The notes under the pieces were generated by a model that had not been told where the DNA came from, did no database searches, and saw only the letters and a program-made list of their open reading frames with translations. A program made the translations under genes and the position numbers. Shown here piece by piece: positions 1 to 64,000 of a stretch of DNA of 64,000 nt; positions within the stretch are counted from its first letter, which is position 1; each line of letters opens with the position of its first letter. The DNA is taken from positions 7,247,726 through 7,311,725 of the forward strand of contig NC_087074.1 in assembly GCF_026151205.1 (NCBI RefSeq). Direction: 5' to 3'. The stretch is from Bolinopsis microptera. Its lineage: Eukaryota; Ctenophora; Tentaculata; Lobata; Bolinopsidae.

Positions 1-86
1 CCTCCTCCTCCTCCTCCTCCTCCTCCTCCTCCTCCTCCTCCTCCTCCTCCTCCTCCTCCTCCTCCTCCTCCTCCTCCTCCTCCTCT
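1..86. repeat. (CCT)n microsatellite
   Basis: Uninterrupted CCT trinucleotide run starting at the window edge. It merges into a polypyrimidine tract ending in CAG at 88-90, so on the plus strand it could act as the tract of a 3' splice site. Its full length is unknown because it runs off the window. Confidence 0.98.
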
Positions 87-90
87 TCAG

Positions 91-351
91 GGTGTTTCGA
101 GACTCGTGTCCAAATTTAAAAGGAGGAAGATGTCAAGAGAAACGTTGACGGCACCATTCGGCATTCGGCCCGAGGGTTTACGATACACTGCCTACACAAA
201 GTGCCTACACAACCTTCTTACAAATGTGCTCTTTAAGGTTTTGTGGCAAGGGGAGGAAATATGTTTTGCCATCATGTGTAGTGAAACGAATCAGAAATTT
301 CTACCCATCCCCGACCGGAAAATACAGAGACTTCTTACCGGGAACAATTAA
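91..351 (+). CDS. possible terminal exon of an unrecognised plus-strand gene (partial)
   Basis: After the acceptor-like tract (CCT run then TTCAG at 86-90) there is an open frame of 86 codons ending at TAA 349-351. It starts with GVSRLVSKFKRRK and has a basic cluster (KFKRRK) early on. Composition looks protein-like, but I recognise no domain. If real, it is the last exon of a gene that enters from the left and converges on the minus-strand gene at 1081-2147. A chance ORF is possible: no upstream exon is visible and no polyadenylation signal was identified. Confidence 0.3.
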   Translation, partial: GVSRLVSKFKRRKMSRETLTAPFGIRPEGLRYTAYTKCLHNLLTNVLFKVLWQGEEICFAIMCSETNQKFLPIPDRKIQRLLTGNN

Positions 352-1000
352 CTCGCGGATTTAGTGCGTTTTAATGGATGTTTTATGGTTTTAAAGTCTG
401 TTTTTTGTCAAATACCGATGTAAAACTTTCTCATACAATTGTTCAATAATAATTTAACGATCCAAACGTTACAAAAATGAAATATTGAGCATTCTAACGA
501 ACGGAAAAAAGAAGGCAAACAACACATAACCACTGTACTGAGAGGGAACAACATTCCAAACTAGGAACGTTCTGCGTGCAGCGATAAATTTAGTGCGTGT
601 GATATCTCCATTTATGTGGAAGCTAGAAATTCCGTTCTTTGATCATATTAGAGTATGCGAGGCCTAGGTTAACGTAAGTGGCATCACAAAATCTTTGCCA
701 AAAGTGAAAAACTCATTTACGTCATCCTTTAATTGCATCATGTAATAGAATTGAGCATAAAAAGATTAAAAGATAATATTTATAAATGTTTTTTAACGCT
801 CCTTATCAAATGCTCAATATCCAGTTCTAAGATGTTTGTAGTAATGTAGGAAATGTACAACGTACGTAGGTACTTTATAGCAAAAGTATAACTTGGAACT
901 TGTACGGAACCACGCTTTAAGTTTCATAATGCAGGAACCTTATCCAAAAATATCATAGTCACCGGGATAAAATGTGAACGTGTAAAACTATCTGCAGGTT
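352..1000. other. AT-rich stretch without recognised gene
   Basis: AT-rich sequence between the possible plus-strand terminal exon and the minus-strand gene. I see no convincing exon. If the minus-strand gene continues past its fourth exon, its next exon should lie here or beyond the window edge. Confidence 0.5.
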
Positions 1001-1080
1001 TTAACAGTGGTAATTACTAATTACTAAAATTAAATTACAAAAATTAGTATAATGAAATGTGCAGTGTGTCTTCCACTCAC

Positions 1081-1223
1081 GGTAAGTATTAAAGACGTCA
1101 CGTTGTAACTCAGTGCCCCCTAACTTCAGCAGCTCCCTTGTCTGTGAGGGCTGCTTCTCCCTCAGCATCTCCACACACGAGGTAACACTTCCGTCAGCTT
1201 TAACTCTCGCTATATTCCCACAC
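1081..1223 (-). CDS. unrecognised minus-strand gene, exon 4 (last visible)
   Basis: The exon enters in phase 2 after a CTGCCAG acceptor and encodes the WCGNIARVKADGS and VEMLREKQPSQTRELLKLG segments. It ends in phase 1 at a good donor (ACC then GTGAGT) whose GT complements 1079-1080. If this donor is ignored, the frame reads on to a TAA at 1001-1003, so this could also be the terminal exon in some transcripts. No family is recognised. Confidence 0.6.
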
Positions 1224-1371
1224 CTGGCAGATCAGAGGTAGCCAAATAATATGTTGGAATATATAAAGTATTATATAACTTTGAGTTGCAATTATAATCA
1301 TCAGATTGGCAGCAAAGTATTCATATTTTTCCTCTCTCTCTCTACCCAGAACAAATGATTATTTCACTAAC

Positions 1372-1477
1372 CAGAGAGCTATTTTCCCGTTTAGTTCCCG
1401 ATCAACAGAGAAGTGTTTGGCTACTTTGATCTCCTCAGCATGGTCCACTTTACCACTCCAGTCTTCCTCACTTGGAC
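1372..1477 (-). CDS. unrecognised minus-strand gene, exon 3
   Basis: Acceptor ATAACTCAG, then a phase-1 entry. Encodes the GPSEEDWSGKVDHAEE and IKVAKHFSVDRELNGKIAL segments and leaves in phase 2 at a GTTAGT donor. The phase matches the flanking exons. Acidic-to-mixed composition, no recognised domain. Confidence 0.65.
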
Positions 1478-1631
1478 CTGAGTTATGAGAGGTTATGATC
1501 AGTTAGTTTAAACCAGTTAGATTAAATCAGGAACTAATGGCTCTAGTTTAAATACTTTCAACACTACTATATAATATAACAAATAATTTGAGATCATGAA
1601 TTAGATAATTAGCAGACTAGTATTAACTAAC

Positions 1632-1880
1632 CTTGTTCACTAACATCACCCTTGTCAGATAGAGTGTCCAGACTGCGTTCCAGAGAAGGTACAGAGTTAT
1701 CCTCAGCATCAAGACACACAGCGTCCAACAATCTGTTATCAAGCTCATGGATTATCAGGGACTCAGTCACTATCGTGTTCCTTATTACTGTACTATCTAC
1801 ACTGTCTGTAATATTGTAATTTACAGGGATGTGAAAATGTGTGTTCTTGATAGATTGTCCAACTGTCCTGTTTTTCATGA
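1632..1880 (-). CDS. unrecognised minus-strand gene, exon 2
   Basis: Acceptor TTATTAG, phase-1 entry and phase-1 exit at GTTAGT. Encodes about 83 residues, including the HFHIPVNYNITDSVDSTV and LDNRLLDAVCLDAEDNSV segments. Rich in Asp, Ser and Val, with no Cys-pair or helix-rich motif I can assign to a family. Confidence 0.65.
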
Positions 1881-2026
1881 CTAATAATGTATGATAAAAT
1901 GAGGCAAAGTAAGGTAAGATGGCTGCTGTGTTTACAATTTACATGCCCATTATCATGTTGAAGTAACAATATACAAGTTTTAGAGAGGTGTACTTTAAAT
2001 GATGAAATGGTGAAAACATGATTTAC

Positions 2027-2147
2027 CATCAAGTTTGAGGCTGGATTGAAGGGAGTTCGGGGCAGAGGGGAGTGTTCCCCAACAGTTGATATCCTGAACA
2101 CTGATAGTCTCATCAGGAGTACCTAAAGGTTCACGTCTACTCTCCAT
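2027..2147 (-). CDS. unrecognised minus-strand gene, exon 1 with start codon
   Basis: The ATG complements 2145-2147 and opens MESRREPLGTPDETISVQD. The exon leaves in phase 1 at GTAAAT (GT complements 2025-2026). Together with exons at 1632-1880, 1372-1477 and 1081-1223 it gives about 206 residues with every phase agreeing, which is the main evidence that this is a real gene. I see no signal peptide, membrane segment or known domain, so I assign no function. It is transcribed away from the CUT gene starting at 4028, leaving a 1.9-kb divergent interval that holds a tRNA gene. Confidence 0.65.
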
Positions 2148-2626
2148 CACTCTGTCTCACCTTCACTGTGCATTACACTGAGCCAAGTCAGACATTACTT
2201 GACCTAGGTTATATACATGACCTAGGATGGATATTTAATAGGTCGTAGGGTTAACGAGAATTTTTATAAGATGTTAAGTCTTATGTAATATGTATGCTTC
2301 ATCCAGCAATTTGAAATCAAGTCCGAAAAGAGAACAAGACTTTTCAGCAGTTGTCAAGAATTATGGGGGATTCAGAGATGCAAATTTCACAGAGGAATTC
2401 TACTGTAGAAATGAAGCAAACCTGATCGCTTTAAAAGCAACAATATTTCCGTCTTACTAAATTTTCGTTTTTCACTAAAACAGAGAAATCTACTCATCAG
2501 TGTGGAAAATGGCATTTTGAAATAACGCTTACGAGATCCCTCATTCGGTCTTCCATTCAATCGATCGATGATAACGCCGCACATGTGGTTTAAAATCTAG
2601 GTCATGCCCGCCCCGTTCAACCTACA

Positions 2627-2699
2627 GCCGAAATAGCTCAGTTGGGAGAGCGTTAGACTGAAGTTCTAAATGTCCCTGGTTCGATCCCGGGTTTCGGCA
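2627..2699 (+). tRNA. tRNA-Phe (anticodon GAA)
   Basis: A complete cloverleaf of 73 nt. The acceptor stem GCCGAAA pairs with TTTCGGC at 2692-2698, with discriminator A at 2699. The A-box region is TAGCTCAGTTGGGAG. The anticodon stem TTAGA/TCTAA encloses loop CTGAAGT with anticodon GAA. The T arm is CCTGG-TTCGATC-CCGGG, which also forms the B box. There is no intron. The last anticodon-loop base is T where A is usual, a small oddity that does not break pairing. The gene should be transcribed by RNA polymerase III from its internal promoter. Confidence 0.95.
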
Positions 2700-4027
2700 A
2701 GCTTTTGTCCAAAAATATATTGGTTTTGTTGACCAGGACGATATAATTAATGATTATACCACTCACAACTGATTGACTGGCTGATATTCAGAATTAACAA
2801 AATGCTGCTCAAAGTGAACAAATTGCAGTTCATTTCATAAAATTACTTAAAATGAGTAAAAGAGATCTGAGATCTCCATTCAGTTCACTCTTGGTGACAT
2901 GTTACCACTTCGGAATATTTTCCTGTTTAAAGAGGTGACGATGAACTGCATTTGTGCACAACTCCTGATGGCTTAGTTCATTCCATCACTGAGGTAAACG
3001 ACTTTGAAAAGATCGTGAAACGTTCATTCCGAAAGAATTTCACATTCATTCTTAAATGGAGAATGGAGGATCCGACAACCCGTATATCAATAACAAAATA
3101 AATCCGTAAACTAACTGATGATTAAAAGTAACCTAGTCCAAGGCGGGATCTGAAACAAATCTTTAATGAATAAGGAAATGAAAATACTTTAGCGTTGAGC
3201 GATAGCGCTCGATTCACGCGCGCTCGATTATTTCTGGCATAAAAATTGCGCGGCGTAAAATACACGAAATTACAAATAGGAATGGGAAATGAAATTGTCG
3301 ATTTCATTTTTAATCCTATCCGTCCTACAACATTTTTGTTTTAAGAATATAATAAAAAAATTTCTGTACGAAAAGTAATATTCCAGTCTAATATGTAGCA
3401 AATTTTTAATATACTGTTGTGCAAGTTGTAAAAGTAATATTGTATTAAATAAATAAATTGTCAAGACCCTATACAAAGTTGCTACAATAATTTTATTCCG
3501 CGTCACTAGTTCATTCAAAATTTAAATAAACAATATCTATATCAGTTTGCTATGCATAGCTTATGCTAATTGCTATCAAGACATAAATATGTCCTATCAT
3601 ACACAATTATGTTTTATATTGAATGACATCCATGATCGGATTACATAAAAATAGTTAAATACAAGACTTTCAAATGGTTTCATACATTCTAGAGTGTTGG
3701 ATTTTATAAATAAAGATCTTGATGCACGAAATAGTGAAGTAAAGATTTCAAAAGTATATGAAGTGCACTATCGATGATTGATAATACATTAAAATAAACG
3801 TAACTAATATATATATATATATATATATATAATGTAATGTCCTCATATATGATATATGTCGACGAAACTTCCATGCGCGCCGCGCATTCAAATTCTGACC
3901 CTTCGATCAAACGAGCTATTCAGATTTACTCCGCAAACCAAAAGCACGCGCTAGTCTTAAATAGTCCTAACTAATTACGCCAACCAATTGCCAGGGTTGC
4001 TTGAACGATAAGGTTGTTTGACATCTC
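2700..4027. other. divergent intergenic region and 5' flank of the CUT gene
   Basis: AT-rich sequence between the tRNA gene and the CUT gene start. It contains an (AT)n run at about 3807-3830. A TGA lies in frame two codons before the ATG at 4028, so that ATG is the first in its frame. I could not identify a clear TATA box or initiator. Confidence 0.6.
3807..3830. repeat. (AT)n microsatellite
   Basis: About 12 uninterrupted AT dinucleotides, roughly 200 bp upstream of the CUT gene start codon. Confidence 0.95.
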
Positions 4028-4427
4028 ATGGTTTTTTCCCAATCAACTCTGATCCGCTCTTCCAAAACGTCTCCTATTACGGGTTATGAAAAGTTCCAGA
4101 AAGGTATATTCGACGTGTCTGAGTTGAAGTCTACCTTTTATATGCATTCTCCTGACAAGTCTTCTCCAGAGAAATCGGAAAGATCGTCACCAAGCTACAG
4201 CAACGGAAACACTCTAAAACACAGCAGCGAAAGCAAAAGCAGCTCAACCCAGCCGCCCAAAGTAGAGAGCAAGTCCCCGAGTTCGACCTCTACTTCTGTC
4301 GAGAACGGTTCACCCCGAAGCTCCTCCAACCCGCTCCAGAACTTCGTACCTAGATTTGCATTCGGCGGCGAGGAAGTCTCTGATTTTTCACCGGTTTCTT
4401 CATTTCCAGAATTCAACCTTCCCTCAG
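4028..4427 (+). CDS. CUT gene exon 1: start codon and Ser/Pro-rich N-terminus
   Basis: Encodes residues 1-133, starting MVFSQSTLIRSS, and leaves in phase 1 at CAG|GTTTGA. Low-complexity Ser/Thr/Pro/Lys composition, typical of a disordered transcription-factor N-terminus. Its exit phase matches the CUT1 exon at 8386. If the donor is ignored the frame stops five codons later (TAA 4442-4444). Confidence 0.8.
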
Positions 4428-7400
4428 GTTTGACACTGTCATAAGTTTTCTCTTGTTTTAATAGCACTTGTTCTGGTAATTCAGAATACGTGTTTTGGTA
4501 GCACTTGTTTCCAGTTCTGGGGTGTTTGTCGCACTTTATTAACCACCGTATCACGTAAGAGATATTTCAAACCCTCTATATCAGTGCCCATACTTTACAA
4601 TATTCTATCCCAACTTAAACGTATGTTTCAAAATGTGTCGTGTTACGTAGGAAACCAAATATAAGTAGAGCGACGGCTGGGAGCGTTTAAATAACCCCTC
4701 AATATCATTAAGCAGCAACCTGCAACAATTATGTTTGCTGAATCTATAGCTTCCTTGTAGACAACTGGTTTACTGGCCTGCATATATCGCCTGTTTGGGA
4801 TATTCCTCCTTTTAGCTCGCATTCTCAATGATTTATTGGCTCAGTTCATAGAATTAGAAAACCTCTTTTTATTATGTTTCGACTCAAAGTTATTATCAGA
4901 TAGTTTTCAATAATATTACCTATTTCTAATTTTGAGAGTGTTTCCGGTTCCCGTCGTTTTTCAAAGAATACGAATATAAGTGGCCTATTTTACTAGTTAT
5001 CGTTTAGTTTAACATTTTGCTCAACATCGAAAACATCTTTAAAGTGAAGTTATCACGGGATTCTCAATCTTCCAAACTTTCAAGCTTTCTATTGATAAAT
5101 TTAATTTAAGGCAATATTTGAGGGCAAACTATAGCTTATTCCCACTAAATGAGTATGTCACGTAAGCAATATTTTATAACTTTCTCCCCAAGTACCAAGT
5201 TAAATTAACAGTTGGTTTGCACTGGTAAGTGCACTGAACTTCTTTGACTTTCTCTGCGATCTGATTATTATTTCCCAATTTTGAAGTAGCCTTTTCATTT
5301 GTGTTTTTCAACATTGCAACTTTTTAGCTGTTTTATATTTACCATCCCAATCCGGTATAATCGTACACTGTTTTCAGCTTCTCAACTAAAATCACGCTAC
5401 TATGGCATCTGTCCCCACATCGCTAGCACTTTCTGTTCGAAGATTTCAAATTCTCTTTGTTTTTGTCCCAGATTTCGTTGATTCTTTTATTATACCGGCT
5501 ATTGTTAAAGTTAGTCACGTGTCATAGATTTTACGATTTTACGAGCATCACCATGACAACCATTCTTCACATCCTTTGTTGAAAATCGTGAAATGTCTGC
5601 CAAAATCGAGCTCTAAAATTTTCAGTGAGATTGTTTTATTACCGAAAACTTTAGATTTATAGTTAGCCCCTTTCAAGTCTCACTCTATCTATTTCAGTCT
5701 TTGTCTATCTTGCTCAACCCAAAAATTTCTCTGATTTTTCGAACAGGTTAAAATCAATTTGACATTTAAAAAATCCGAAATCCAGTTTTTACATTCGCCA
5801 GTAGTGATTGCTTTGTATGCGACAGGAAACATCGCTGGATCTGCACACGGCTGTCTACCGTTACCATGACAACTATAATACTAGACCCTCATCATGTTGT
5901 CTTATCTATCAGACTGTTAAAGTCTGATGACAACTATAATATTTGATAGATTCAGGGCAAAAAGCCAGCGTTATCAGCCCCCAATGGTGGTTAACTTCCC
6001 CGGGTGCATGCTGTTTAAAATTTGAAGTCCTAGTAGTAGCTGCCTGACAATGATTTTAGTGGTAAGAGAATAGTTGCTATCTGTAGCTGTTCCGTCCGTT
6101 ATCTGTAGCAGCTGAAAGGACAGTCGTTATTCAGGGTACTCATGTCAGATAAGAGCAGTTACCATGGCAACTAGACTATTATACATGTCAGATAAGCGCG
6201 GCCCCTTCTATTCATAGTTCCTATTTAATAGACAGTGCACCCGTACTATATACTAGTATATATATATCTCCCCTCAGTCTAGTTACCGTGACAACCCATA
6301 CACCCTTGACATAGGTAATTATCCTTCTGACTGCCTCAATTGCTCCACCGGGACGCTCTCGCTCTTATTCAAGAAGCCTCCCAAATGCCGCCATGCCAAG
6401 GGGGTATTAATTCGAAAATCACAGCAGTTACAATTATCAATTGACTCGCAATTAGCGGCCATTAGCGCCTGGTGAGTAGGGCGCTGTTGGGAGGTTTACT
6501 CCCAGTTTACTAGCTCCTCAACAAATCATCTTATCTTAGTGTTACATCTCGCTGCGTTTGTTATCTGCCTTTGTATCTCTTCTTAAGAGCTGTTTTCTCA
6601 GCTCGCTGGTTTTCCGGCCTTGTCGAGGTTTGGATTTCGGTTCGGTTCGTTTCGTTGGGTTTTCATTCGAGGCGTTTGGACGGTAGTAGCTTGGTAGTCT
6701 AGTTGTCATGGTAACTGTAGACTTGTTCGATAGACCGTACAAATAGTTGCAATTAGTTCACAAAGAGAAGGGTCTAGACGCCACAAGTACTCGAGCTCAC
6801 TCAACTGTGAAGGACGCGTTGTCATGGCAACAACTAATTGGTGCCTTTTGTTTTAGTTGCCCGGTTTCTGTAGTACTGCTGCTTTTCAGAAAACTTACTA
6901 CTGATTCCCCCTCTAGACCTGATAGCCTTGTCAAATCTGGACTGAGCACTTTACCATTCCAGTGCACTTAGCACGCGTTACTCGCCATTACTCGCCACTG
7001 CTACTCTCGCACTTCTAGTTGTGGTTTTCTAACTCGCTCTAAGACCTGACTTTATCTATACCTTTATTCGACACTACTACCTTTTACTTATAAGATGTGG
7101 TGCCCTGATCAATACTATTGTTTGGGCTGAATTTTGGATTTGTATTTCAATTTATCTAAATTATTTTTCATGCTCAATTTCATATCCTACTCAAAATTAT
7201 TTGATTTGTGGTATTCCAAATTCCACCCTCCAGTCCAGGGTTTAAAATTGGTTTAAATTCTAAATGCAAACATTCAAAAAGAATCTGTTTAGTTCACATT
7301 TTGCATCTTTTAGTTTTAGGAAGAATCGGCTGATCCAAAATTTACCATTTCCTTTAAAAACATGTTCCAAAGAAATCTTCAGAACAAGAATGTGCTGTGT

Positions 7401-10400
7401 GTTTTTAAAAGATATTTTGCCAATGAGCAGTCCATTAAGCCTCTATTACGTGATACCCTTTTAACTTTAAAAACCTCCACACTCTGGTCTCTGTTTGTGT
7501 GCGGCTATAAGTACCTCTTGAAGGGGTCTTTGTCAATGAGTAATGTGTTTTTTCACCGTAAACTGTAGACATATTATGATAGATCGATCTAACTCCACTT
7601 TTTAAAGCTTGTCATTTTATTTTACTTGTGTTTTTACTCGTGTGAGTTTGGCAGTATATTTATTTTTCTCAGTTGAAAACTTTTCCTGAAGTTAGAGAGA
7701 AAGTTGGCGAGGTATAAAACCAGGCAGTGATTAATCAGTTAGTAATAAAGTCATTGTTCTGGTTATACCACTCTTTTCACCCTCTGGGTCAATCCGCACC
7801 AAATAACCGCTATTCTAAAGAAACAAACTTATTACTGCCGCAATATCTGCTCTGTTTCCATGGTTACAGCTGAAATTGTGGCAGTGTTTGGTCTAAACCA
7901 TTGACACTAGCCGTTCAGTAACTTTCCCTGCCATTCGAAAACAGCACACGACACTACCACGTGACACTGTTTCCTGGCTTGTTATTGGTTGAAAGGGATG
8001 AGCAACACCCCATAATAGATGATGTGTCTAGACCCACCAACACTCTTGTAGGACTTCACTAAGTTGGAATATTGATTTGGGAAGGGAGCGTGTTGTTCCT
8101 CTTATTATAGAGCTGATCATCTCTTTATTCCATTATCTCCTCCTTCTCTTCCTTAGTCTCTTCATTATCAGCTCCTCTGTGTTTAAATACGTGTTAATAG
8201 ACAAATACTAATAGTTTTATCTGACATTTTTATGAACATAGATAATTTGGGCATTTTAAAAAGAGTAGTTTAAAAGTGTTTAAATCATTTCAATCAACAG
8301 CTATCGGTTTCACGGACACATGGATGAAGTCTTATATACATTTGTGGTTACATGAATAATATCTAACATGTTACCATGGTTACAGGGGATGATCTAGATA
8401 CGATATCGATAGTAAATTCTCTGAAGCAGAGGATGAAATACGAAGGATTGTCTCAGACGAAAGTAGCGAGATCTCTTGGTAAAGGACAAGCGACAGTTTC
8501 CCAGATTTTAAACGTGAGTTCCCATCTCTTTACATAGTAGCCTGTTGGAATTGGCCCCTGAGATGGATAAATAGTAATATCAGTTCCATTCAGTGAAATC
8601 AGAGGCCGATTTGATCAGACAAACCTTTATTATATAAATATTTAATCTCTGTCTATTTCAACTTTAATTATGATTAACTGCTTAACAGCTTCTTAGATTT
8701 GTGTATTATTTACCGATATTTGGGTAACTTAGATTTACTTAAACTTAAATTTACAACATTTACTATCAACTGCGGCTTACCATTTAACCACAAATAATGG
8801 TACAAGTATGCAGCACTATTTATAACTAATAATTTAGGTTAGCATAGATTACAATTGCGGTATTATTATTTATTAAATGTGAGGTATGTGGCGTGGTATC
8901 CATCTGTTTAAGAAATATTCCTGTCACCTAACAACCAGACCCCTGAAATCGTGAATAAAACTCCGGTAAAATGAAAATTGCATATGGTTTATGCATACTT
9001 CTCTCGGCGACCCGACATGCTTGCATAAATTAGAATAATTCATTGGAGCGTATAATTCAGCGTATGAATTGACGTTAGCTAGCTAGCGGGTGGGTCACGT
9101 GACCGGCGTTATAACACCCCCCTTACAATAATAGCATGTCTCTCCCTCACCAACTCTGAACTTTGTAAGTTTCCCTCTAATTCCTGCCTCCCCCTCTGAT
9201 TTACAAGCACGCAAGCACAATGTGAACTATTTTGCCTTTAACTTCTCGCTCTCTCTCTCCACCTCCTCACCAAGTGTCAAATATCGCACCTATAACGCTC
9301 CCGCCAATCAGACAGCCGGATTGGAGTCACGTGGTGTCACGTGAGCGCCCACGTGCACAGTCTCCCCTATAGAAACTGTAAACAGTTGATATTTGGCAAG
9401 TGAGGGGCTGTTCGAGTTGTGCTGATCAATCGTAAGCATAACGTATCACTTGACAACGCGTATAGGAGTCATCCTGCCTCCTCGTCCTCTTCTTCTGCTA
9501 TAGTGTTATCGGTGTAGCAGCTCTACATGTTACACTACTTCTAGTTTACTTTTAGATTCCGCGCTCTTATTTCTCGTTATTGTTATTTTCACTGTCTGGG
9601 TTCCTCTCACTTTGCTTCCCTCGTATCTACTTTCTCTTGCCAGGTTCGTTTTTAGCTCTCAGCTCTTCAAACATTTGTTGTTTACTCGCACATATAATTA
9701 TACGGCTAACTTGTTTGTTCGATCCATATCTTTTTCATATGAAAAACAGAGGCGATGATATCTTACCAGTTATCGATATTATAATATGGAAAATAGTGCT
9801 GTAAATGTGAGAATATCAGTTCTATTCCCGTTCTATTGGTTTGACTAGTTTTGAACACTTCTCATTTTCTCACTTTCCTTCTAGTTATGTGTTTGCGACG
9901 ACAGAGTTTTAAGTTCTAATTTAAAATTACAATCGTATCTTTGTAAGCTTGCAAAACTCTCCGTTCAATAACCCAGCCCACACGTTTCCATGGTAACCAC
10001 ATAATCACGTGACGTTGTCATGGGTACAATGGCAGCAGCTCTAAACCACAGATATCCTTCATAACAATCAGATAGATAAACAGATAGTCTGAGTATTTAG
10101 ATATTTAGTTAGTAAAAGTGTACTGTATTGTTACTCTTACCACAGTTTTACTAAAACATAGTAATTCTCACCAATATTTGTGAAAATACCCAAAACCATG
10201 AGACTATTTGTTAATACTCCGCCTACACGCTAGTGAATAAAATTTCACTAATCGCACTTTATAGGGTAAAGATTTTTCAGTAAAAGTTAAGAAAACATTG
10301 AGATTTAATTGAAGTTTTATCAATAGCTGAACAACGCCCCAGTTAAGTTAAGTGCAAATTTCGGTCCATTTTTACAGTAAATAAAACACATTCCGTTTTA

Positions 10401-13400
10401 CAGTTCTCTCACGGCTACTGTAAACAGGTATTTGCAATAATTATTGCTTAAACTCACAATTAAACAGCTTATCCATCAGCTCTGTTACCCGAACAAGCCA
10501 ATCAGCCCGCTCCGTGCCCTCTCTCCTCCAATAAAAACACAATAAAATACCACGTGATGTTTAGTCGAGATGGGGGCTGCTCAGGGCAGTCAGCCCGACT
10601 GTTCACTGAGACCCGGCTTCCTCTAGCTTCATGCTTGGGTAGCTCCCCCCACTCAATATTATTGCAGATAATTAATATACCTGGTGACCAATAACGCACC
10701 AATAGACCCGGGGAACACCTGTAAAGTTTAGTAAAGTGGGGTGTAGTGTGGAGCTAACAGACCAGAAATAATTAAACACGGTTTAGATAGTGTGATTAAC
10801 TGTAAGGTTTCAACTAGTTGCCTGTGATCCAGTTAGCTCGTTACCATGGTTACAGTTAACAGGTCAGTTAGCCGGTGTGGAGCCCCACTCAATTAACTTT
10901 CCACCGTATCAGGAACCAGGTCTCCATGGTGATATCACCTGGTTTCCATGGTGATGGCAGGAACATAATGAACTGATATGCGTCATGGTACCAGAAACTA
11001 AGTGATATTTACTAGGACCAAATCTTAGTAACAAAGTAAAAACAATTCCTCTTTAAACGGATTGTCACATCCTCTTGTAAGAATAGCATTAAATTCAAAT
11101 TAAGTGTTCTATCCGGGCCGGGGTAACTTGCCTGGGTTCCCTCTCTCCGTCAGGCATCTCTCACTCTGAGACACAGCCTAACTGACTTTTACTTTCTCCT
11201 CTTAGTAGTACTACCACTCTTGTCACTGTTTTGTGTATTATTCAGCTCATGGTATTTATAAACAGATCTTCCTCCTTCGCCGTGAGTATTATCTTCTTTC
11301 TTCCTTTTTTCTTATTTTTATCAGCGCCTTTCTTGTCAGCATTCTGCTTTGTGGTACACGTTCTTCTCCTCCCTTTCGATTCACAATATTTGTTTAATTT
11401 TCGTCAAGTTTAAACTCCCTAAAATTCTGCCAGTCTCGACTTAAAGTCTATCATATAAGTCGTATATTTAAATATTAAATTCTAGATTTAGCACTGTAAA
11501 AGATGAGCATATTCCAGTTTATTTCGATATAGCCCTGTAAATTGGCCACTAGAAACAAACCACAGCTCAGGATAGGTCGGTTAATTGGGCGGTAGATTTG
11601 ACAGAATGCCATTAAATAAATCACTTTAAACTTAACCGAAACTAGCAGTGAAAAAGCCTGATTAAACGCTTGTTAAAGATCCGGATTAACATTGTTTAAC
11701 GAGGGGAATTTGCATAATTAGAAAGTTTAATTTGGGGTATAACTAATTAATAAGCGGCTCCTTAGTCCGCATTAGATCGGGTCATGGTACAAGAGCACGC
11801 TTAAACCTCCTAATAAGGTCATCACGTGATGCCACGTCACATATTATGCCCTAATACGGTCATGTGGATTAGGCCGGTACGGTACAGCAGAGGACGGGCT
11901 TGAGAGGATTACTTGATGATCCAATGGCCGGCCGATACTGCTGCTTGCCATGCTCTCATACGAGCTAAGCTAATCCTGCTTTCTAACGGTCTGACTGGGG
12001 AAGCTGCCAATAAACTTCGCCTAGCATACAAGATTAAATCATTATAACGAGACTTGCCAAGGAGGGAGTGTAATACTGCCAAAAGATAAGAATTAAATAA
12101 AATACGAGAAATAAAATAGAAAATTAGGAGACCTTGAGACTGGGAGTAGGAGACTAGGAGAGGACTAAAAGGAGGAGATTGAGATAGGAGTAGGAGACTA
12201 GGAGAGGACTAAAAGGAGGAGATTGAGATAGGAGTAGGAGACTAGGAGAGGACTAAAAGGAGGAGATTGAGATAGGAGTAGGAGACTAGGAGAGGACTAA
12301 AAGGAGGAGATTGAGATAGGAGTAGGAGACTAGGAGAGGACTAAAAGGAGGAGATTGAGATAGGAGTAGGAGACTAGGAGAGGACTAAAAGGAGGAGATT
12401 GAGATAGGAGTAGGAGACTAGGAGAGGACTAAAAGGAGGAGATTGAGACTAGGAGTAGGAGACTAGGAGAGGACTAAAAGGAGGAGATTGAGACTGGGAG
12501 TAGGAGACTAGGAGAGGACTAAAAGGAGGAGATTGAGACTGGGAGTAGGAGACTAGGAGAGGACTAAAAGGAGGAGATTGAGATATGAGGAGGAGACTAG
12601 GAGAGGACTAAAAGGAGGAGATTGAGATATGAGGAGGAGACTAGGAGAGGACTAAAAGGAGGAGATTGAGATATGAGGAGGAGACTAGGAGAGGACTAAA
12701 AGGAGGAGATTGAGACTGGGAGTAGGAGACTAGGAGAGGACTAAAAGGAGGAGATTGAGACTGGGAGTAGGAGACTAGGAGAGGACTAAAAGGAGGAGAT
12801 TGAGACTGGGAGTAGGAGACTAGGAGAGGACTAAAAGGAGGAGATTGAGATATGAGGAGGAGACTAGGAGAGGACTAAAAGGAGGAGATTGAGATATGAG
12901 GAGGAGACTAGGAGAGGACTAAAAGGAGGAGATTGAGATATGAGGAGGAGACTAGGAGAGGACTAAAAGGAGGAGATTGAGATAGGAGGAGGAGACTAGG
13001 AGAGGACTAAAAGGAGGAGATTGAGATATGAGGAGGAGACTAGGAGAGGACTAAAAGGAGGAGATAGAGATAGGAGGAGGAGACTAGGAGAGGACTAAAA
13101 GGAGGAGATTGAGATAGGAGGAGGAGACTAGGAGAGGACTAAAAGGAGGAGATTGAGATAGGAGGAGGAGAGAAAAGGAGAGGAGTTTTAAGAGCGAGTG
13201 TTAGTGAGCACAGTGTAAGTTCCTGATGTTGAGAGCTTGTTATTTATAAAACATTGTACGTCACACTGCACATGTTACACAAACTGCTGACCATACTGTA
13301 CTCCTACTACCACCCTGACATGATAATATGCTATCAAGATAGAGTTTATTGAGGTATTAGCTAGAAGTCGTATAATTATTGGGTACCGGCAAGGAAGACA

Positions 13401-16400
13401 AATTGTCGGTTTTGCAACTAAGTGTTATGTTTACCCCTCCTGCTTTCTTCCTAAGTGTGGTATTCTGGCGTTATAAAATATTACGGACGTTTTTTCACAG
13501 TAATATTAAAATATATAAGAGGAGTAATATTAAAAGTGCGCAATAGTAACACTTATAATATCATATTATTCGACTATCTTATTTTATTCTTATATTATTA
13601 TCTTACAATGTTATTATTTAATAATCAATATAATTAGTTATCAATATAATTAATAATCAGTGATAATTAGTAATAATTAGCAATCAGTCGGACGTTAGTG
13701 AACGTTATAATAAACCACATCATAGTATAACCTTCAGAATCCCAAGCCTTGGGCTATGCTGACAGAGAGAGGTAAAGACACCTACAGACTACTCAAACTT
13801 TGGCTAGATCAACAAAGTGAGTCAACATAATATGTAGAGGGATATTTTAGTGACTTGTTATGTTTTTAAGTATTCGAAACATTTGACTTTTTGTAATTTT
13901 TAACTGACAGTTATTGATAAAATTGTATAAAACATTCTTTAAAAATACTTCGGCTAGATCAACATCATGTTCTGTTTTATAACCTTTGTTTTTGTTGCAG
14001 TGTTGAGTGAAGGAGAAGAAGGTAAAACCGCATCTTACGACGAACGTTTACAAAAACTAGCTTCCGTAACCGGACTACCCATTGACCAGGTCAGAAACCA
14101 ACTTGTCGCCCTTCTAGCTAACTACTTTCACTTTTAGCTAACTACTCTCACTCACGTACTTACTTAACCACCAATCACAGTCTCACTCACAACTATCTCC
14201 AGTCTCTCAGACTCACTCAGATCTATTCCTCGTCACATGACCCGGTCCTGATCACATGACTCAGTCACCAGTCACCCGACTTGCTTTGTAGTGTCTACTA
14301 GCGGGAGAGAGACGTCAGATTATTTCTGCGACACTCTTCTTCCCTCTCTCTCACATTGTCAGCACCGTCTGTCACTCACCTGACATGCCCTTATTTGGAC
14401 ATCATGTGACCTGACGTCACACCAATTGTTTTTGCGTCAAACTATTCGCTCTAATTACTTCAATAGGCAACTAGTTTCACAAAACGAGTAAACTTGTCTC
14501 TACCAACTAGAAGTAGACGTCTCTTTAAATTTAGTAACTCAGCCAAACAATGTTATATTCTCTTGAAACAGTTGACTAACTCAGTCATTTCAAAAGTAGC
14601 CAAATAATCCATTGTCCTAAAACGTTTTACTAACTGCAGTATTCTCCTGAAACTAACATTCCCTTACATTCCCTCGGCTCTCCCTTCGAAACCAATGAAT
14701 AATATTAGATCTTTAAGTTAGATCTGTCATTACATTATAGTCCCATCATATCACTGTTGTTGGTCGGGCCATGTACCGGATATATTATGTGATACCCTCA
14801 AAAGTGTCCTGAGAAAATGGGGGTGATCCTCTACTGTATGGCCCCCCCCGGCCTCCTTAACTCCACAACTTCCTAACACTTGTCCCATCCTCAGGTACAG
14901 AAGTGGTTATCGTTCCATTCTCAAGACGTTACATCACCCCACAACGGTAACGCTAGTCTCTGCGACAGCTTCAACATGAAGCCTGATATTGAGAACCATA
15001 CCTCACCTCTTTTTAGAGACTCTCCAAAGAACGACATGTTGCTGGATCTTACTCGCATTCGCCTCAAAGGTTTGTTGAACTCTTTCTAATCATTTTTTGG
15101 GATATATTTCTTTTTAGTGTGATAACTTGTTTGACACAAAATTTAATCCATTTTATTTGCTTATCGGCAAACGATGACCGAGTCTTCTGAAATAAAACCG
15201 GCTATTAATATAACCGTTAAGTCGTTATCAGTGATATGATAGCGTTATCGAAATTAAAACTAAAATAACGGCCATGTACAATTATTTTATATGAATTGCT
15301 ACATATTATAGAAATTTAATTCAGTTACCAAATCTGAGAAAACATGCAAATTACACATTATAAACTGGTAGTACAAGATCTATGTCAATTGATTGGATAT
15401 ATATACATATATACAATTCTTTTTTGTGGTTTGGAGACAATATTTCAGAAGTTAAACCTTATATAAAAGGTTCAACTTCTGGAATATTGTCTCCAAACCA
15501 CAATCTCACTATAATAAACTGTTATCCCACATCTCATCTTGTCTCATCTTGTGTCTGGGTGTCTAGAGGGTGTCTCTGTAAAGTTAGCACCCAGTACCTG
15601 GTACTGTATCTGAATCTAATAAGTTCAAGTAGGTTGGAATTAGTTCAAGTATTCCACCTCAGTACTCCCAGTAACTACACCCCTGCCCCATTTCACCTGC
15701 CCCTCCAGTATTTCATTAGTGAAGCTCCCACCATAAAATTAACCTCTGATACTATTGACCGATTAGATTGACGAGGATTTAACATTACATTAGGGTGCAG
15801 CATTCAGTCCTTCTTTATTCGTTTATGTTTCACCCCAATCCTAACCTTCAAAACGCATTATAGACCATACTGTCCACCCCACAGACCTGCCCACGTGTTC
15901 TTATCTCAACCACTCAGAGCTGCGCACACGCGTCACATGACTCGTTAACATGCCCACGTGACATGAAGTCGGTAGAGTTGGGGCACCTCCCCGACTACCC
16001 TCACAACGTCACACTCCATTGACTCTCACTTCGCTCCATTGCGAGGTTGAAATGATTGTAATTCTGGGTAACTAGATTTTCCAGTAGTTGGTTGGGCACG
16101 TTAAAACAGCTGGGCAGTGAGGTGTCCCCGGCCTAATCAGATCTGCCAATTGTAGGTCCCATTAGTAGACCAGGAGGGGGCCTGTGATTGGTCAGCAGTG
16201 CAAATACACGTGGTATTAGGGTCACGTGACATGTATCTGAGAGTGGAATATTACTAGGATTCTGTGCTTGAGAGATAGTTAAAGCGGTGTAAACAATAGA
16301 GTAGTAGTCGCACTGTCTGCCTAATCTAACACTTAATCTAACACTTGACGACTTGTGAATATTACAAGACTGCTACAGGTGGAGGCAAAAGGTGTTGTAA

Positions 16401-19400
16401 TGGTAAAATCTAGTGGTAATGGTAAAATCTAGTGGTATCACAAATAATCCACTTGCAGCAGTGGAGCATGTCATGTGACAATCAGTGGAGAGTGCTGAAC
16501 CACATGTTTTAGTTGATAGGACTCGTTACCATAGTGATATTATCTTGTTGCTACGGGAATGTAGTGAGATGAGCACTCCTCTCTCTGACAGCAAAATGCC
16601 TCGCTTTTCTACCCAAGTTCATCTTCTTGCACCTTACTCGATACAGAAAACGGTTGACGGCCTCAGGGCATAATAGATAGCTCAAAGACTTCCCCCTCTG
16701 TATTTCAAGGCTCACAAAGACTTCCTCCTCCTTTGTATCTGTATTTACAAGGCTCACTAATTCTCTAAGATTAACATCCCCCTACCCGTGGGAACTACTA
16801 CATAAACCCTCCAGAGGAGAATATATCTGTTAATTGAACGGGTCCGGAAACCTTTACCAGTGTCAATACCCGAACACAGTGATAACAATAGATTAGAGGA
16901 CCACAAAGCCGGCTACTAGAACACCTCTAGTATTTGAATAAAACCCTCCTGAATCAAACAATACGAGTACCCGGATACGGCTTTGTATTGTTTACTGGAA
17001 ATGAAGCCCTCCCATTGGTTCTTATCTGCCGTTCTGGGCTCTGATTGGTTTAGCAGAGCTGGGCAGTGTGTTTAGACTTTAGTTAGAAGAGTTTTTAAAG
17101 AGTGCAAGACATGAAAACAATGATATTAATAATAGTGAAAGTTTAAATGCCAGTAACGATGACCTTTCTTTTTGTATGTTTCATCACAAAAGAAATAGCG
17201 GATGAAATTTAGGTTTCAACTTTTTTTGTAAGTTTTTATTCAATGTAACTGTTCTCAGTTTTCATTAATTCATCTCAGGTAATTATAAAAAAAAGAGTTA
17301 AATGTAAACTTAACTGTAATTTACTAACTAATTACTAACCACCGTTTGCATTTCAGAAGAAGATATATTGGACCTGTTCAAAAGAGCTCCCGACTGCGAA
17401 GGTTCTTACAACTTTACACAATTTACATCAATTCACATTATATATAAAACAATCTAGCCTCCTCCAAATCTGAAACAATTTCCCCCAAATCATCCCTGTA
17501 AAAACAGTCCGGTGTCTGGACCTAACTCTAACTTTACTCCTGGTAAAAATGTATTTCTCCCCCTCATAAATCCAGCATATTAATCTGGGACGGGAAGGGA
17601 GGTTGGGAGGTTGATTTGATATTATTAGAACAGACTATAACGTAAGATAGTGTAATCGGACCATACCTCCCTCCTCTTATCATCTGATAATCAGAACCAG
17701 CCGATCACTTAAACTAATTGCACTAAATGTTACTACGGCTGGTAATATGAAGGAGCACTCATGATTTGTGGGTACGCTTGGTGAGGGTAGATGGTGGGGT
17801 TGGTGGTGGTTACAACTATGGTATATCGCAGATGGTTGATTTGTAACAGAGAGGTTGTTACTTTTCAGGGCCCCTAATCCTACCTCCCTCAATATGTCAA
17901 TAGTGTGCTTTATAGTCTGGGGTAATTCAGGGTTGTGAGCAGTAGCGATATCAAAACTCTTGTCCTTCTAATCAGAAGATAATCCGTCGGTAATTACGTG
18001 ATTACCCAATAATTAGCTAATTACTTTGTGGAACTATACGGGGGTTTTACGGTAGACAGAACTGAGGTCCACAGAATGAGCCGCCTCATCTCAAATAATG
18101 GTTTGAGCAGTTAAAACCCTGTCCCTTTTTACTCCTTCATCAAACGGTCTGCTACCTATCACTCCTGTTACTGTTAATTCACAGGCGATATCAGGATTAT
18201 CAATGATATTCAATAGTAATAAGACTTTTTATCGTATAACGATATCGGAGGATGAGCTAAGAGGGATTAATTCCTGGTAAACAGTAGCAAGTTTTCCCGC
18301 AGTAGACAAATTAAAACCTAGTTTGGACCATGGTGTTAACCAATAAGCTCGCTCTTATCGCTTTACAAGTCACGTGCCGCCCACGTGCAATGTCACGACG
18401 TGGCCCCAGACTAATTCCCACGCTGGCCTCAACTCTAATCAATAATTTATTACTAATATTGGGGGAATTTACCTGTGGTGTGGGACATGTTTTGATAAAA
18501 CTTGCATGTGAATATTTCCTGAAAAATACGCAGAGTTCCGCCTCATTGGCGTGGAAGCTAAGCAACCGTTAAAAACTTTATTAAAGCGAATGAAGTGTGC
18601 TTATTTTAAATTTATGTGTTATTAAACTGTATCCATGTTAAAGGAAAATCATGCTCATATTCTTAGATTGATATTTTTTAAGTGAGCGAAATCTCTGAAA
18701 ATAATTAATTGAATAAACTCTTCCAGTTAAATCTGAGCGTTTTTCATTTAATTATTTAAATAGAGCATTAATTATTAAACCAGGTTTTACTGTCCACGTC
18801 GACAAGCGACATTAGTGAAGTTACCTGACTGGAATCTAAATTAAGAATCTTAAAGTTGAGCTTTTTAATGGCCAAATGGACTTCCTCATTCCTCAAGGTT
18901 AAATTTCTGCTGCATAGTTTGCAGATGGTACTTCCAAATATTAATAACCTGGTTTCTTTACAGCAACAGAGATCTGCACCCAGTACGCTGAACGAGTTAA
19001 CTTGTGGATAGCACGTGGGCAACTTCCTCTCGACAGAGGAGATCAGCGGGGAAGTGAGGAGGGAGATCGAGAAACATTCCATCTCACAGGGAATGTTCAG
19101 TCAGAAAATATTGAGGAGAAAACAGGCTACTTTGTCAGGTTCGTCTAAAGTTTTGAAACACCCTGTAGTTGTATGTGGTTTGTGGTTATACCATCACCAG
19201 GTTTAACTGTTCATCCACTTAGTTTTAGCTTGACGTTATATTTAAGGATTAAAGTTGTAAAAGTGAATATTGATTGCGGCTAATCAGGGATAAACTGTTC
19301 GGAAATTTCACTTGGGAAATATTTTGTTCCTAGCATATCTTCACCGTGTTTGGACAACAGTAGATATTTGATTGTCTTGCATCGCTGACCATACCAACCA

Positions 19401-22400
19401 GATAGATTGTATCAAGGTGGTTCTGATTTAGTTTCTGTTAATCCGTTAGGGTGGGGTCTGGAAGCTGTTAGGGACACTAACTTTCTGTGTTAGTTCCACT
19501 TGAGCGCCCCTCAAAAACAAACTGCACTTGCAATTCACTTCACACCACGTGCAGTACACTTCACACCACGTGCAGTACACTTACCACCTGCAGTACACTT
19601 CACACCACGTGCAGTACACTTCACACCACGTGCAGTACACTTACCACCTGCAGTACACTTCACACCACGTGCAGTACACTTCACACCACGTGCAGTGCAC
19701 TTCACACCACGTGCAGTACACTTCACACCACGTGTTCTATTCCCCCTACTTAACGTCATGGTTGGCTTGGCCCCAGGGGAGATCTCAGATGGCCTGTCAT
19801 TGGATTAGGAAACCCTAGATCTCATCCTGATACAATGTATCACCCTCGTCTAATTAAGAGAGTGCTGGTGCTGATAGTATCTATATCTCATTACTGTTAC
19901 AAGTGGGACACGGTGCACGGAGTTAGTCATCCTAAAAACTATTAGACTAGGTGTGACTGTAACTCTGTATCGGGTTTCTAGCAGAGGGTGAGAGATATCT
20001 AACAGGAACTGTGGCCTGTGATCCCGTCCCGATATATTAATTGAGTTTCAGTTTTCTTATTGGTAAGTTAGTGGTTCCATTACCGACCCCTGAAATAGTT
20101 ATTTTCTCATCTCATTTACTGGTTTCTAATCGGTAAAAGACAGGGGGAGGGGGATTACATGGCTGTAAGTGTGGGATGGTTATTATCGGCGGTACCTCAT
20201 AGTATTGGGAAAGGAACTGAGAGATTTAGGGTAGAGATCATCTGCTGAGAGCTGTTTTCAGTTCTCAGGACCTTAAAGGTCAATATGATAGTTATTCATT
20301 ATTACTATTAGTGGGATAGTTTAGTTGTCGATGCCATGGCATTTATAAAAGTGGTAAAATGATTATCAACGACTTTGACAGAAAATGGAAATACGTGAAT
20401 ATGGTTTAAAGTCAGAAGGTACCAAATTGTACGCTGCTAAAATCTGATGTACCCATTCTGACAGCTGAAGTTGAGTGGAATAGTCAATATTTGGCTCCAC
20501 CCAACTTCCGCAATCCTCAAATATTCCTAATATTGTCCGGTGATAACGGTAGCAGCTCCTCAAGTCTGAACTCGATTTAAAGTTCATTTAAAGTTGTCAC
20601 AACAACAAAAACCCTAATCATATTTCCCTGGCCAGACTGAATATTTCTTATCGGCCGGCCGCTCCGAAATTCACTTATAGAAAATCAATTTATTTCCAAT
20701 GGCCGGAAAGCCCGGTTAACTCCTTCAGAAATATATTCATCTATCGATTATCTTTTTATCAGTTTTCAAACCGTCGAGACTCTCCAGTAACCTGATGTAC
20801 TTATTACATTAGTACACCATAATTTGTAATCGTCTGTTGAGAGCCGTGTAAATTTACCCGTATTTCATCACACCTTTCTGAGAACTTCTCAGTATTTACC
20901 ATGAAATAAACTTCACAAGTACTAAAGGTTCAGCTGGCTCTACTTTGTACAGGAACAAGCTTTATTTCGTAGTTTCAGTGTTTACATTTGAAATTACCCT
21001 CGCTGGAGAGAAAGAATGAGGCAGCACGAGCAGCGATGATTAGTGCAATTACTCGCTAGCAAGTAAACTGTGATGTTTACTAACTATTTTATTGGTTCCT
21101 AAGTGTTATTAAGTGTTAGTCAGTAACAACACGATAATGATTCCTACTTCATACCCCCTTACAACAACATCCTCACATTCAATACCAGAAATACTGCAGA
21201 ACTACTTTTATTCTTTTAATGATAACCCTCGGCTCTCAAAGATAATAATATCTGAGCCACCCCAAAGTCTCTGTTGGCGACGACTACAACCATCAACTTA
21301 AGTTTTATTGATAATCTACTGATTTTATAAAGAAAAATATTCTCGCAGAGTTATCTGAGCCGGCTCAGTTGGCGACCCATTATAACTAGTAACTATTAAC
21401 CTGGCGCTCTGCCAATCAGAAGACTCTATTCTACTCGCTGATCTCTGCAAACAGTCTAGCATTTGTTAACTGGGTATAACATTGTGTACTATATAATTTA
21501 GCATTAAATAAGTCGATCAGGTTGGGATTATTAGCGCATAATAATCGGATTATCAAGTAGAATTAGTAATGTAACATATTATTCTGATATTCTGAAACAA
21601 ACCGTTCAGTCACATGACTCAACTTGTAGTCTTGATCGGACCTGATAATTAACACGTGTTTTCATCGGACCTGATAATTCGTGTGTTACACGATTACCGG
21701 CATCATTTGGGACTTCCTGTTCTTCATATACGAAACTGATGCATAACTAGGTCACGTGACTAATGATTGGTCACGTGCCGATTGCTCATTCCCAACTGGC
21801 CGATTGCTTAGAATACTGTGCTCTGATTGAACGATCGGTAAAAATACTGTCCTGTTATTGGCTGATCGGGTAGAATACAGCGCTCTGATTGGCTGATCGG
21901 GTAGAATACAGCGCTCTGATTGGCTGATCGGGTAGAATACAGCGCTCTGATTGGCTCCACCCCACCAATAATGAGATTACAGGTCTATGTCTGAGCAGTG
22001 AATGTCTTGTGATGCAGACGTCACGGAATGAGGTTAGTTTGCGAATTTGAGCACCGAGACTGACTTGAGATAACACCTCCCCTTCTTCATTGTTTCTTAA
22101 CTTATCAAACATTTTATTAAGAATTTAAACGAGTTTCGAGGATATATTTGAGTCAGAAATAAGACAATAATTGTTGCATTCTCCATCCTGATAATATGGT
22201 ATGACTGTTAAGCAGTATGGTGTCTGTGATAAGACAGGTTATTTAGAGTTTTATAGTCTTCTAATATTTATTAATGCAATAACATGCACAGCTAAGTAAT
22301 CGATCAACATTTATCATGGGAACCTTGTGGTCAACATTTAACACACAAAATATTAAGCTCCTTCATAAATCATATTGGACTCATTATTTACTCAATAATA

Positions 22401-25400
22401 TCACAGCAACAGTACTTCTTACTAAGTTACTATAATGTTTAATAATAATAGTGGAATATCGAAGGAAACGTGTTTAAATTGACGTCCTGTAAGTGGATGA
22501 TACTAATATGTTAATATCGCGTAATCTGTGAGAAGACATCAGAATCAGGATATTTGAAAACATTACCTCATTAAATTATTTGTTTTCGTGGGATTCTCGT
22601 TAAAGTTGTAAAGTTGAACACGTGATGCAAAGTGCAGTTACATAATAAGATTGGAACATGTGAACAGAAAGAGAGCGTGCTGGAATGGAACCAAGTTTAT
22701 CTCATGTGTTATTATAGCAGAATAATAACTGTGAGGCCGGTGTGGTTAAGATTACGATAGTCAATGGCATTTAGGGGTCACATGTTAAAAACATCTCTTA
22801 AGGGGGCCGGGGGGGGGGGGTCTTCATCAAAATTCTCTCGAAATCGACTTAATAGTTGTTTCTGATAGAGGGGAGTGATATCTATCAGATGCTTTTGGTC
22901 CCATGGAAAAATATTGTTCCTAGCCGAAATTATCGCCTGTCTAAGGTCAGCGCTTATGTGTAATTGTATTGCGCGAGCGATTTTCAATCGCAAATTCTGA
23001 AAATCGAGTATAAAAATCTATCTTCTCTCACATTTTTTGAGCAATCACCCTGAAACTTTCAGGATATGTTCTAGGGACCATTTAGAAGAGAATGATCATA
23101 CAAAATTTTGAGATAGGCCTTTAAAAATTTTTTATTCAATTTTGAAAATCTTGGACCTCAAAAAATCGTAAAAAAACGAGGTCCAAGATTTTCAAAATTG
23201 AATAAAAAATTTTTAAAGGCCTATCTCAAAATTTTGTATGATCATTCTCTTCTAAATGGTCCCTAGAACATATCCTGAAAGTTTCGGGGTGATTGCTCAA
23301 AAAATGTGGGAGAAGATAGATTTTTAGACTCGATTTTCAGAATTTGCGATTGAAAATCGCTCGCGCAATACAATTACACATAAGCACTGACCTTAGACCA
23401 GCGATAATTTCGGCTAGGAACAGTATTTTTCCATGGGATCAAAAGCATCTGATAGATATCACTCCCCTCTATCAGAAACAACTATAAAGTCGATTTCGAG
23501 ATAATTTTGATGAAGACCCCCCCGGCCCCCTTAACTGTGCCAAATTTCTCCACAAAAAGGGGCCTCTTCTGAGGTGGAAGGTTTGTTGAGTCTTCTACTT
23601 TCTTACCCTGAAAAGGACACAAGGATTCACTAGAATTTATAATTTGTTTTTGTTACCCTGACATCACTTTTAGTGACATAGCCAGAATGCAGCTATCAAT
23701 GACGAGTTTCTAACAAAATGAACCGCTTGAGCTCTCTAACCAAGTTACCATGGCAATCAATCCTTGAAGACCGCCCCAACCACCCTTCAGTTAGGTACCA
23801 TTTTATAACCTGTATTTGAAAGGAGGACCAAGTAGTGAGTAGTGAGTAGTGAGTAGTGAGTAGTGAGTAGTGAGTAGCGAGTAGACTCATTTTACGGTTG
23901 TACGGTTATCTGTTCAGAACTAAAACGATCTACGCCGCCCCGTTTATTTCATTAACCCCCACATTGATCAACTCATGTCTGGTCAATCAATGAACTTAGC
24001 CAGCTAACCTCTGCTGTCTGAACCTATTCTAGTTCTAGAGGGAGAGTGACAGCTGGTTCTACATCTCTCTGTTTTTATTGGCGGGTTATAACCCCTGTTA
24101 TTCCACATGAGATGGTCTCTGCGATAGTTGCCATGGTTACCATCACCTTTATCATAGTTATCTGGTTTTAGGGACATTAAAACTCAAATTATAACTGTAT
24201 ATTTGGTAGCTTGATCACAATGTCGCTTTGTCATGAACTGAAATATTGCTTTTCAAATAATCCACTGTGTCTTATAATGGTGGTTATACGGTGGTATACA
24301 GTGGTTACCAGGTCCGTCTAAATTGTTCCTCTGAGGGGGCACGTGGGCAGAATACCCTCCTCTGATTGGTCCGCCAGTTCTGACAACACCCCTCGTTGGT
24401 TACCATCGGAACCGGCCTGTTCGCGTCGTGAATTCCTCTAATTATAATCAGTAGTTGAATTACCGCACGTGCGAACTACAAAGATAGTTGATAGTCAGCG
24501 CACTTCACACTTTCAGTACTTCAGTACATCTTCACATGTGAGAGTGTCCGCTCAAAGAGCGTGGAGTGTCCCGCTCAAAGGGGCCAGGAAGGGGGCCCGG
24601 AGTCTAATATTATTGCAAATATGCTAATTAAGGACTCGTTAATTAGACCACTCTTATCACTTGCTTGTTTTAATTACACCCCCTTTAGACCGCCTCCTTT
24701 ACCAAACACGGCCTGGTCAGTTTTAATCTGGGAACTATCGGGCTTTAAAATAGTGGCAAACAGGGCTTCCTGCCTCAACTGAAGGTCACCAGTGGTTATT
24801 GCCTCGACTGAAGGTCACCAGTGGTTCTTGCCACAACTGATGGTCACCAGTAGTTCTTGCCTCAACTGAAGGTCACCAGTGGTTCTTGCCTCAACTGAAG
24901 GTTACCAGTAGTTCTTGTCACAACTGAAGGTCACCAGTGGTTCTTGCCTCAACTGAAGGTCACCAGTGGTTCTTGTCACAACTGAAGGTCACCAGTGGTT
25001 CTTGCCTCAACTGAAGGTCACCAGTGGTTCTTGCCTCAACTGAAGGTCACCAGTGGTTCTTACCACAACTGATGGTCACCAGTGGTTCTTGCCTTAACTG
25101 AAGGTCACCCCATATCGGTTATTCTTCCCTTGTGATAGAAGGCCAGATGCCAGTGGTTCCTGCTTCATGATTGAAGGCCAGATGCTGGCCACCCGCGAAG
25201 AAGATTCTGGATCTTAATCATAGCTATTGGCCTTCTTGCAGTTACTACTCTCTATCAAATAATCACTTGGTCGGTTAGCTCGGATCTATCATAAACTGCC
25301 TCTCAATCAGAGACTGAACTTTAATGAACTATAACATGCGCTTTTACGTGGATTAGTGTCGACCCACATTTTTAGTCCATTTTATTATAATGGCCTGTTT

Positions 25401-28400
25401 AGTGGTTAACTATCACGTGAAGGTCCCTCTGTTGAAACTACAATCACCATGGTAACCATAACATCCATGGTAACCACAACCTGGCGGCGCTTGTCAGACT
25501 ACTATGGGGCACTCCAAATCAACGACTTTTTTATTCCGCGTCACTCAAACGAGCTTTTGGATCGGATAACGGGGTAACCATGGTAATCATGGCAACCATA
25601 CGAGCCTGCGATAGTTCTTCAGGGGACGGTATACAGAATAGTAGCTCAGACGGCTGTAGCAGTATATATATAGTATACGGCTGCAACTATCCGATCAATT
25701 TATTGCTCAGTCTCAGACATGTCACTATTACTTCCTCGTCATATATCGACACGGGCAACCATCATTATTAGGAACCATCACTATTAGGTACCATTACTAT
25801 TAGGAACCATCACCACTGGTAACCATCATTACAGGCAACAGTTAGTGGCTACAATCACTACTGTGAACCATCACCGTACTTCACCGTACTTCACCGTACT
25901 TCACCAGCCTCCCCCAGTTCAGTGTTTCACCCTACTTCACCAGCCTCCCCCAGTTCAGTGTTTCACCCTACTTCACCACATCCCCCAGTTCAGTGTTCCA
26001 CCCTACTTCACCAGCCTCCCCCAGTTCAGTGTTTCACCCTACTTCACCAGCCTCCCCCAGTTCAGTGTTTCACCCTACTTCACCAGCCTCCCCCAGTTCA
26101 GTGTTTCACTGTACTTCACCAGCCTCCCCCAGTTCAGTGTTTCACCCTACTTCACCAGCCTCCCCCAGTTCAGTGTTTCACCCTACTTCACCAGCCTCCC
26201 CCAGTTCAGTGTTTCACCCTACTTCACCAGCCTCCCCCAGTTCAGTGTTTCACCCTACTTCACCAGCCTCCCCCAGTTCAGTGTTTCACCCTACTTCACC
26301 AGCCTCCCCCAGTTCAGTGTTTCACCCTACTTCACCAGCTTCCCCCAGTTCAGTGTTTCACCCTACTTCACCAGCCTCCCCCAGTTCAGTGTTTCACCGT
26401 ACTTCACCAGCCTCCCCCAGTTCAGTGTTTCACCCTACTTCACCAGCCTCCCCCAGTTCAGTGTTTCACCCTACTTCACCAGCCTCCCCCAGTTCAGTGT
26501 TTCACCCTACTTCACCAGCCTCCCCCAGTTCAGTGTTTCACCCTACTTCACCAGCCTCCCCCAGTTCAGTGTTTCACCCTACTTCACCAGCCTCCCCCAG
26601 TTCAGTGTTTCACCCTACTTCACCACATCCCCCAGTTCAGTGTTTCACCCTACTTCACCAGCCTCCCCCAGTTCAGTGTTTCACCCTACTTCACCAGCCT
26701 CCCCCAGTTCAGTGTTTCACCCTACTTCACCAGCCTCCCCCAGTTCAGTGTTTCACCCTACTTCACCACATCCCTGCACACGCACTATACCTACTCACTG
26801 ATATATCAACTGGGAGAGTCCACTCTCTGGACCAATCAGCGCTCAGCACTACTCTCCTTCCTCCAATCACAGAGCAGACCAGGTCACGTGACAGGTCACA
26901 AATGGAGTCTGAGCTCGCGGGTCACACCCGATACGGGTCTCGTTGGGAGGCTAGCGTGCACTTACAGGATTTTAGGGGTCCTTATAGATAAGTAGCAATA
27001 GTATTATATAAGTAGTGTGAGCTAAATATTGGTAGCTTCTTACTGTTACTCTATTAGTGCAGAATATATCTGTTAACATAGCATGTCAATAACATAACAA
27101 GAGAGATACCCCACATTGTTAGCTACCCAACCTGTGTTAAATCACTCGGATTAAAGAGTTTCCAGTCGAGAGATCCAGTTCAGAGCAAATATTAAACTGT
27201 TTAGTATTTAGTAACGTGTAATGGGTATATATGAGTATTTATGATACTGTGTATGATCTAAAACATGTATCTAAAACATTGGTTAAAGAGCTCCCTACAA
27301 CTTCTGTTAAATTCAGTGATACTGACAGGTTGTGGAACTGACGTTTAGAGGTTGTTTTTATAACTATTTTGGAAGCGCATACTGTGATCTGTGCTTTAGG
27401 GTATTGGTATGAGTTTAAGTAGATACGTGGTATAACAGACTATCATCATGCAATCAGAATGCAATCATTCATATCCTCAAGGTGGATAGGTCCACAAGAA
27501 ACGGGGTAAATTCATCTTTAAATTCGGGAGATAAATTTTAGTTAGTTGAATATGTTCAATTTCCCAACCCTTTTACTGGCTACCAACCCGCATAAACCCC
27601 CCATATATAGCCGATATTTATCAGTCCAAAGATTATATCTGTGGACCGGAAGTCTCCACCTAGATTTTTTCAAGTAAAATGAACAATTTAGGGAGACTCA
27701 ATAAGTCAATATAGTTGCGGTTATGTGTTGGGAGGAATAGTGTTAGTAAAAGTAATTGCTATCATGGTAACAAGGCCAGTTACCTAGGTAAAAGTAATTG
27801 CTATCATGGTAACGCTGATAAAATTCTCTCACGATACACCGCTGCAACTTCCGATATACGAGAGTTAAGTTCGGTGGCAGCTGATTTATTATTAATAAAA
27901 CTAATTAGATTTAGTATTATCTATTGTATTGTTTGAGAGCGTGTCAATTATCTGTCAATTAGTGAGGGAGGGAAACTTCACCGCATATTCCGGCTATCTT
28001 CTGACCCTGTTCCGGGGTTGCCCGCCCCGTCTAAAATACAATCTCTCTGCTGCGACTACGTCTTTTCAAGGTGGGACCTGGTATTATAAAGGAGTCGTGG
28101 TTAAGTAAAGGGGTGTCTAACACGTGTTTTAAGTTAGGATTTAGTAAAAGTAGCGATTGTAACGTTAGCCCCCAGAGAGGAGTGGTATAAGTTAATCTAA
28201 CTATTTAAGTATTCTAGATTTACGTGCCCTATACAGTATAACCACTATTTAAAAACACACATTTCTTAGAATTGTACCACATCTCCAAGATCCAGTTACG
28301 TTGGTGAAGCTAAAAACTTTTAAATTGTTTTAAACATGCAAGTTAGTCTAGGTCTTGCCATAAATTGTAGAATCCCCAAATCTCTAAAATTTAACTTGCT

Positions 28401-31400
28401 CCTTTTATTTTGGCCTCTCCGTAAGCATCGAGATTTAACGTTCTTTTGTCTGTAGATTCTCCCTGGTGCCCGATATAGACGAGCCCTGATCAGTGCTCCT
28501 TCATAAAACACATTGTTAAAAGTAAAGAGTCCAATTATGCTAATAACTGGGTCGGCTCATTGCTAATTCCATTATCAACAGGCCCATCACTCCCCTTCAT
28601 ACCGACTGCCGTTCAACCATTGAACTCCTTCATAAAACACATTGTTAATAACAAATAATTACACTTAATTACAGTAAGTTAATTAACCGAGAGAGTGGAA
28701 GAATTTGCATCTTGTTAATATTCATGTTTTTGGTGAATAAGTGGGACAAACAAGTTGTGGTGTGTCCTTTGTGGAGCGGGGAGGAGGGGAGGGGGACTAC
28801 ACTCCTTCATAAAACACATTGTTAATAACAAATAACTACACATACACACCACAACAGAACCCTTATATCTCACTTACATACCTACACATCTACTACTGAG
28901 ACCGGCTTATCATTATTTAATATATTCAGTCTAAACTGACCTGCAACTGTCATTATATTGACTATTAGACTAAAAGCTGCGTTGTTCCTTAATTATTTTA
29001 TTATTGGGGTGGTGATTATCGTTTATTGAGGGTGGGTTAAACTGTACAGACGATAGAATTGAGCAGGACAATAACTCCCTCATATGAGCCCTGTCAGGGG
29101 TAGTGTACAAACTACTGCTAACTATAACAGCATGTAGGCCACCCGCCACAGGGACAGGGGGAGGGGGTAGAGGATACGGCGAGCAAGAGGGGGGAGAAGG
29201 AGAGGAGGAGGGGAGGTGGAACTTGTACCAGAATTAACATATTGTTGGTATTATTATGGAACAAGTAGTCTCATTGTCCTTTAATTGCAGTATCTACTAG
29301 CTGCCTTGTTATTGTTATAAGCGATTGTTAGCAGGTTGTTGAGATTCCTTTCTGAGAGTAGGATATTATTCAGGGGCACCACTGCAGATCCTCTTATCAG
29401 AGATAACATAGAACCAGAGACAAACCAGATAATATTGTTATATCATAATTACTAAATAGTCGGTAGTGTAAGTGACCGTTATTGGGGAGGGGAATTTGCA
29501 AGTCTATTCCGACTACACAATCAGTGAGGGAGGCAGTGGTATTTCTCAAGTCTGCAATTATATTGGGCTGTTTGGCTGTTTCTCTGAGTCTGGATTACTC
29601 TGAACAGTTGGCATTGATCTCTGCTAGCCATAACTATGAAACTTGGAGATCAGGGTCAATATAAACTAAATGTGGTGGAAAATAAAGATTTTATGAATTT
29701 GATAGTGGGGAGTTTCTAAAGAAGTGTTTTAAGATTAGTTTCCTGAACATTGTATCAGTGTTGGTGTCTTCCTGCCTTTATATTTACCAACTTGGAGAAC
29801 GATCAGCCCAAAAATTACCCCTTTATGTAACTTCAGATTTAAATGGAAATTTTCATTAATAATGAGCATTTTCAGATATGAATTTTACCCTAGAGTAGGA
29901 GATAAACTATTTGGTATATTTGAGTGTAGCGGAATTCGAGAACTGGTCACGAGGGTAGAAGTCACGAGGGCGAAGGACTCGAGTGCATCATTAGTTGGAG
30001 ATTTTACCTAATTTATAATTATTTCACATTCCAGGGATCACACACGGTTTTGAATTTTCATTAAATTCCCCTCAAAACAAGTTTCAAATACGAATTTGAT
30101 CCCAGAGTAGAACTTGGTGGGCCAGATACACGATAGATTGGGAATTTAAATTATACACTCAAGTACCTAACGGCCAGAATAACCCTTACTTTACCCCTAA
30201 AATGTGAAATATCAAAATAGTTCCTAATTTGTACTACATATTTTGAATCACGAATGGCTGTCAGGCTCCAATCTAACCAATATCATTAAAACTCCTCCAC
30301 CATCTCCGTAGACAGGATGGTTTTCTTCAGAACGTCCTAACCGTCCTCTGAGTAGAACTGACCTCTAGTTCTGCTAACTGTTAGTTTCTTCACCTACTCT
30401 TCTCCCGGCGTTTCTGCTACACTTCAGACAAACACAGAGTATTTTATAAAGGAGCATGTCTTTTTTATGGCGTTTGGTTGAGCCGCGCATCTTGAGGATT
30501 GAGTTGTGAAGTGAGGGTCAATTAGTTTAAGACTTCGTAAAACTTGGTAATGAGACATCAGGGTCACGTCATGTGACTGCTAATCACTAGTTTTAGGTTT
30601 ATTTCAAATTTATCAGTACTATGTAATATGTGTCACAATGTGGTCTTATCAAACATTAAAACTATTCAAATATTCGTGCATATCGGCACACCTTATCATA
30701 GCTAGGACACGTTATCGTCTTATCAGTAATAAAATTTGATAAAGCTGACATATATCTCATGATATATTGTGATCCGAAAAGAAATATCTCGAACATAACA
30801 CATTCTTCACCAAGCCTCTTTTTGGTAGGGACAAACAACAATTTTACTAAATTTCCTCCTCCAGTTTTTGAAGTAAGCTCCCAGACTCTACAGCTATCTC
30901 TTATTAAGTTCTCTGTTCATCTGATATTGTAACAAATGTAAGTTAACCACTAAGTACTACAGCTGCATCTTGTTAGAATATTATAGATTACCATTCTCCT
31001 CCTCCTTATCGGCCACTCAGCTCCAATTATAAATCATATCACCTGTCTTTCTCTCTGTAAATATCATTTAATCTTCTTGGGTCCGTCTGTTTGAAGTCTC
31101 GCGCAGCCATTTCTGCACGTGCACATTCATGGTACTTTCTGCACGTGCACATTCACGGTACTTAATGCACGTGCACATTCACGGTTTTTTCTGCGGACTT
31201 TACCGCACACAAGATAGGTCAAAGTAAAAGGTCCTAAAATGGAGACCACTTCAAATTGAACTATAAATTGTCTCCTATCAGCTAAGAAGTGAGATCTGCA
31301 GAGTCTTCCTTTAATCAGCACGTGTACCACAGAACAGGCACATAAACAGTTGAAACAAGTAATATCTGAGACCGATGGTACTGCTCACCACGTGACTGTA

Positions 31401-34400
31401 TAAGTGTTACCCGGTGGTTGTTCTGGTCGAGTGAACGATGCGTCCTGATCATCACCCTGGTTACTGTTAGTAACCACTAGTAACCACTAGTAACCACTGG
31501 TAACCATTTACCTACCACAACTACTTTGGAATGATATATAATTCTATGATTGGAAGATGAAATTAATTGTCGGGTATCTACCCGCACCTGTAATTCTAAG
31601 TGCTGGCTCGTTAAATAGTTCCAGGCTGTTAGAAGTTGTTCCGCAGATAATGAAGGTCAGGAGGGCGATCGTATTGATTTGGTCCTAGTAGCAGCTGATC
31701 TAAGGAGACTAAGTGACATATAAGGGATGAGTTTTGCACTTGAGGATGATCTTTAACCATTATAATAATTGAGCTCAGTGATTCCAGAAAGCGTCTATAA
31801 GTTCAGCACGGAGTTGTTACAATCACGGAGTGTGTCTGAAACATGACTCTAACTCTCCGGCAATAATGTTAGAACAATATGTAACATACTTCTACCACCA
31901 GCATCTCCCGATAATGTGATATCTGTAACTATTATTATTATATGCTGGTGATTGACAGGAGGGATCTGGTAATAATATCGGCACTCTCACCGCCTCCCTC
32001 CAGTTAGAGTTAACCATGTGTTCAGTAGAGCACAGTGAACACCCCTCTTCTTTTTACCGACCAGCCCCCCACAATACACACTTGGTACTGTCAGCCCTCC
32101 TAAACTGCCCTGTCATTCTAATTCAAATTTGATAATAGTTCTAATTTTCGGATCCAGATGTTTTGTATAATCGGATTTATCCACGATACAACTAGCCTAA
32201 TCGGTCCTTTGACCTGAAAAGGTCAGCTGATCTCGTAACAATCACGTGACGAAGAGATCTCCCCACTAAGTGGCAGGATTGTGAAATGAAGCCCGCTGAT
32301 TGGCTGAGCAGTGAGCAGGAGGGGAGGTCTGTGAAACTCTAGGTATAGTCGTAGTACCGGGCTCCTGTCACAAACTTCACCTTGTATCACCACGCGGTGG
32401 TGGTGGTATCCCTGCTAAATGCTAACTACTAACTAGGGGGGGGGGGGGGGGGGGGGGCTGTTCTAATCACCACCACACATTATTCTGACTAACTAGAGGA
32501 TTGTTCTAATTAGAATTGAAGGAGATGTGTGCTGCCCTAAAATCAGTGATAAGGGACGTGTATTACAATCGAATAGTGGATGTCTGAAATTGATAACTGT
32601 TTTGAATAACAAACTGTCTCTGGTTCGGGGCCCTTGTCTAAATTGTTGTGTAACTGCTGATTAACCTACATTACATTATCACGACTACCATTATCTAATA
32701 GTAAATGAAGATTACTGCAATCTTTATTCTCGGGATTAGTTTCGTAATGGTGGCCACTGTAGACCACGTCACATCACGTGTCATGACGTCACATCACGTG
32801 TCATGACGTCACATCACGTGTCATGACGTCACATCACGTGTAATGACGTCACATCACGTGTCATGACGTCACATCTTTTGAAATGACGTCACATCATTTG
32901 ACATGACGTCAAACTATATTCCAAAGCGTTGTAAAACCTAACCCGTACATCCTTTCAGAGGCACTATGCCACCCCAAGCCGTGGGGACGACTATCAGACC
33001 GAGGAAAGCTGATCTACTGTTTCATGAAGCTGTGGTTGCTTCTCCCGGACGAGCGAAGACTTGCTCCTTTCAAGGAGGAATCTCTCCAGAGATTCAGACA
33101 GATCCCAACTCAGGTTAGTGGATTTCAATAATCTCAATTCTCATTGAACCACCATCCAAATTACTTTCTTATGAAAATCCTTTTTCTCATTCACAGTATT
33201 ACTTCACGTGGCATGACCTGATCACGTGACGATACTATCACCTGATGATGAGTTCCTCCTCCAATACGATACCCCGGCCTCATTACAATACAACTACTCG
33301 GAAGCGGGATTATTATTTGGCCTACCGACTACCGTTTAACTACTAATTCGGCCTATGACCGCTGAGAAACACTACTCACAATTCCGCGTCTCTCAGTTAA
33401 TTGATAATATTATTAAAACGATTTAACCTTGAAATGGCGGAAATCAATTCTCAAGCTGCTCACCGGATTATTATTGATCGATTTTATTGCTCATTTGATA
33501 TTTAAAGATGAACATGTTGTGCAGATGAAACCATTTCAACCATAAATCCAATCTAAACTGTAAATCCAGTAAAGCTATATTTCCCTACTACCTAAGGGGT
33601 TACGGAGTTTAGTTCGTTGAACTTTCCTATCTGATGGGAATATCCTCTCTTTGATCTAGATTGCAACACGTTCACTTCGTTACATAATTCTACAGGCAAA
33701 CCACTACTAACAGCTTATCCTGCTGAACTGATGTTCCTGTATTATATAAAACCTTTTGGGAGATATTTGTTGAGTTTAACAAAATGCCTGCTGCTCTGCT
33801 TAACCAGGCATTAAAATGTACGAACTTATCTGTTCCAGTAAGACTGTTGAAGTGTAACGAATTATTAATAACAAGTATTTTTACAGTATAAAGTAACACG
33901 TGTTAAGTTGCTTCTCTACCCACGATACAGTACACGTGTATCAACTCACACCGACCTAGAAACAGTGTGGGTAACCATAGTAACACTGCTCACCTCCAAC
34001 TAGAAACTAACACTACCCTAATCTGCTCCAGCTCTTCGCATCAATAAACACTACTTAAGCAGGGGTAGTCTAATCGTTATCCTCCCTCGTAGTAGACTAG
34101 AACTGTGAGTGAAGGTAGTGTATCCAGACTAGAACTGTGAGTGAAGGTAGTGTAGCAAGTGTCTCCCACTCTCGACAAGTACCCTATAGTAGTCAGGAGC
34201 TACTTTAGATAGCTTTGTAAACCCCAACCCGATACTCACCCTGCAATTAGCGTCTCTTTCAGCAGCTCTGGTATCGCCAGTATTTATTGGTGATATTGTA
34301 ACTAGCTGACTCCGGGCGAGTCTGCGCTTGGCCGTGGTGATTGTTGCGTGGCGCGTTTCTAGGTCCGTTACTAGGCAATGGATGCGCTTGATAGCTCTGA

Positions 34401-37400
34401 GGACTCTTTCAAAAGGATATCTTCATTCTAGAGAAAATTTAATCTACAAGTATAAGCTGGGTATTCACCAGAATCTGCAATATTATTTAGCAAATTGTGC
34501 GATGTTTCCATTCCTCGGTTGCAACATTGCCAGACGTCACGGATTTTATATCAGAACCTGTTTTCATATCAAATAAGTGTTAACGTGGTCTAGACTCTTC
34601 ATTAGATCACATGGGCTGTGATCCTCTCTCTGATTGGTCCACAGCAGGAATACTGCGCTGTGATTGGCCGAGAGGGGGACTATTGGTTGGAAGGTCGGTG
34701 AAGTGAATGAGAATGATTTGCTCAACACTTCACCGTTCATTGTAATCTAATTACTTGAAATATTCGCCACTCGACTGTGTCCTGTGTTGCAGGCTATCAC
34801 GACAGTGCGAATTGCGAGAGGACCAGTAACTGACCAGTAACTGGTAGTGACCAGTGATCTGGTTTAGTTGATGGGCTAATCGTTATCAGGATGTGTATTT
34901 GTATAGACCCCTCTCCATTATCACCCTCCCTCACTCCTGCGTCTGTAAACTACTCCGCCCACCAATAAACACTCTTAACACTGTTAACTCCACCAATATT
35001 ATACTGTATCGAGTATCCGCGTGTGAAAATTGGTAAATAAAACACCACGTGACAGTTGATAAAGTCCCACGTGTGTGTCTTGATAAACTGACCATGTCTG
35101 AAACAATGCTATTTCTAACTCAGTTCTGGTTCTAACATCCTGATAATGGAATGAGTGGGGTATGTATTTCATATGGGAGCCTGTCTGGTATGGGTTCAGT
35201 AATACCACGTGATATCAGAAACAGTATGAGTTGTGCGTTATCACGCGGGCGAGATCACATGACCGACTCGTTAGGGCCAGACTGACAATGCGTTAATAGT
35301 TTAAATCTATTATATCTCCCACTTTGTATTACTTTTATCACTACCATCAAGTCCAGCGAGCCTTGTCAACCCCGTCTGAGGGGAACAGAACATGAAGTGA
35401 GAGTGTCCGGATAAATCAGACCTACTGTCAGAGCAGATGTACTTCATCTTATTTATGCTATTTACATGTGAATTTTGAAACCAGGAATCAGGAATCGGGA
35501 TACCACCAACCATCACATTTTTAGTTATAGGATCATCCCTCATTAAACTCACCAGCTCATAACGATAGCACTATAACTCCATAATATTGTTCTTTATTAA
35601 CTAAGATAACACTAGACTAACTCAGATAACACTATATTAAGTCAGATAGTAAACCAATAAAGCTCACTAAAACTAGTCTGATAAACCAGCCTCTATCAGC
35701 CCCTCTAACCAGTCTGTTAACATCAGTATACTAACCATCCTCTCTCTCTCTGCAGGCTATACCAGTCTTAGAGCACGAGTTTAAACTCTACAAAGGAGCA
35801 CCCCCCAAGATGGTCAAGGAAAAGCTTGCGGAGGATCTAGGCTTGGAGTACTGCACTGTAACCAATTTCTTTTCTCACTGCCCTTCATCCAACTCTCTCT
35901 TTAAAAACGATGGTTAGTTAGTTTAAAGTTAAAAGTTATATTATAGTGGCGTTCCTTGATTAATTGTTTGCCTCGACAGATTCTGTGATAGCTTAACCGC
36001 TGCTGTATTCATAGATTTTCGGGCGAAGGTTTGTCTTTAAAAGTCAGAATTAGTACCACAGTCGACAGATATCTGATAGTTCATGTCAAGTTTCCTTAAT
36101 TGAGTTACACATAAACTGGGGGTTGAATGGAGTAACTATCAGCAATGCCAACCTCAAATGATTCGGCTTCACAGAGCTTTAAAAGTCCTTTCCTCTAAAG
36201 TGACAATACACAAAGTAAGTAACAGATAATAGAGCCAGAAATAGAGACTCTGATAACTCCTCACCTACCGTCCTATCACTCTCGTCATACCTTTTGTAGC
36301 ATTGTCCTCCTCAATTCCTCATCAACTAGTCAATACCTTCCCCTCCTGCTGGTAAAATATAGCTTACCTCATCAACTAGTCAATACTCTCCCCCCCCCCC
36401 CCTAAAATATAGCTTATGTGCACACTGGTAAAGCTATGCAGCGCTTATCTGACCTTCACCGATACTCCAAATAACACCGAAAATCAGCGTTAACATTTTG
36501 GTATGCAGAGTTTGTTAGTGGATAAAAGTTAATAAAAGGAATGTATCTTGACTCGGCGGTTATTTTAAATATGCGTGGTCACTCGATAACGTAAACATTT
36601 AAACCTAACCTTTGATTCGTTAGAAAGTGCTAAGTAAACCACCATGACCTGTTCGACCCAATTCAGACTTTTGAATTAAACATATACAATGAGGTCTGAT
36701 CTTCTTGCAGCTTGACTCGCCAGTAATTTGAAATGTGCGTGATAACTAAGGTTAAGTTATAAGTGATAGAACGTACTGTTCACTAACCTCCACAGTGCAG
36801 AACTACAGACCAGCTAACGAACTAATAGTAATCCCCGACCTGAAAATATGTTCTCATTTCTTGTAAAAACAAATGTTAACACCAGGTATTTCGAGATCTG
36901 TTTGAGTCTGCGCCACCCCTATCATAGCATCATAAACATCCCTACTCCTTTATAATAGTGTTGATTGGCAGTCTGTTGACTGTGTACCGCCCATTAGCTA
37001 CTAAAGGTCGGCGCCCACGTGATAACGCGCAACTCCACCGATAATAACATTACCTAGCTACTAAAATCATTATCCACATAACAGTAAGAATACAGTGTTA
37101 TACAGTGAATAGCACGTTATTATCCATAATGTGGTGGTTTTATCAGAGGATCTGAAACCGTAAATCTGATTGACGTGGAACAGTTTACAGTTCGTAAGAA
37201 AACTGCTATTGTTACCAGGTTAAGTCTCAGTATGGAGACTAGTAACCACGTTAATCAGGGTGAAACATTACAGACAGTATCAAGGTTATGAGTATATTAG
37301 AAATACTGTAAAAAACAGTATTAAAACTATAAATCTAATCGTCCTCTTTATTTCAGTGACATACAGTTCGTGCCTGCCCACCATGGTGAAGTACCCCTCC

Positions 37401-40400
37401 CCAATGGACACCCTGCACAGCTTCAAACCTGACTTCCACCCCCAACTACCCCCTCTGAGCCCAATGGGCCGGGTACCGGGGCTCAGTCCTCTACACACTC
37501 TCACTGCTCTTCATAGCCAGGAGCTACAGGTACGTTACTCCAGATAACTTCCTCAGAGGGGGGCTATCTGTGGGGCTTGGTGCTCACAGATTAGCGCTTA
37601 TAAATAATACATAGCGTAAACAACATAATCGGTTAATTCCTCCTCAACAATCTTTCTCTTTTACTCTTTTAGAACCTGCCAAAACGTTTTCACAAAATTA
37701 AACTCCACTTTGCCAGATTATAGCTTTGTCCCAGTCCCAGATGTTTATACCCTCCCACTATCTAAATACTCAGCAGGCAGCACCTATCTAGATTCCTAGA
37801 CCCTACTTAGTAGACCCCTAAAGTTCCATTAAATTTCAGAACGGCTTACTTGGACGATCCAAATCGTTCTTATTAGACGCAAACAAAGAACTGGACACAC
37901 TGAAGATTGTCGCTGCTCTCAAGAACAGACTAAGACTATTAAACATCTCCCTACACACCTTTATTGACAGCGTTCTGTTGAGGAAACACAATGGCACCAT
38001 GGTGAGTTACACAGTGGGTAATCTAGTGGGTAATCTATTGAGTAATACTCACTACTCACTACTCACTACTCGCACACTCTCTGAGGTCTGAGTATGTAAT
38101 GGTAGATGATGCTTTACTAAAACAAGAGTGAGATATGGATGAACTCTTCAAACCTCGTTACTACCAAACAAGCACCCCTTATTGGAAATAGTTTTGAACA
38201 CCACATTCTGGATAACACGATCAAATAGATAAGAATAAGTTTGTTATCTCTACTTAAAATGATACATATACTTGTACGTGAGCTACAACCAGGACGGACA
38301 CTAATAACGCACTATCCCCTGCAGGTGACCCTGAACGATCTGCTGCTTCACCCCCGACCCTACATTACACTAAACCCGCACCAGAAGGAAGTGTTCCTCA
38401 CCATCAACCACTGGCTGGATAGACAACCGGCTGAACAACTCGCTTCTATCTCAGCTTTCAAGCCTTTCGGTGAGGATTCTTTTGTCTTCTCTGCAACTTT
38501 AATCTCTATCATATACTTGGACTTATTGAGCAATCTGAAGTCTGAATAATCCTGACATGTTCTACAAATACCACTCTGACATTACCTCCCTGTTCCTCCA
38601 CTTAATATTACATATATTTCAGACTCGTTGTTGTTCAGCAGCATGGAGATGACAGAGATTCAGAACATCATCTCCGAGACTCACAAGTTTCTGAAGCAGT
38701 ATAATCTATCACAGGTATCCACCAATAAACTCAGCTCTTCATAAGCTTGACCCTCATTCGTCGTACCTTATTGGTCCGAAATAAGTTTTCATTCTCTCAA
38801 CTTTTATTGCGAACTTTCAATTGCTGAGCGAGAGAACGAATAAGATGAATGAAAACGTACCTATCAATGATCGAATAATTTGCAAAGATTTCATTTTTGA
38901 ATAAATCTATTTTTTTAATAAATTCCCTGGCTTCTTATAAAGCTTCGAAATGTTTGAAAACGAAAGTTAAATCTAACGAATGATACGTAGATTCATTTTC
39001 TCACTAATTTATCTACCCCCTGTTTCACTTTCACTAACCCTCTTTCTCTCCCCAGGACAGGTTTGCTACCAGAGTACTCTCAGTCAGACCGGAGGTGTTG
39101 CAGGACCTTTTCAACTCAGCTCCCCGGACCTGGACCCAGCTGACTCACGAGCAGAGGAACATCTGCCACATCCTGAGGGAGTGGATTAATGACAAGGACA
39201 AGTTCGCTCTCTTCCTCGACAGCCAGGAGAGGTGAGAGAGAGAGAGAGAGCACACTTTACTTTTCAATATTCAGTAATATTCAGGATAACTTTCACTGAC
39301 TGTTTTATCGCTTCTTTTACGTGGAAAACCTTTCATAAAACTTCTAAATTCTGCAAGTTTCAATGGGCCTTATCGGCCAATGACCTTATCGGCTAGATCA
39401 GCATAAAATATCTTAATATTGTAACATTCAGCAGTGCATTAAAAGTGTTATATTTACCCCCTTGATCTCACAATGGTAGATTAAGCTACTGTGAAGATTC
39501 AGGCATTTTAAAACTGCTAATTGAGATAATAAGGGCGTTTATTGGCCTTATTGAGAAAGAGCAGTGGACCATTATCTGGGTAGACTACTCGACTGGATAG
39601 AAGGGCCGTGATAAGGTTCATTTAATGGGAGACGGACAAATTCCACCGTAAAAAGCACGGTAGTAGCGCGGCAGGTCCCTTGTATTGAGGGTGTTATTGG
39701 TAATAAGAGGATTATGTGAGGGGTTTTAACAGTCTCTTTTCTCCCTTATCAGCAGCACGCCTAACTGTTCCGATAGTAACGCAACAAATCTAATTACCCG
39801 GATTATTGCAATTTTAATTCGGGGTATTTAGAATAGGGCTCAACGGTTATCATCACTTTCCAATAAGATGGTTCGTGATAAGAGGGTAAAGTGAGCGGTT
39901 CCGTGATTTTTAACACTGCACACAGCTGCATTGTTCTTCGGAACTGAACACGTGCGCTGAATTCATGGTCGTCACGGTACTGTTCACTACTGTATCCGTG
40001 ACATCTAGCCTCCACGTGAAGGGCAAGCCGATAAAACAATCCGTGAACTTGACGATAACAACCGATAAGCAGGTTTAAACCAACCAGTCACCTGTTTACC
40101 TGGTCACTTACTAACATTATGTGTTTCAGCAAGTCTCCTAAAGTGTCCAGAACGTCTCCCTTGCCCAGTGGTAGTAGAACCGGGAGTGCAGCTAACCCCT
40201 TTATCTTCCCCAACACTTCAATGGTGAGTTTAACAACTAAATATTTCCGATCTACTTCATGTACAGTTTACAACTGGTTTCTGGTCCGTCCAGGTTCAGA
40301 CACGGAGTTGTGGAGCTTCTGGTGAGGCCCAGGAACTGGTAGCGGTCTGGTAGAGGGAATCCTCCCCCCCCCCAGTCTCCTGTCACGTGTTAACCACGTG

Positions 40401-43400
40401 ATAATAAGGTCACGTGATGTCCAATAACCGGTCGCAGGGTTGACTCATAACGGCGCGCGCATGGTCCTCCTTTATTGGAATTACGCTCAGAATGATTGAA
40501 AATCCCTCCCACATCTTTGCGTCTTAAACAAAACATATATACAGTTCTCGGAGTTGAAATTGTGATTATAATTTTAACAGAGTCTTTTGAAATCCCAACA
40601 AATAACGAATGTCCTGCCCCAGGTAAAAACGACACTACCAGTGATAACATCCAGCCTGCCTCTTAGTTTGAGCAGTGGAGTCTGTCTTAACAGTGGAGTC
40701 AGTACTCCCTCCGTCCGCAGTCCACCTACAACTATCATCCAGACTCTCGCTACATCCTCCACCAGGTATGTTTTTACCACTTTTACCACTTTTACCACTT
40801 TAGCTACTGCTTACTGGGTTGTATTTGCCACTTAATACCACAGTCACCCACATTTCACGACACGATAGCTATTTCAAAAGATCTTTAGAACTTCTGGTAT
40901 GCGACAGTAACAGTTACTAAATACATTACTTCTATTAGCTGAACTGCAAATCTAGCCAACAATAAGGGTCGGAACTGTACTGCTAAGTTTTCAGCCCGCT
41001 TACTATTTGGCATATCTATCACCCTATCCCAGTATACATTTCACATGGCCCCTTTCCCTGCTCCGAATCTCCATATTCGCATTAATAATACAGCAATGAC
41101 ACCTACCTAACGGCTCCCTCCCAAATATTGACAAATACAGTGCTTATAGTTCTATTAAATCTATACCTGTACCTCTGATTCGCTGCCGGTGGTCCCCGAG
41201 TTTGACGAATTGTTGGCTATTTAGAGTAGAGCACGGCTGGAGAGTAGTGAAAAGGAGAAACATTAACAGTTGCTACATTAAATGTCAGTAGTGCTAATCT
41301 TACCTGCAATTAAATTAGCATCAATTGGAGGTATACATTAAGACAGCCAGAGACTGTGTCACCACGTCGCACCCCCTATTTTACAGTGCCTAATTGGGTT
41401 ACTAGATATATCTATATTTTGTTGTGGCCCCACGGGGCTCAGACGCGTGCACTGCTCCCCGCAGATAGGCACTACTAATTAATTTAATGGACACACTTAC
41501 TACTACTAGATTAAATAGGGGACTTGTAAGGCTTTCAGTATGGAAGCTTTCTAACGACAACTTGGGGCTAATGAAGATTGACTTTTCATCCGCCGATATT
41601 AAGTCCTGAAAACGTTTTGACCACTGATTTTAACCACAAATTTAATAAAAGGATTAGGTAAGGATCCGGGTTAGCGTTTTGTTAAAACAAGACGTGTCTA
41701 ATAATCATGAATATTAAGCAGGGGTGTAGGAATAATACCCCTGATATTAAGGGCTTGGTACTTTGGGCTAAGTTGTAGCTCACATTGGAGCGGTAAAAGC
41801 CGAAGCTCCTCACTTATTTGTGGTAGGATCTGCAAAATAAAGTAGATAATTCTCAGCTAGATAATGTGGTAATACCAGTATTATATCCACAGCATATATC
41901 CACATACACAGTTAGCATTATATCCACATGGTAGTCCTATTACTTTAGTGATATAAATACGGTGCTGATACTTTTAGCAAGTTTTCTCTCCTATTGTCCT
42001 GCCTTATAATATAACCCGCTGCTTAGTCTCAAATACTGGCGAGAACTGCGAAGAAGAATAATCCCAGATACTGTGTGCAGAGGTAGACAATACTCCTTCC
42101 ATCCCATGATTGCATTAAGAGTGCAGATAGTTTACTGTACTAGCTTACTAGCTATTATACTGCAAGGCTACTAGCTGCGTATTAAGTGCGTGGTTACTTG
42201 CTGCGACCTGTGAATTGTGATGAGTAGTTGCCACAAACTTCTCGTGAGGCTAGTGAGTTGTAATTGTCTTATTATCCTGTCTGCAACGTGTAGATTTAGT
42301 ATACAGCATGTGGTAAATAACACGTGTCTTATTTTGACGTTGCAAATAAAATCTGTGACGTCACGCGACGTGAAGTGTGACGTCTCCCGTCACGCCACGT
42401 GACGTCATAAGATGTTCGAGAATACTCCGTGTTTTTTTTTGCATCCTGGCTCGTGCCTCCAAGAAATGGGCCGAATGTGAAGACTGCACATGCGCCAACT
42501 GCGATCTGAAGTCCTTACAATAAATAACTAAATTAGACCCTTACGTTCGATTGTTAAACCTGATTCTTGAAAATTCTGTTAGATTTGACGAGATTAACAA
42601 AAGAAGGAGGCTTGTTAACAGGATGTTAATCAAGTGTAGAGAATTAAAGGAATCAAATTAATGAAAATACTCTGATTTTCCGGCCATCATCAGGTGTTTG
42701 TGACTGACCACGTGACACAGTACTTCTTCCTGATTGGAGGGCCAGACTCGGCTGTGGTCGCTGATTGGCTAACTGTGGTTTCTATCAGACAGTGTCTAAC
42801 TTGATTCCATAAAACAAGAAAACACCTAGCCACTGAAAATCTGGGTATTGTTTAGCTTTTACTCGAGTACTATTCCCTGAGAGCAGCCTCTACTTTATAA
42901 GTGTAGTGAGGACAGGATTAATTTTAGGAACAAATTATGAGAATAAATCAATCAGTTGTAAAACTCTATCCCTCATCTGATTACCGTGGTTATTATTATC
43001 ATTACCATTGTTAAAAAGAGAATCTCACCCACACCCTTCTCAGAGAGGGAGAGAGAGAGAGAGAGAGAGATGTTTTTACAAGTTTACAGTGTCTTCGTTA
43101 GAGCGTGAAATGTAATTATGGTTGAAAGTTTGGATCTATCTTTGGTGGCTTATTCTGTTCGTGTAACCATTACAGGTGGAAAGTGTTATAGAGCGCTGTA
43201 GAGCCTGAGATACGTGCTTAACCACTGGCAAACGCCCCTACAATACTCGAACACATATTCTTCCAATACTTGCAACACTTACACATATACTTCCAGTACT
43301 TACAACACTGATAAATACTTACAATACTTCCAATACTGATAAATACTCGGGGGGATTGTACGAGGTTTGACCCTCCCCTCTTGGCTTTTGTTAAGATGTT

Positions 43401-45728
43401 TTAGCAATCCAGATAAAATCGTAGACTCCATCTCCCATCTCTATTATGAAATCTATTAAACTGCCTCACCAATACGCTAGTATCTGTTTAGCTACCTACT
43501 GTTTAGCTACTTACTGTTTTAAGAGCATCACATCTTCCAATATTAATCAAATTTCACGGACCAGTAAACCGATTACCTAACAGTGAGACGCTATTTTAGC
43601 AGAATCAACTCAGCCAACTGAATCTTATGTTAGAATTTATCAACCATATTACTGACTAACCCATCACTATCTTCATAATCTGCTTCTTTATCAATCTTTA
43701 TCATCTTCATAATTGTTATACTCCGTTATCAATAAGTCAAGAGCTATAGCCATAGCACATACATAGTCAGCTTATATAAGCTGTATCAAACAGAAAGAAC
43801 ACTAGTTTAGCAATATTCTATAAAGTTATTGCTCTCTTGCAAAATATGCGAGATTGTGCGTAGTTATCTTGAATAGTGACACTGTACGTTGATGTCTAAT
43901 ATCCGAATATTACATAGTTATCTTATAGTTTGTGGACGATATATAAATCAAAATAGTAAGTTAACAGTGTCCCAACTTCAGTGTACCTGCGTTTAAACTG
44001 GGAGAAGAAGGAAGAGAAGAAGGAGGTTCCACGTCTCCCTCTAACGGCACTGTAAAGTGCGAGCAGGGCAGCTCACCTATGGAGACCTCTCCCAGCAAGA
44101 TCAACAGCTGTCCTAGGGACTTCTCTCCTAAGGTAAGACTTGGGTTCTCTTTGGGGTTAAGTCTCGCAGTAAAGCCAACTGTAGTCACTACCTTCTATTT
44201 CCATTTTTCCCTTTATTAATAAAGTTATGAACCTCAAAATCTGCCTCTAAACCACTACCTCCCTGTTATAGTCCCCAATATAACGTATATCCCCTTTAGT
44301 CGGACAAGTCAGATGGAGGAGGATCAGTATCCTATCCCAGCTACACGGAGCAGACGAGAAGTGTAGGTTCCCAGAAGTACCCAAGGCAGGAGTGTTGTCA
44401 TGAAGCTTTCCACGTAATGTTACAGCACGTCCGCGAAACCAGCTCCAAGAATCTCATGCTTTGCAATCGTGAGTATTGTTTTTCAACTGGTTTAGTTTTG
44501 TTTTGTAACGGTTACTTTGGTGATGATGTTAGGGGCCCACTTCCCCAGACAGGGCCCAGAGAAAATTTGATTTCAAAATTCTTCCTGATACTGGGTTCCT
44601 TTTTAATTGTCGTCTCAATTATCGGAATCATCCGTCGGGATAAGGAAACAAAATTTTTAATAAAATCAGAGTTTGCAAATTTGAAATATGCGTTATAATT
44701 CGCTCTTAGTTTAATTAATGCATTATATGAGTTATTTGAAATGTAAGTTATGTAGCACGTCACTCTCTCGTGCTCATTGTTTATTACAATCGTGGCCCAG
44801 GATTTCCGTCGAACAAATGTCGATTAAATGACAAGAATGACTTGTATTCGACGCGCTGGAATCCAGCCAATTAATTCCTCCATTAGCTCAAAGTTCATAG
44901 CACATAGCTGCTTGTCACGAAATATTCTTTAGACGTGATTAAATGGGACTGATAATCAAAATATTGCAAATATGTTTCGATAAGATGAACTGCTCGGCGA
45001 GCTTGTCGCGTATTCAGTAACAATGGAATTCCTGCACGCCAAAAGTAAACAAAAATCCGCTAGTTTTGTGAACTGTTAAGTATTGAGTATTGATTTTTAC
45101 TCTGCATTTCTCGGGCAGCATGCCAAGTTAACGAACTTACGCGTCACGTGATTGCACGTGGGCTGTTTTTCGCGTGCACACTGTTTTCCGATAGATAAAA
45201 TGATTTGTTACGATTATCAGACGTTTTAACTTTCAATTCGAATAAAACCTGCGACCTGTCAGAAGGTTCTAAAATACTAGTGGAGTTCATATTTTATATG
45301 ACGTTAGTAATTAAAACAATTGATATTAATTTGACAAATTGATTGAACAAAATAACTAATCAATAATAATTTCAGACCTGGAGCAGATTTATAAACATTT
45401 AGCGCCCGTCAAAAGAGATCGGACATGGACTTCCCCAAATACTGGTAAGTTGAAAACTATTTAAGTTTCAGTATTAATATTTTTAAATAATCTGCATAAA
45501 CATTACCCTTAATATTACCCTTGAATTTCAAGTCCATCTAAAACAGGACCATAGAAGGACTGATAAGCAGAAGGGCTATTGAATAACCAACTATATTTGC
45601 CACCTATTTAAAAAATGCCTCTATAAGAACTAATAAGCGTAAGTAGTAGTGAATAACCAGCTACCTTTACAGAGACTGACCTGGACAACCCAATGAAGAG
45701 AATCAGGATGTCGTCCCCTAACAGCTGA
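4028..45728 (+). CDS. multi-CUT-domain homeobox-like transcription factor, 20 exons, 919 residues (whole gene)
   Basis: I assembled 20 GT-AG exons with mutually consistent phases. They sum to 2760 nt (919 residues plus TGA). Approximate domain order: Ser/Pro-rich 1-133; CUT1 135-202; homeodomain-like helices 213-242; CUT2 306-370; degenerate homeodomain about 380-433; CUT3 518-590; CUT4 611-680; Ser/Thr/Pro-rich tail with KRIR near the C-terminus. CUT hallmarks are visible: SQ starting the recognition helix in CUT1, CUT2 and CUT4, and NPKPW or HPKPW in CUT1 and CUT2. The likely role is nuclear sequence-specific DNA binding, by family. The second homeodomain-like segment has F, F and H at the positions of W48, F49 and N51, so canonical homeodomain contacts are probably lost. 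ONECUT, CUX and SATB are the nearest classes, but none matches this architecture. Exon identity is well supported. Extra or alternative exons cannot be excluded without transcripts. Confidence 0.88.
4428..8385 (+). other. CUT gene intron 1
   Basis: About 4 kb with no convincing exon. It carries a cluster of RFX/X-box-like palindromes (5860-5873, 6158-6171, 6282-6295, 6702-6715, 6818-6831, 7854-7867, 8370-8383), so it may be an enhancer-rich first intron. The last of these palindromes abuts the exon 2 acceptor. Confidence 0.7.
8386..8513 (+). CDS. CUT gene exon 2: CUT1, first half
   Basis: Residues 134-176. The helix pattern is DDLDTISIVNSLKQRM followed by GLSQTKVARSLGKGQATVSQ, which matches the CUT consensus of a first helix, then the SQ-initiated recognition region and a Gln-(Gly/Ala)-Thr-(Val/Leu)-Ser motif. 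Enters in phase 1 and leaves in phase 0 at AAC|GTGAGT. Confidence 0.9.
9325..9357. promoter_or_regulatory. E-box cluster in intron 2
   Basis: Three CACGTG cores lie within about 33 bp, preceded by another at about 9097 and an inverted CCAAT box (CCAATCAGACAG) at about 9304. This resembles a bHLH-zip or NF-Y bound regulatory module, by motif only. Confidence 0.5.
12134..13183. repeat. 44-bp purine-rich minisatellite, about 24 copies
   Basis: Tandem 44-bp units with a constant core (GGACTAAAAGGAGGAGATTG) and a variable segment. Variant types occur in blocks: six alike in a row from 12181, then triplets that alternate between 12580 and about 12975. The strand is strongly purine-biased. It lies wholly inside intron 2. 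Confidence 0.97.
13738..13816 (+). CDS. CUT gene exon 3: CUT1, second half
   Basis: Residues 177-202, beginning NPKPWAMLTERGKDTYRLLK and continuing LWLDQQ. This is the conserved second half of a CUT domain (NPKPW loop and the final amphipathic helix ending in a W). Acceptor AACCTTCAG; leaves in phase 1 at CAAA|GTGAGT. Confidence 0.9.
14001..14089 (+). CDS. CUT gene exon 4: linker and homeodomain-like helix 2
   Basis: Residues 203-232, including YDERLQKLASVTGLPIDQ. This matches homeodomain helix 2 and the turn into helix 3. Acceptor TTTGTTGCAG; leaves in phase 0 at CAG|GTCAGA, splitting the homeodomain-like unit just before its recognition helix. Confidence 0.82.
14895..15069 (+). CDS. CUT gene exon 5: homeodomain-like helix 3 and linker
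   Basis: Residues 233-290, beginning VQKWLSFHSQDVTSP. VQKW aligns with the start of a homeodomain recognition helix, but the WFxNR core is not kept and no helix 1 is evident before it. The rest is a linker. Acceptor CATCCTCAG; leaves in phase 1 at AAAG|GTTTGT. Confidence 0.82.
15070..17356 (+). other. CUT gene intron 5
   Basis: About 2.3 kb. Contains the long hairpin at 15424-15503, several CACGTG cores (about 15890, 15955, 16208, 16222) and CCAAT-box sequences near 17010-17050. No exon recognised. Confidence 0.7.
15424..15503 (+). ncRNA. candidate pre-miRNA-like hairpin
   Basis: The left arm 15424-15460 and right arm 15467-15503 are 37 nt each, around a 6-nt loop (ATATAA). By eye the stem has only one G-U wobble and one A-C mismatch. 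Size and shape fit an intronic microRNA precursor, and expression would be in the sense of the host gene. It could instead be a small fold-back transposon remnant; the near-perfect stem is compatible with both. Confidence 0.5.
17357..17401 (+). CDS. CUT gene exon 6: short linker before CUT2
   Basis: Residues 291-305, EEDILDLFKRAPDCE, a 45-nt phase 1-1 exon. Acceptor GCATTTCAG and donor GAAG|GTTCTT. The donor is weak and the exon is short, but the phase is exactly what both neighbours need. Confidence 0.65.
17402..19036 (+). other. CUT gene intron 6
   Basis: About 1.6 kb without a recognised exon. E-box cores occur at about 18371 and 18382. The open frames near 18311-18572 on both strands look like chance. 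Confidence 0.65.
19037..19138 (+). CDS. CUT gene exon 7: CUT2, first half
   Basis: Residues 306-339: EEISGEVRREIEKHSISQGM then FSQKILRRKQATLS. This is a clear CUT first half with ISQ and QATLS. I place the acceptor at TTCCTCTCGACAG (pyrimidine-rich, phase 1) rather than GGATAG at 19011, which would need another phase. Leaves in phase 1 at CAG|GTTCGT. Confidence 0.9.
19529..19738. repeat. E-box minisatellite (21-bp and 18-bp units)
   Basis: Tandem 21-bp units containing CACCACGTGCAGTACACTT, mixed with 18-bp units (CACCTGCAGTACACTTAC-like) that lack the CACGTG core. The long and short units alternate in a two-long, one-short pattern. The array starts about 390 bp after exon 7. Confidence 0.95.
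21780..21957. repeat. 31-bp CCAAT-box repeat
   Basis: Three near-identical 31-bp units (about 21858-21955) plus two older, diverged ones upstream. Each contains CGCTCTGATTGGCTGATCGG, with the CCAAT-box core ATTGG. A related sequence occurs elsewhere in the window (for example 24352-24372 and 34617-34665). Confidence 0.9.
22798..23534. mobile_element. TTAA-flanked fold-back element (piggyBac-like MITE candidate)
   Basis: A long inverted repeat. The left arm runs 22802 to about 23159 and the right arm about 23178 to 23530, with an 18-bp A-rich centre. Arms are about 355-360 bp and nearly identical by eye; the G/C runs at the tips differ in length. Both ends abut TTAA (22798-22801 and 23531-23534), as expected of a TTAA target-site duplication. 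The tips are GGGGGCC and GGCCCCC. No transposase is encoded, so it would be non-autonomous. The superfamily call rests on the TTAA only. Confidence 0.8.
23830..23884. repeat. AGTAGTG heptamer repeat
   Basis: Seven to eight tandem copies of a 7-bp unit (GTAGTGA), ending in a diverged GTAGCGA copy. Confidence 0.95.
24778..25110. repeat. 29-bp minisatellite, about 11 copies
   Basis: Tandem 29-bp unit containing CAACTGAAGGTCACCAGT followed by GGTTCTTG. Point variants are shared between non-adjacent copies. Intronic. Confidence 0.95.
25905..26770. repeat. 36-bp minisatellite, about 24 copies
   Basis: Tandem 36-bp unit containing CCTCCCCCAGTTCAGTGTTT, with a few 33-bp units missing CCAGC-like bases. 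Because 36 and 33 are multiples of three and the unit lacks stops, all three plus frames stay open for over 300 codons. These are not genes. Confidence 0.97.
28496..28840. repeat. three copies of a dispersed 24-mer
   Basis: The sequence CTCCTTCATAAAACACATTG followed by TTAA occurs at 28496, 28625 and 28802. The last two copies share a longer 3' extension (AATAACAAATAA). A shortened relative is at about 56523. It may be the end of a small dispersed element. Confidence 0.8.
31113..31188. repeat. 25-bp E-box repeat, three copies
   Basis: Three copies of a unit containing TGCACGTGCACATTCACGGT. Each has the palindrome GCACGTGC. Confidence 0.92.
32436..32457 (+). repeat. poly(G) run of 22
   Basis: An uninterrupted run of 22 G residues in intron 7, about 500 bp before exon 8. 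It could form a G-quadruplex. Run length may be affected by sequencing error. Confidence 0.9.
32765..32914. promoter_or_regulatory. CRE/E-box tandem array, 20-bp period
   Basis: Seven to eight tandem 20-bp units containing ATGACGTCACATCACGTGTC. Each pairs a full CRE palindrome (TGACGTCA) with an E-box (CACGTG) in most copies. The last copies keep the CRE but have lost the E-box (ATCTTTTG, ATCATTTG). The array ends 45 bp before exon 8. CREB/ATF and bHLH-zip binding is inferred from the motifs. Confidence 0.85.
32959..33113 (+). CDS. CUT gene exon 8: CUT2, second half, and start of homeodomain-like segment
   Basis: Residues 340-391. EALCHPKPWGRLSDRGK gives the conserved CUT loop, followed by LIYCFMKLWLLLPDERR as the last helix. 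SLQRFRQIPTQ then leads into the homeodomain-like segment. Acceptor ATCCTTTCAG completes the split Glu codon with exon 7. Leaves in phase 0 at CAG|GTTAGT. Confidence 0.92.
33114..35755 (+). other. CUT gene intron 8
   Basis: About 2.6 kb without a recognised exon. Contains two CACGTG cores at about 33207 and 33224, a 31-bp direct repeat at about 34099-34155, CCAAT-box sequence at 34617-34665, and further E-boxes at about 35045, 35070 and 35205. Confidence 0.65.
35756..35912 (+). CDS. CUT gene exon 9: degenerate homeodomain
   Basis: Residues 392-443. VLEHEFKLYKGAPPKMVKEK and LAEDLGLEYCTVTNFFSH read as homeodomain helices 1 to 3. L396 and F400 fit core positions 16 and 20. The W48-F49-x-N51 signature is replaced by F429-F430-S431-H432, so the DNA-contact Asn is missing. 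Acceptor CTCTCTGCAG with a long pyrimidine tract; leaves in phase 1 at GATG|GTTAGT. Confidence 0.9.
35913..37356 (+). other. CUT gene intron 9
   Basis: About 1.4 kb with no exon recognised. Contains a C run (36391-36402) and one E-box core near 37016. Confidence 0.6.
37357..37529 (+). CDS. CUT gene exon 10: Pro-rich linker
   Basis: Residues 444-501. Contains TMVKYPSPMDTLHSFKPDF and HPQLPPLSPMGRVPGLSPLH, a Pro/Leu/Ser-rich linker between the two DNA-binding halves of the protein. Acceptor TTTATTTCAG; leaves in phase 0 at CAG|GTACGT. Confidence 0.85.
37840..38001 (+). CDS. CUT gene exon 11: CUT3, first half
   Basis: Residues 502-555. KELDTLKIVAALKNRLRLLN then ISLHTFIDSVLLRKHNGTM. This fits the CUT first half, but the usual SQ has become SL at 538-539, so the domain is diverged. 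Phase 0-0; acceptor AAATTTCAG and donor ATG|GTGAGT. Confidence 0.88.
38325..38469 (+). CDS. CUT gene exon 12: CUT3, second half
   Basis: Residues 556-603. VTLNDLLLHPRPYITLNPHQ then KEVFLTINHWLDRQPAEQL. HPRPY stands for the NPKPW loop, and NHWLD for the end of the last helix. Acceptor CCCCTGCAG; leaves in phase 1 at TTCG|GTGAGG. Confidence 0.9.
38623..38714 (+). CDS. CUT gene exon 13: CUT4, first part
   Basis: Residues 604-634. MEMTEIQNIISETHKFLKQY then NLSQ: CUT helix 1 and the start of the SQ recognition region. Acceptor ATATTTCAG; leaves in phase 0 at CAG|GTATCC. The intron sits right after SQ, a different position from those in CUT1 to CUT3. Confidence 0.85.
39056..39231 (+). CDS. CUT gene exon 14: CUT4, remainder
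   Basis: Residues 635-692. DRFATRVLSVRPEVLQDLFN and SAPRTWTQLTHEQRNICHIL followed by REWIND complete a fourth CUT-like unit (APRTW for the NPKPW loop, REW for the last helix). Acceptor CTCCCCAG after a long pyrimidine tract. Leaves in phase 2 at AGAG|GTGAGA, immediately followed by a GA microsatellite. Confidence 0.9.
40130..40223 (+). CDS. CUT gene exon 15: Ser/Thr/Pro-rich tail
   Basis: Residues 693-724, including KSPKVSRTSPLPSGSRTGSA and FIFPNTSM. Low-complexity tail. Acceptor TGTTTCAG; leaves in phase 0 at ATG|GTGAGT. Confidence 0.82.
40623..40765 (+). CDS. CUT gene exon 16: Ser/Thr-rich tail
   Basis: Residues 725-771, including LPVITSSLPLSLSSGVCLNS and SPPTTIIQTLATSS. Acceptor CTGCCCCAG; leaves in phase 2 at ACCAG|GTATGT. 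A TTTTACCAC repeat follows at 40771-40800. Confidence 0.82.
40766..43981 (+). other. CUT gene intron 16
   Basis: About 3.2 kb without a recognised exon. Contains E-boxes (about 42321, 42397 and 42708), CCAAT-box sequence near 42725-42775, a (GA)n run at about 43046-43070 and a short CAATACTT-type repeat at about 43245-43345. Confidence 0.65.
43982..44132 (+). CDS. CUT gene exon 17: acidic and Ser-rich tail
   Basis: Residues 772-822, including FKLGEEGREEGGSTSPSNGT and SPMETSPSKINSCPRDFSPK. Acceptor CCAACTTCAG; leaves in phase 0 at AAG|GTAAGA. Confidence 0.82.
44300..44468 (+). CDS. CUT gene exon 18: tail with a short helical segment
   Basis: Residues 823-878, including SDKSDGGGSVSYPSYTEQTR and ECCHEAFHVMLQHVRETSSK. 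The second part looks helical and has conserved-looking Cys and His, but matches no domain I know. Acceptor CCCTTTAG; leaves in phase 1 at AATC|GTGAGT. Confidence 0.82.
44469..45375 (+). other. CUT gene intron 18
   Basis: About 0.9 kb. Two CACGTG cores lie at about 45146 and 45157. The open frames at 44417-44698 and 44512-44763 are intronic shadows. Confidence 0.65.
45376..45444 (+). CDS. CUT gene exon 19
   Basis: Residues 879-901: HLEQIYKHLAPVKRDRTW then TSPNT. Phase 1-1; acceptor AATTTCAG and donor ACTG|GTAAGT. Confidence 0.82.
45673..45728 (+). CDS. CUT gene exon 20: C-terminus and stop
   Basis: Residues 902-919: ETDLDNPMKRIRMSSPNS, then TGA at 45726-45728. The KRIR patch is a possible nuclear localisation signal. 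Acceptor CCTTTACAG. I could not fix the polyadenylation site; an AATAAA at about 47611 is far downstream. Confidence 0.82.
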
Positions 45729-47999
45729 AGAAAACAACACTGCAACATGTAGACATTCTACCCCTGGAACTAACCAGCTGATGACATCACATGATCTGAA
45801 TTGATGACATCATCATCACGACGTGATCTGGACAATATGACAGCTTTTTAAGACTGTAATATGAACTGAGAAGTGAGAAACTCTGAAAATACGAAGAAGA
45901 AACTTTGCGCGCGAAATTCTTTGTTGTATTATACAGTAGTGTGATAAGAGAGATAACGTTAAGTTATTGTTGTTGTGAAGTATATTGGCTGGACTATACG
46001 TATATTGTAGGGGGTTGTCATGGTGCCCCCCCCCCCTATATTGCGGGGGTTGTCATGGTAACCCCCTAAATTGCCCACTTTATCACATCTTAACGGTGGT
46101 CTTCTTTGCTCAATGAGCATTTTGTATACCTCGTCCTTACCGGTCACAGTAGATTTACTCAAAATCATCGCTATCATATTGGAATTATCACTGAACGATT
46201 TGGCTCCCAAAACATGGTTAATTTATGACACTCTGAAATGCGATGATACTCCACGTGTGAGCGATGATTTTGTTAATTTAGATTGGGTAAAACACTCGTT
46301 CTAAATGCTGTAAAGGGCCATTCGGACGGGGTCTAAGTTCATAAATATTGGGCTCATATTTTGAATAACTGTTTTATTAATATGTTTACATCCTTGTTTT
46401 GTTAGAGCTTACCATATTTGGAGTGGTAACATGACCATATAAGGACTTATAGCATAGCACCCATATAAGGAGCGACATTTTATCTGAAAGTTTGACAAGT
46501 CACGGTACTGACTGTGTATCACGTGATATTTTGACATTTTCTGTAGTGTTGATTGTAGTGTTGTATCAGGATTTGCTTATAGTCAGTTATATCTTAATGA
46601 CCATGTAAGGAATATTTGTTGACCATTTATGGAGTGAGCTGTGACTTTCTTCATACTTACGATATGCAGGTTTAGGCTAGTTTTTGACGTCTCTTTTATA
46701 ATAATAATAATATTGTCATTATTTATTTATTTAACATTTATCGTAGAGATGATTTGCAAGAGCATTCTGGTGTAGAAGTGAACACAGTTTATTATATTTA
46801 TCAATTTATTTATCATAGATGAAATTACTTTTTCCAGAAAATGTGAGATTGTTGATAATTTGCCAGGGGGTTATAGATATATTTGTTATCCGCATTTGGA
46901 CTTGTAACATGACCATATTAGGACTGATAGTGATAACCAAGGAATTCTAGATATATTTGCAGTGTAGTAGTACATAGTGTTGCTTGACGAATTTTTACGG
47001 CAGTTTTGAACTTCTAGAATATTCGGTTAATTTTCCGCGAGAATTTTGAATTTTTAAATTTGTAAGACACGACAGGTCTATATGGTTTATTATTTGACAC
47101 AATATTGCAATTATTTTAACGAAGCTGTACAGTTGACCATATGCAGCTAGGTGAAGGGTTGTTTAGAATCTGACAAGGTCCAATCATTAACTACAGCACT
47201 TCTGGTTCACCCTAACTACCGGGCTCTGTTGTCATAACAACCGTGCCTTTAAGCCGAACTATGCTATTAATTAATTAATTGGATAATTAACATGCTGATG
47301 ATTATTTAATATATGCGTGTTTGTACGCTGTATCATTGATTTTCAGAAATTTAATTTCTGAGTTTTTCTTGGTAGTAAACAGTACACTTCTAAGTTTATT
47401 ATATAAAAAACGATCTGAAAATCTATCAAACGATCTGGAAAATCCGGAAAATATAACCGTTTTCAGACTTTTTCGAAGAAAAAATAACCACAAATCAAAA
47501 ATGTTGTCAATTTATGAGCTATAAAGAGACTTCTAAATTTTCTCTCCTCCTGGAGTAAACTCACATTTTTTCATAAATAACTTTCACTAAATTCTCGAAC
47601 GTTTCTTATAAAATAAACTGAGTGTTAAACAAAGCCTTTAGGGACCACCCATTAATGGGTTCACCCCTAACAGTATTAGTAGGACTGTTTAGTTTGTTGA
47701 AAATTATCATCCTGCTTTCTCCCCTGTAAAATCCTGCTTTCTCCCCTGTAAAATCCAGAACATTATTTATAAGTCGCATGGTTTAAATGTTTCTTGGGTA
47801 GAATTTGTACTGATCCCGTTTGATGCGACAAGGAGAAGGCTCTTATCAGGAAAGGAATTATTCTTCTTAGTATGCTAATTTCTCCCGGTGAAACTTTTAT
47901 CTGTACGAAAGTTCTGATGCTTTGAGAAGACATACAGTGATAGTGATCAGCTGACTGTTGAGTTTGCTTACAAACTCAAATTCCTGGTAAATTGCGTGT

Positions 48000-48145
48000 G
48001 TCATGTGATTTGACAGTGCTGCCCTTACATGGTCTTTGTCAACCACGTGACATGACGCGAATGCCCTTATATAGCTATCGTGAACCACGTGACGTAATAT
48101 GACAAGTATGCCTTTATATGGCTATTGTCTACCACGTGACTTGAC
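48000..48145. repeat. 46-bp diverged repeat with one E-box per unit
   Basis: Three diverged units share TGCCCTTATATAG-like sequence followed about 15 bp later by ACCACGTGAC (cores at about 48044, 48087 and 48134). The spacing of the E-boxes is about 43-47 bp. Confidence 0.8.
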
Positions 48146-48268
48146 CACGATAACTTGAGGAAGATCACGCCGCAACTTCTCATGTTCCATTATCCGACCC
48201 TTCACGTGGTCCCGCACTGTTGGTTAAATATTTAACTGAAAAATGTAATATCCTTGACGGTGATATTA

Positions 48269-48849
48269 ATGGAAAATATTCACGACAATTCAAATCTTGG
48301 TAAGTAGGATTAGAAAGCCCGTGTTAAATGCTCTGCTGAAAAGGGGGACTCTCCAAGTTTGTAGCGAGGTGTTAGAAAGTCCGTCAACAACTTATCACTC
48401 GCAGATTTACCGGCCATACTCTCCTCCTTTCCTCCCATTGGTCGCCCTGTTACGTCCTGCTCTCTGATTGGTCAGCCTCTTGTCACGTGGTCCAGCCCTG
48501 CCAATCACACAGCAGCAGAGCAGCAGAGCATAGCATATAAACGATAATGCGAGGGATTCCCAATGCTTGTTGGGCTCGATTGAACTGGGATAGTCGAGAG
48601 TAGGGAGCCCTGCCCCCCTCCTGCCCCCTCCTGCCCCTGCACTGATTGGGCCTCTTATCCTGCTTGCCAGAAGCTACTAATGTTATCTTCTCTTTTCCTT
48701 CTTTTTCTCAGGGGAAATCGTGAAACCAATGTACAGTTGTCATAACAAAAACTTTACAGGTCCCTGCTGGTAGGCTAGTTCGATTACTGGAGAAGCAAGT
48801 AGTGGTGGCCAGTTACCAGGAAGATTACAATTCCCCAGTCTTTTATTGG
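48269..48849 (+). CDS. possible short exons of an unrecognised plus-strand transcript
   Basis: At 48269 a short ATG frame (MENIHDNSNL) reaches a perfect donor (TTG|GTAAGT at 48300). At 48711 there is a textbook acceptor (CTTCTTTTTCTCAG). A phase-matched join would end at TAG 48771-48773 after about 30 residues. A second acceptor-like ACAG at 48759 would open a different 30-codon frame up to a good donor at about 48850 (TTG|GTGAGT). CCAAT and E-box motifs lie at 48430-48490. The splice signals suggest a transcript; coding status is doubtful. Confidence 0.2.
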
Positions 48850-48862
48850 TGAGTTGGTGTGT

Positions 48863-49250
48863 GGTGGCCAGTTACCAATTACCAGTTATTTAATTATCAG
48901 TTACCAGTTATTAAATTACCAGTTACCAGTTATTTAATTACCAGTTACCAGTTATTTAATTACCAGTTACCAGTTATTTAATTACCAGTTCCCAGTTATT
49001 TAATTACCAGTTACCCGTTACCAGTTATTTAATTACCAGTTATTTAATTACCAGTTACCAGTTAGTTACTTACCAGTTACCAGTTACCAGTTACCAGTTA
49101 TTAAATTACCAGTTATTCAATTACCAGTTACCAGTTAGTTACTTACCAGTTACCAGTTACCAGTTATTAAATTACCAGTTACCAGTTATTTAATTGCCAG
49201 TTACCAGTTAATTAATTACCAGTTACCAGTTAGGTAATTACCAGTTACTT
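48863..49250. repeat. TTACCAG-based minisatellite
   Basis: Irregular tandem array built from the 7-mer TTACCAG and the longer TTATTTAATTACCAG. Unit order is irregular, as expected from slippage. Confidence 0.93.
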
Positions 49251-51288
49251 CTCAGTAACTTACTGGGAAGTAAAAGAGCTAATACAACTGTATCCAACTT
49301 CCTAATTAATTAAATACAGTATATTTAATCCCTATCTATTCGAGGGGATATCTATCTAAAGAAAAATACTTGCATTAATGAGACTTTGTGCTATTAAAAT
49401 CATACCAGTTATGAGTTATGATTCAGACTATAAAAATAAATATTTCTACAGAAGGATGGTTTCCACAGAAACTATCAGAAGATATTTGCGGGCAAGGGCT
49501 ATGGCCACGTTGCGAAGAAAACACAAATATACCAGTATATTTTGTAGATAGCTGCTGTAAGAAAACACCAATATCTGGTATCTGTAGGTATTATATATAT
49601 ATATAAGCTGCTGTAATAATGGTTATTGCAGGTAGATGATACGCCTGACCTAGCAGCTAGGGTGCCATAAAACACCTCCATTCAACATCAGCCGAGGTAG
49701 AAACAGTAATTCGTTAACCATTGATAGTCAAGGGGAGGTTGCGTCACTGGCCTGTCACGTGATATCTAACAGTCACATGGGCCGCCCACGTGCACTTTCA
49801 AAACTATACGTGACATACTCTAAAGATCACGTGACACGCTGGTTTCTTAACTCCACTTTCTGATACCGTCCAGCCGTTTGTTTGACTTGCATTATGCAGC
49901 AGTCTCAATAAAAGTTGCCAATTGGAATTGAAGCTGAGTATCATGACCTGTAGATATAGGTGCTACTGCTTTACTCACTTACCGAGGGTATTTAATGACA
50001 TTCTATAAAAAACAATGCAGCTCCGGCCCTTTATAGTTCCCAGCACTTCTGTCACACTGCTCAATTGGGTGGTTTGGAAAACTGCACGTCTCCGAAGAGA
50101 GAAGGTATAATAGAGGGGGGTGTGTTTCACTGTTGTGTCATTAGTTCCTCAGTAGCCACAACTTGAGCAGTTCTCTTAATGGCCACCTACTGTTACAGCG
50201 TTATGAATCATTTTATTAGGGATTTGCAGGTTTTTAAGTTTAGTTGGAGGACCAATAAAGTTTACATGCTGATCAGTATAAAGAACACCCAGTGTAAACA
50301 CTCACTAACAAACAGTGTAAACACTCACTATCAGATTATAGTAAAGAACTCACGGTATTTTATGCCCGATACTCCAGAAACTCTGGATTTAATTTACATG
50401 GCGTAATTTTTACCGTAGCATCGAATAAAAGAGGTCCGGTTAAAGTTGATCTGATTTTTAATTAATTTTTAAATGGCTGACCTTAATGAGAATCTAAAAC
50501 CACCAATTCTAAATCAGAACATTATATCAGTGTTACAAAACCTCCACCAGTTAAATCTACCACCGGAATCTCGTCAAGTAGTTGACACTAGGACTCTGAT
50601 TCACCGCCTAAAAATCGTCAAGTAGTTGACAGGAGACAGCATTGTTGCGCTCAAATCACATCAATACTGCTTTGAGTTAAGCACGCTAAACTAAACACAT
50701 TCCATCACTCTTTCCAACTGATACACCACTCGTTCTAGCATGGTTCTGGTTGCAGTCTGGTATAGTTACAATGTGGTTACAGTACGGTCAGAGTCAAAAG
50801 TACGGGGTTTTGTATGGACTGTGGAGGAGTATAGAGCGTGGTGGGTTATTGGTCACCACAGTGTGGTCACATATAGTCACATATAGTCACATATAGTGAC
50901 ATACAGTCACATATTGTCTGTTATTGTTGAAACGATAGAGGTACTAGCATTAGTAAATTGAGTAACAGCTGCCAACATTAAACCGCTGCGGTAAATACCG
51001 GAAAGATAATAGTCCGAGATGAATGGCTTTTTACTCAGCAGATAAATCATTTCGTCAGACACTAATACTTACTGAGAGAGACTATCGGGGCTGAGAGATT
51101 GTTAACAGCTTATGAATATAAATGAGGGTGGTTCGCAGACCCAATATTAGATAAAGTGTCTATTGATAATGTTAATTCCACAGCGAGGATTGGACAGAGT
51201 CTGCGTCCAGGAACTATCTTTAATGGGCTCCATTACTGAGCCCTGTTATTACAATAACATAAACCCGCCACGCAAAGGGTTTATATAA

Positions 51289-51395
51289 CAGATCATCCCG
51301 CGCTAGCGGGATGATCTGATAAACACATACGAGTGCGCGCAGCGCACGAGTTTTGTGTTAATATGTAATCCCGAAGCGCCAGCTGAGGGATTACA
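51289..51395. other. cluster of three inverted repeats
   Basis: Hairpin 1 has a perfect 13-bp stem (CAGATCATCCCGC at 51289-51301 with 51306-51318) and a 4-nt loop. Hairpin 2 has a 6-bp GC-rich stem (GTGCGC at 51333-51338 with 51342-51347). Hairpin 3 has a perfect 9-bp stem (TGTAATCCC at 51364-51372 with 51387-51395). No gene is adjacent. Confidence 0.85.
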
Positions 51396-51711
51396 TTTAT
51401 TTAGCCCTGAGCGTGAAGTGTTTATGGATTATAATTATCTCCGGCGATTTCGACAAGGGATTTATACTTTAGAAGAGAGTGATAAAATAGTTTAAACCGA
51501 TCTGTCATAGTGGAGCAATAGCTTGAACGTTAGCAGGAACAAGAGCTGGAAGGAGAGCAAGCAAAACAATACTATTTTTAGGGCACGGACAAGGGTAGCT
51601 GGCTAGTCGCCAACTTCTCACGCCACGCGTTGGAGAAATTCCAAGAATTAGCTGCGTTAGTAACGTTCCCAGGAATTTGCGTGTAAAAGAAGTGGACGGT
51701 TACGATGTTTC

Positions 51712-51802
51712 ATATCACGTGGTGCGCTTTCGTGTCACGTGGTATAGACTCGGCGTATGCTATTGGTGGCACGTGGTACGCACGTGACGCGCCCACGTGA
51801 TC
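51712..51802. promoter_or_regulatory. dense E-box cluster
   Basis: Five CACGTG cores within about 90 bp, together with a CCAAT-box core (CTATTGGTGG). Local GC and CpG content are raised. It looks like a promoter or enhancer, but no transcript can be assigned. Confidence 0.55.
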
Positions 51803-52106
51803 GCGCGTCTAACTGTTCTACTATTATCGAGTTCTAATCAGCAGTATCATTGATTATTGTAAGTCGGAGAATTGAATGATAAACATCAGTTACGACTAAA
51901 AAGCGGGCCGGGTTTATACAAATTTCCGGGGCGGGATGATATCACCTTGAGATGTTTATCTAACAGCGGGCCGGGCTGAGTGATAATATGATCCCGCGTC
52001 GAAATCCCGGAGATATTTATATACTACTGCAACTTACATTCATTACTGGAGGTATTGGCCCTGGGACTTTATTAATATTCATAACTCTTTATCAAGCTAT
52101 CAACCT

Positions 52107-52345
52107 TTTTAGGGGTCCTTACTGCTCCTGATATAGGTTGAGAGTGTAAGATACTTTTTAGGGATCCTTACTACCCCTGATATAGGTTGTAAGTGTAGGA
52201 TACTTTTAAGGGGTCCTTACTACCCCTGATATAGGTTGTGAGTGTAAGATACTTTTTAGGGATCCTTATTACTCCAGATATAGGTTGTGAGTGTAGGATA
52301 CTTTTTAGGGGTCCTTACTACCCCTGATATAGGTTGTGAGTATTA
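52107..52345. repeat. 49-bp minisatellite, about 5 copies
   Basis: Tandem units of about 49 bp containing AGGGGTCCTTACTACCCCTG and ATATAGGTTGTGAG. Confidence 0.93.
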
Positions 52346-53654
52346 AGGACCCACTATCCATCCCATCTTGCTAGAATTAGAGTTTATATATCTGGTTAAC
52401 AAATCATACTTCCTCTAATAAATAGCTCAGAATACATTCTGGGGGTGGGGGTTATATTGTCATGTCGTGTCTATTTCTTATCACCTACGTATGGGCCATG
52501 GGCGTCCATGTCCAATAACTTCCTGGCCAATTTTATAAAACTAGGACGGCCTCATTTTCATGCTAAATCCACGTAAGGATAATAATCCAGACTTATTAAT
52601 CTGATTAATTATAACATAATTGACATAAAAGGGAGGATGCAAGGCCTGGCAAGGCACCTGATATTTGGCACAAGGGGTCCCGGGCCGGGCCGACAAGGTG
52701 TGTTTTTGTGCGATATTCCTGAATATCTTAATCAGTAAAGTGACCTTTAACAAGCGGTTATTATTGTCCAGGATAGCATAAATCAGTTAAAATAGCATTA
52801 ATTAACTTCTGCCGTGTCCTTTAGAACAATATTAATTAAAACATGAACTTTTAGCAGATTAAATGGTTAAATACATAACTTTTATTAGATGATACTTTGT
52901 CATTGATATGTGAGTAGGCTAAACCATTGCCTGGTCCGGTTTTTAGCCGCCATTAACCTCCCCCATACCCCTTATCCTAGTGCTTGTTTGAGTCTGATAA
53001 TATACTTGCCACTGGCAACCGTATTGTGAGCCGTGGACCATCTCTAATAGCCCGCTAATGGGCAGCTCCTTCATCAATATATTCATAAGTTCAGATTAAC
53101 CCAGTCAAGTATTGGAAGGCCTGCACTCGTAAAAAGCTGGGGATGCCGGCTTCTGATTAGTCGAGAGAGCGCTCAGGATGACGTCTCATTGGACCAGCTC
53201 TTGTCTACGGTGGAAGAACAATGTAGTTAATTTCAATAACCGATCATTACGGCTGGTTGAGCGGCTATTGTTTGAGCCTGACATCAAATTGAGGGGTTTG
53301 TCTCTGGTTTTGAGGGGAGAGGAGGGTTTAAGTGAGATTGAGAACAGCGTCCTCTGTCATGCTAATATCGCTAGGTACACTTCTAAATGTAATGCCAGGC
53401 TTTGTTTTGGGGGGGGAGTCCATTGATTTACATTACAAGAATCCCTGTTGTTATGCTAATGATGTGATTATTACAATCTCCAAAGTTACCTTAGTTACCT
53501 ACTTAGAAACAATGTTATGCTCTTTTACAATCTCCCTTAATATCTGGAAACTAGCTCGGTCACACTACCCAGTGCCCAGTACTAAACAAGCTGCAATATA
53601 CTTACAATCTTATAGCAGGATCAAACTTCAAATAGAATATTCCGCCTTACAAGC

Positions 53655-54450
53655 CAACATAGCAACATTCCCCGTTACATAGCAACCTACCCCGTTACAT
53701 AGCAACAAACCCCGTTAAATAGCAACCTACCCCGTTACATAGCAACATACTCCGTTACATAGCAACATACCCCGTTACATAGCAACACACCCCGTTACAT
53801 AGCAACCCACCCCGTTACATAGCAACACACCCCGTTACATAGCAACCTACCCCGTTACATAGCAACATACCCCGTTACATAGCAACCCACCCCGTTACAT
53901 AGCAACAAACCCCGTTACATAGCAACATACCCCGTTACATAGCAACACACCCCGTTACATAGCAACCCACCCCGTTACATAGCAACAAACCCCGTTACAT
54001 AGCAAGTAGCAACATACCCCGTTACATAGCAACACACCCCGTTACATAGCAACCCACCCCGTTACATAGCAACAAACCCCGTTACATATCAACCTACCCC
54101 GTTACATAGTAACAAACCCCGTTACATAGCAACATACCCCGTTACAAAGCAACCCACCCTGTTACATAGCAACCCACCCCGTTACATAGCAACCCACCCC
54201 GTTACATAGCAACACACCCCGTTACATAGCAACACACTCTGTTACATAGCAACGTACCCTGTTACATAGCAAAATACCCCGTTACATAGCAACACACCCC
54301 GTTACATAGCAACACACCCCGTTACATAGCAACATACCCCGTTACATAGCAACACACCCCGTTACATAGCAACGTACCCTGTTACATAACAACCCGACCT
54401 GTTACATAGCAACACACCCCGTTACATAGCAACGTACCCTGTTACATATT
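53655..54450. repeat. 21-bp minisatellite, about 38 copies
   Basis: Tandem 21-bp unit CCCCGTTACATAGCAAC plus four variable bases. The variable positions differ between copies while the 17-bp core is almost invariant. The array is interrupted once at about 54004. Confidence 0.97.
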
Positions 54451-55489
54451 TATGTTTATGTTTATGTTTAATTCCGTTTAATTCCATAGCAACCAGCAAC
54501 CTACCTTGTTGGCTGTAGAAACGCCGCACAGCGACATGTTTTAGAAGTAATGCTGAACAAAAGCTAGCCAGTATTGGTCATGACAATGCAGTCTATCCTG
54601 TCAATCCCTGAATTTAGTGCAATAGCGCGGTTCATTGTGGGGTTCTCATTGTTTGTGACTAAATGATGACGATAACCAAGCAGCTAATCAGGTATGATCC
54701 CCCAATACCGTCCTCTCATTCCCTTCTCTGCTAGCCATCCTGCCGCACCAACCAAACTAGTCTGCTCATAATAGTAATTTCAGTCGACCAGAGAGATTTA
54801 GCCATTGAGAGGTCCTCCTGTGGTCCACAAGTGAGCCCGGAACTTGGCATGATCTGTGAAATAGGGAACTCTCAAAACAATACCTGAGTAGGAATTGTGG
54901 GGTTAGAGTGGCACATTATAATCAGAATTATAGAATAATTATACCGGATAGTTGGAATTATAGAAGTTAACAAATTAACCCCAACCTCCCGACTATCACT
55001 ACAGATTACAGGCCTGAATTAGGAGAATTAAACTTCTTAATGATAGGCCTGCACGGTTAGCATGGTATTTAGTTTATACTAAATCTACCTCATTAATTCA
55101 ATGTAATACAAGTAATTCGGAGCGAGTCTATAACTCCAATATAAGAGGAGGAGGTAAGGAAGAGGGAGGTTGAGGACCAGGGTTGCCAGGACAACCCTGA
55201 TAGTCCGTGCCTGGCAACCCTGTGCGCTACCTGGCGACCTGGCCTGCTGGTTAGTGACCACTGGTTACTGGGTAACCGTCATCCGGCTACCTACTGATCG
55301 TTTCATCCTACAATCAGACTCTAATGCAGCAGTAATGAATACTGTATTGACTGGCTACGTCCGTTTAATTTTGCCATATTTACGACTAGTTGTGCCGGAT
55401 TATAGGAAATTGTTGAAATTATTGAAATTATTGAACTCGTCTAAATTTGTGTAATGGGGAGTAAAGGATTCATCAGACGGGAGATTTTA

Positions 55490-56385
55490 CTTGGAATTCA
55501 GGAGTTGTAGTGGGTACTGGAATTCAGGAGTTGTAGTGGGTACTGGAATTCAGGAGTTGTAGTGGGTACTGGAATTCAGGAGTTGTAGTGGGTACTGGAA
55601 TTCAGGAGTTGAAGTGGGTATTTGAATTTAGGAGTTGAAGTGGGTATTTGAATTCAGGAGTTGTAGTGGGTACTGGAATTCAGGAGTTGTAGTGGGTACT
55701 GGAATTCAGGAGTTGTAGTGGGTACTGGAATTCAGGAGTTGTAGTGGGTACTGAAATTCAGGAGTTGTAGTGGGTACTGGAATTCAGGAGTTGTAGTGGG
55801 TACTGGAATTCAGGAGTTGTAGTGGGTACTGGAATTCAGGAGTTGTAGTGGGTACTGGAATTCAGGAGTTGTAGTGAGTATTTGAATTCAGGAGTTGTAG
55901 TGGGTACTGGAATTCAGGAGTTGTAGTGGGTACTGGAATTCAGGAGTTGTAGTGGGTACTGGAATTCAGGAGTTGAAGTGGGTATTTGAATTTAGGAGTT
56001 GAAGTGGGTATTTGAATTCAGGAGTTGTAGTGGGTTACAGGAAATCAGGAGTTGTAGTGGGTACTGGAAATCAGGAGTTGTAGTGAGTATTTGAATTCAG
56101 GAGTTGTAGTGGGTACTGGAATCAGGAGTTGTAGTGGGTACTGGAATTCAGGAGTTGTAGTGGGTACTGGAATTCAGGAGTTGAAGTGGGTATTTGAATT
56201 TAGGAGTTGAAGTGGGTATTTGAATTCAGGAGTTGTAGTGGGTACTGGAATTCAGGAGTTGTAGTGGGTACTGGAATTCAGGAGTTGTAGTGGGTACTGG
56301 AATTCAGGAGTTGTAGTGGGTACTGGAATTCAGGAGTTGTAGTGGGTACTGGAATTCAGGAGTTGTAGTGGGTACTGGAATTAAG
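55490..56385. repeat. 26-bp minisatellite with block structure, about 34 copies
   Basis: Tandem 26-bp unit containing GGAATTCAGGAGTTGTAGTG. A distinctive variant pair (GAAGTGGGTATTTGAATTTA type) recurs as a block at about 55607, 55973 and 56183, showing that multi-unit segments were copied. Confidence 0.97.
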
Positions 56386-57732
56386 GAATAGAAATACCTG
56401 CCCGTATGAAGTGATATTTTCTATTCTTGCGCAATCTTGGTTAAAGAAATGGCGGACCAAGACCCGGTAACTTCCCCATAATTTCACACGCGGCTCAGAA
56501 ATGCCACCTTAAACTGCTCTTGCTCCTTCATAAAATCATTGTGCTTAGTGCTAACCCCGGTCCTTCCCTTCATAATCGTAACGAAGTTGATGGTTGCAAC
56601 TACAAAACCACTGCGTTTGCCAATTAAAGACCATTAGCTCTGACATGCTTGTAATAACCGTCCCAATAACCCCCTCTCCACTATTGCTCCATAATAATCT
56701 CTACTCCTAACACCTGAGTGGTAGCTCAAGAGCAATTCTCCGCTCTGAGAGCACTCTGACAACACAGCTCAATCAGTTAAACCACTGGGAGGGGGGGGGG
56801 GGAGCTGTCAAATAATGTCAAATACTGTTTCAATGATCATTCCTAGTGGGTAACAGTAATTACTCTGAGAGACATATCGAGATTTGGAGATCTCCATCAC
56901 CACGATACTGCTCCATCTCACGTTCCAGTATTTCAGCAGTGCTCTCTCCCTGACAGAAGCCCCGAATCAACATGACAGTTCCAATACCTACTCACTAATT
57001 TAGTGGTTACTTCCCCGCTCCGCTCCCTGATTGGCTAACCCCAAATCCTTCTGGCCGCTGATTGGCCACACAAAATTCGTGATTCTAGGATTTAATCAAC
57101 AGCTTTTAAATCCATTACAGTTTTGCTAGTGTCACTTATTAGCTGTACTGGACAATAAACCACAGCTATTTAAGCTAAATTCTAGTCCTAAACTGCGTTC
57201 AGGGAATACCAAAGGCCAAGGGAGTTAATTTGTGCTTTTAAAACAGTTCTACTGTTTTGTATTGAAATACTACGTAAGATTATGGTCAATATACTATAAT
57301 ATCTCAGTTCTCGTATTGGATATATAGAGGTGTTCACCCGCACCATCATGGTGATAGTGGTTTGATGATCTGAAATTCACTAACAAGGTTTAATCTTCTT
57401 ATTAATAAAGTTATGTCTCGTTTTCTGCACCTTGTTTGGAAAGTAAACGCAGTAAACACACCTAATATTGACTGATTGCATCACCAAGTTTGCACGGGTT
57501 TTAAGGTTTCAAAGATGAGTCACTGTTCATGTGTGATCAAACTATTTGAGGGGGTCAGTAGAAAGATACACGTGGGCAGCGACCAGACAGGTCAAATTAA
57601 TCTGCTCAATTTACTAATAAATTGTGGTATTTGAAAACAAGGGCGCATGCAGATCCACTAATACCATTGGTTACCAAAAAAGCTATAACTTTAACATAAA
57701 CCATCAGATCAGGCGTCGCGAGTTTCATCTAG

Positions 57733-57858
57733 AAAATTAAAAAGTTTGATCGATTAAATTGGACCGCTATTACTTGGTCTAAACGTGCAATATTTGAACT
57801 TCTTAGGGAACTTAACGACCCTACAGTCTCCGAATTACGGAGATTAATTAAAGAATAG
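57733..57858 (+). CDS. possible terminal exon, unrecognised
   Basis: After TTTCATCTAG at 57723-57732 there is a 41-codon open frame ending in TAG 57856-57858. It contains SKRAIFELLRELNDPTVSEL and then RRLIKE, with a helix-like pattern. No partner exon or promoter was found, so it may be chance. Confidence 0.15.
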   Translation, partial: KIKKFDRLNWTAITWSKRAIFELLRELNDPTVSELRRLIKE

Positions 57859-59505
57859 TAGGATCGCTGGCTAGGGACCCCCAAACCACAGGGGCTATAA
57901 ACACAGTATCACTCTCTTTACAGTGGTGTTGTTGAAAGAATATTGTAACAACAGCAGTGCTGAAACACAAGAGTTTATTGCAATTCAGATGGTGTTTTCT
58001 AACAGCTAGAAACGTAGACTGACACAATAACAACAATGGGGTGTTTCTCTAACAATGTAAGCTCTTCTGCCCGGGTAATCAAATGAGTTAATCTATATTC
58101 TTTAATCAGGAGATTGAGCTCCTGTTTTATTACAAAGAACAAGGTGAGCTGGATTGTGAGTATTTGTTTTTGTAAAGGAGCACGTGTGTTGACACGGGAA
58201 GTACTGTAATACAGTGGCCGGACATAAAATGCCCGGAGAAAATAAAAGGTGTAGCTTTAATTTCAACTAATTTCAATGACGGATCCCCATGCAAACAATG
58301 AAATTCTGAGACGGTTGTGAAACTGAATTGAAAATAGGTAAAATTTTTTCAAGTTTTGTAACAGCCGAAACAAAAGAAAACTGTCGAAAAAGATAAAGCT
58401 ATTTATTGTTAAATGATTAAAATTAACTTCTTCGCTTAATTATTGGTCTAAAAAGAATCGCAATGCCCAGCGAACTTGACCAGTTTTCAAATCGCTGACT
58501 TGAACTTGTCTGTCACATGCTATAAACAAGTGTGCCAAAGACTCGGTCACATAACCTTGTAATCTCAACTTTACGTCGCGCGCGATAAGATTTAGGTAAC
58601 AAAAGTCTACACATCTCTATCCACAATAACTTCAATTGGCTGGTAACGCGCGCGCGTCTACGACACAGCAAAACTTCGTCTAGTTATAAAGTTAGAAGAT
58701 GATTTAAATCAATATATATTATGCAGTAAAAATCTTGCTTAAAAATTTGATATGGATAAATCAGTATGAAAGTAAATACAGAAGCTTTAAAAATCTTCAT
58801 ATATATACGAAGATATATAGTATAAAACTTCAAACAAGTGTGAAAAAGCGATTTATAGTAAATACGATTACAAATCCGAAATTGTTTACTTCATATAAAA
58901 AACAATATAAATACCAACCTAAATTCGCAGTCCAGGAGAAGTGACCAACTCTGAATTAACTCAGACTGGATCTCTTTTAAACTCATCCAACGGTTCAGAA
59001 TGTCACCAGATGTTCTTTTGAAAATATATTTAAACTCATTTTTGGACGCAATAAAATGGTGTATCGGGAAACAGTATACTTGATCAACTATCTAGTTAAT
59101 ACCGAGTTTCAGAATTTAGCCATAAAGGAATCTAATCACGATCATATTTGTTGAATACTAACTACGTTACTATGGCCGTAATCAGGTTATACTTACTAAC
59201 AACCCAAGATTTTCTAAAAACAACATCTTCGACTGGTGCTGGCTGGAGACCAGATTACTTCAGGTCATTTTCAGAAAGAGGGACAGATTGAGAAGTAACT
59301 ATTACACTAACAGTACTGCATACCCGTCTACACTCTACATGCTACAGGCTATATTAACTAGTGGTACAAATGAAATATCTGAGTTAGGTATTTGCGGTGA
59401 TTTTGAAATAGTTTTGATTTGTGTTTGTTGAAATATATTGAACCTGGTCCCCCCATTTTTAATACCAACCCCACTTGCCACTATTTGCAGTGCGAACTGT
59501 ACTAC

Positions 59506-59703
59506 CTGGCCTCGAGCAGCTAGGATTCTTTACAAAAGTAAACTCTTTCTCCGCTGTGCAGATCACTTTACTGCTACCTTTGTTGAGGGCTACTGAATCA
59601 GAACAGGTCACCTCAACCACCGCTCCTGGTACTACTGGGAAGTCTGATAACGGGGTAATCGTACTTGTCCACTCAGCCTTCAGTCCAGTGCAGTCAACTA
59701 GAA
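59506..59703 (-). CDS. extracellular Cys-rich protein: Sushi/CCP-like exon
   Basis: A 198-nt phase 1-1 exon, acceptor TTTTTACCGGCAG and donor CCAG|GTAGTA. It encodes one Sushi-like unit: four Cys in the segments VDCTGL, VEVTCS, VICTAE and PSCSRP, with W and Pro/Gly positions typical of the fold. Sushi units mediate extracellular protein contacts. It is the 3'-most exon I can identify of the gene running from 62382, so the protein continues beyond what I can see. Confidence 0.8.
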
Positions 59704-59865
59704 CTGCCGGTAAAAAGCTTGTTGGTAATAATTGGAGCTGACTTGAAGTAACCATCACATTAGGTTTGTAACATGCAAAGTGAATCTAGATCTGACAGAG
59801 ATATTTACCATATTATTTAGTTTACTATGGAATAAAGATTGAATGTAGGTAAACACTAAACATAC

Positions 59866-60009
59866 CACATTCAGTTTTTCCAGTGTTGGCTTCTTTTCCA
59901 GTTTCACAAGGAACACAGGAACCAGCACCAGTTGAACTGATGGTACTTCCAACACACTTCTCACATGTGATTTTATCTCCTGACCTGTAACTCCCTGCTG
60001 CACATGAAA
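59866..60009 (-). CDS. extracellular Cys-rich protein: ephrin-receptor-like repeat exon
   Basis: A 144-nt phase 1-1 exon encoding one Cys-rich repeat: SCAAGSYRSGDKITCEKC, then ISSTGAGSCVPCETGK and TGKTEC. The spacing of Cys and the GxYx pattern fit the ephrin-receptor-like (GCC2/GCC3) extracellular repeat family. Acceptor ATTTCAG and donor TGTG|GTATGT. Confidence 0.85.
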
Positions 60010-60144
60010 CTGAAATAAAACGAATATCACTCCGAATTATTTTAAAGACGTATGTTATATTGGTTAATTAAGTTCCCATTACGCTCAGAATTAGCTTACA
60101 ATAATATAATTAGATCGACTAAGAGTTAGTACAAATTACTATAC

Positions 60145-60291
60145 CGCAAGAAGTCTGAGCGTCATTAGAAACGTGTCCAGGGCCACAAGAAGTACAGAAT
60201 GAAGCCCCGTCCTGTTCAGCAACATAGTTCACTTTGCACTTAGTGCAGATGGTGAGAGTGTCGTCTCTATACGTCCCGGTCATACAATTAT
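60145..60291 (-). CDS. extracellular Cys-rich protein: ephrin-receptor-like repeat exon
   Basis: A 147-nt phase 1-1 exon: CMTGTYRDDTLTICTKCKVN then ASFCTSCGPGHVSNDAQTSC. Same repeat family as its neighbours. Acceptor AAACGTCTCAG and donor TGCG|GTATAG. Confidence 0.85.
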
Positions 60292-60478
60292 CTGAGACGT
60301 TTTGAGTAACAGTAAAAATATAAAGTAACTGGTAACAGTAGATCGTGAAAATACCCGTGAGTAAAACACCGGATTTCACACGATCTCCCAGGTTTACAGA
60401 ATTTGGGCGCGAATTAGTTTTCATTCTATGTTATTTTACGATTGTTCGTGGCTTTATGAGATAATAAGACTTATTGTC

Positions 60479-60783
60479 CAGTTACCACTAGTTACCACTA
60501 GTTACCACTAGTTATCACTAGTTACCACTAGTTATCACTAGTTACCACTAGTTACCACTAGTTACCACTAGTTACCACTAGTTACCACTAGTTACCACTA
60601 GTCACCACTAGTTACCACTAGTTGTCACTAGTTGCCACTAGTTAGGTACCACTAGTTATTACTAGTTACCACTAGTTGCCGCTAGTTACCACTAGTTACC
60701 ACTAGTTACCACTAGTTACCACTAGTTACCACTAGTTACCACTAGTTGCCACTAGTTACCACTAGTTACCACTAGTTACCACA
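60479..60783. repeat. 10-bp ACTAGTTACC minisatellite, about 30 copies
   Basis: Tandem decamer TTACCACTAG with point variants (ATCAC, GCCAC, GTCAC) and one small insertion at about 60645. Confidence 0.97.
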
Positions 60784-60917
60784 TTGGAATGCCTCACTAC
60801 AGTAATGGAGTCATGCACAATATAACTTAGAGTTAAGATAACAATTCAAAAACCTTCGAATAATTTACAAAATAATAAGTCAATGCAGGGAAGCATCAGC
60901 TTTTTGGGCTAATAAAA

Positions 60918-60962
60918 ATACCTCATTCAGTTTTTCCAGCGTTTGCTTCTTTTCCAGTTTTA
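60918..60962 (-). pseudogene. relic of an ephrin-receptor-like repeat exon
   Basis: About 45 bp match the 3' end of the 59866-60009 exon with a few changes. The 5' portion of the exon is missing and the GT donor is changed (ATACCTCATTCAG against ATACCACATTCAG). This looks like a truncated exon duplicate. Confidence 0.6.
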
Positions 60963-61498
60963 TATCACACAGTGCATCTTAACAATTTTGTAATTTATAC
61001 TTACAACCTGGATCATTTGATACATTTGGCCGTGTTTACAAATTAAGCTGGTTATGCTCTTAGTGTTACCGTCACTACTTTAACGAGATCTCTTAGCGTT
61101 ATCAATTTACAGCAATAGGACACAGCAGTTTTAAGACTTATTAGTGCATTTTTGTTTGATAAGTAGTGCTAGCCACTGCTTATCAGCTTTACCAAAGTGT
61201 TTAGTTTGTTTCATACTATACTATAATTTTCCATCCATAATTACTTAGATGCTACGAATTTTGACTGATTAAATTTTGCCTGCCATTTTTTACGCTTGAG
61301 TTAATGAACTATGATGATTGTATATGAATTTTACTTGATAGAGTGCTTATCTTAAAGTTAAATGTTGTTACAGGCTCTAATGATGTAGTTTTACGAAGAT
61401 TTCAAGCCTTACGTTGTGTGTTTCCCTTCGTGTCCAAAAGCTTTATATCTATATATAGATATAATCATCTCAGCTCGGTTCTTGTTAACAATTCTTAC

Positions 61499-61642
61499 CA
61501 CATTTTGTTCTCCCTGAGTTTCGTTCGTGGCCAAGTTCACAAGTTGTACACAAGGCTGCTCCTTCTGAACTGATCGTGTTATCAGGACATTCTTCACATG
61601 TGTTCATCGCAATGTTCTTGTAGCTTCCAGCTGGACATGGCT
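61499..61642 (-). CDS. extracellular Cys-rich protein: ephrin-receptor-like repeat exon (duplicate copy A)
   Basis: A 144-nt phase 1-1 exon: PCPAGSYKNIAMNTCEECPD then CTTCELGHERNSGRTKC. Nearly identical to the exon at 62239-62382. Acceptor TTCTTCAG and donor TGTG|GTAAGA. Confidence 0.88.
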
Positions 61643-61800
61643 CTGAAGAATTAGAAAATCTTTAAACAGCAATTCGTTTGAACTACCTTATTAAGAAGTT
61701 ATTGTGAGTACCAATATCCTCGGTTTTCATTCTATAGCACAGTTAATTCAAATTTAAAATATAACCATAATATCAAATATAAGCTTTAGAGTTATCTTAC

Positions 61801-61896
61801 CACAGGCTGTTTTGTCAGAGTTTGGTGTCAATCCAGCGTCACATGTCTCACAGCTTGTCATAGCATCATTCCGATATGTTCCTTCTCCACACGGCT
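61801..61896 (-). CDS. extracellular Cys-rich protein: short repeat exon
   Basis: A 96-nt phase 1-1 exon: PCGEGTYRNDAMTSCETCDA then GLTPNSDKTAC. It is about a third shorter than its neighbours and lacks the middle Cys segment, so it encodes a shortened repeat. Acceptor ATTCCAG and donor TGTG|GTAAGA. Confidence 0.85.
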
Positions 61897-62238
61897 CTGG
61901 AATTATAACGTTACAACTAACAACTGGCAAATCGTAGTGGAAGATAAGAAAATCGTTATTATATAATTAGTACTTAAGTACACTTCAGATGTGTTAATAT
62001 AACATTAGATTTAAAACAATATGTGACAAATTAAATATCCACACAACCACGATTTTTTAATAGAATTATTACCACCCAGATTCTTACGGTTCTTGTCTTT
62101 TCGTATCACAAATTTGCCTTCTTGCATCTAAGCCCTATCTGGCGCCTTATCCTTATCCCGTTTTAACCATTAGCCTATCTTTGCCCATTTACATATAGAT
62201 ATAATCATCTCAGCTCGGTTCTTGTTAAAAATTCTTAC

Positions 62239-62382
62239 CACATTTTGTTCTCCCTGAGTTTCGTTCCTGGCCAAGTTCACAAGTTGTACACAAGGCTGCT
62301 CCTTCTGAACTGATCGTGTTATCAGGACATTCTTCACATGTGTTCATTTCAATGTTCTTGTAGCTTCCAGCTGGACATGGCT
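62239..62382 (-). CDS. extracellular Cys-rich protein: ephrin-receptor-like repeat exon (duplicate copy B, 5'-most found)
   Basis: A 144-nt phase 1-1 exon: PCPAGSYKNIEMNTCEECPD then CTTCELGQERNSGRTKC. With the five exons at 61801-61896, 61499-61642, 60145-60291, 59866-60009 and 59506-59703 it forms a chain of phase 1-1 exons, each one extracellular module, the classic arrangement for exon shuffling. The product is inferred to be a secreted or membrane protein ectodomain. The signal peptide and any membrane segment are not located. Confidence 0.85.
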
Positions 62383-62639
62383 CTGAAGAATTAGGAAATC
62401 TTTAAACAGCAATTCGTTTGGACTACCTTATTAAGAAGTTATTGTGAGTACCAATATCCTCAGTTTTCATTCTACAGTTTTCATAGCACAGTTAATTCAA
62501 ATTTAAAACACAATATGCGAAAAATTAAGTATTCACATAATCCACGGTTTTTCGAGGAAATGATTGCTACCCAGACTCTTGCGGTTCATGTCTTTTCGTA
62601 CCACGAATTTTCCTTCTTGATTCTAAGCTCAATACTAAT

Positions 62640-63600
62640 TCAAATTGTTATCAGTCATTAGAGTTAACGTTAAAAATTCGCCTCATCAACAAACTATGAA
62701 GCACAATGCACATTGTACAATGTACAATGCACATACTGTGTAAACTCTGCAAAATAAATATTGAACCAAAACAGTTTTGAGTTTGTTTGGTAAAATAACT
62801 TTATACTGCTTATGTTCAAAATATTTTGTAAAAACGTCAGTTTTCGATTAATAATTGTTTCAACCTTTAGTAGCTGAAAATGGCTTGTCTCTATGATGTC
62901 TACTACAAAATATGCAATATTTCTAAATTATAGTTAGCTATTTTGCAATCCGCTATACCAATATTAATATAACTCTGCCTTCAATGAAAGAATTGGATTT
63001 TATCTCATTCAGAGGACAGATAAAATTATGACCACTTTATTAAGTTACTAGAGAACCCGTGGTCGCAGGGAGGAAGCTAATAGTATTTTTTGTTAGTAAG
63101 TTTAAATCGCGTCAAAAAATATACTACACAACCGAAGATACAGCCGATTAAAATGTTGCTCGCACTAAACACAACGTAATATCAACAAAACTGATAAAAA
63201 TGCCCTTCTAACAATCTTTGCACGTGCACGTGCGTGTTAAACCCTCGTTACCATGGTTACTTTGCAACCTTAAGCTTTTTACCTAAAGCAAAGTAATTTG
63301 CACGTGGGTGGTTTACAGACAGACATTCTACAAAAAGAATCTTTTGAATTATAATATTGATAAATAACAATATGCTAACTATCCTAAATCCCATATCCTA
63401 TACCTCTATACTATATATGTAATGTGTTATATTATGTTAAATAACACACTTGAAATTTAGACATAAAAACACGTAATCACGAGCTTACGAGAGAATCAGC
63501 AAGGTGGTTTATTCATAAATTAGAGTTATTGTTACTTTGTTAAACCAATGCTTGTTGTTATTAGTCACCTGGTTGTGCTCTGTAGTAATCAGGTGCTGTG
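62640..63600. other. AT-rich stretch without a recognised gene
   Basis: No exon recognised. Contains two overlapping E-boxes (CACGTGCACGTG at about 63220), an X-box-like palindrome GTTACCATGGTTAC at 63247-63260, and another E-box at about 63301. Confidence 0.55.
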
Positions 63601-63610
63601 GAAGTTAACT

Positions 63611-63903
63611 TTATCTTGCTACGTCTTTACTCCAGTACGTGCTCCAACTACCGTCTATACACGTTGTGTCTGAGAACAGGATGTTGAGCACCTCCACCTC
63701 GTTACAGTGTATCACTAGTCGGACACCTGCAGTTCTGGTTAGAGTGATGCGCCAAACCTTGTCAGTAGGAGAGGGGGGATTAACAGGGAAGTTAGTGTAG
63801 GATTCGTCGCACCAGTTGAGACGGTAGTTTAGACTTTTAGAGTAGTGGAGAAGTTGAGGTCGACTATTCCTACATACCTTAGTTCCCAAAAATTTGTGTG
63901 CCA
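63611..63903 (-). CDS. exon-like ORF, unrecognised, possibly 5' part of the Cys-rich gene
   Basis: The minus frame from an ATG at 63903 (MAHKFLGTKVCRNSRPQL) encodes LNYRLNWCDESYTNFPVN, DKVWRITLTRTAGVRLVIHC and SDTTCIDGSWSTYW, ending at TAA 63611-63613. Composition is protein-like, with spaced Cys and Trp like an extracellular domain. A donor A|GTAAAG at 63630 would leave in phase 1, matching the phase-1 chain starting at 62382. An acceptor-like CTAAG at 63878-63882 could also open the exon. I cannot name the domain. Confidence 0.4.
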
Positions 63904-64000
63904 TTATATTGAGCACAATTTATTTGAGCCCGAAAAATTTGGGCAGAAAATTTGAACTCATTTGGGCGACCGAAAATTTGGGCACAAATTCTTCGAAAAA

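Follow-up and report, generated by a model that had tools for sequence, protein, structure and literature searches.

The closest described relatives of the gene reported here are the ONECUT factors (HNF6/ONECUT2), which have one CUT domain, the CUX factors, which have three CUT domains, a C-terminal homeodomain and a CASP-type domain, and the SATB factors, which have two or more CUT domains together with COMPASS/ubiquitin-like and CUT-LIKE domains. In the ONECUT2-DNA structure, as described in the available part of that paper, bases are touched by Ser364, Gln365 and Asp370 of the CUT domain and by Asn476, Arg479 and Arg480 of the homeodomain (PMC11490551). The accessible portion of a 2023 review of CUT genes gives Phe48 as a feature of the ONECUT homeodomain, describes the SATB1 homeodomain as incapable of direct DNA binding, and mentions an extra CUT-class gene of amphioxus, Acut, with a 'unique domain structure' (PMC10515288), a point of likeness to the present gene.

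Which homeobox classes an animal phylum has or lacks has served as evidence on the branching order of the phyla, and for ctenophores the CUT class has been counted among the absences. In the available sections of Ryan et al. 2010, a survey that started from homeodomains, no Mnemiopsis homeodomain grouped with CUT, Mnemiopsis appears without the class, and CUT is one of five classes missing from it (PMC2959044). Their Table 3 gives CUT as absent from Mnemiopsis and the sponge Amphimedon and also from Nematostella and Trichoplax, and for the latter two the accessible text contradicts the table (PMC2959044). A putative CUT gene of Nematostella was reported in 2006 (PMC1779571), and the glass sponge Oopsacas is reported to be without Cut (PMC10280926), both according to the available parts of those papers. 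The word 'ctenophore' is absent from the 2023 review (PMC10515288), and among the matches listed from the open-licence literature we found none that describes a CUT gene in ctenophores.

Gene structure and relatives

The window, a stretch of 64,000 nucleotides (C3:7247726-7311725, from an assembly of 264.65 Mb in 232 contigs), comes from the ctenophore Bolinopsis microptera and contains one four-CUT gene, named LOC134812952 by NCBI, at 4028-45728 on the forward strand (about 42 kb, with an exon span of 41.7 kb). Its CUT exons were located by an ORF scan of the window, splice sites were then read, and exons were joined in frame. Rebuilt independently from profile matches and splice sites, the model has 20 exons, in agreement with the preliminary description, and 919 residues, with 19 of 19 introns GT-AG and phases compatible. 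The domain order given by Pfam and alignment agrees as well: CUT1, a partial homeodomain-like segment (HD1), CUT2, a degenerate homeodomain (HD2), CUT3, CUT4 and a tail. A tRNA-Phe (GAA) gene lies at 2627-2699 (+), about 1.3 kb upstream.

A relative search returned 20 proteins, two of them in the four-CUT family (P0001 and P0002) and 18 of them vertebrate CUX2, the latter sharing 24-35% of residues across no more than 41% of the query; another such search returned P0002 alone. P0002 is the NCBI protein of the locus itself. P0001 has 903 residues, is 70% identical over the searched region, and is encoded on a 4459-base contig (source 'lgn'); since 903 codons fit on 4459 bases, against an exon span of 41.7 kb in Bolinopsis, it most likely derives from a spliced transcript, and we infer that it is a ctenophore protein. 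It has the same domain order, with four CUT stretches and a Homeodomain match by Pfam and HD1 by alignment only, and because this full order is kept on one contig, the exons of LOC134812952 belong to one gene rather than several. A further search added P0021 (EukProt, 219 residues), which runs from HD1 through the first half of CUT2 and whose identifier style we take to be that of Pleurobrachia. The suggestion that the gene may be lineage-restricted is supported as far as these searches reach, with no non-ctenophore name among P0001, P0002 and P0021; absence from other phyla lies beyond that reach. A genome search with PF02376 misses short split exons and overlooked three of the four CUTs of LOC134812952 itself.

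All exons are on the forward strand. Exon 1 (4028..4427) encodes an N-terminus rich in Ser and Pro, beginning with Met at 4028 or 4142; P0001, from its second residue onward, aligns immediately after the Met at 4142. CUT1 is divided between exon 2 (8386..8513, N-terminal half) and exon 3 (13738..13816, C-terminal half with an NPKPW motif). HD1 follows in exons 4 (14001..14089, helix 2) and 5 (14895..15069, helix 3 and a linker), weakly in both. Exon 6 (17357..17401) encodes EEDILDLFKRAPDCE, which lies within a conserved segment preceding CUT2; this segment, exon 6 plus the end of exon 5, is identical to P0001 at 26 of 28 residues. The N-terminal half of CUT2 is in exon 7, which occupies 19037-19138 in the in-frame, 919-residue splice-site model and 18964..19138 in the form supported by the relatives, where ATEICTQYAERVNLWIARG comes before the CUT half. 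Exon 8 (32959..33113) holds the C-terminal half of CUT2 and the HD2 linker, exon 9 (35756..35912) HD2, and exon 10 (37357..37529) a Pro-rich linker. CUT3 is formed by exons 11 (37840..38001, N-terminal half) and 12 (38325..38469, C-terminal half), and CUT4 by exons 13 (38623..38714, N-terminal part) and 14 (39056..39231, the remainder). The tail is Ser/Pro-rich in exon 15 (40130..40223) and Ser/Thr-rich in exon 16 (40623..40765), and continues through exon 17 (43982..44132), exon 18 (44300..44468, with the conserved segment ECCHEAFHVMLQHVRETSSKNLMLCN), exon 19 (45376..45444, HLEQIYKHLAPVKRDRTW) and exon 20 (45673..45728), which ends in KRIRMSSPNS and a stop; the C-terminus is the same in P0001. 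The conserved tail segment ECCHEAFHVMLQHVRETSSKNLMLCNHLEQIYKHL (44300-45444), helical by prediction in P0001 and without a Pfam match, is a candidate interaction domain.

Several repeats accompany the gene. A tandem array at 32766-32911, just upstream of exon 8, consists of 7.3 copies of a 20-bp unit with TGACGTCA- and CACGTG-type palindromes and could hold regulatory sites. Long minisatellites lie at 12134-13171 (44-bp unit) and 25890-26768 (36 bp), both in introns of LOC134812952, and at 53657-54448 (20 bp) and 55492-56387 (26 bp); the 36-bp array has no stop in any of the three forward frames, which is not evidence of coding. On the minus strand, at about 59.8-62 kb, Cys-rich ORFs, one of which (60122-60430) matches Ephrin_rec_like (E 4.2e-5), probably belong to an extracellular-receptor-type gene.

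CUT domains and homeodomain-like segments

Spliced and taken alone, each CUT domain passes the Pfam PF02376 cut-off of 24.4 bits, CUT1 with 61.0 bits (E 1.1e-16), CUT2 with 65.3 (E 5.1e-18), CUT3 with 40.9 (E 2e-10) and CUT4 with 37.4 (E 2.7e-9). At four of four, the protein falls within the CUT class in its broad sense, which asks for one or more CUT domains recognised by a profile. That CUT3 and CUT4 are genuine CUT domains, as first proposed from their motifs, is borne out a second time by the predicted folds of their P0001 counterparts, for which solved CUT domains lead the match list; the five-helix CUT fold is the one found in SATB, ONECUT and CUX. The Pfam scores are independent of a second CUT profile, partly built from these domains and so partly circular, by which the eight CUT half-exons score 19.2-64.8 bits, the next match among real ORFs 10.0 bits and the best reversed-ORF control 7.2 bits.

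The four domains differ at the residues that meet DNA in ONECUT2. Mapped by alignment, CUT1 and CUT2 retain the equivalents of Gln365, Thr367, Ser369 and Lys376, and the Gln365 position is His or Pro in CUT3 and CUT4 of both species. The Ser364 and Arg373 equivalents are missing from all four CUTs, and the Asp370 equivalent is Gln in CUT1 and Glu in CUT2, Glu being found also in several of the references. Conservation parallels this split: identity between Bolinopsis and P0001, 57-97% across the domains, is high in CUT1 (71/76), CUT2 (78/80) and HD2 (63/65) and lower in CUT3 (56/85), CUT4 (46/80) and HD1 (21/33).

Of the two internal homeodomain-like segments in the preliminary description, HD2 lies at the Pfam threshold and HD1 is weak by profile. 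Against a cut-off of 22.9 bits, HD2 scores 23.0 in the whole model, 22.2 alone, 24.5 in P0001 and 17.4 in P0002. HD1 is a weak helix 2-3 piece, reaching E 0.1 with Homeobox_KN in the window and E 0.035 with Homeodomain in P0021. HD2 is without equivalents of Asn476 and of Arg479/Arg480: its FFSHCPSS aligns with FFMNARRR of ONECUT2, giving His (FFSH against FFMN) at the Asn476 position and no Arg pair. At the Phe48 position, aligned to FF in ONECUT2, the window has Phe (FF) and P0001 has Tyr (YF). The reported lack of a C-terminal homeodomain is upheld by Pfam, which finds none after CUT4 in either the window model or P0001.

Affinities with known families and the exon 7 frame break

Could LOC134812952 instead belong to one of the established families, as a derived CUX or ONECUT gene in which domains were gained or lost within ctenophores? 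The attraction of this idea lies in its particular likenesses. In a search of PDB sequences, ONECUT1/2 lead across CUT2-HD2, the best match over both domains, HD2 and ONECUT have Phe48 in common, and the Q365-type Gln is kept in CUT1 and CUT2; taken alone, HD2 again places four ONECUT chains on top, at values short of significance (best E 0.48). With CUX the gene shares multiple CUT repeats, and CUT1 gives its top score with CUX2 repeat 2 and matches a CUX2 chain, ranked first for it in the PDB search; with SATB it shares the possession of two or more CUTs. Once CUT3 and CUT4 are left out, the tree test rejects neither a grouping of CUT2 with ONECUT (p-AU 0.255) nor one of CUT1 with CUX (p-AU 0.347).

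Nonetheless, we consider such a derivation unlikely. In the CUT tree (19 rows, with vertebrate references only) every ctenophore CUT forms its own pair on a long branch, and the CUX repeats group apart (84/99), as do the SATB CUTs (100/99). The ctenophore repeats come together weakly (40% of bootstrap trees), with 59/68 for CUT1 plus CUT2 when CUT3 and CUT4 are left out; in that reduced set the grouping of CUT1 with CUX is absent from the best tree. The architecture differs as well: from ONECUT in its four CUTs, its internal homeodomain lacking the DNA-reading residues and its long tail past CUT4, and from CUX in its fourth CUT and in having no homeodomain after it. Among the Pfam hits of the model there is no match to a CASP-type domain, nor, up to E 10 with HMMER filters that drop most matches above about 0.1, to a COMPASS/ubiquitin-like or CUT-LIKE domain. 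Four CUTs with internal homeodomains match none of ONECUT, CUX and SATB as set out in the available portion of the 2023 review (PMC10515288). Membership in the CUT class holds by domain, and membership in each of the three families fails on defining features that were tested.

A very improbable explanation is that two neighbouring genes (CUT1 to HD2, and CUT3-CUT4-tail) have been joined, or that the locus is a pseudogene, given an extra base in exon 7. It takes its force from the NCBI annotation, which gives P0002 (uncharacterized protein LOC134812952) only 595 residues beginning in exon 7, from a break of frame at 19017-19020 relative to the relatives, and from an intron 7 of 13,820 bp. The break itself can be read closely. 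In both P0001 and P0021, CUT2 is preceded by CEATxICTQYAERVNLWIARGNFLST; the window encodes these same words at 18964-19036, with a good acceptor ahead of them, and at 19017-19020 the assembly has GGGC where one Gly codon is needed. The acceptor at 19037 is in frame only because of this one extra base, and to judge from the relatives exon 7 probably starts at 18964 rather than 19037. In a transcript with exon 7 at 18964-19138, the longest ORF, counted from its first Met, matches the 595-residue NCBI protein exactly, so the extra base would itself yield the short annotation. The base may reflect a mistake in the assembly, or it may be a polymorphism; only a single copy of exon 7 was found there. 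Without the base the protein would have about 943 residues. P0002 is identical to residues 325-919 of the model (595/595). This gives independent confirmation of every junction from exon 7/8 through exon 19/20, and P0002 itself connects the C-terminal half of CUT2 and HD2 with CUT3-CUT4. P0001 reads through all the domains, and the exons of LOC134812952 are open and its splice sites intact save for the one base.

A bilaterian origin of the gene, by contamination or by horizontal transfer, might be suggested by the reported absence of CUT from Mnemiopsis (PMC2959044, as available) and by the lack of non-ctenophore names among the returned relatives of the four-CUT form. It is scarcely credible for a gene with 19 introns that lies inside contig C3 (7.25-7.31 Mb of the 264.65-Mb assembly), is named as Bolinopsis by NCBI, is so far from vertebrate CUX2, and is joined by a second full-length family member and a fragment.

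Proposed domain roles and a possible history of the class

The interpretation first offered for this gene, that of a CUT-class subfamily either new or strongly derived, remains the best reading, with CUT3 and CUT4 passing both Pfam and the fold match and P0001 keeping the domains together. It gains weight because a ctenophore is said to lack the class in the accessible text of Ryan et al. (PMC2959044). Overall, we think it probable, going by the sequences, that LOC134812952 encodes one ctenophore regulator of the CUT class, DNA-binding and presumably nuclear, in a separate subfamily (CUT1-HD1-CUT2-HD2-CUT3-CUT4) whose domains have the roles proposed here. An ancestral CUT-homeodomain unit would have been duplicated within the gene. 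CUT1 and CUT2 still have the base-reading Gln and several backbone-contact residues, and the two may bind DNA in tandem. HD2, strongly conserved yet without the DNA-reading Asn and Arg residues, would extend CUT2 in a structural or protein-binding capacity and not act as a second DNA reader, by analogy with the SATB1 homeodomain. Because they keep the fold, have lost the Gln and diverge more between species, CUT3 and CUT4 are assigned another role, probably self-association, the binding of partners or a changed contact with DNA.

With less assurance, and leaning only a little way towards acceptance, we suggest a wider history. The CUT-homeodomain pairing would already have been present in the last ancestor that ctenophores share with the other animals bearing CUT genes, and the published ctenophore absence would be a mistake, produced by homeodomains that have decayed past classification. 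Sponges would have lost the class if ctenophores were the first branch. Ctenophores would have built a four-CUT factor of their own, in which DNA reading moved wholly to the CUTs and the homeodomains became scaffolds. A survey based on homeodomains would be likely to miss a gene whose homeodomains are as decayed as those of LOC134812952. Surveys of another kind are exposed to another loss: the public 595-residue protein is cut down by a one-base frame break, which leaves CUT1, HD1 and some of CUT2 out of any domain survey of P0002. LOC134812952 also offers a natural test of how CUT domains act without a working homeodomain. For the class as a whole, a ctenophore CUT gene with an adjacent ONECUT-like, decayed homeodomain would place its origin earlier, and illustrates how such absences can arise.
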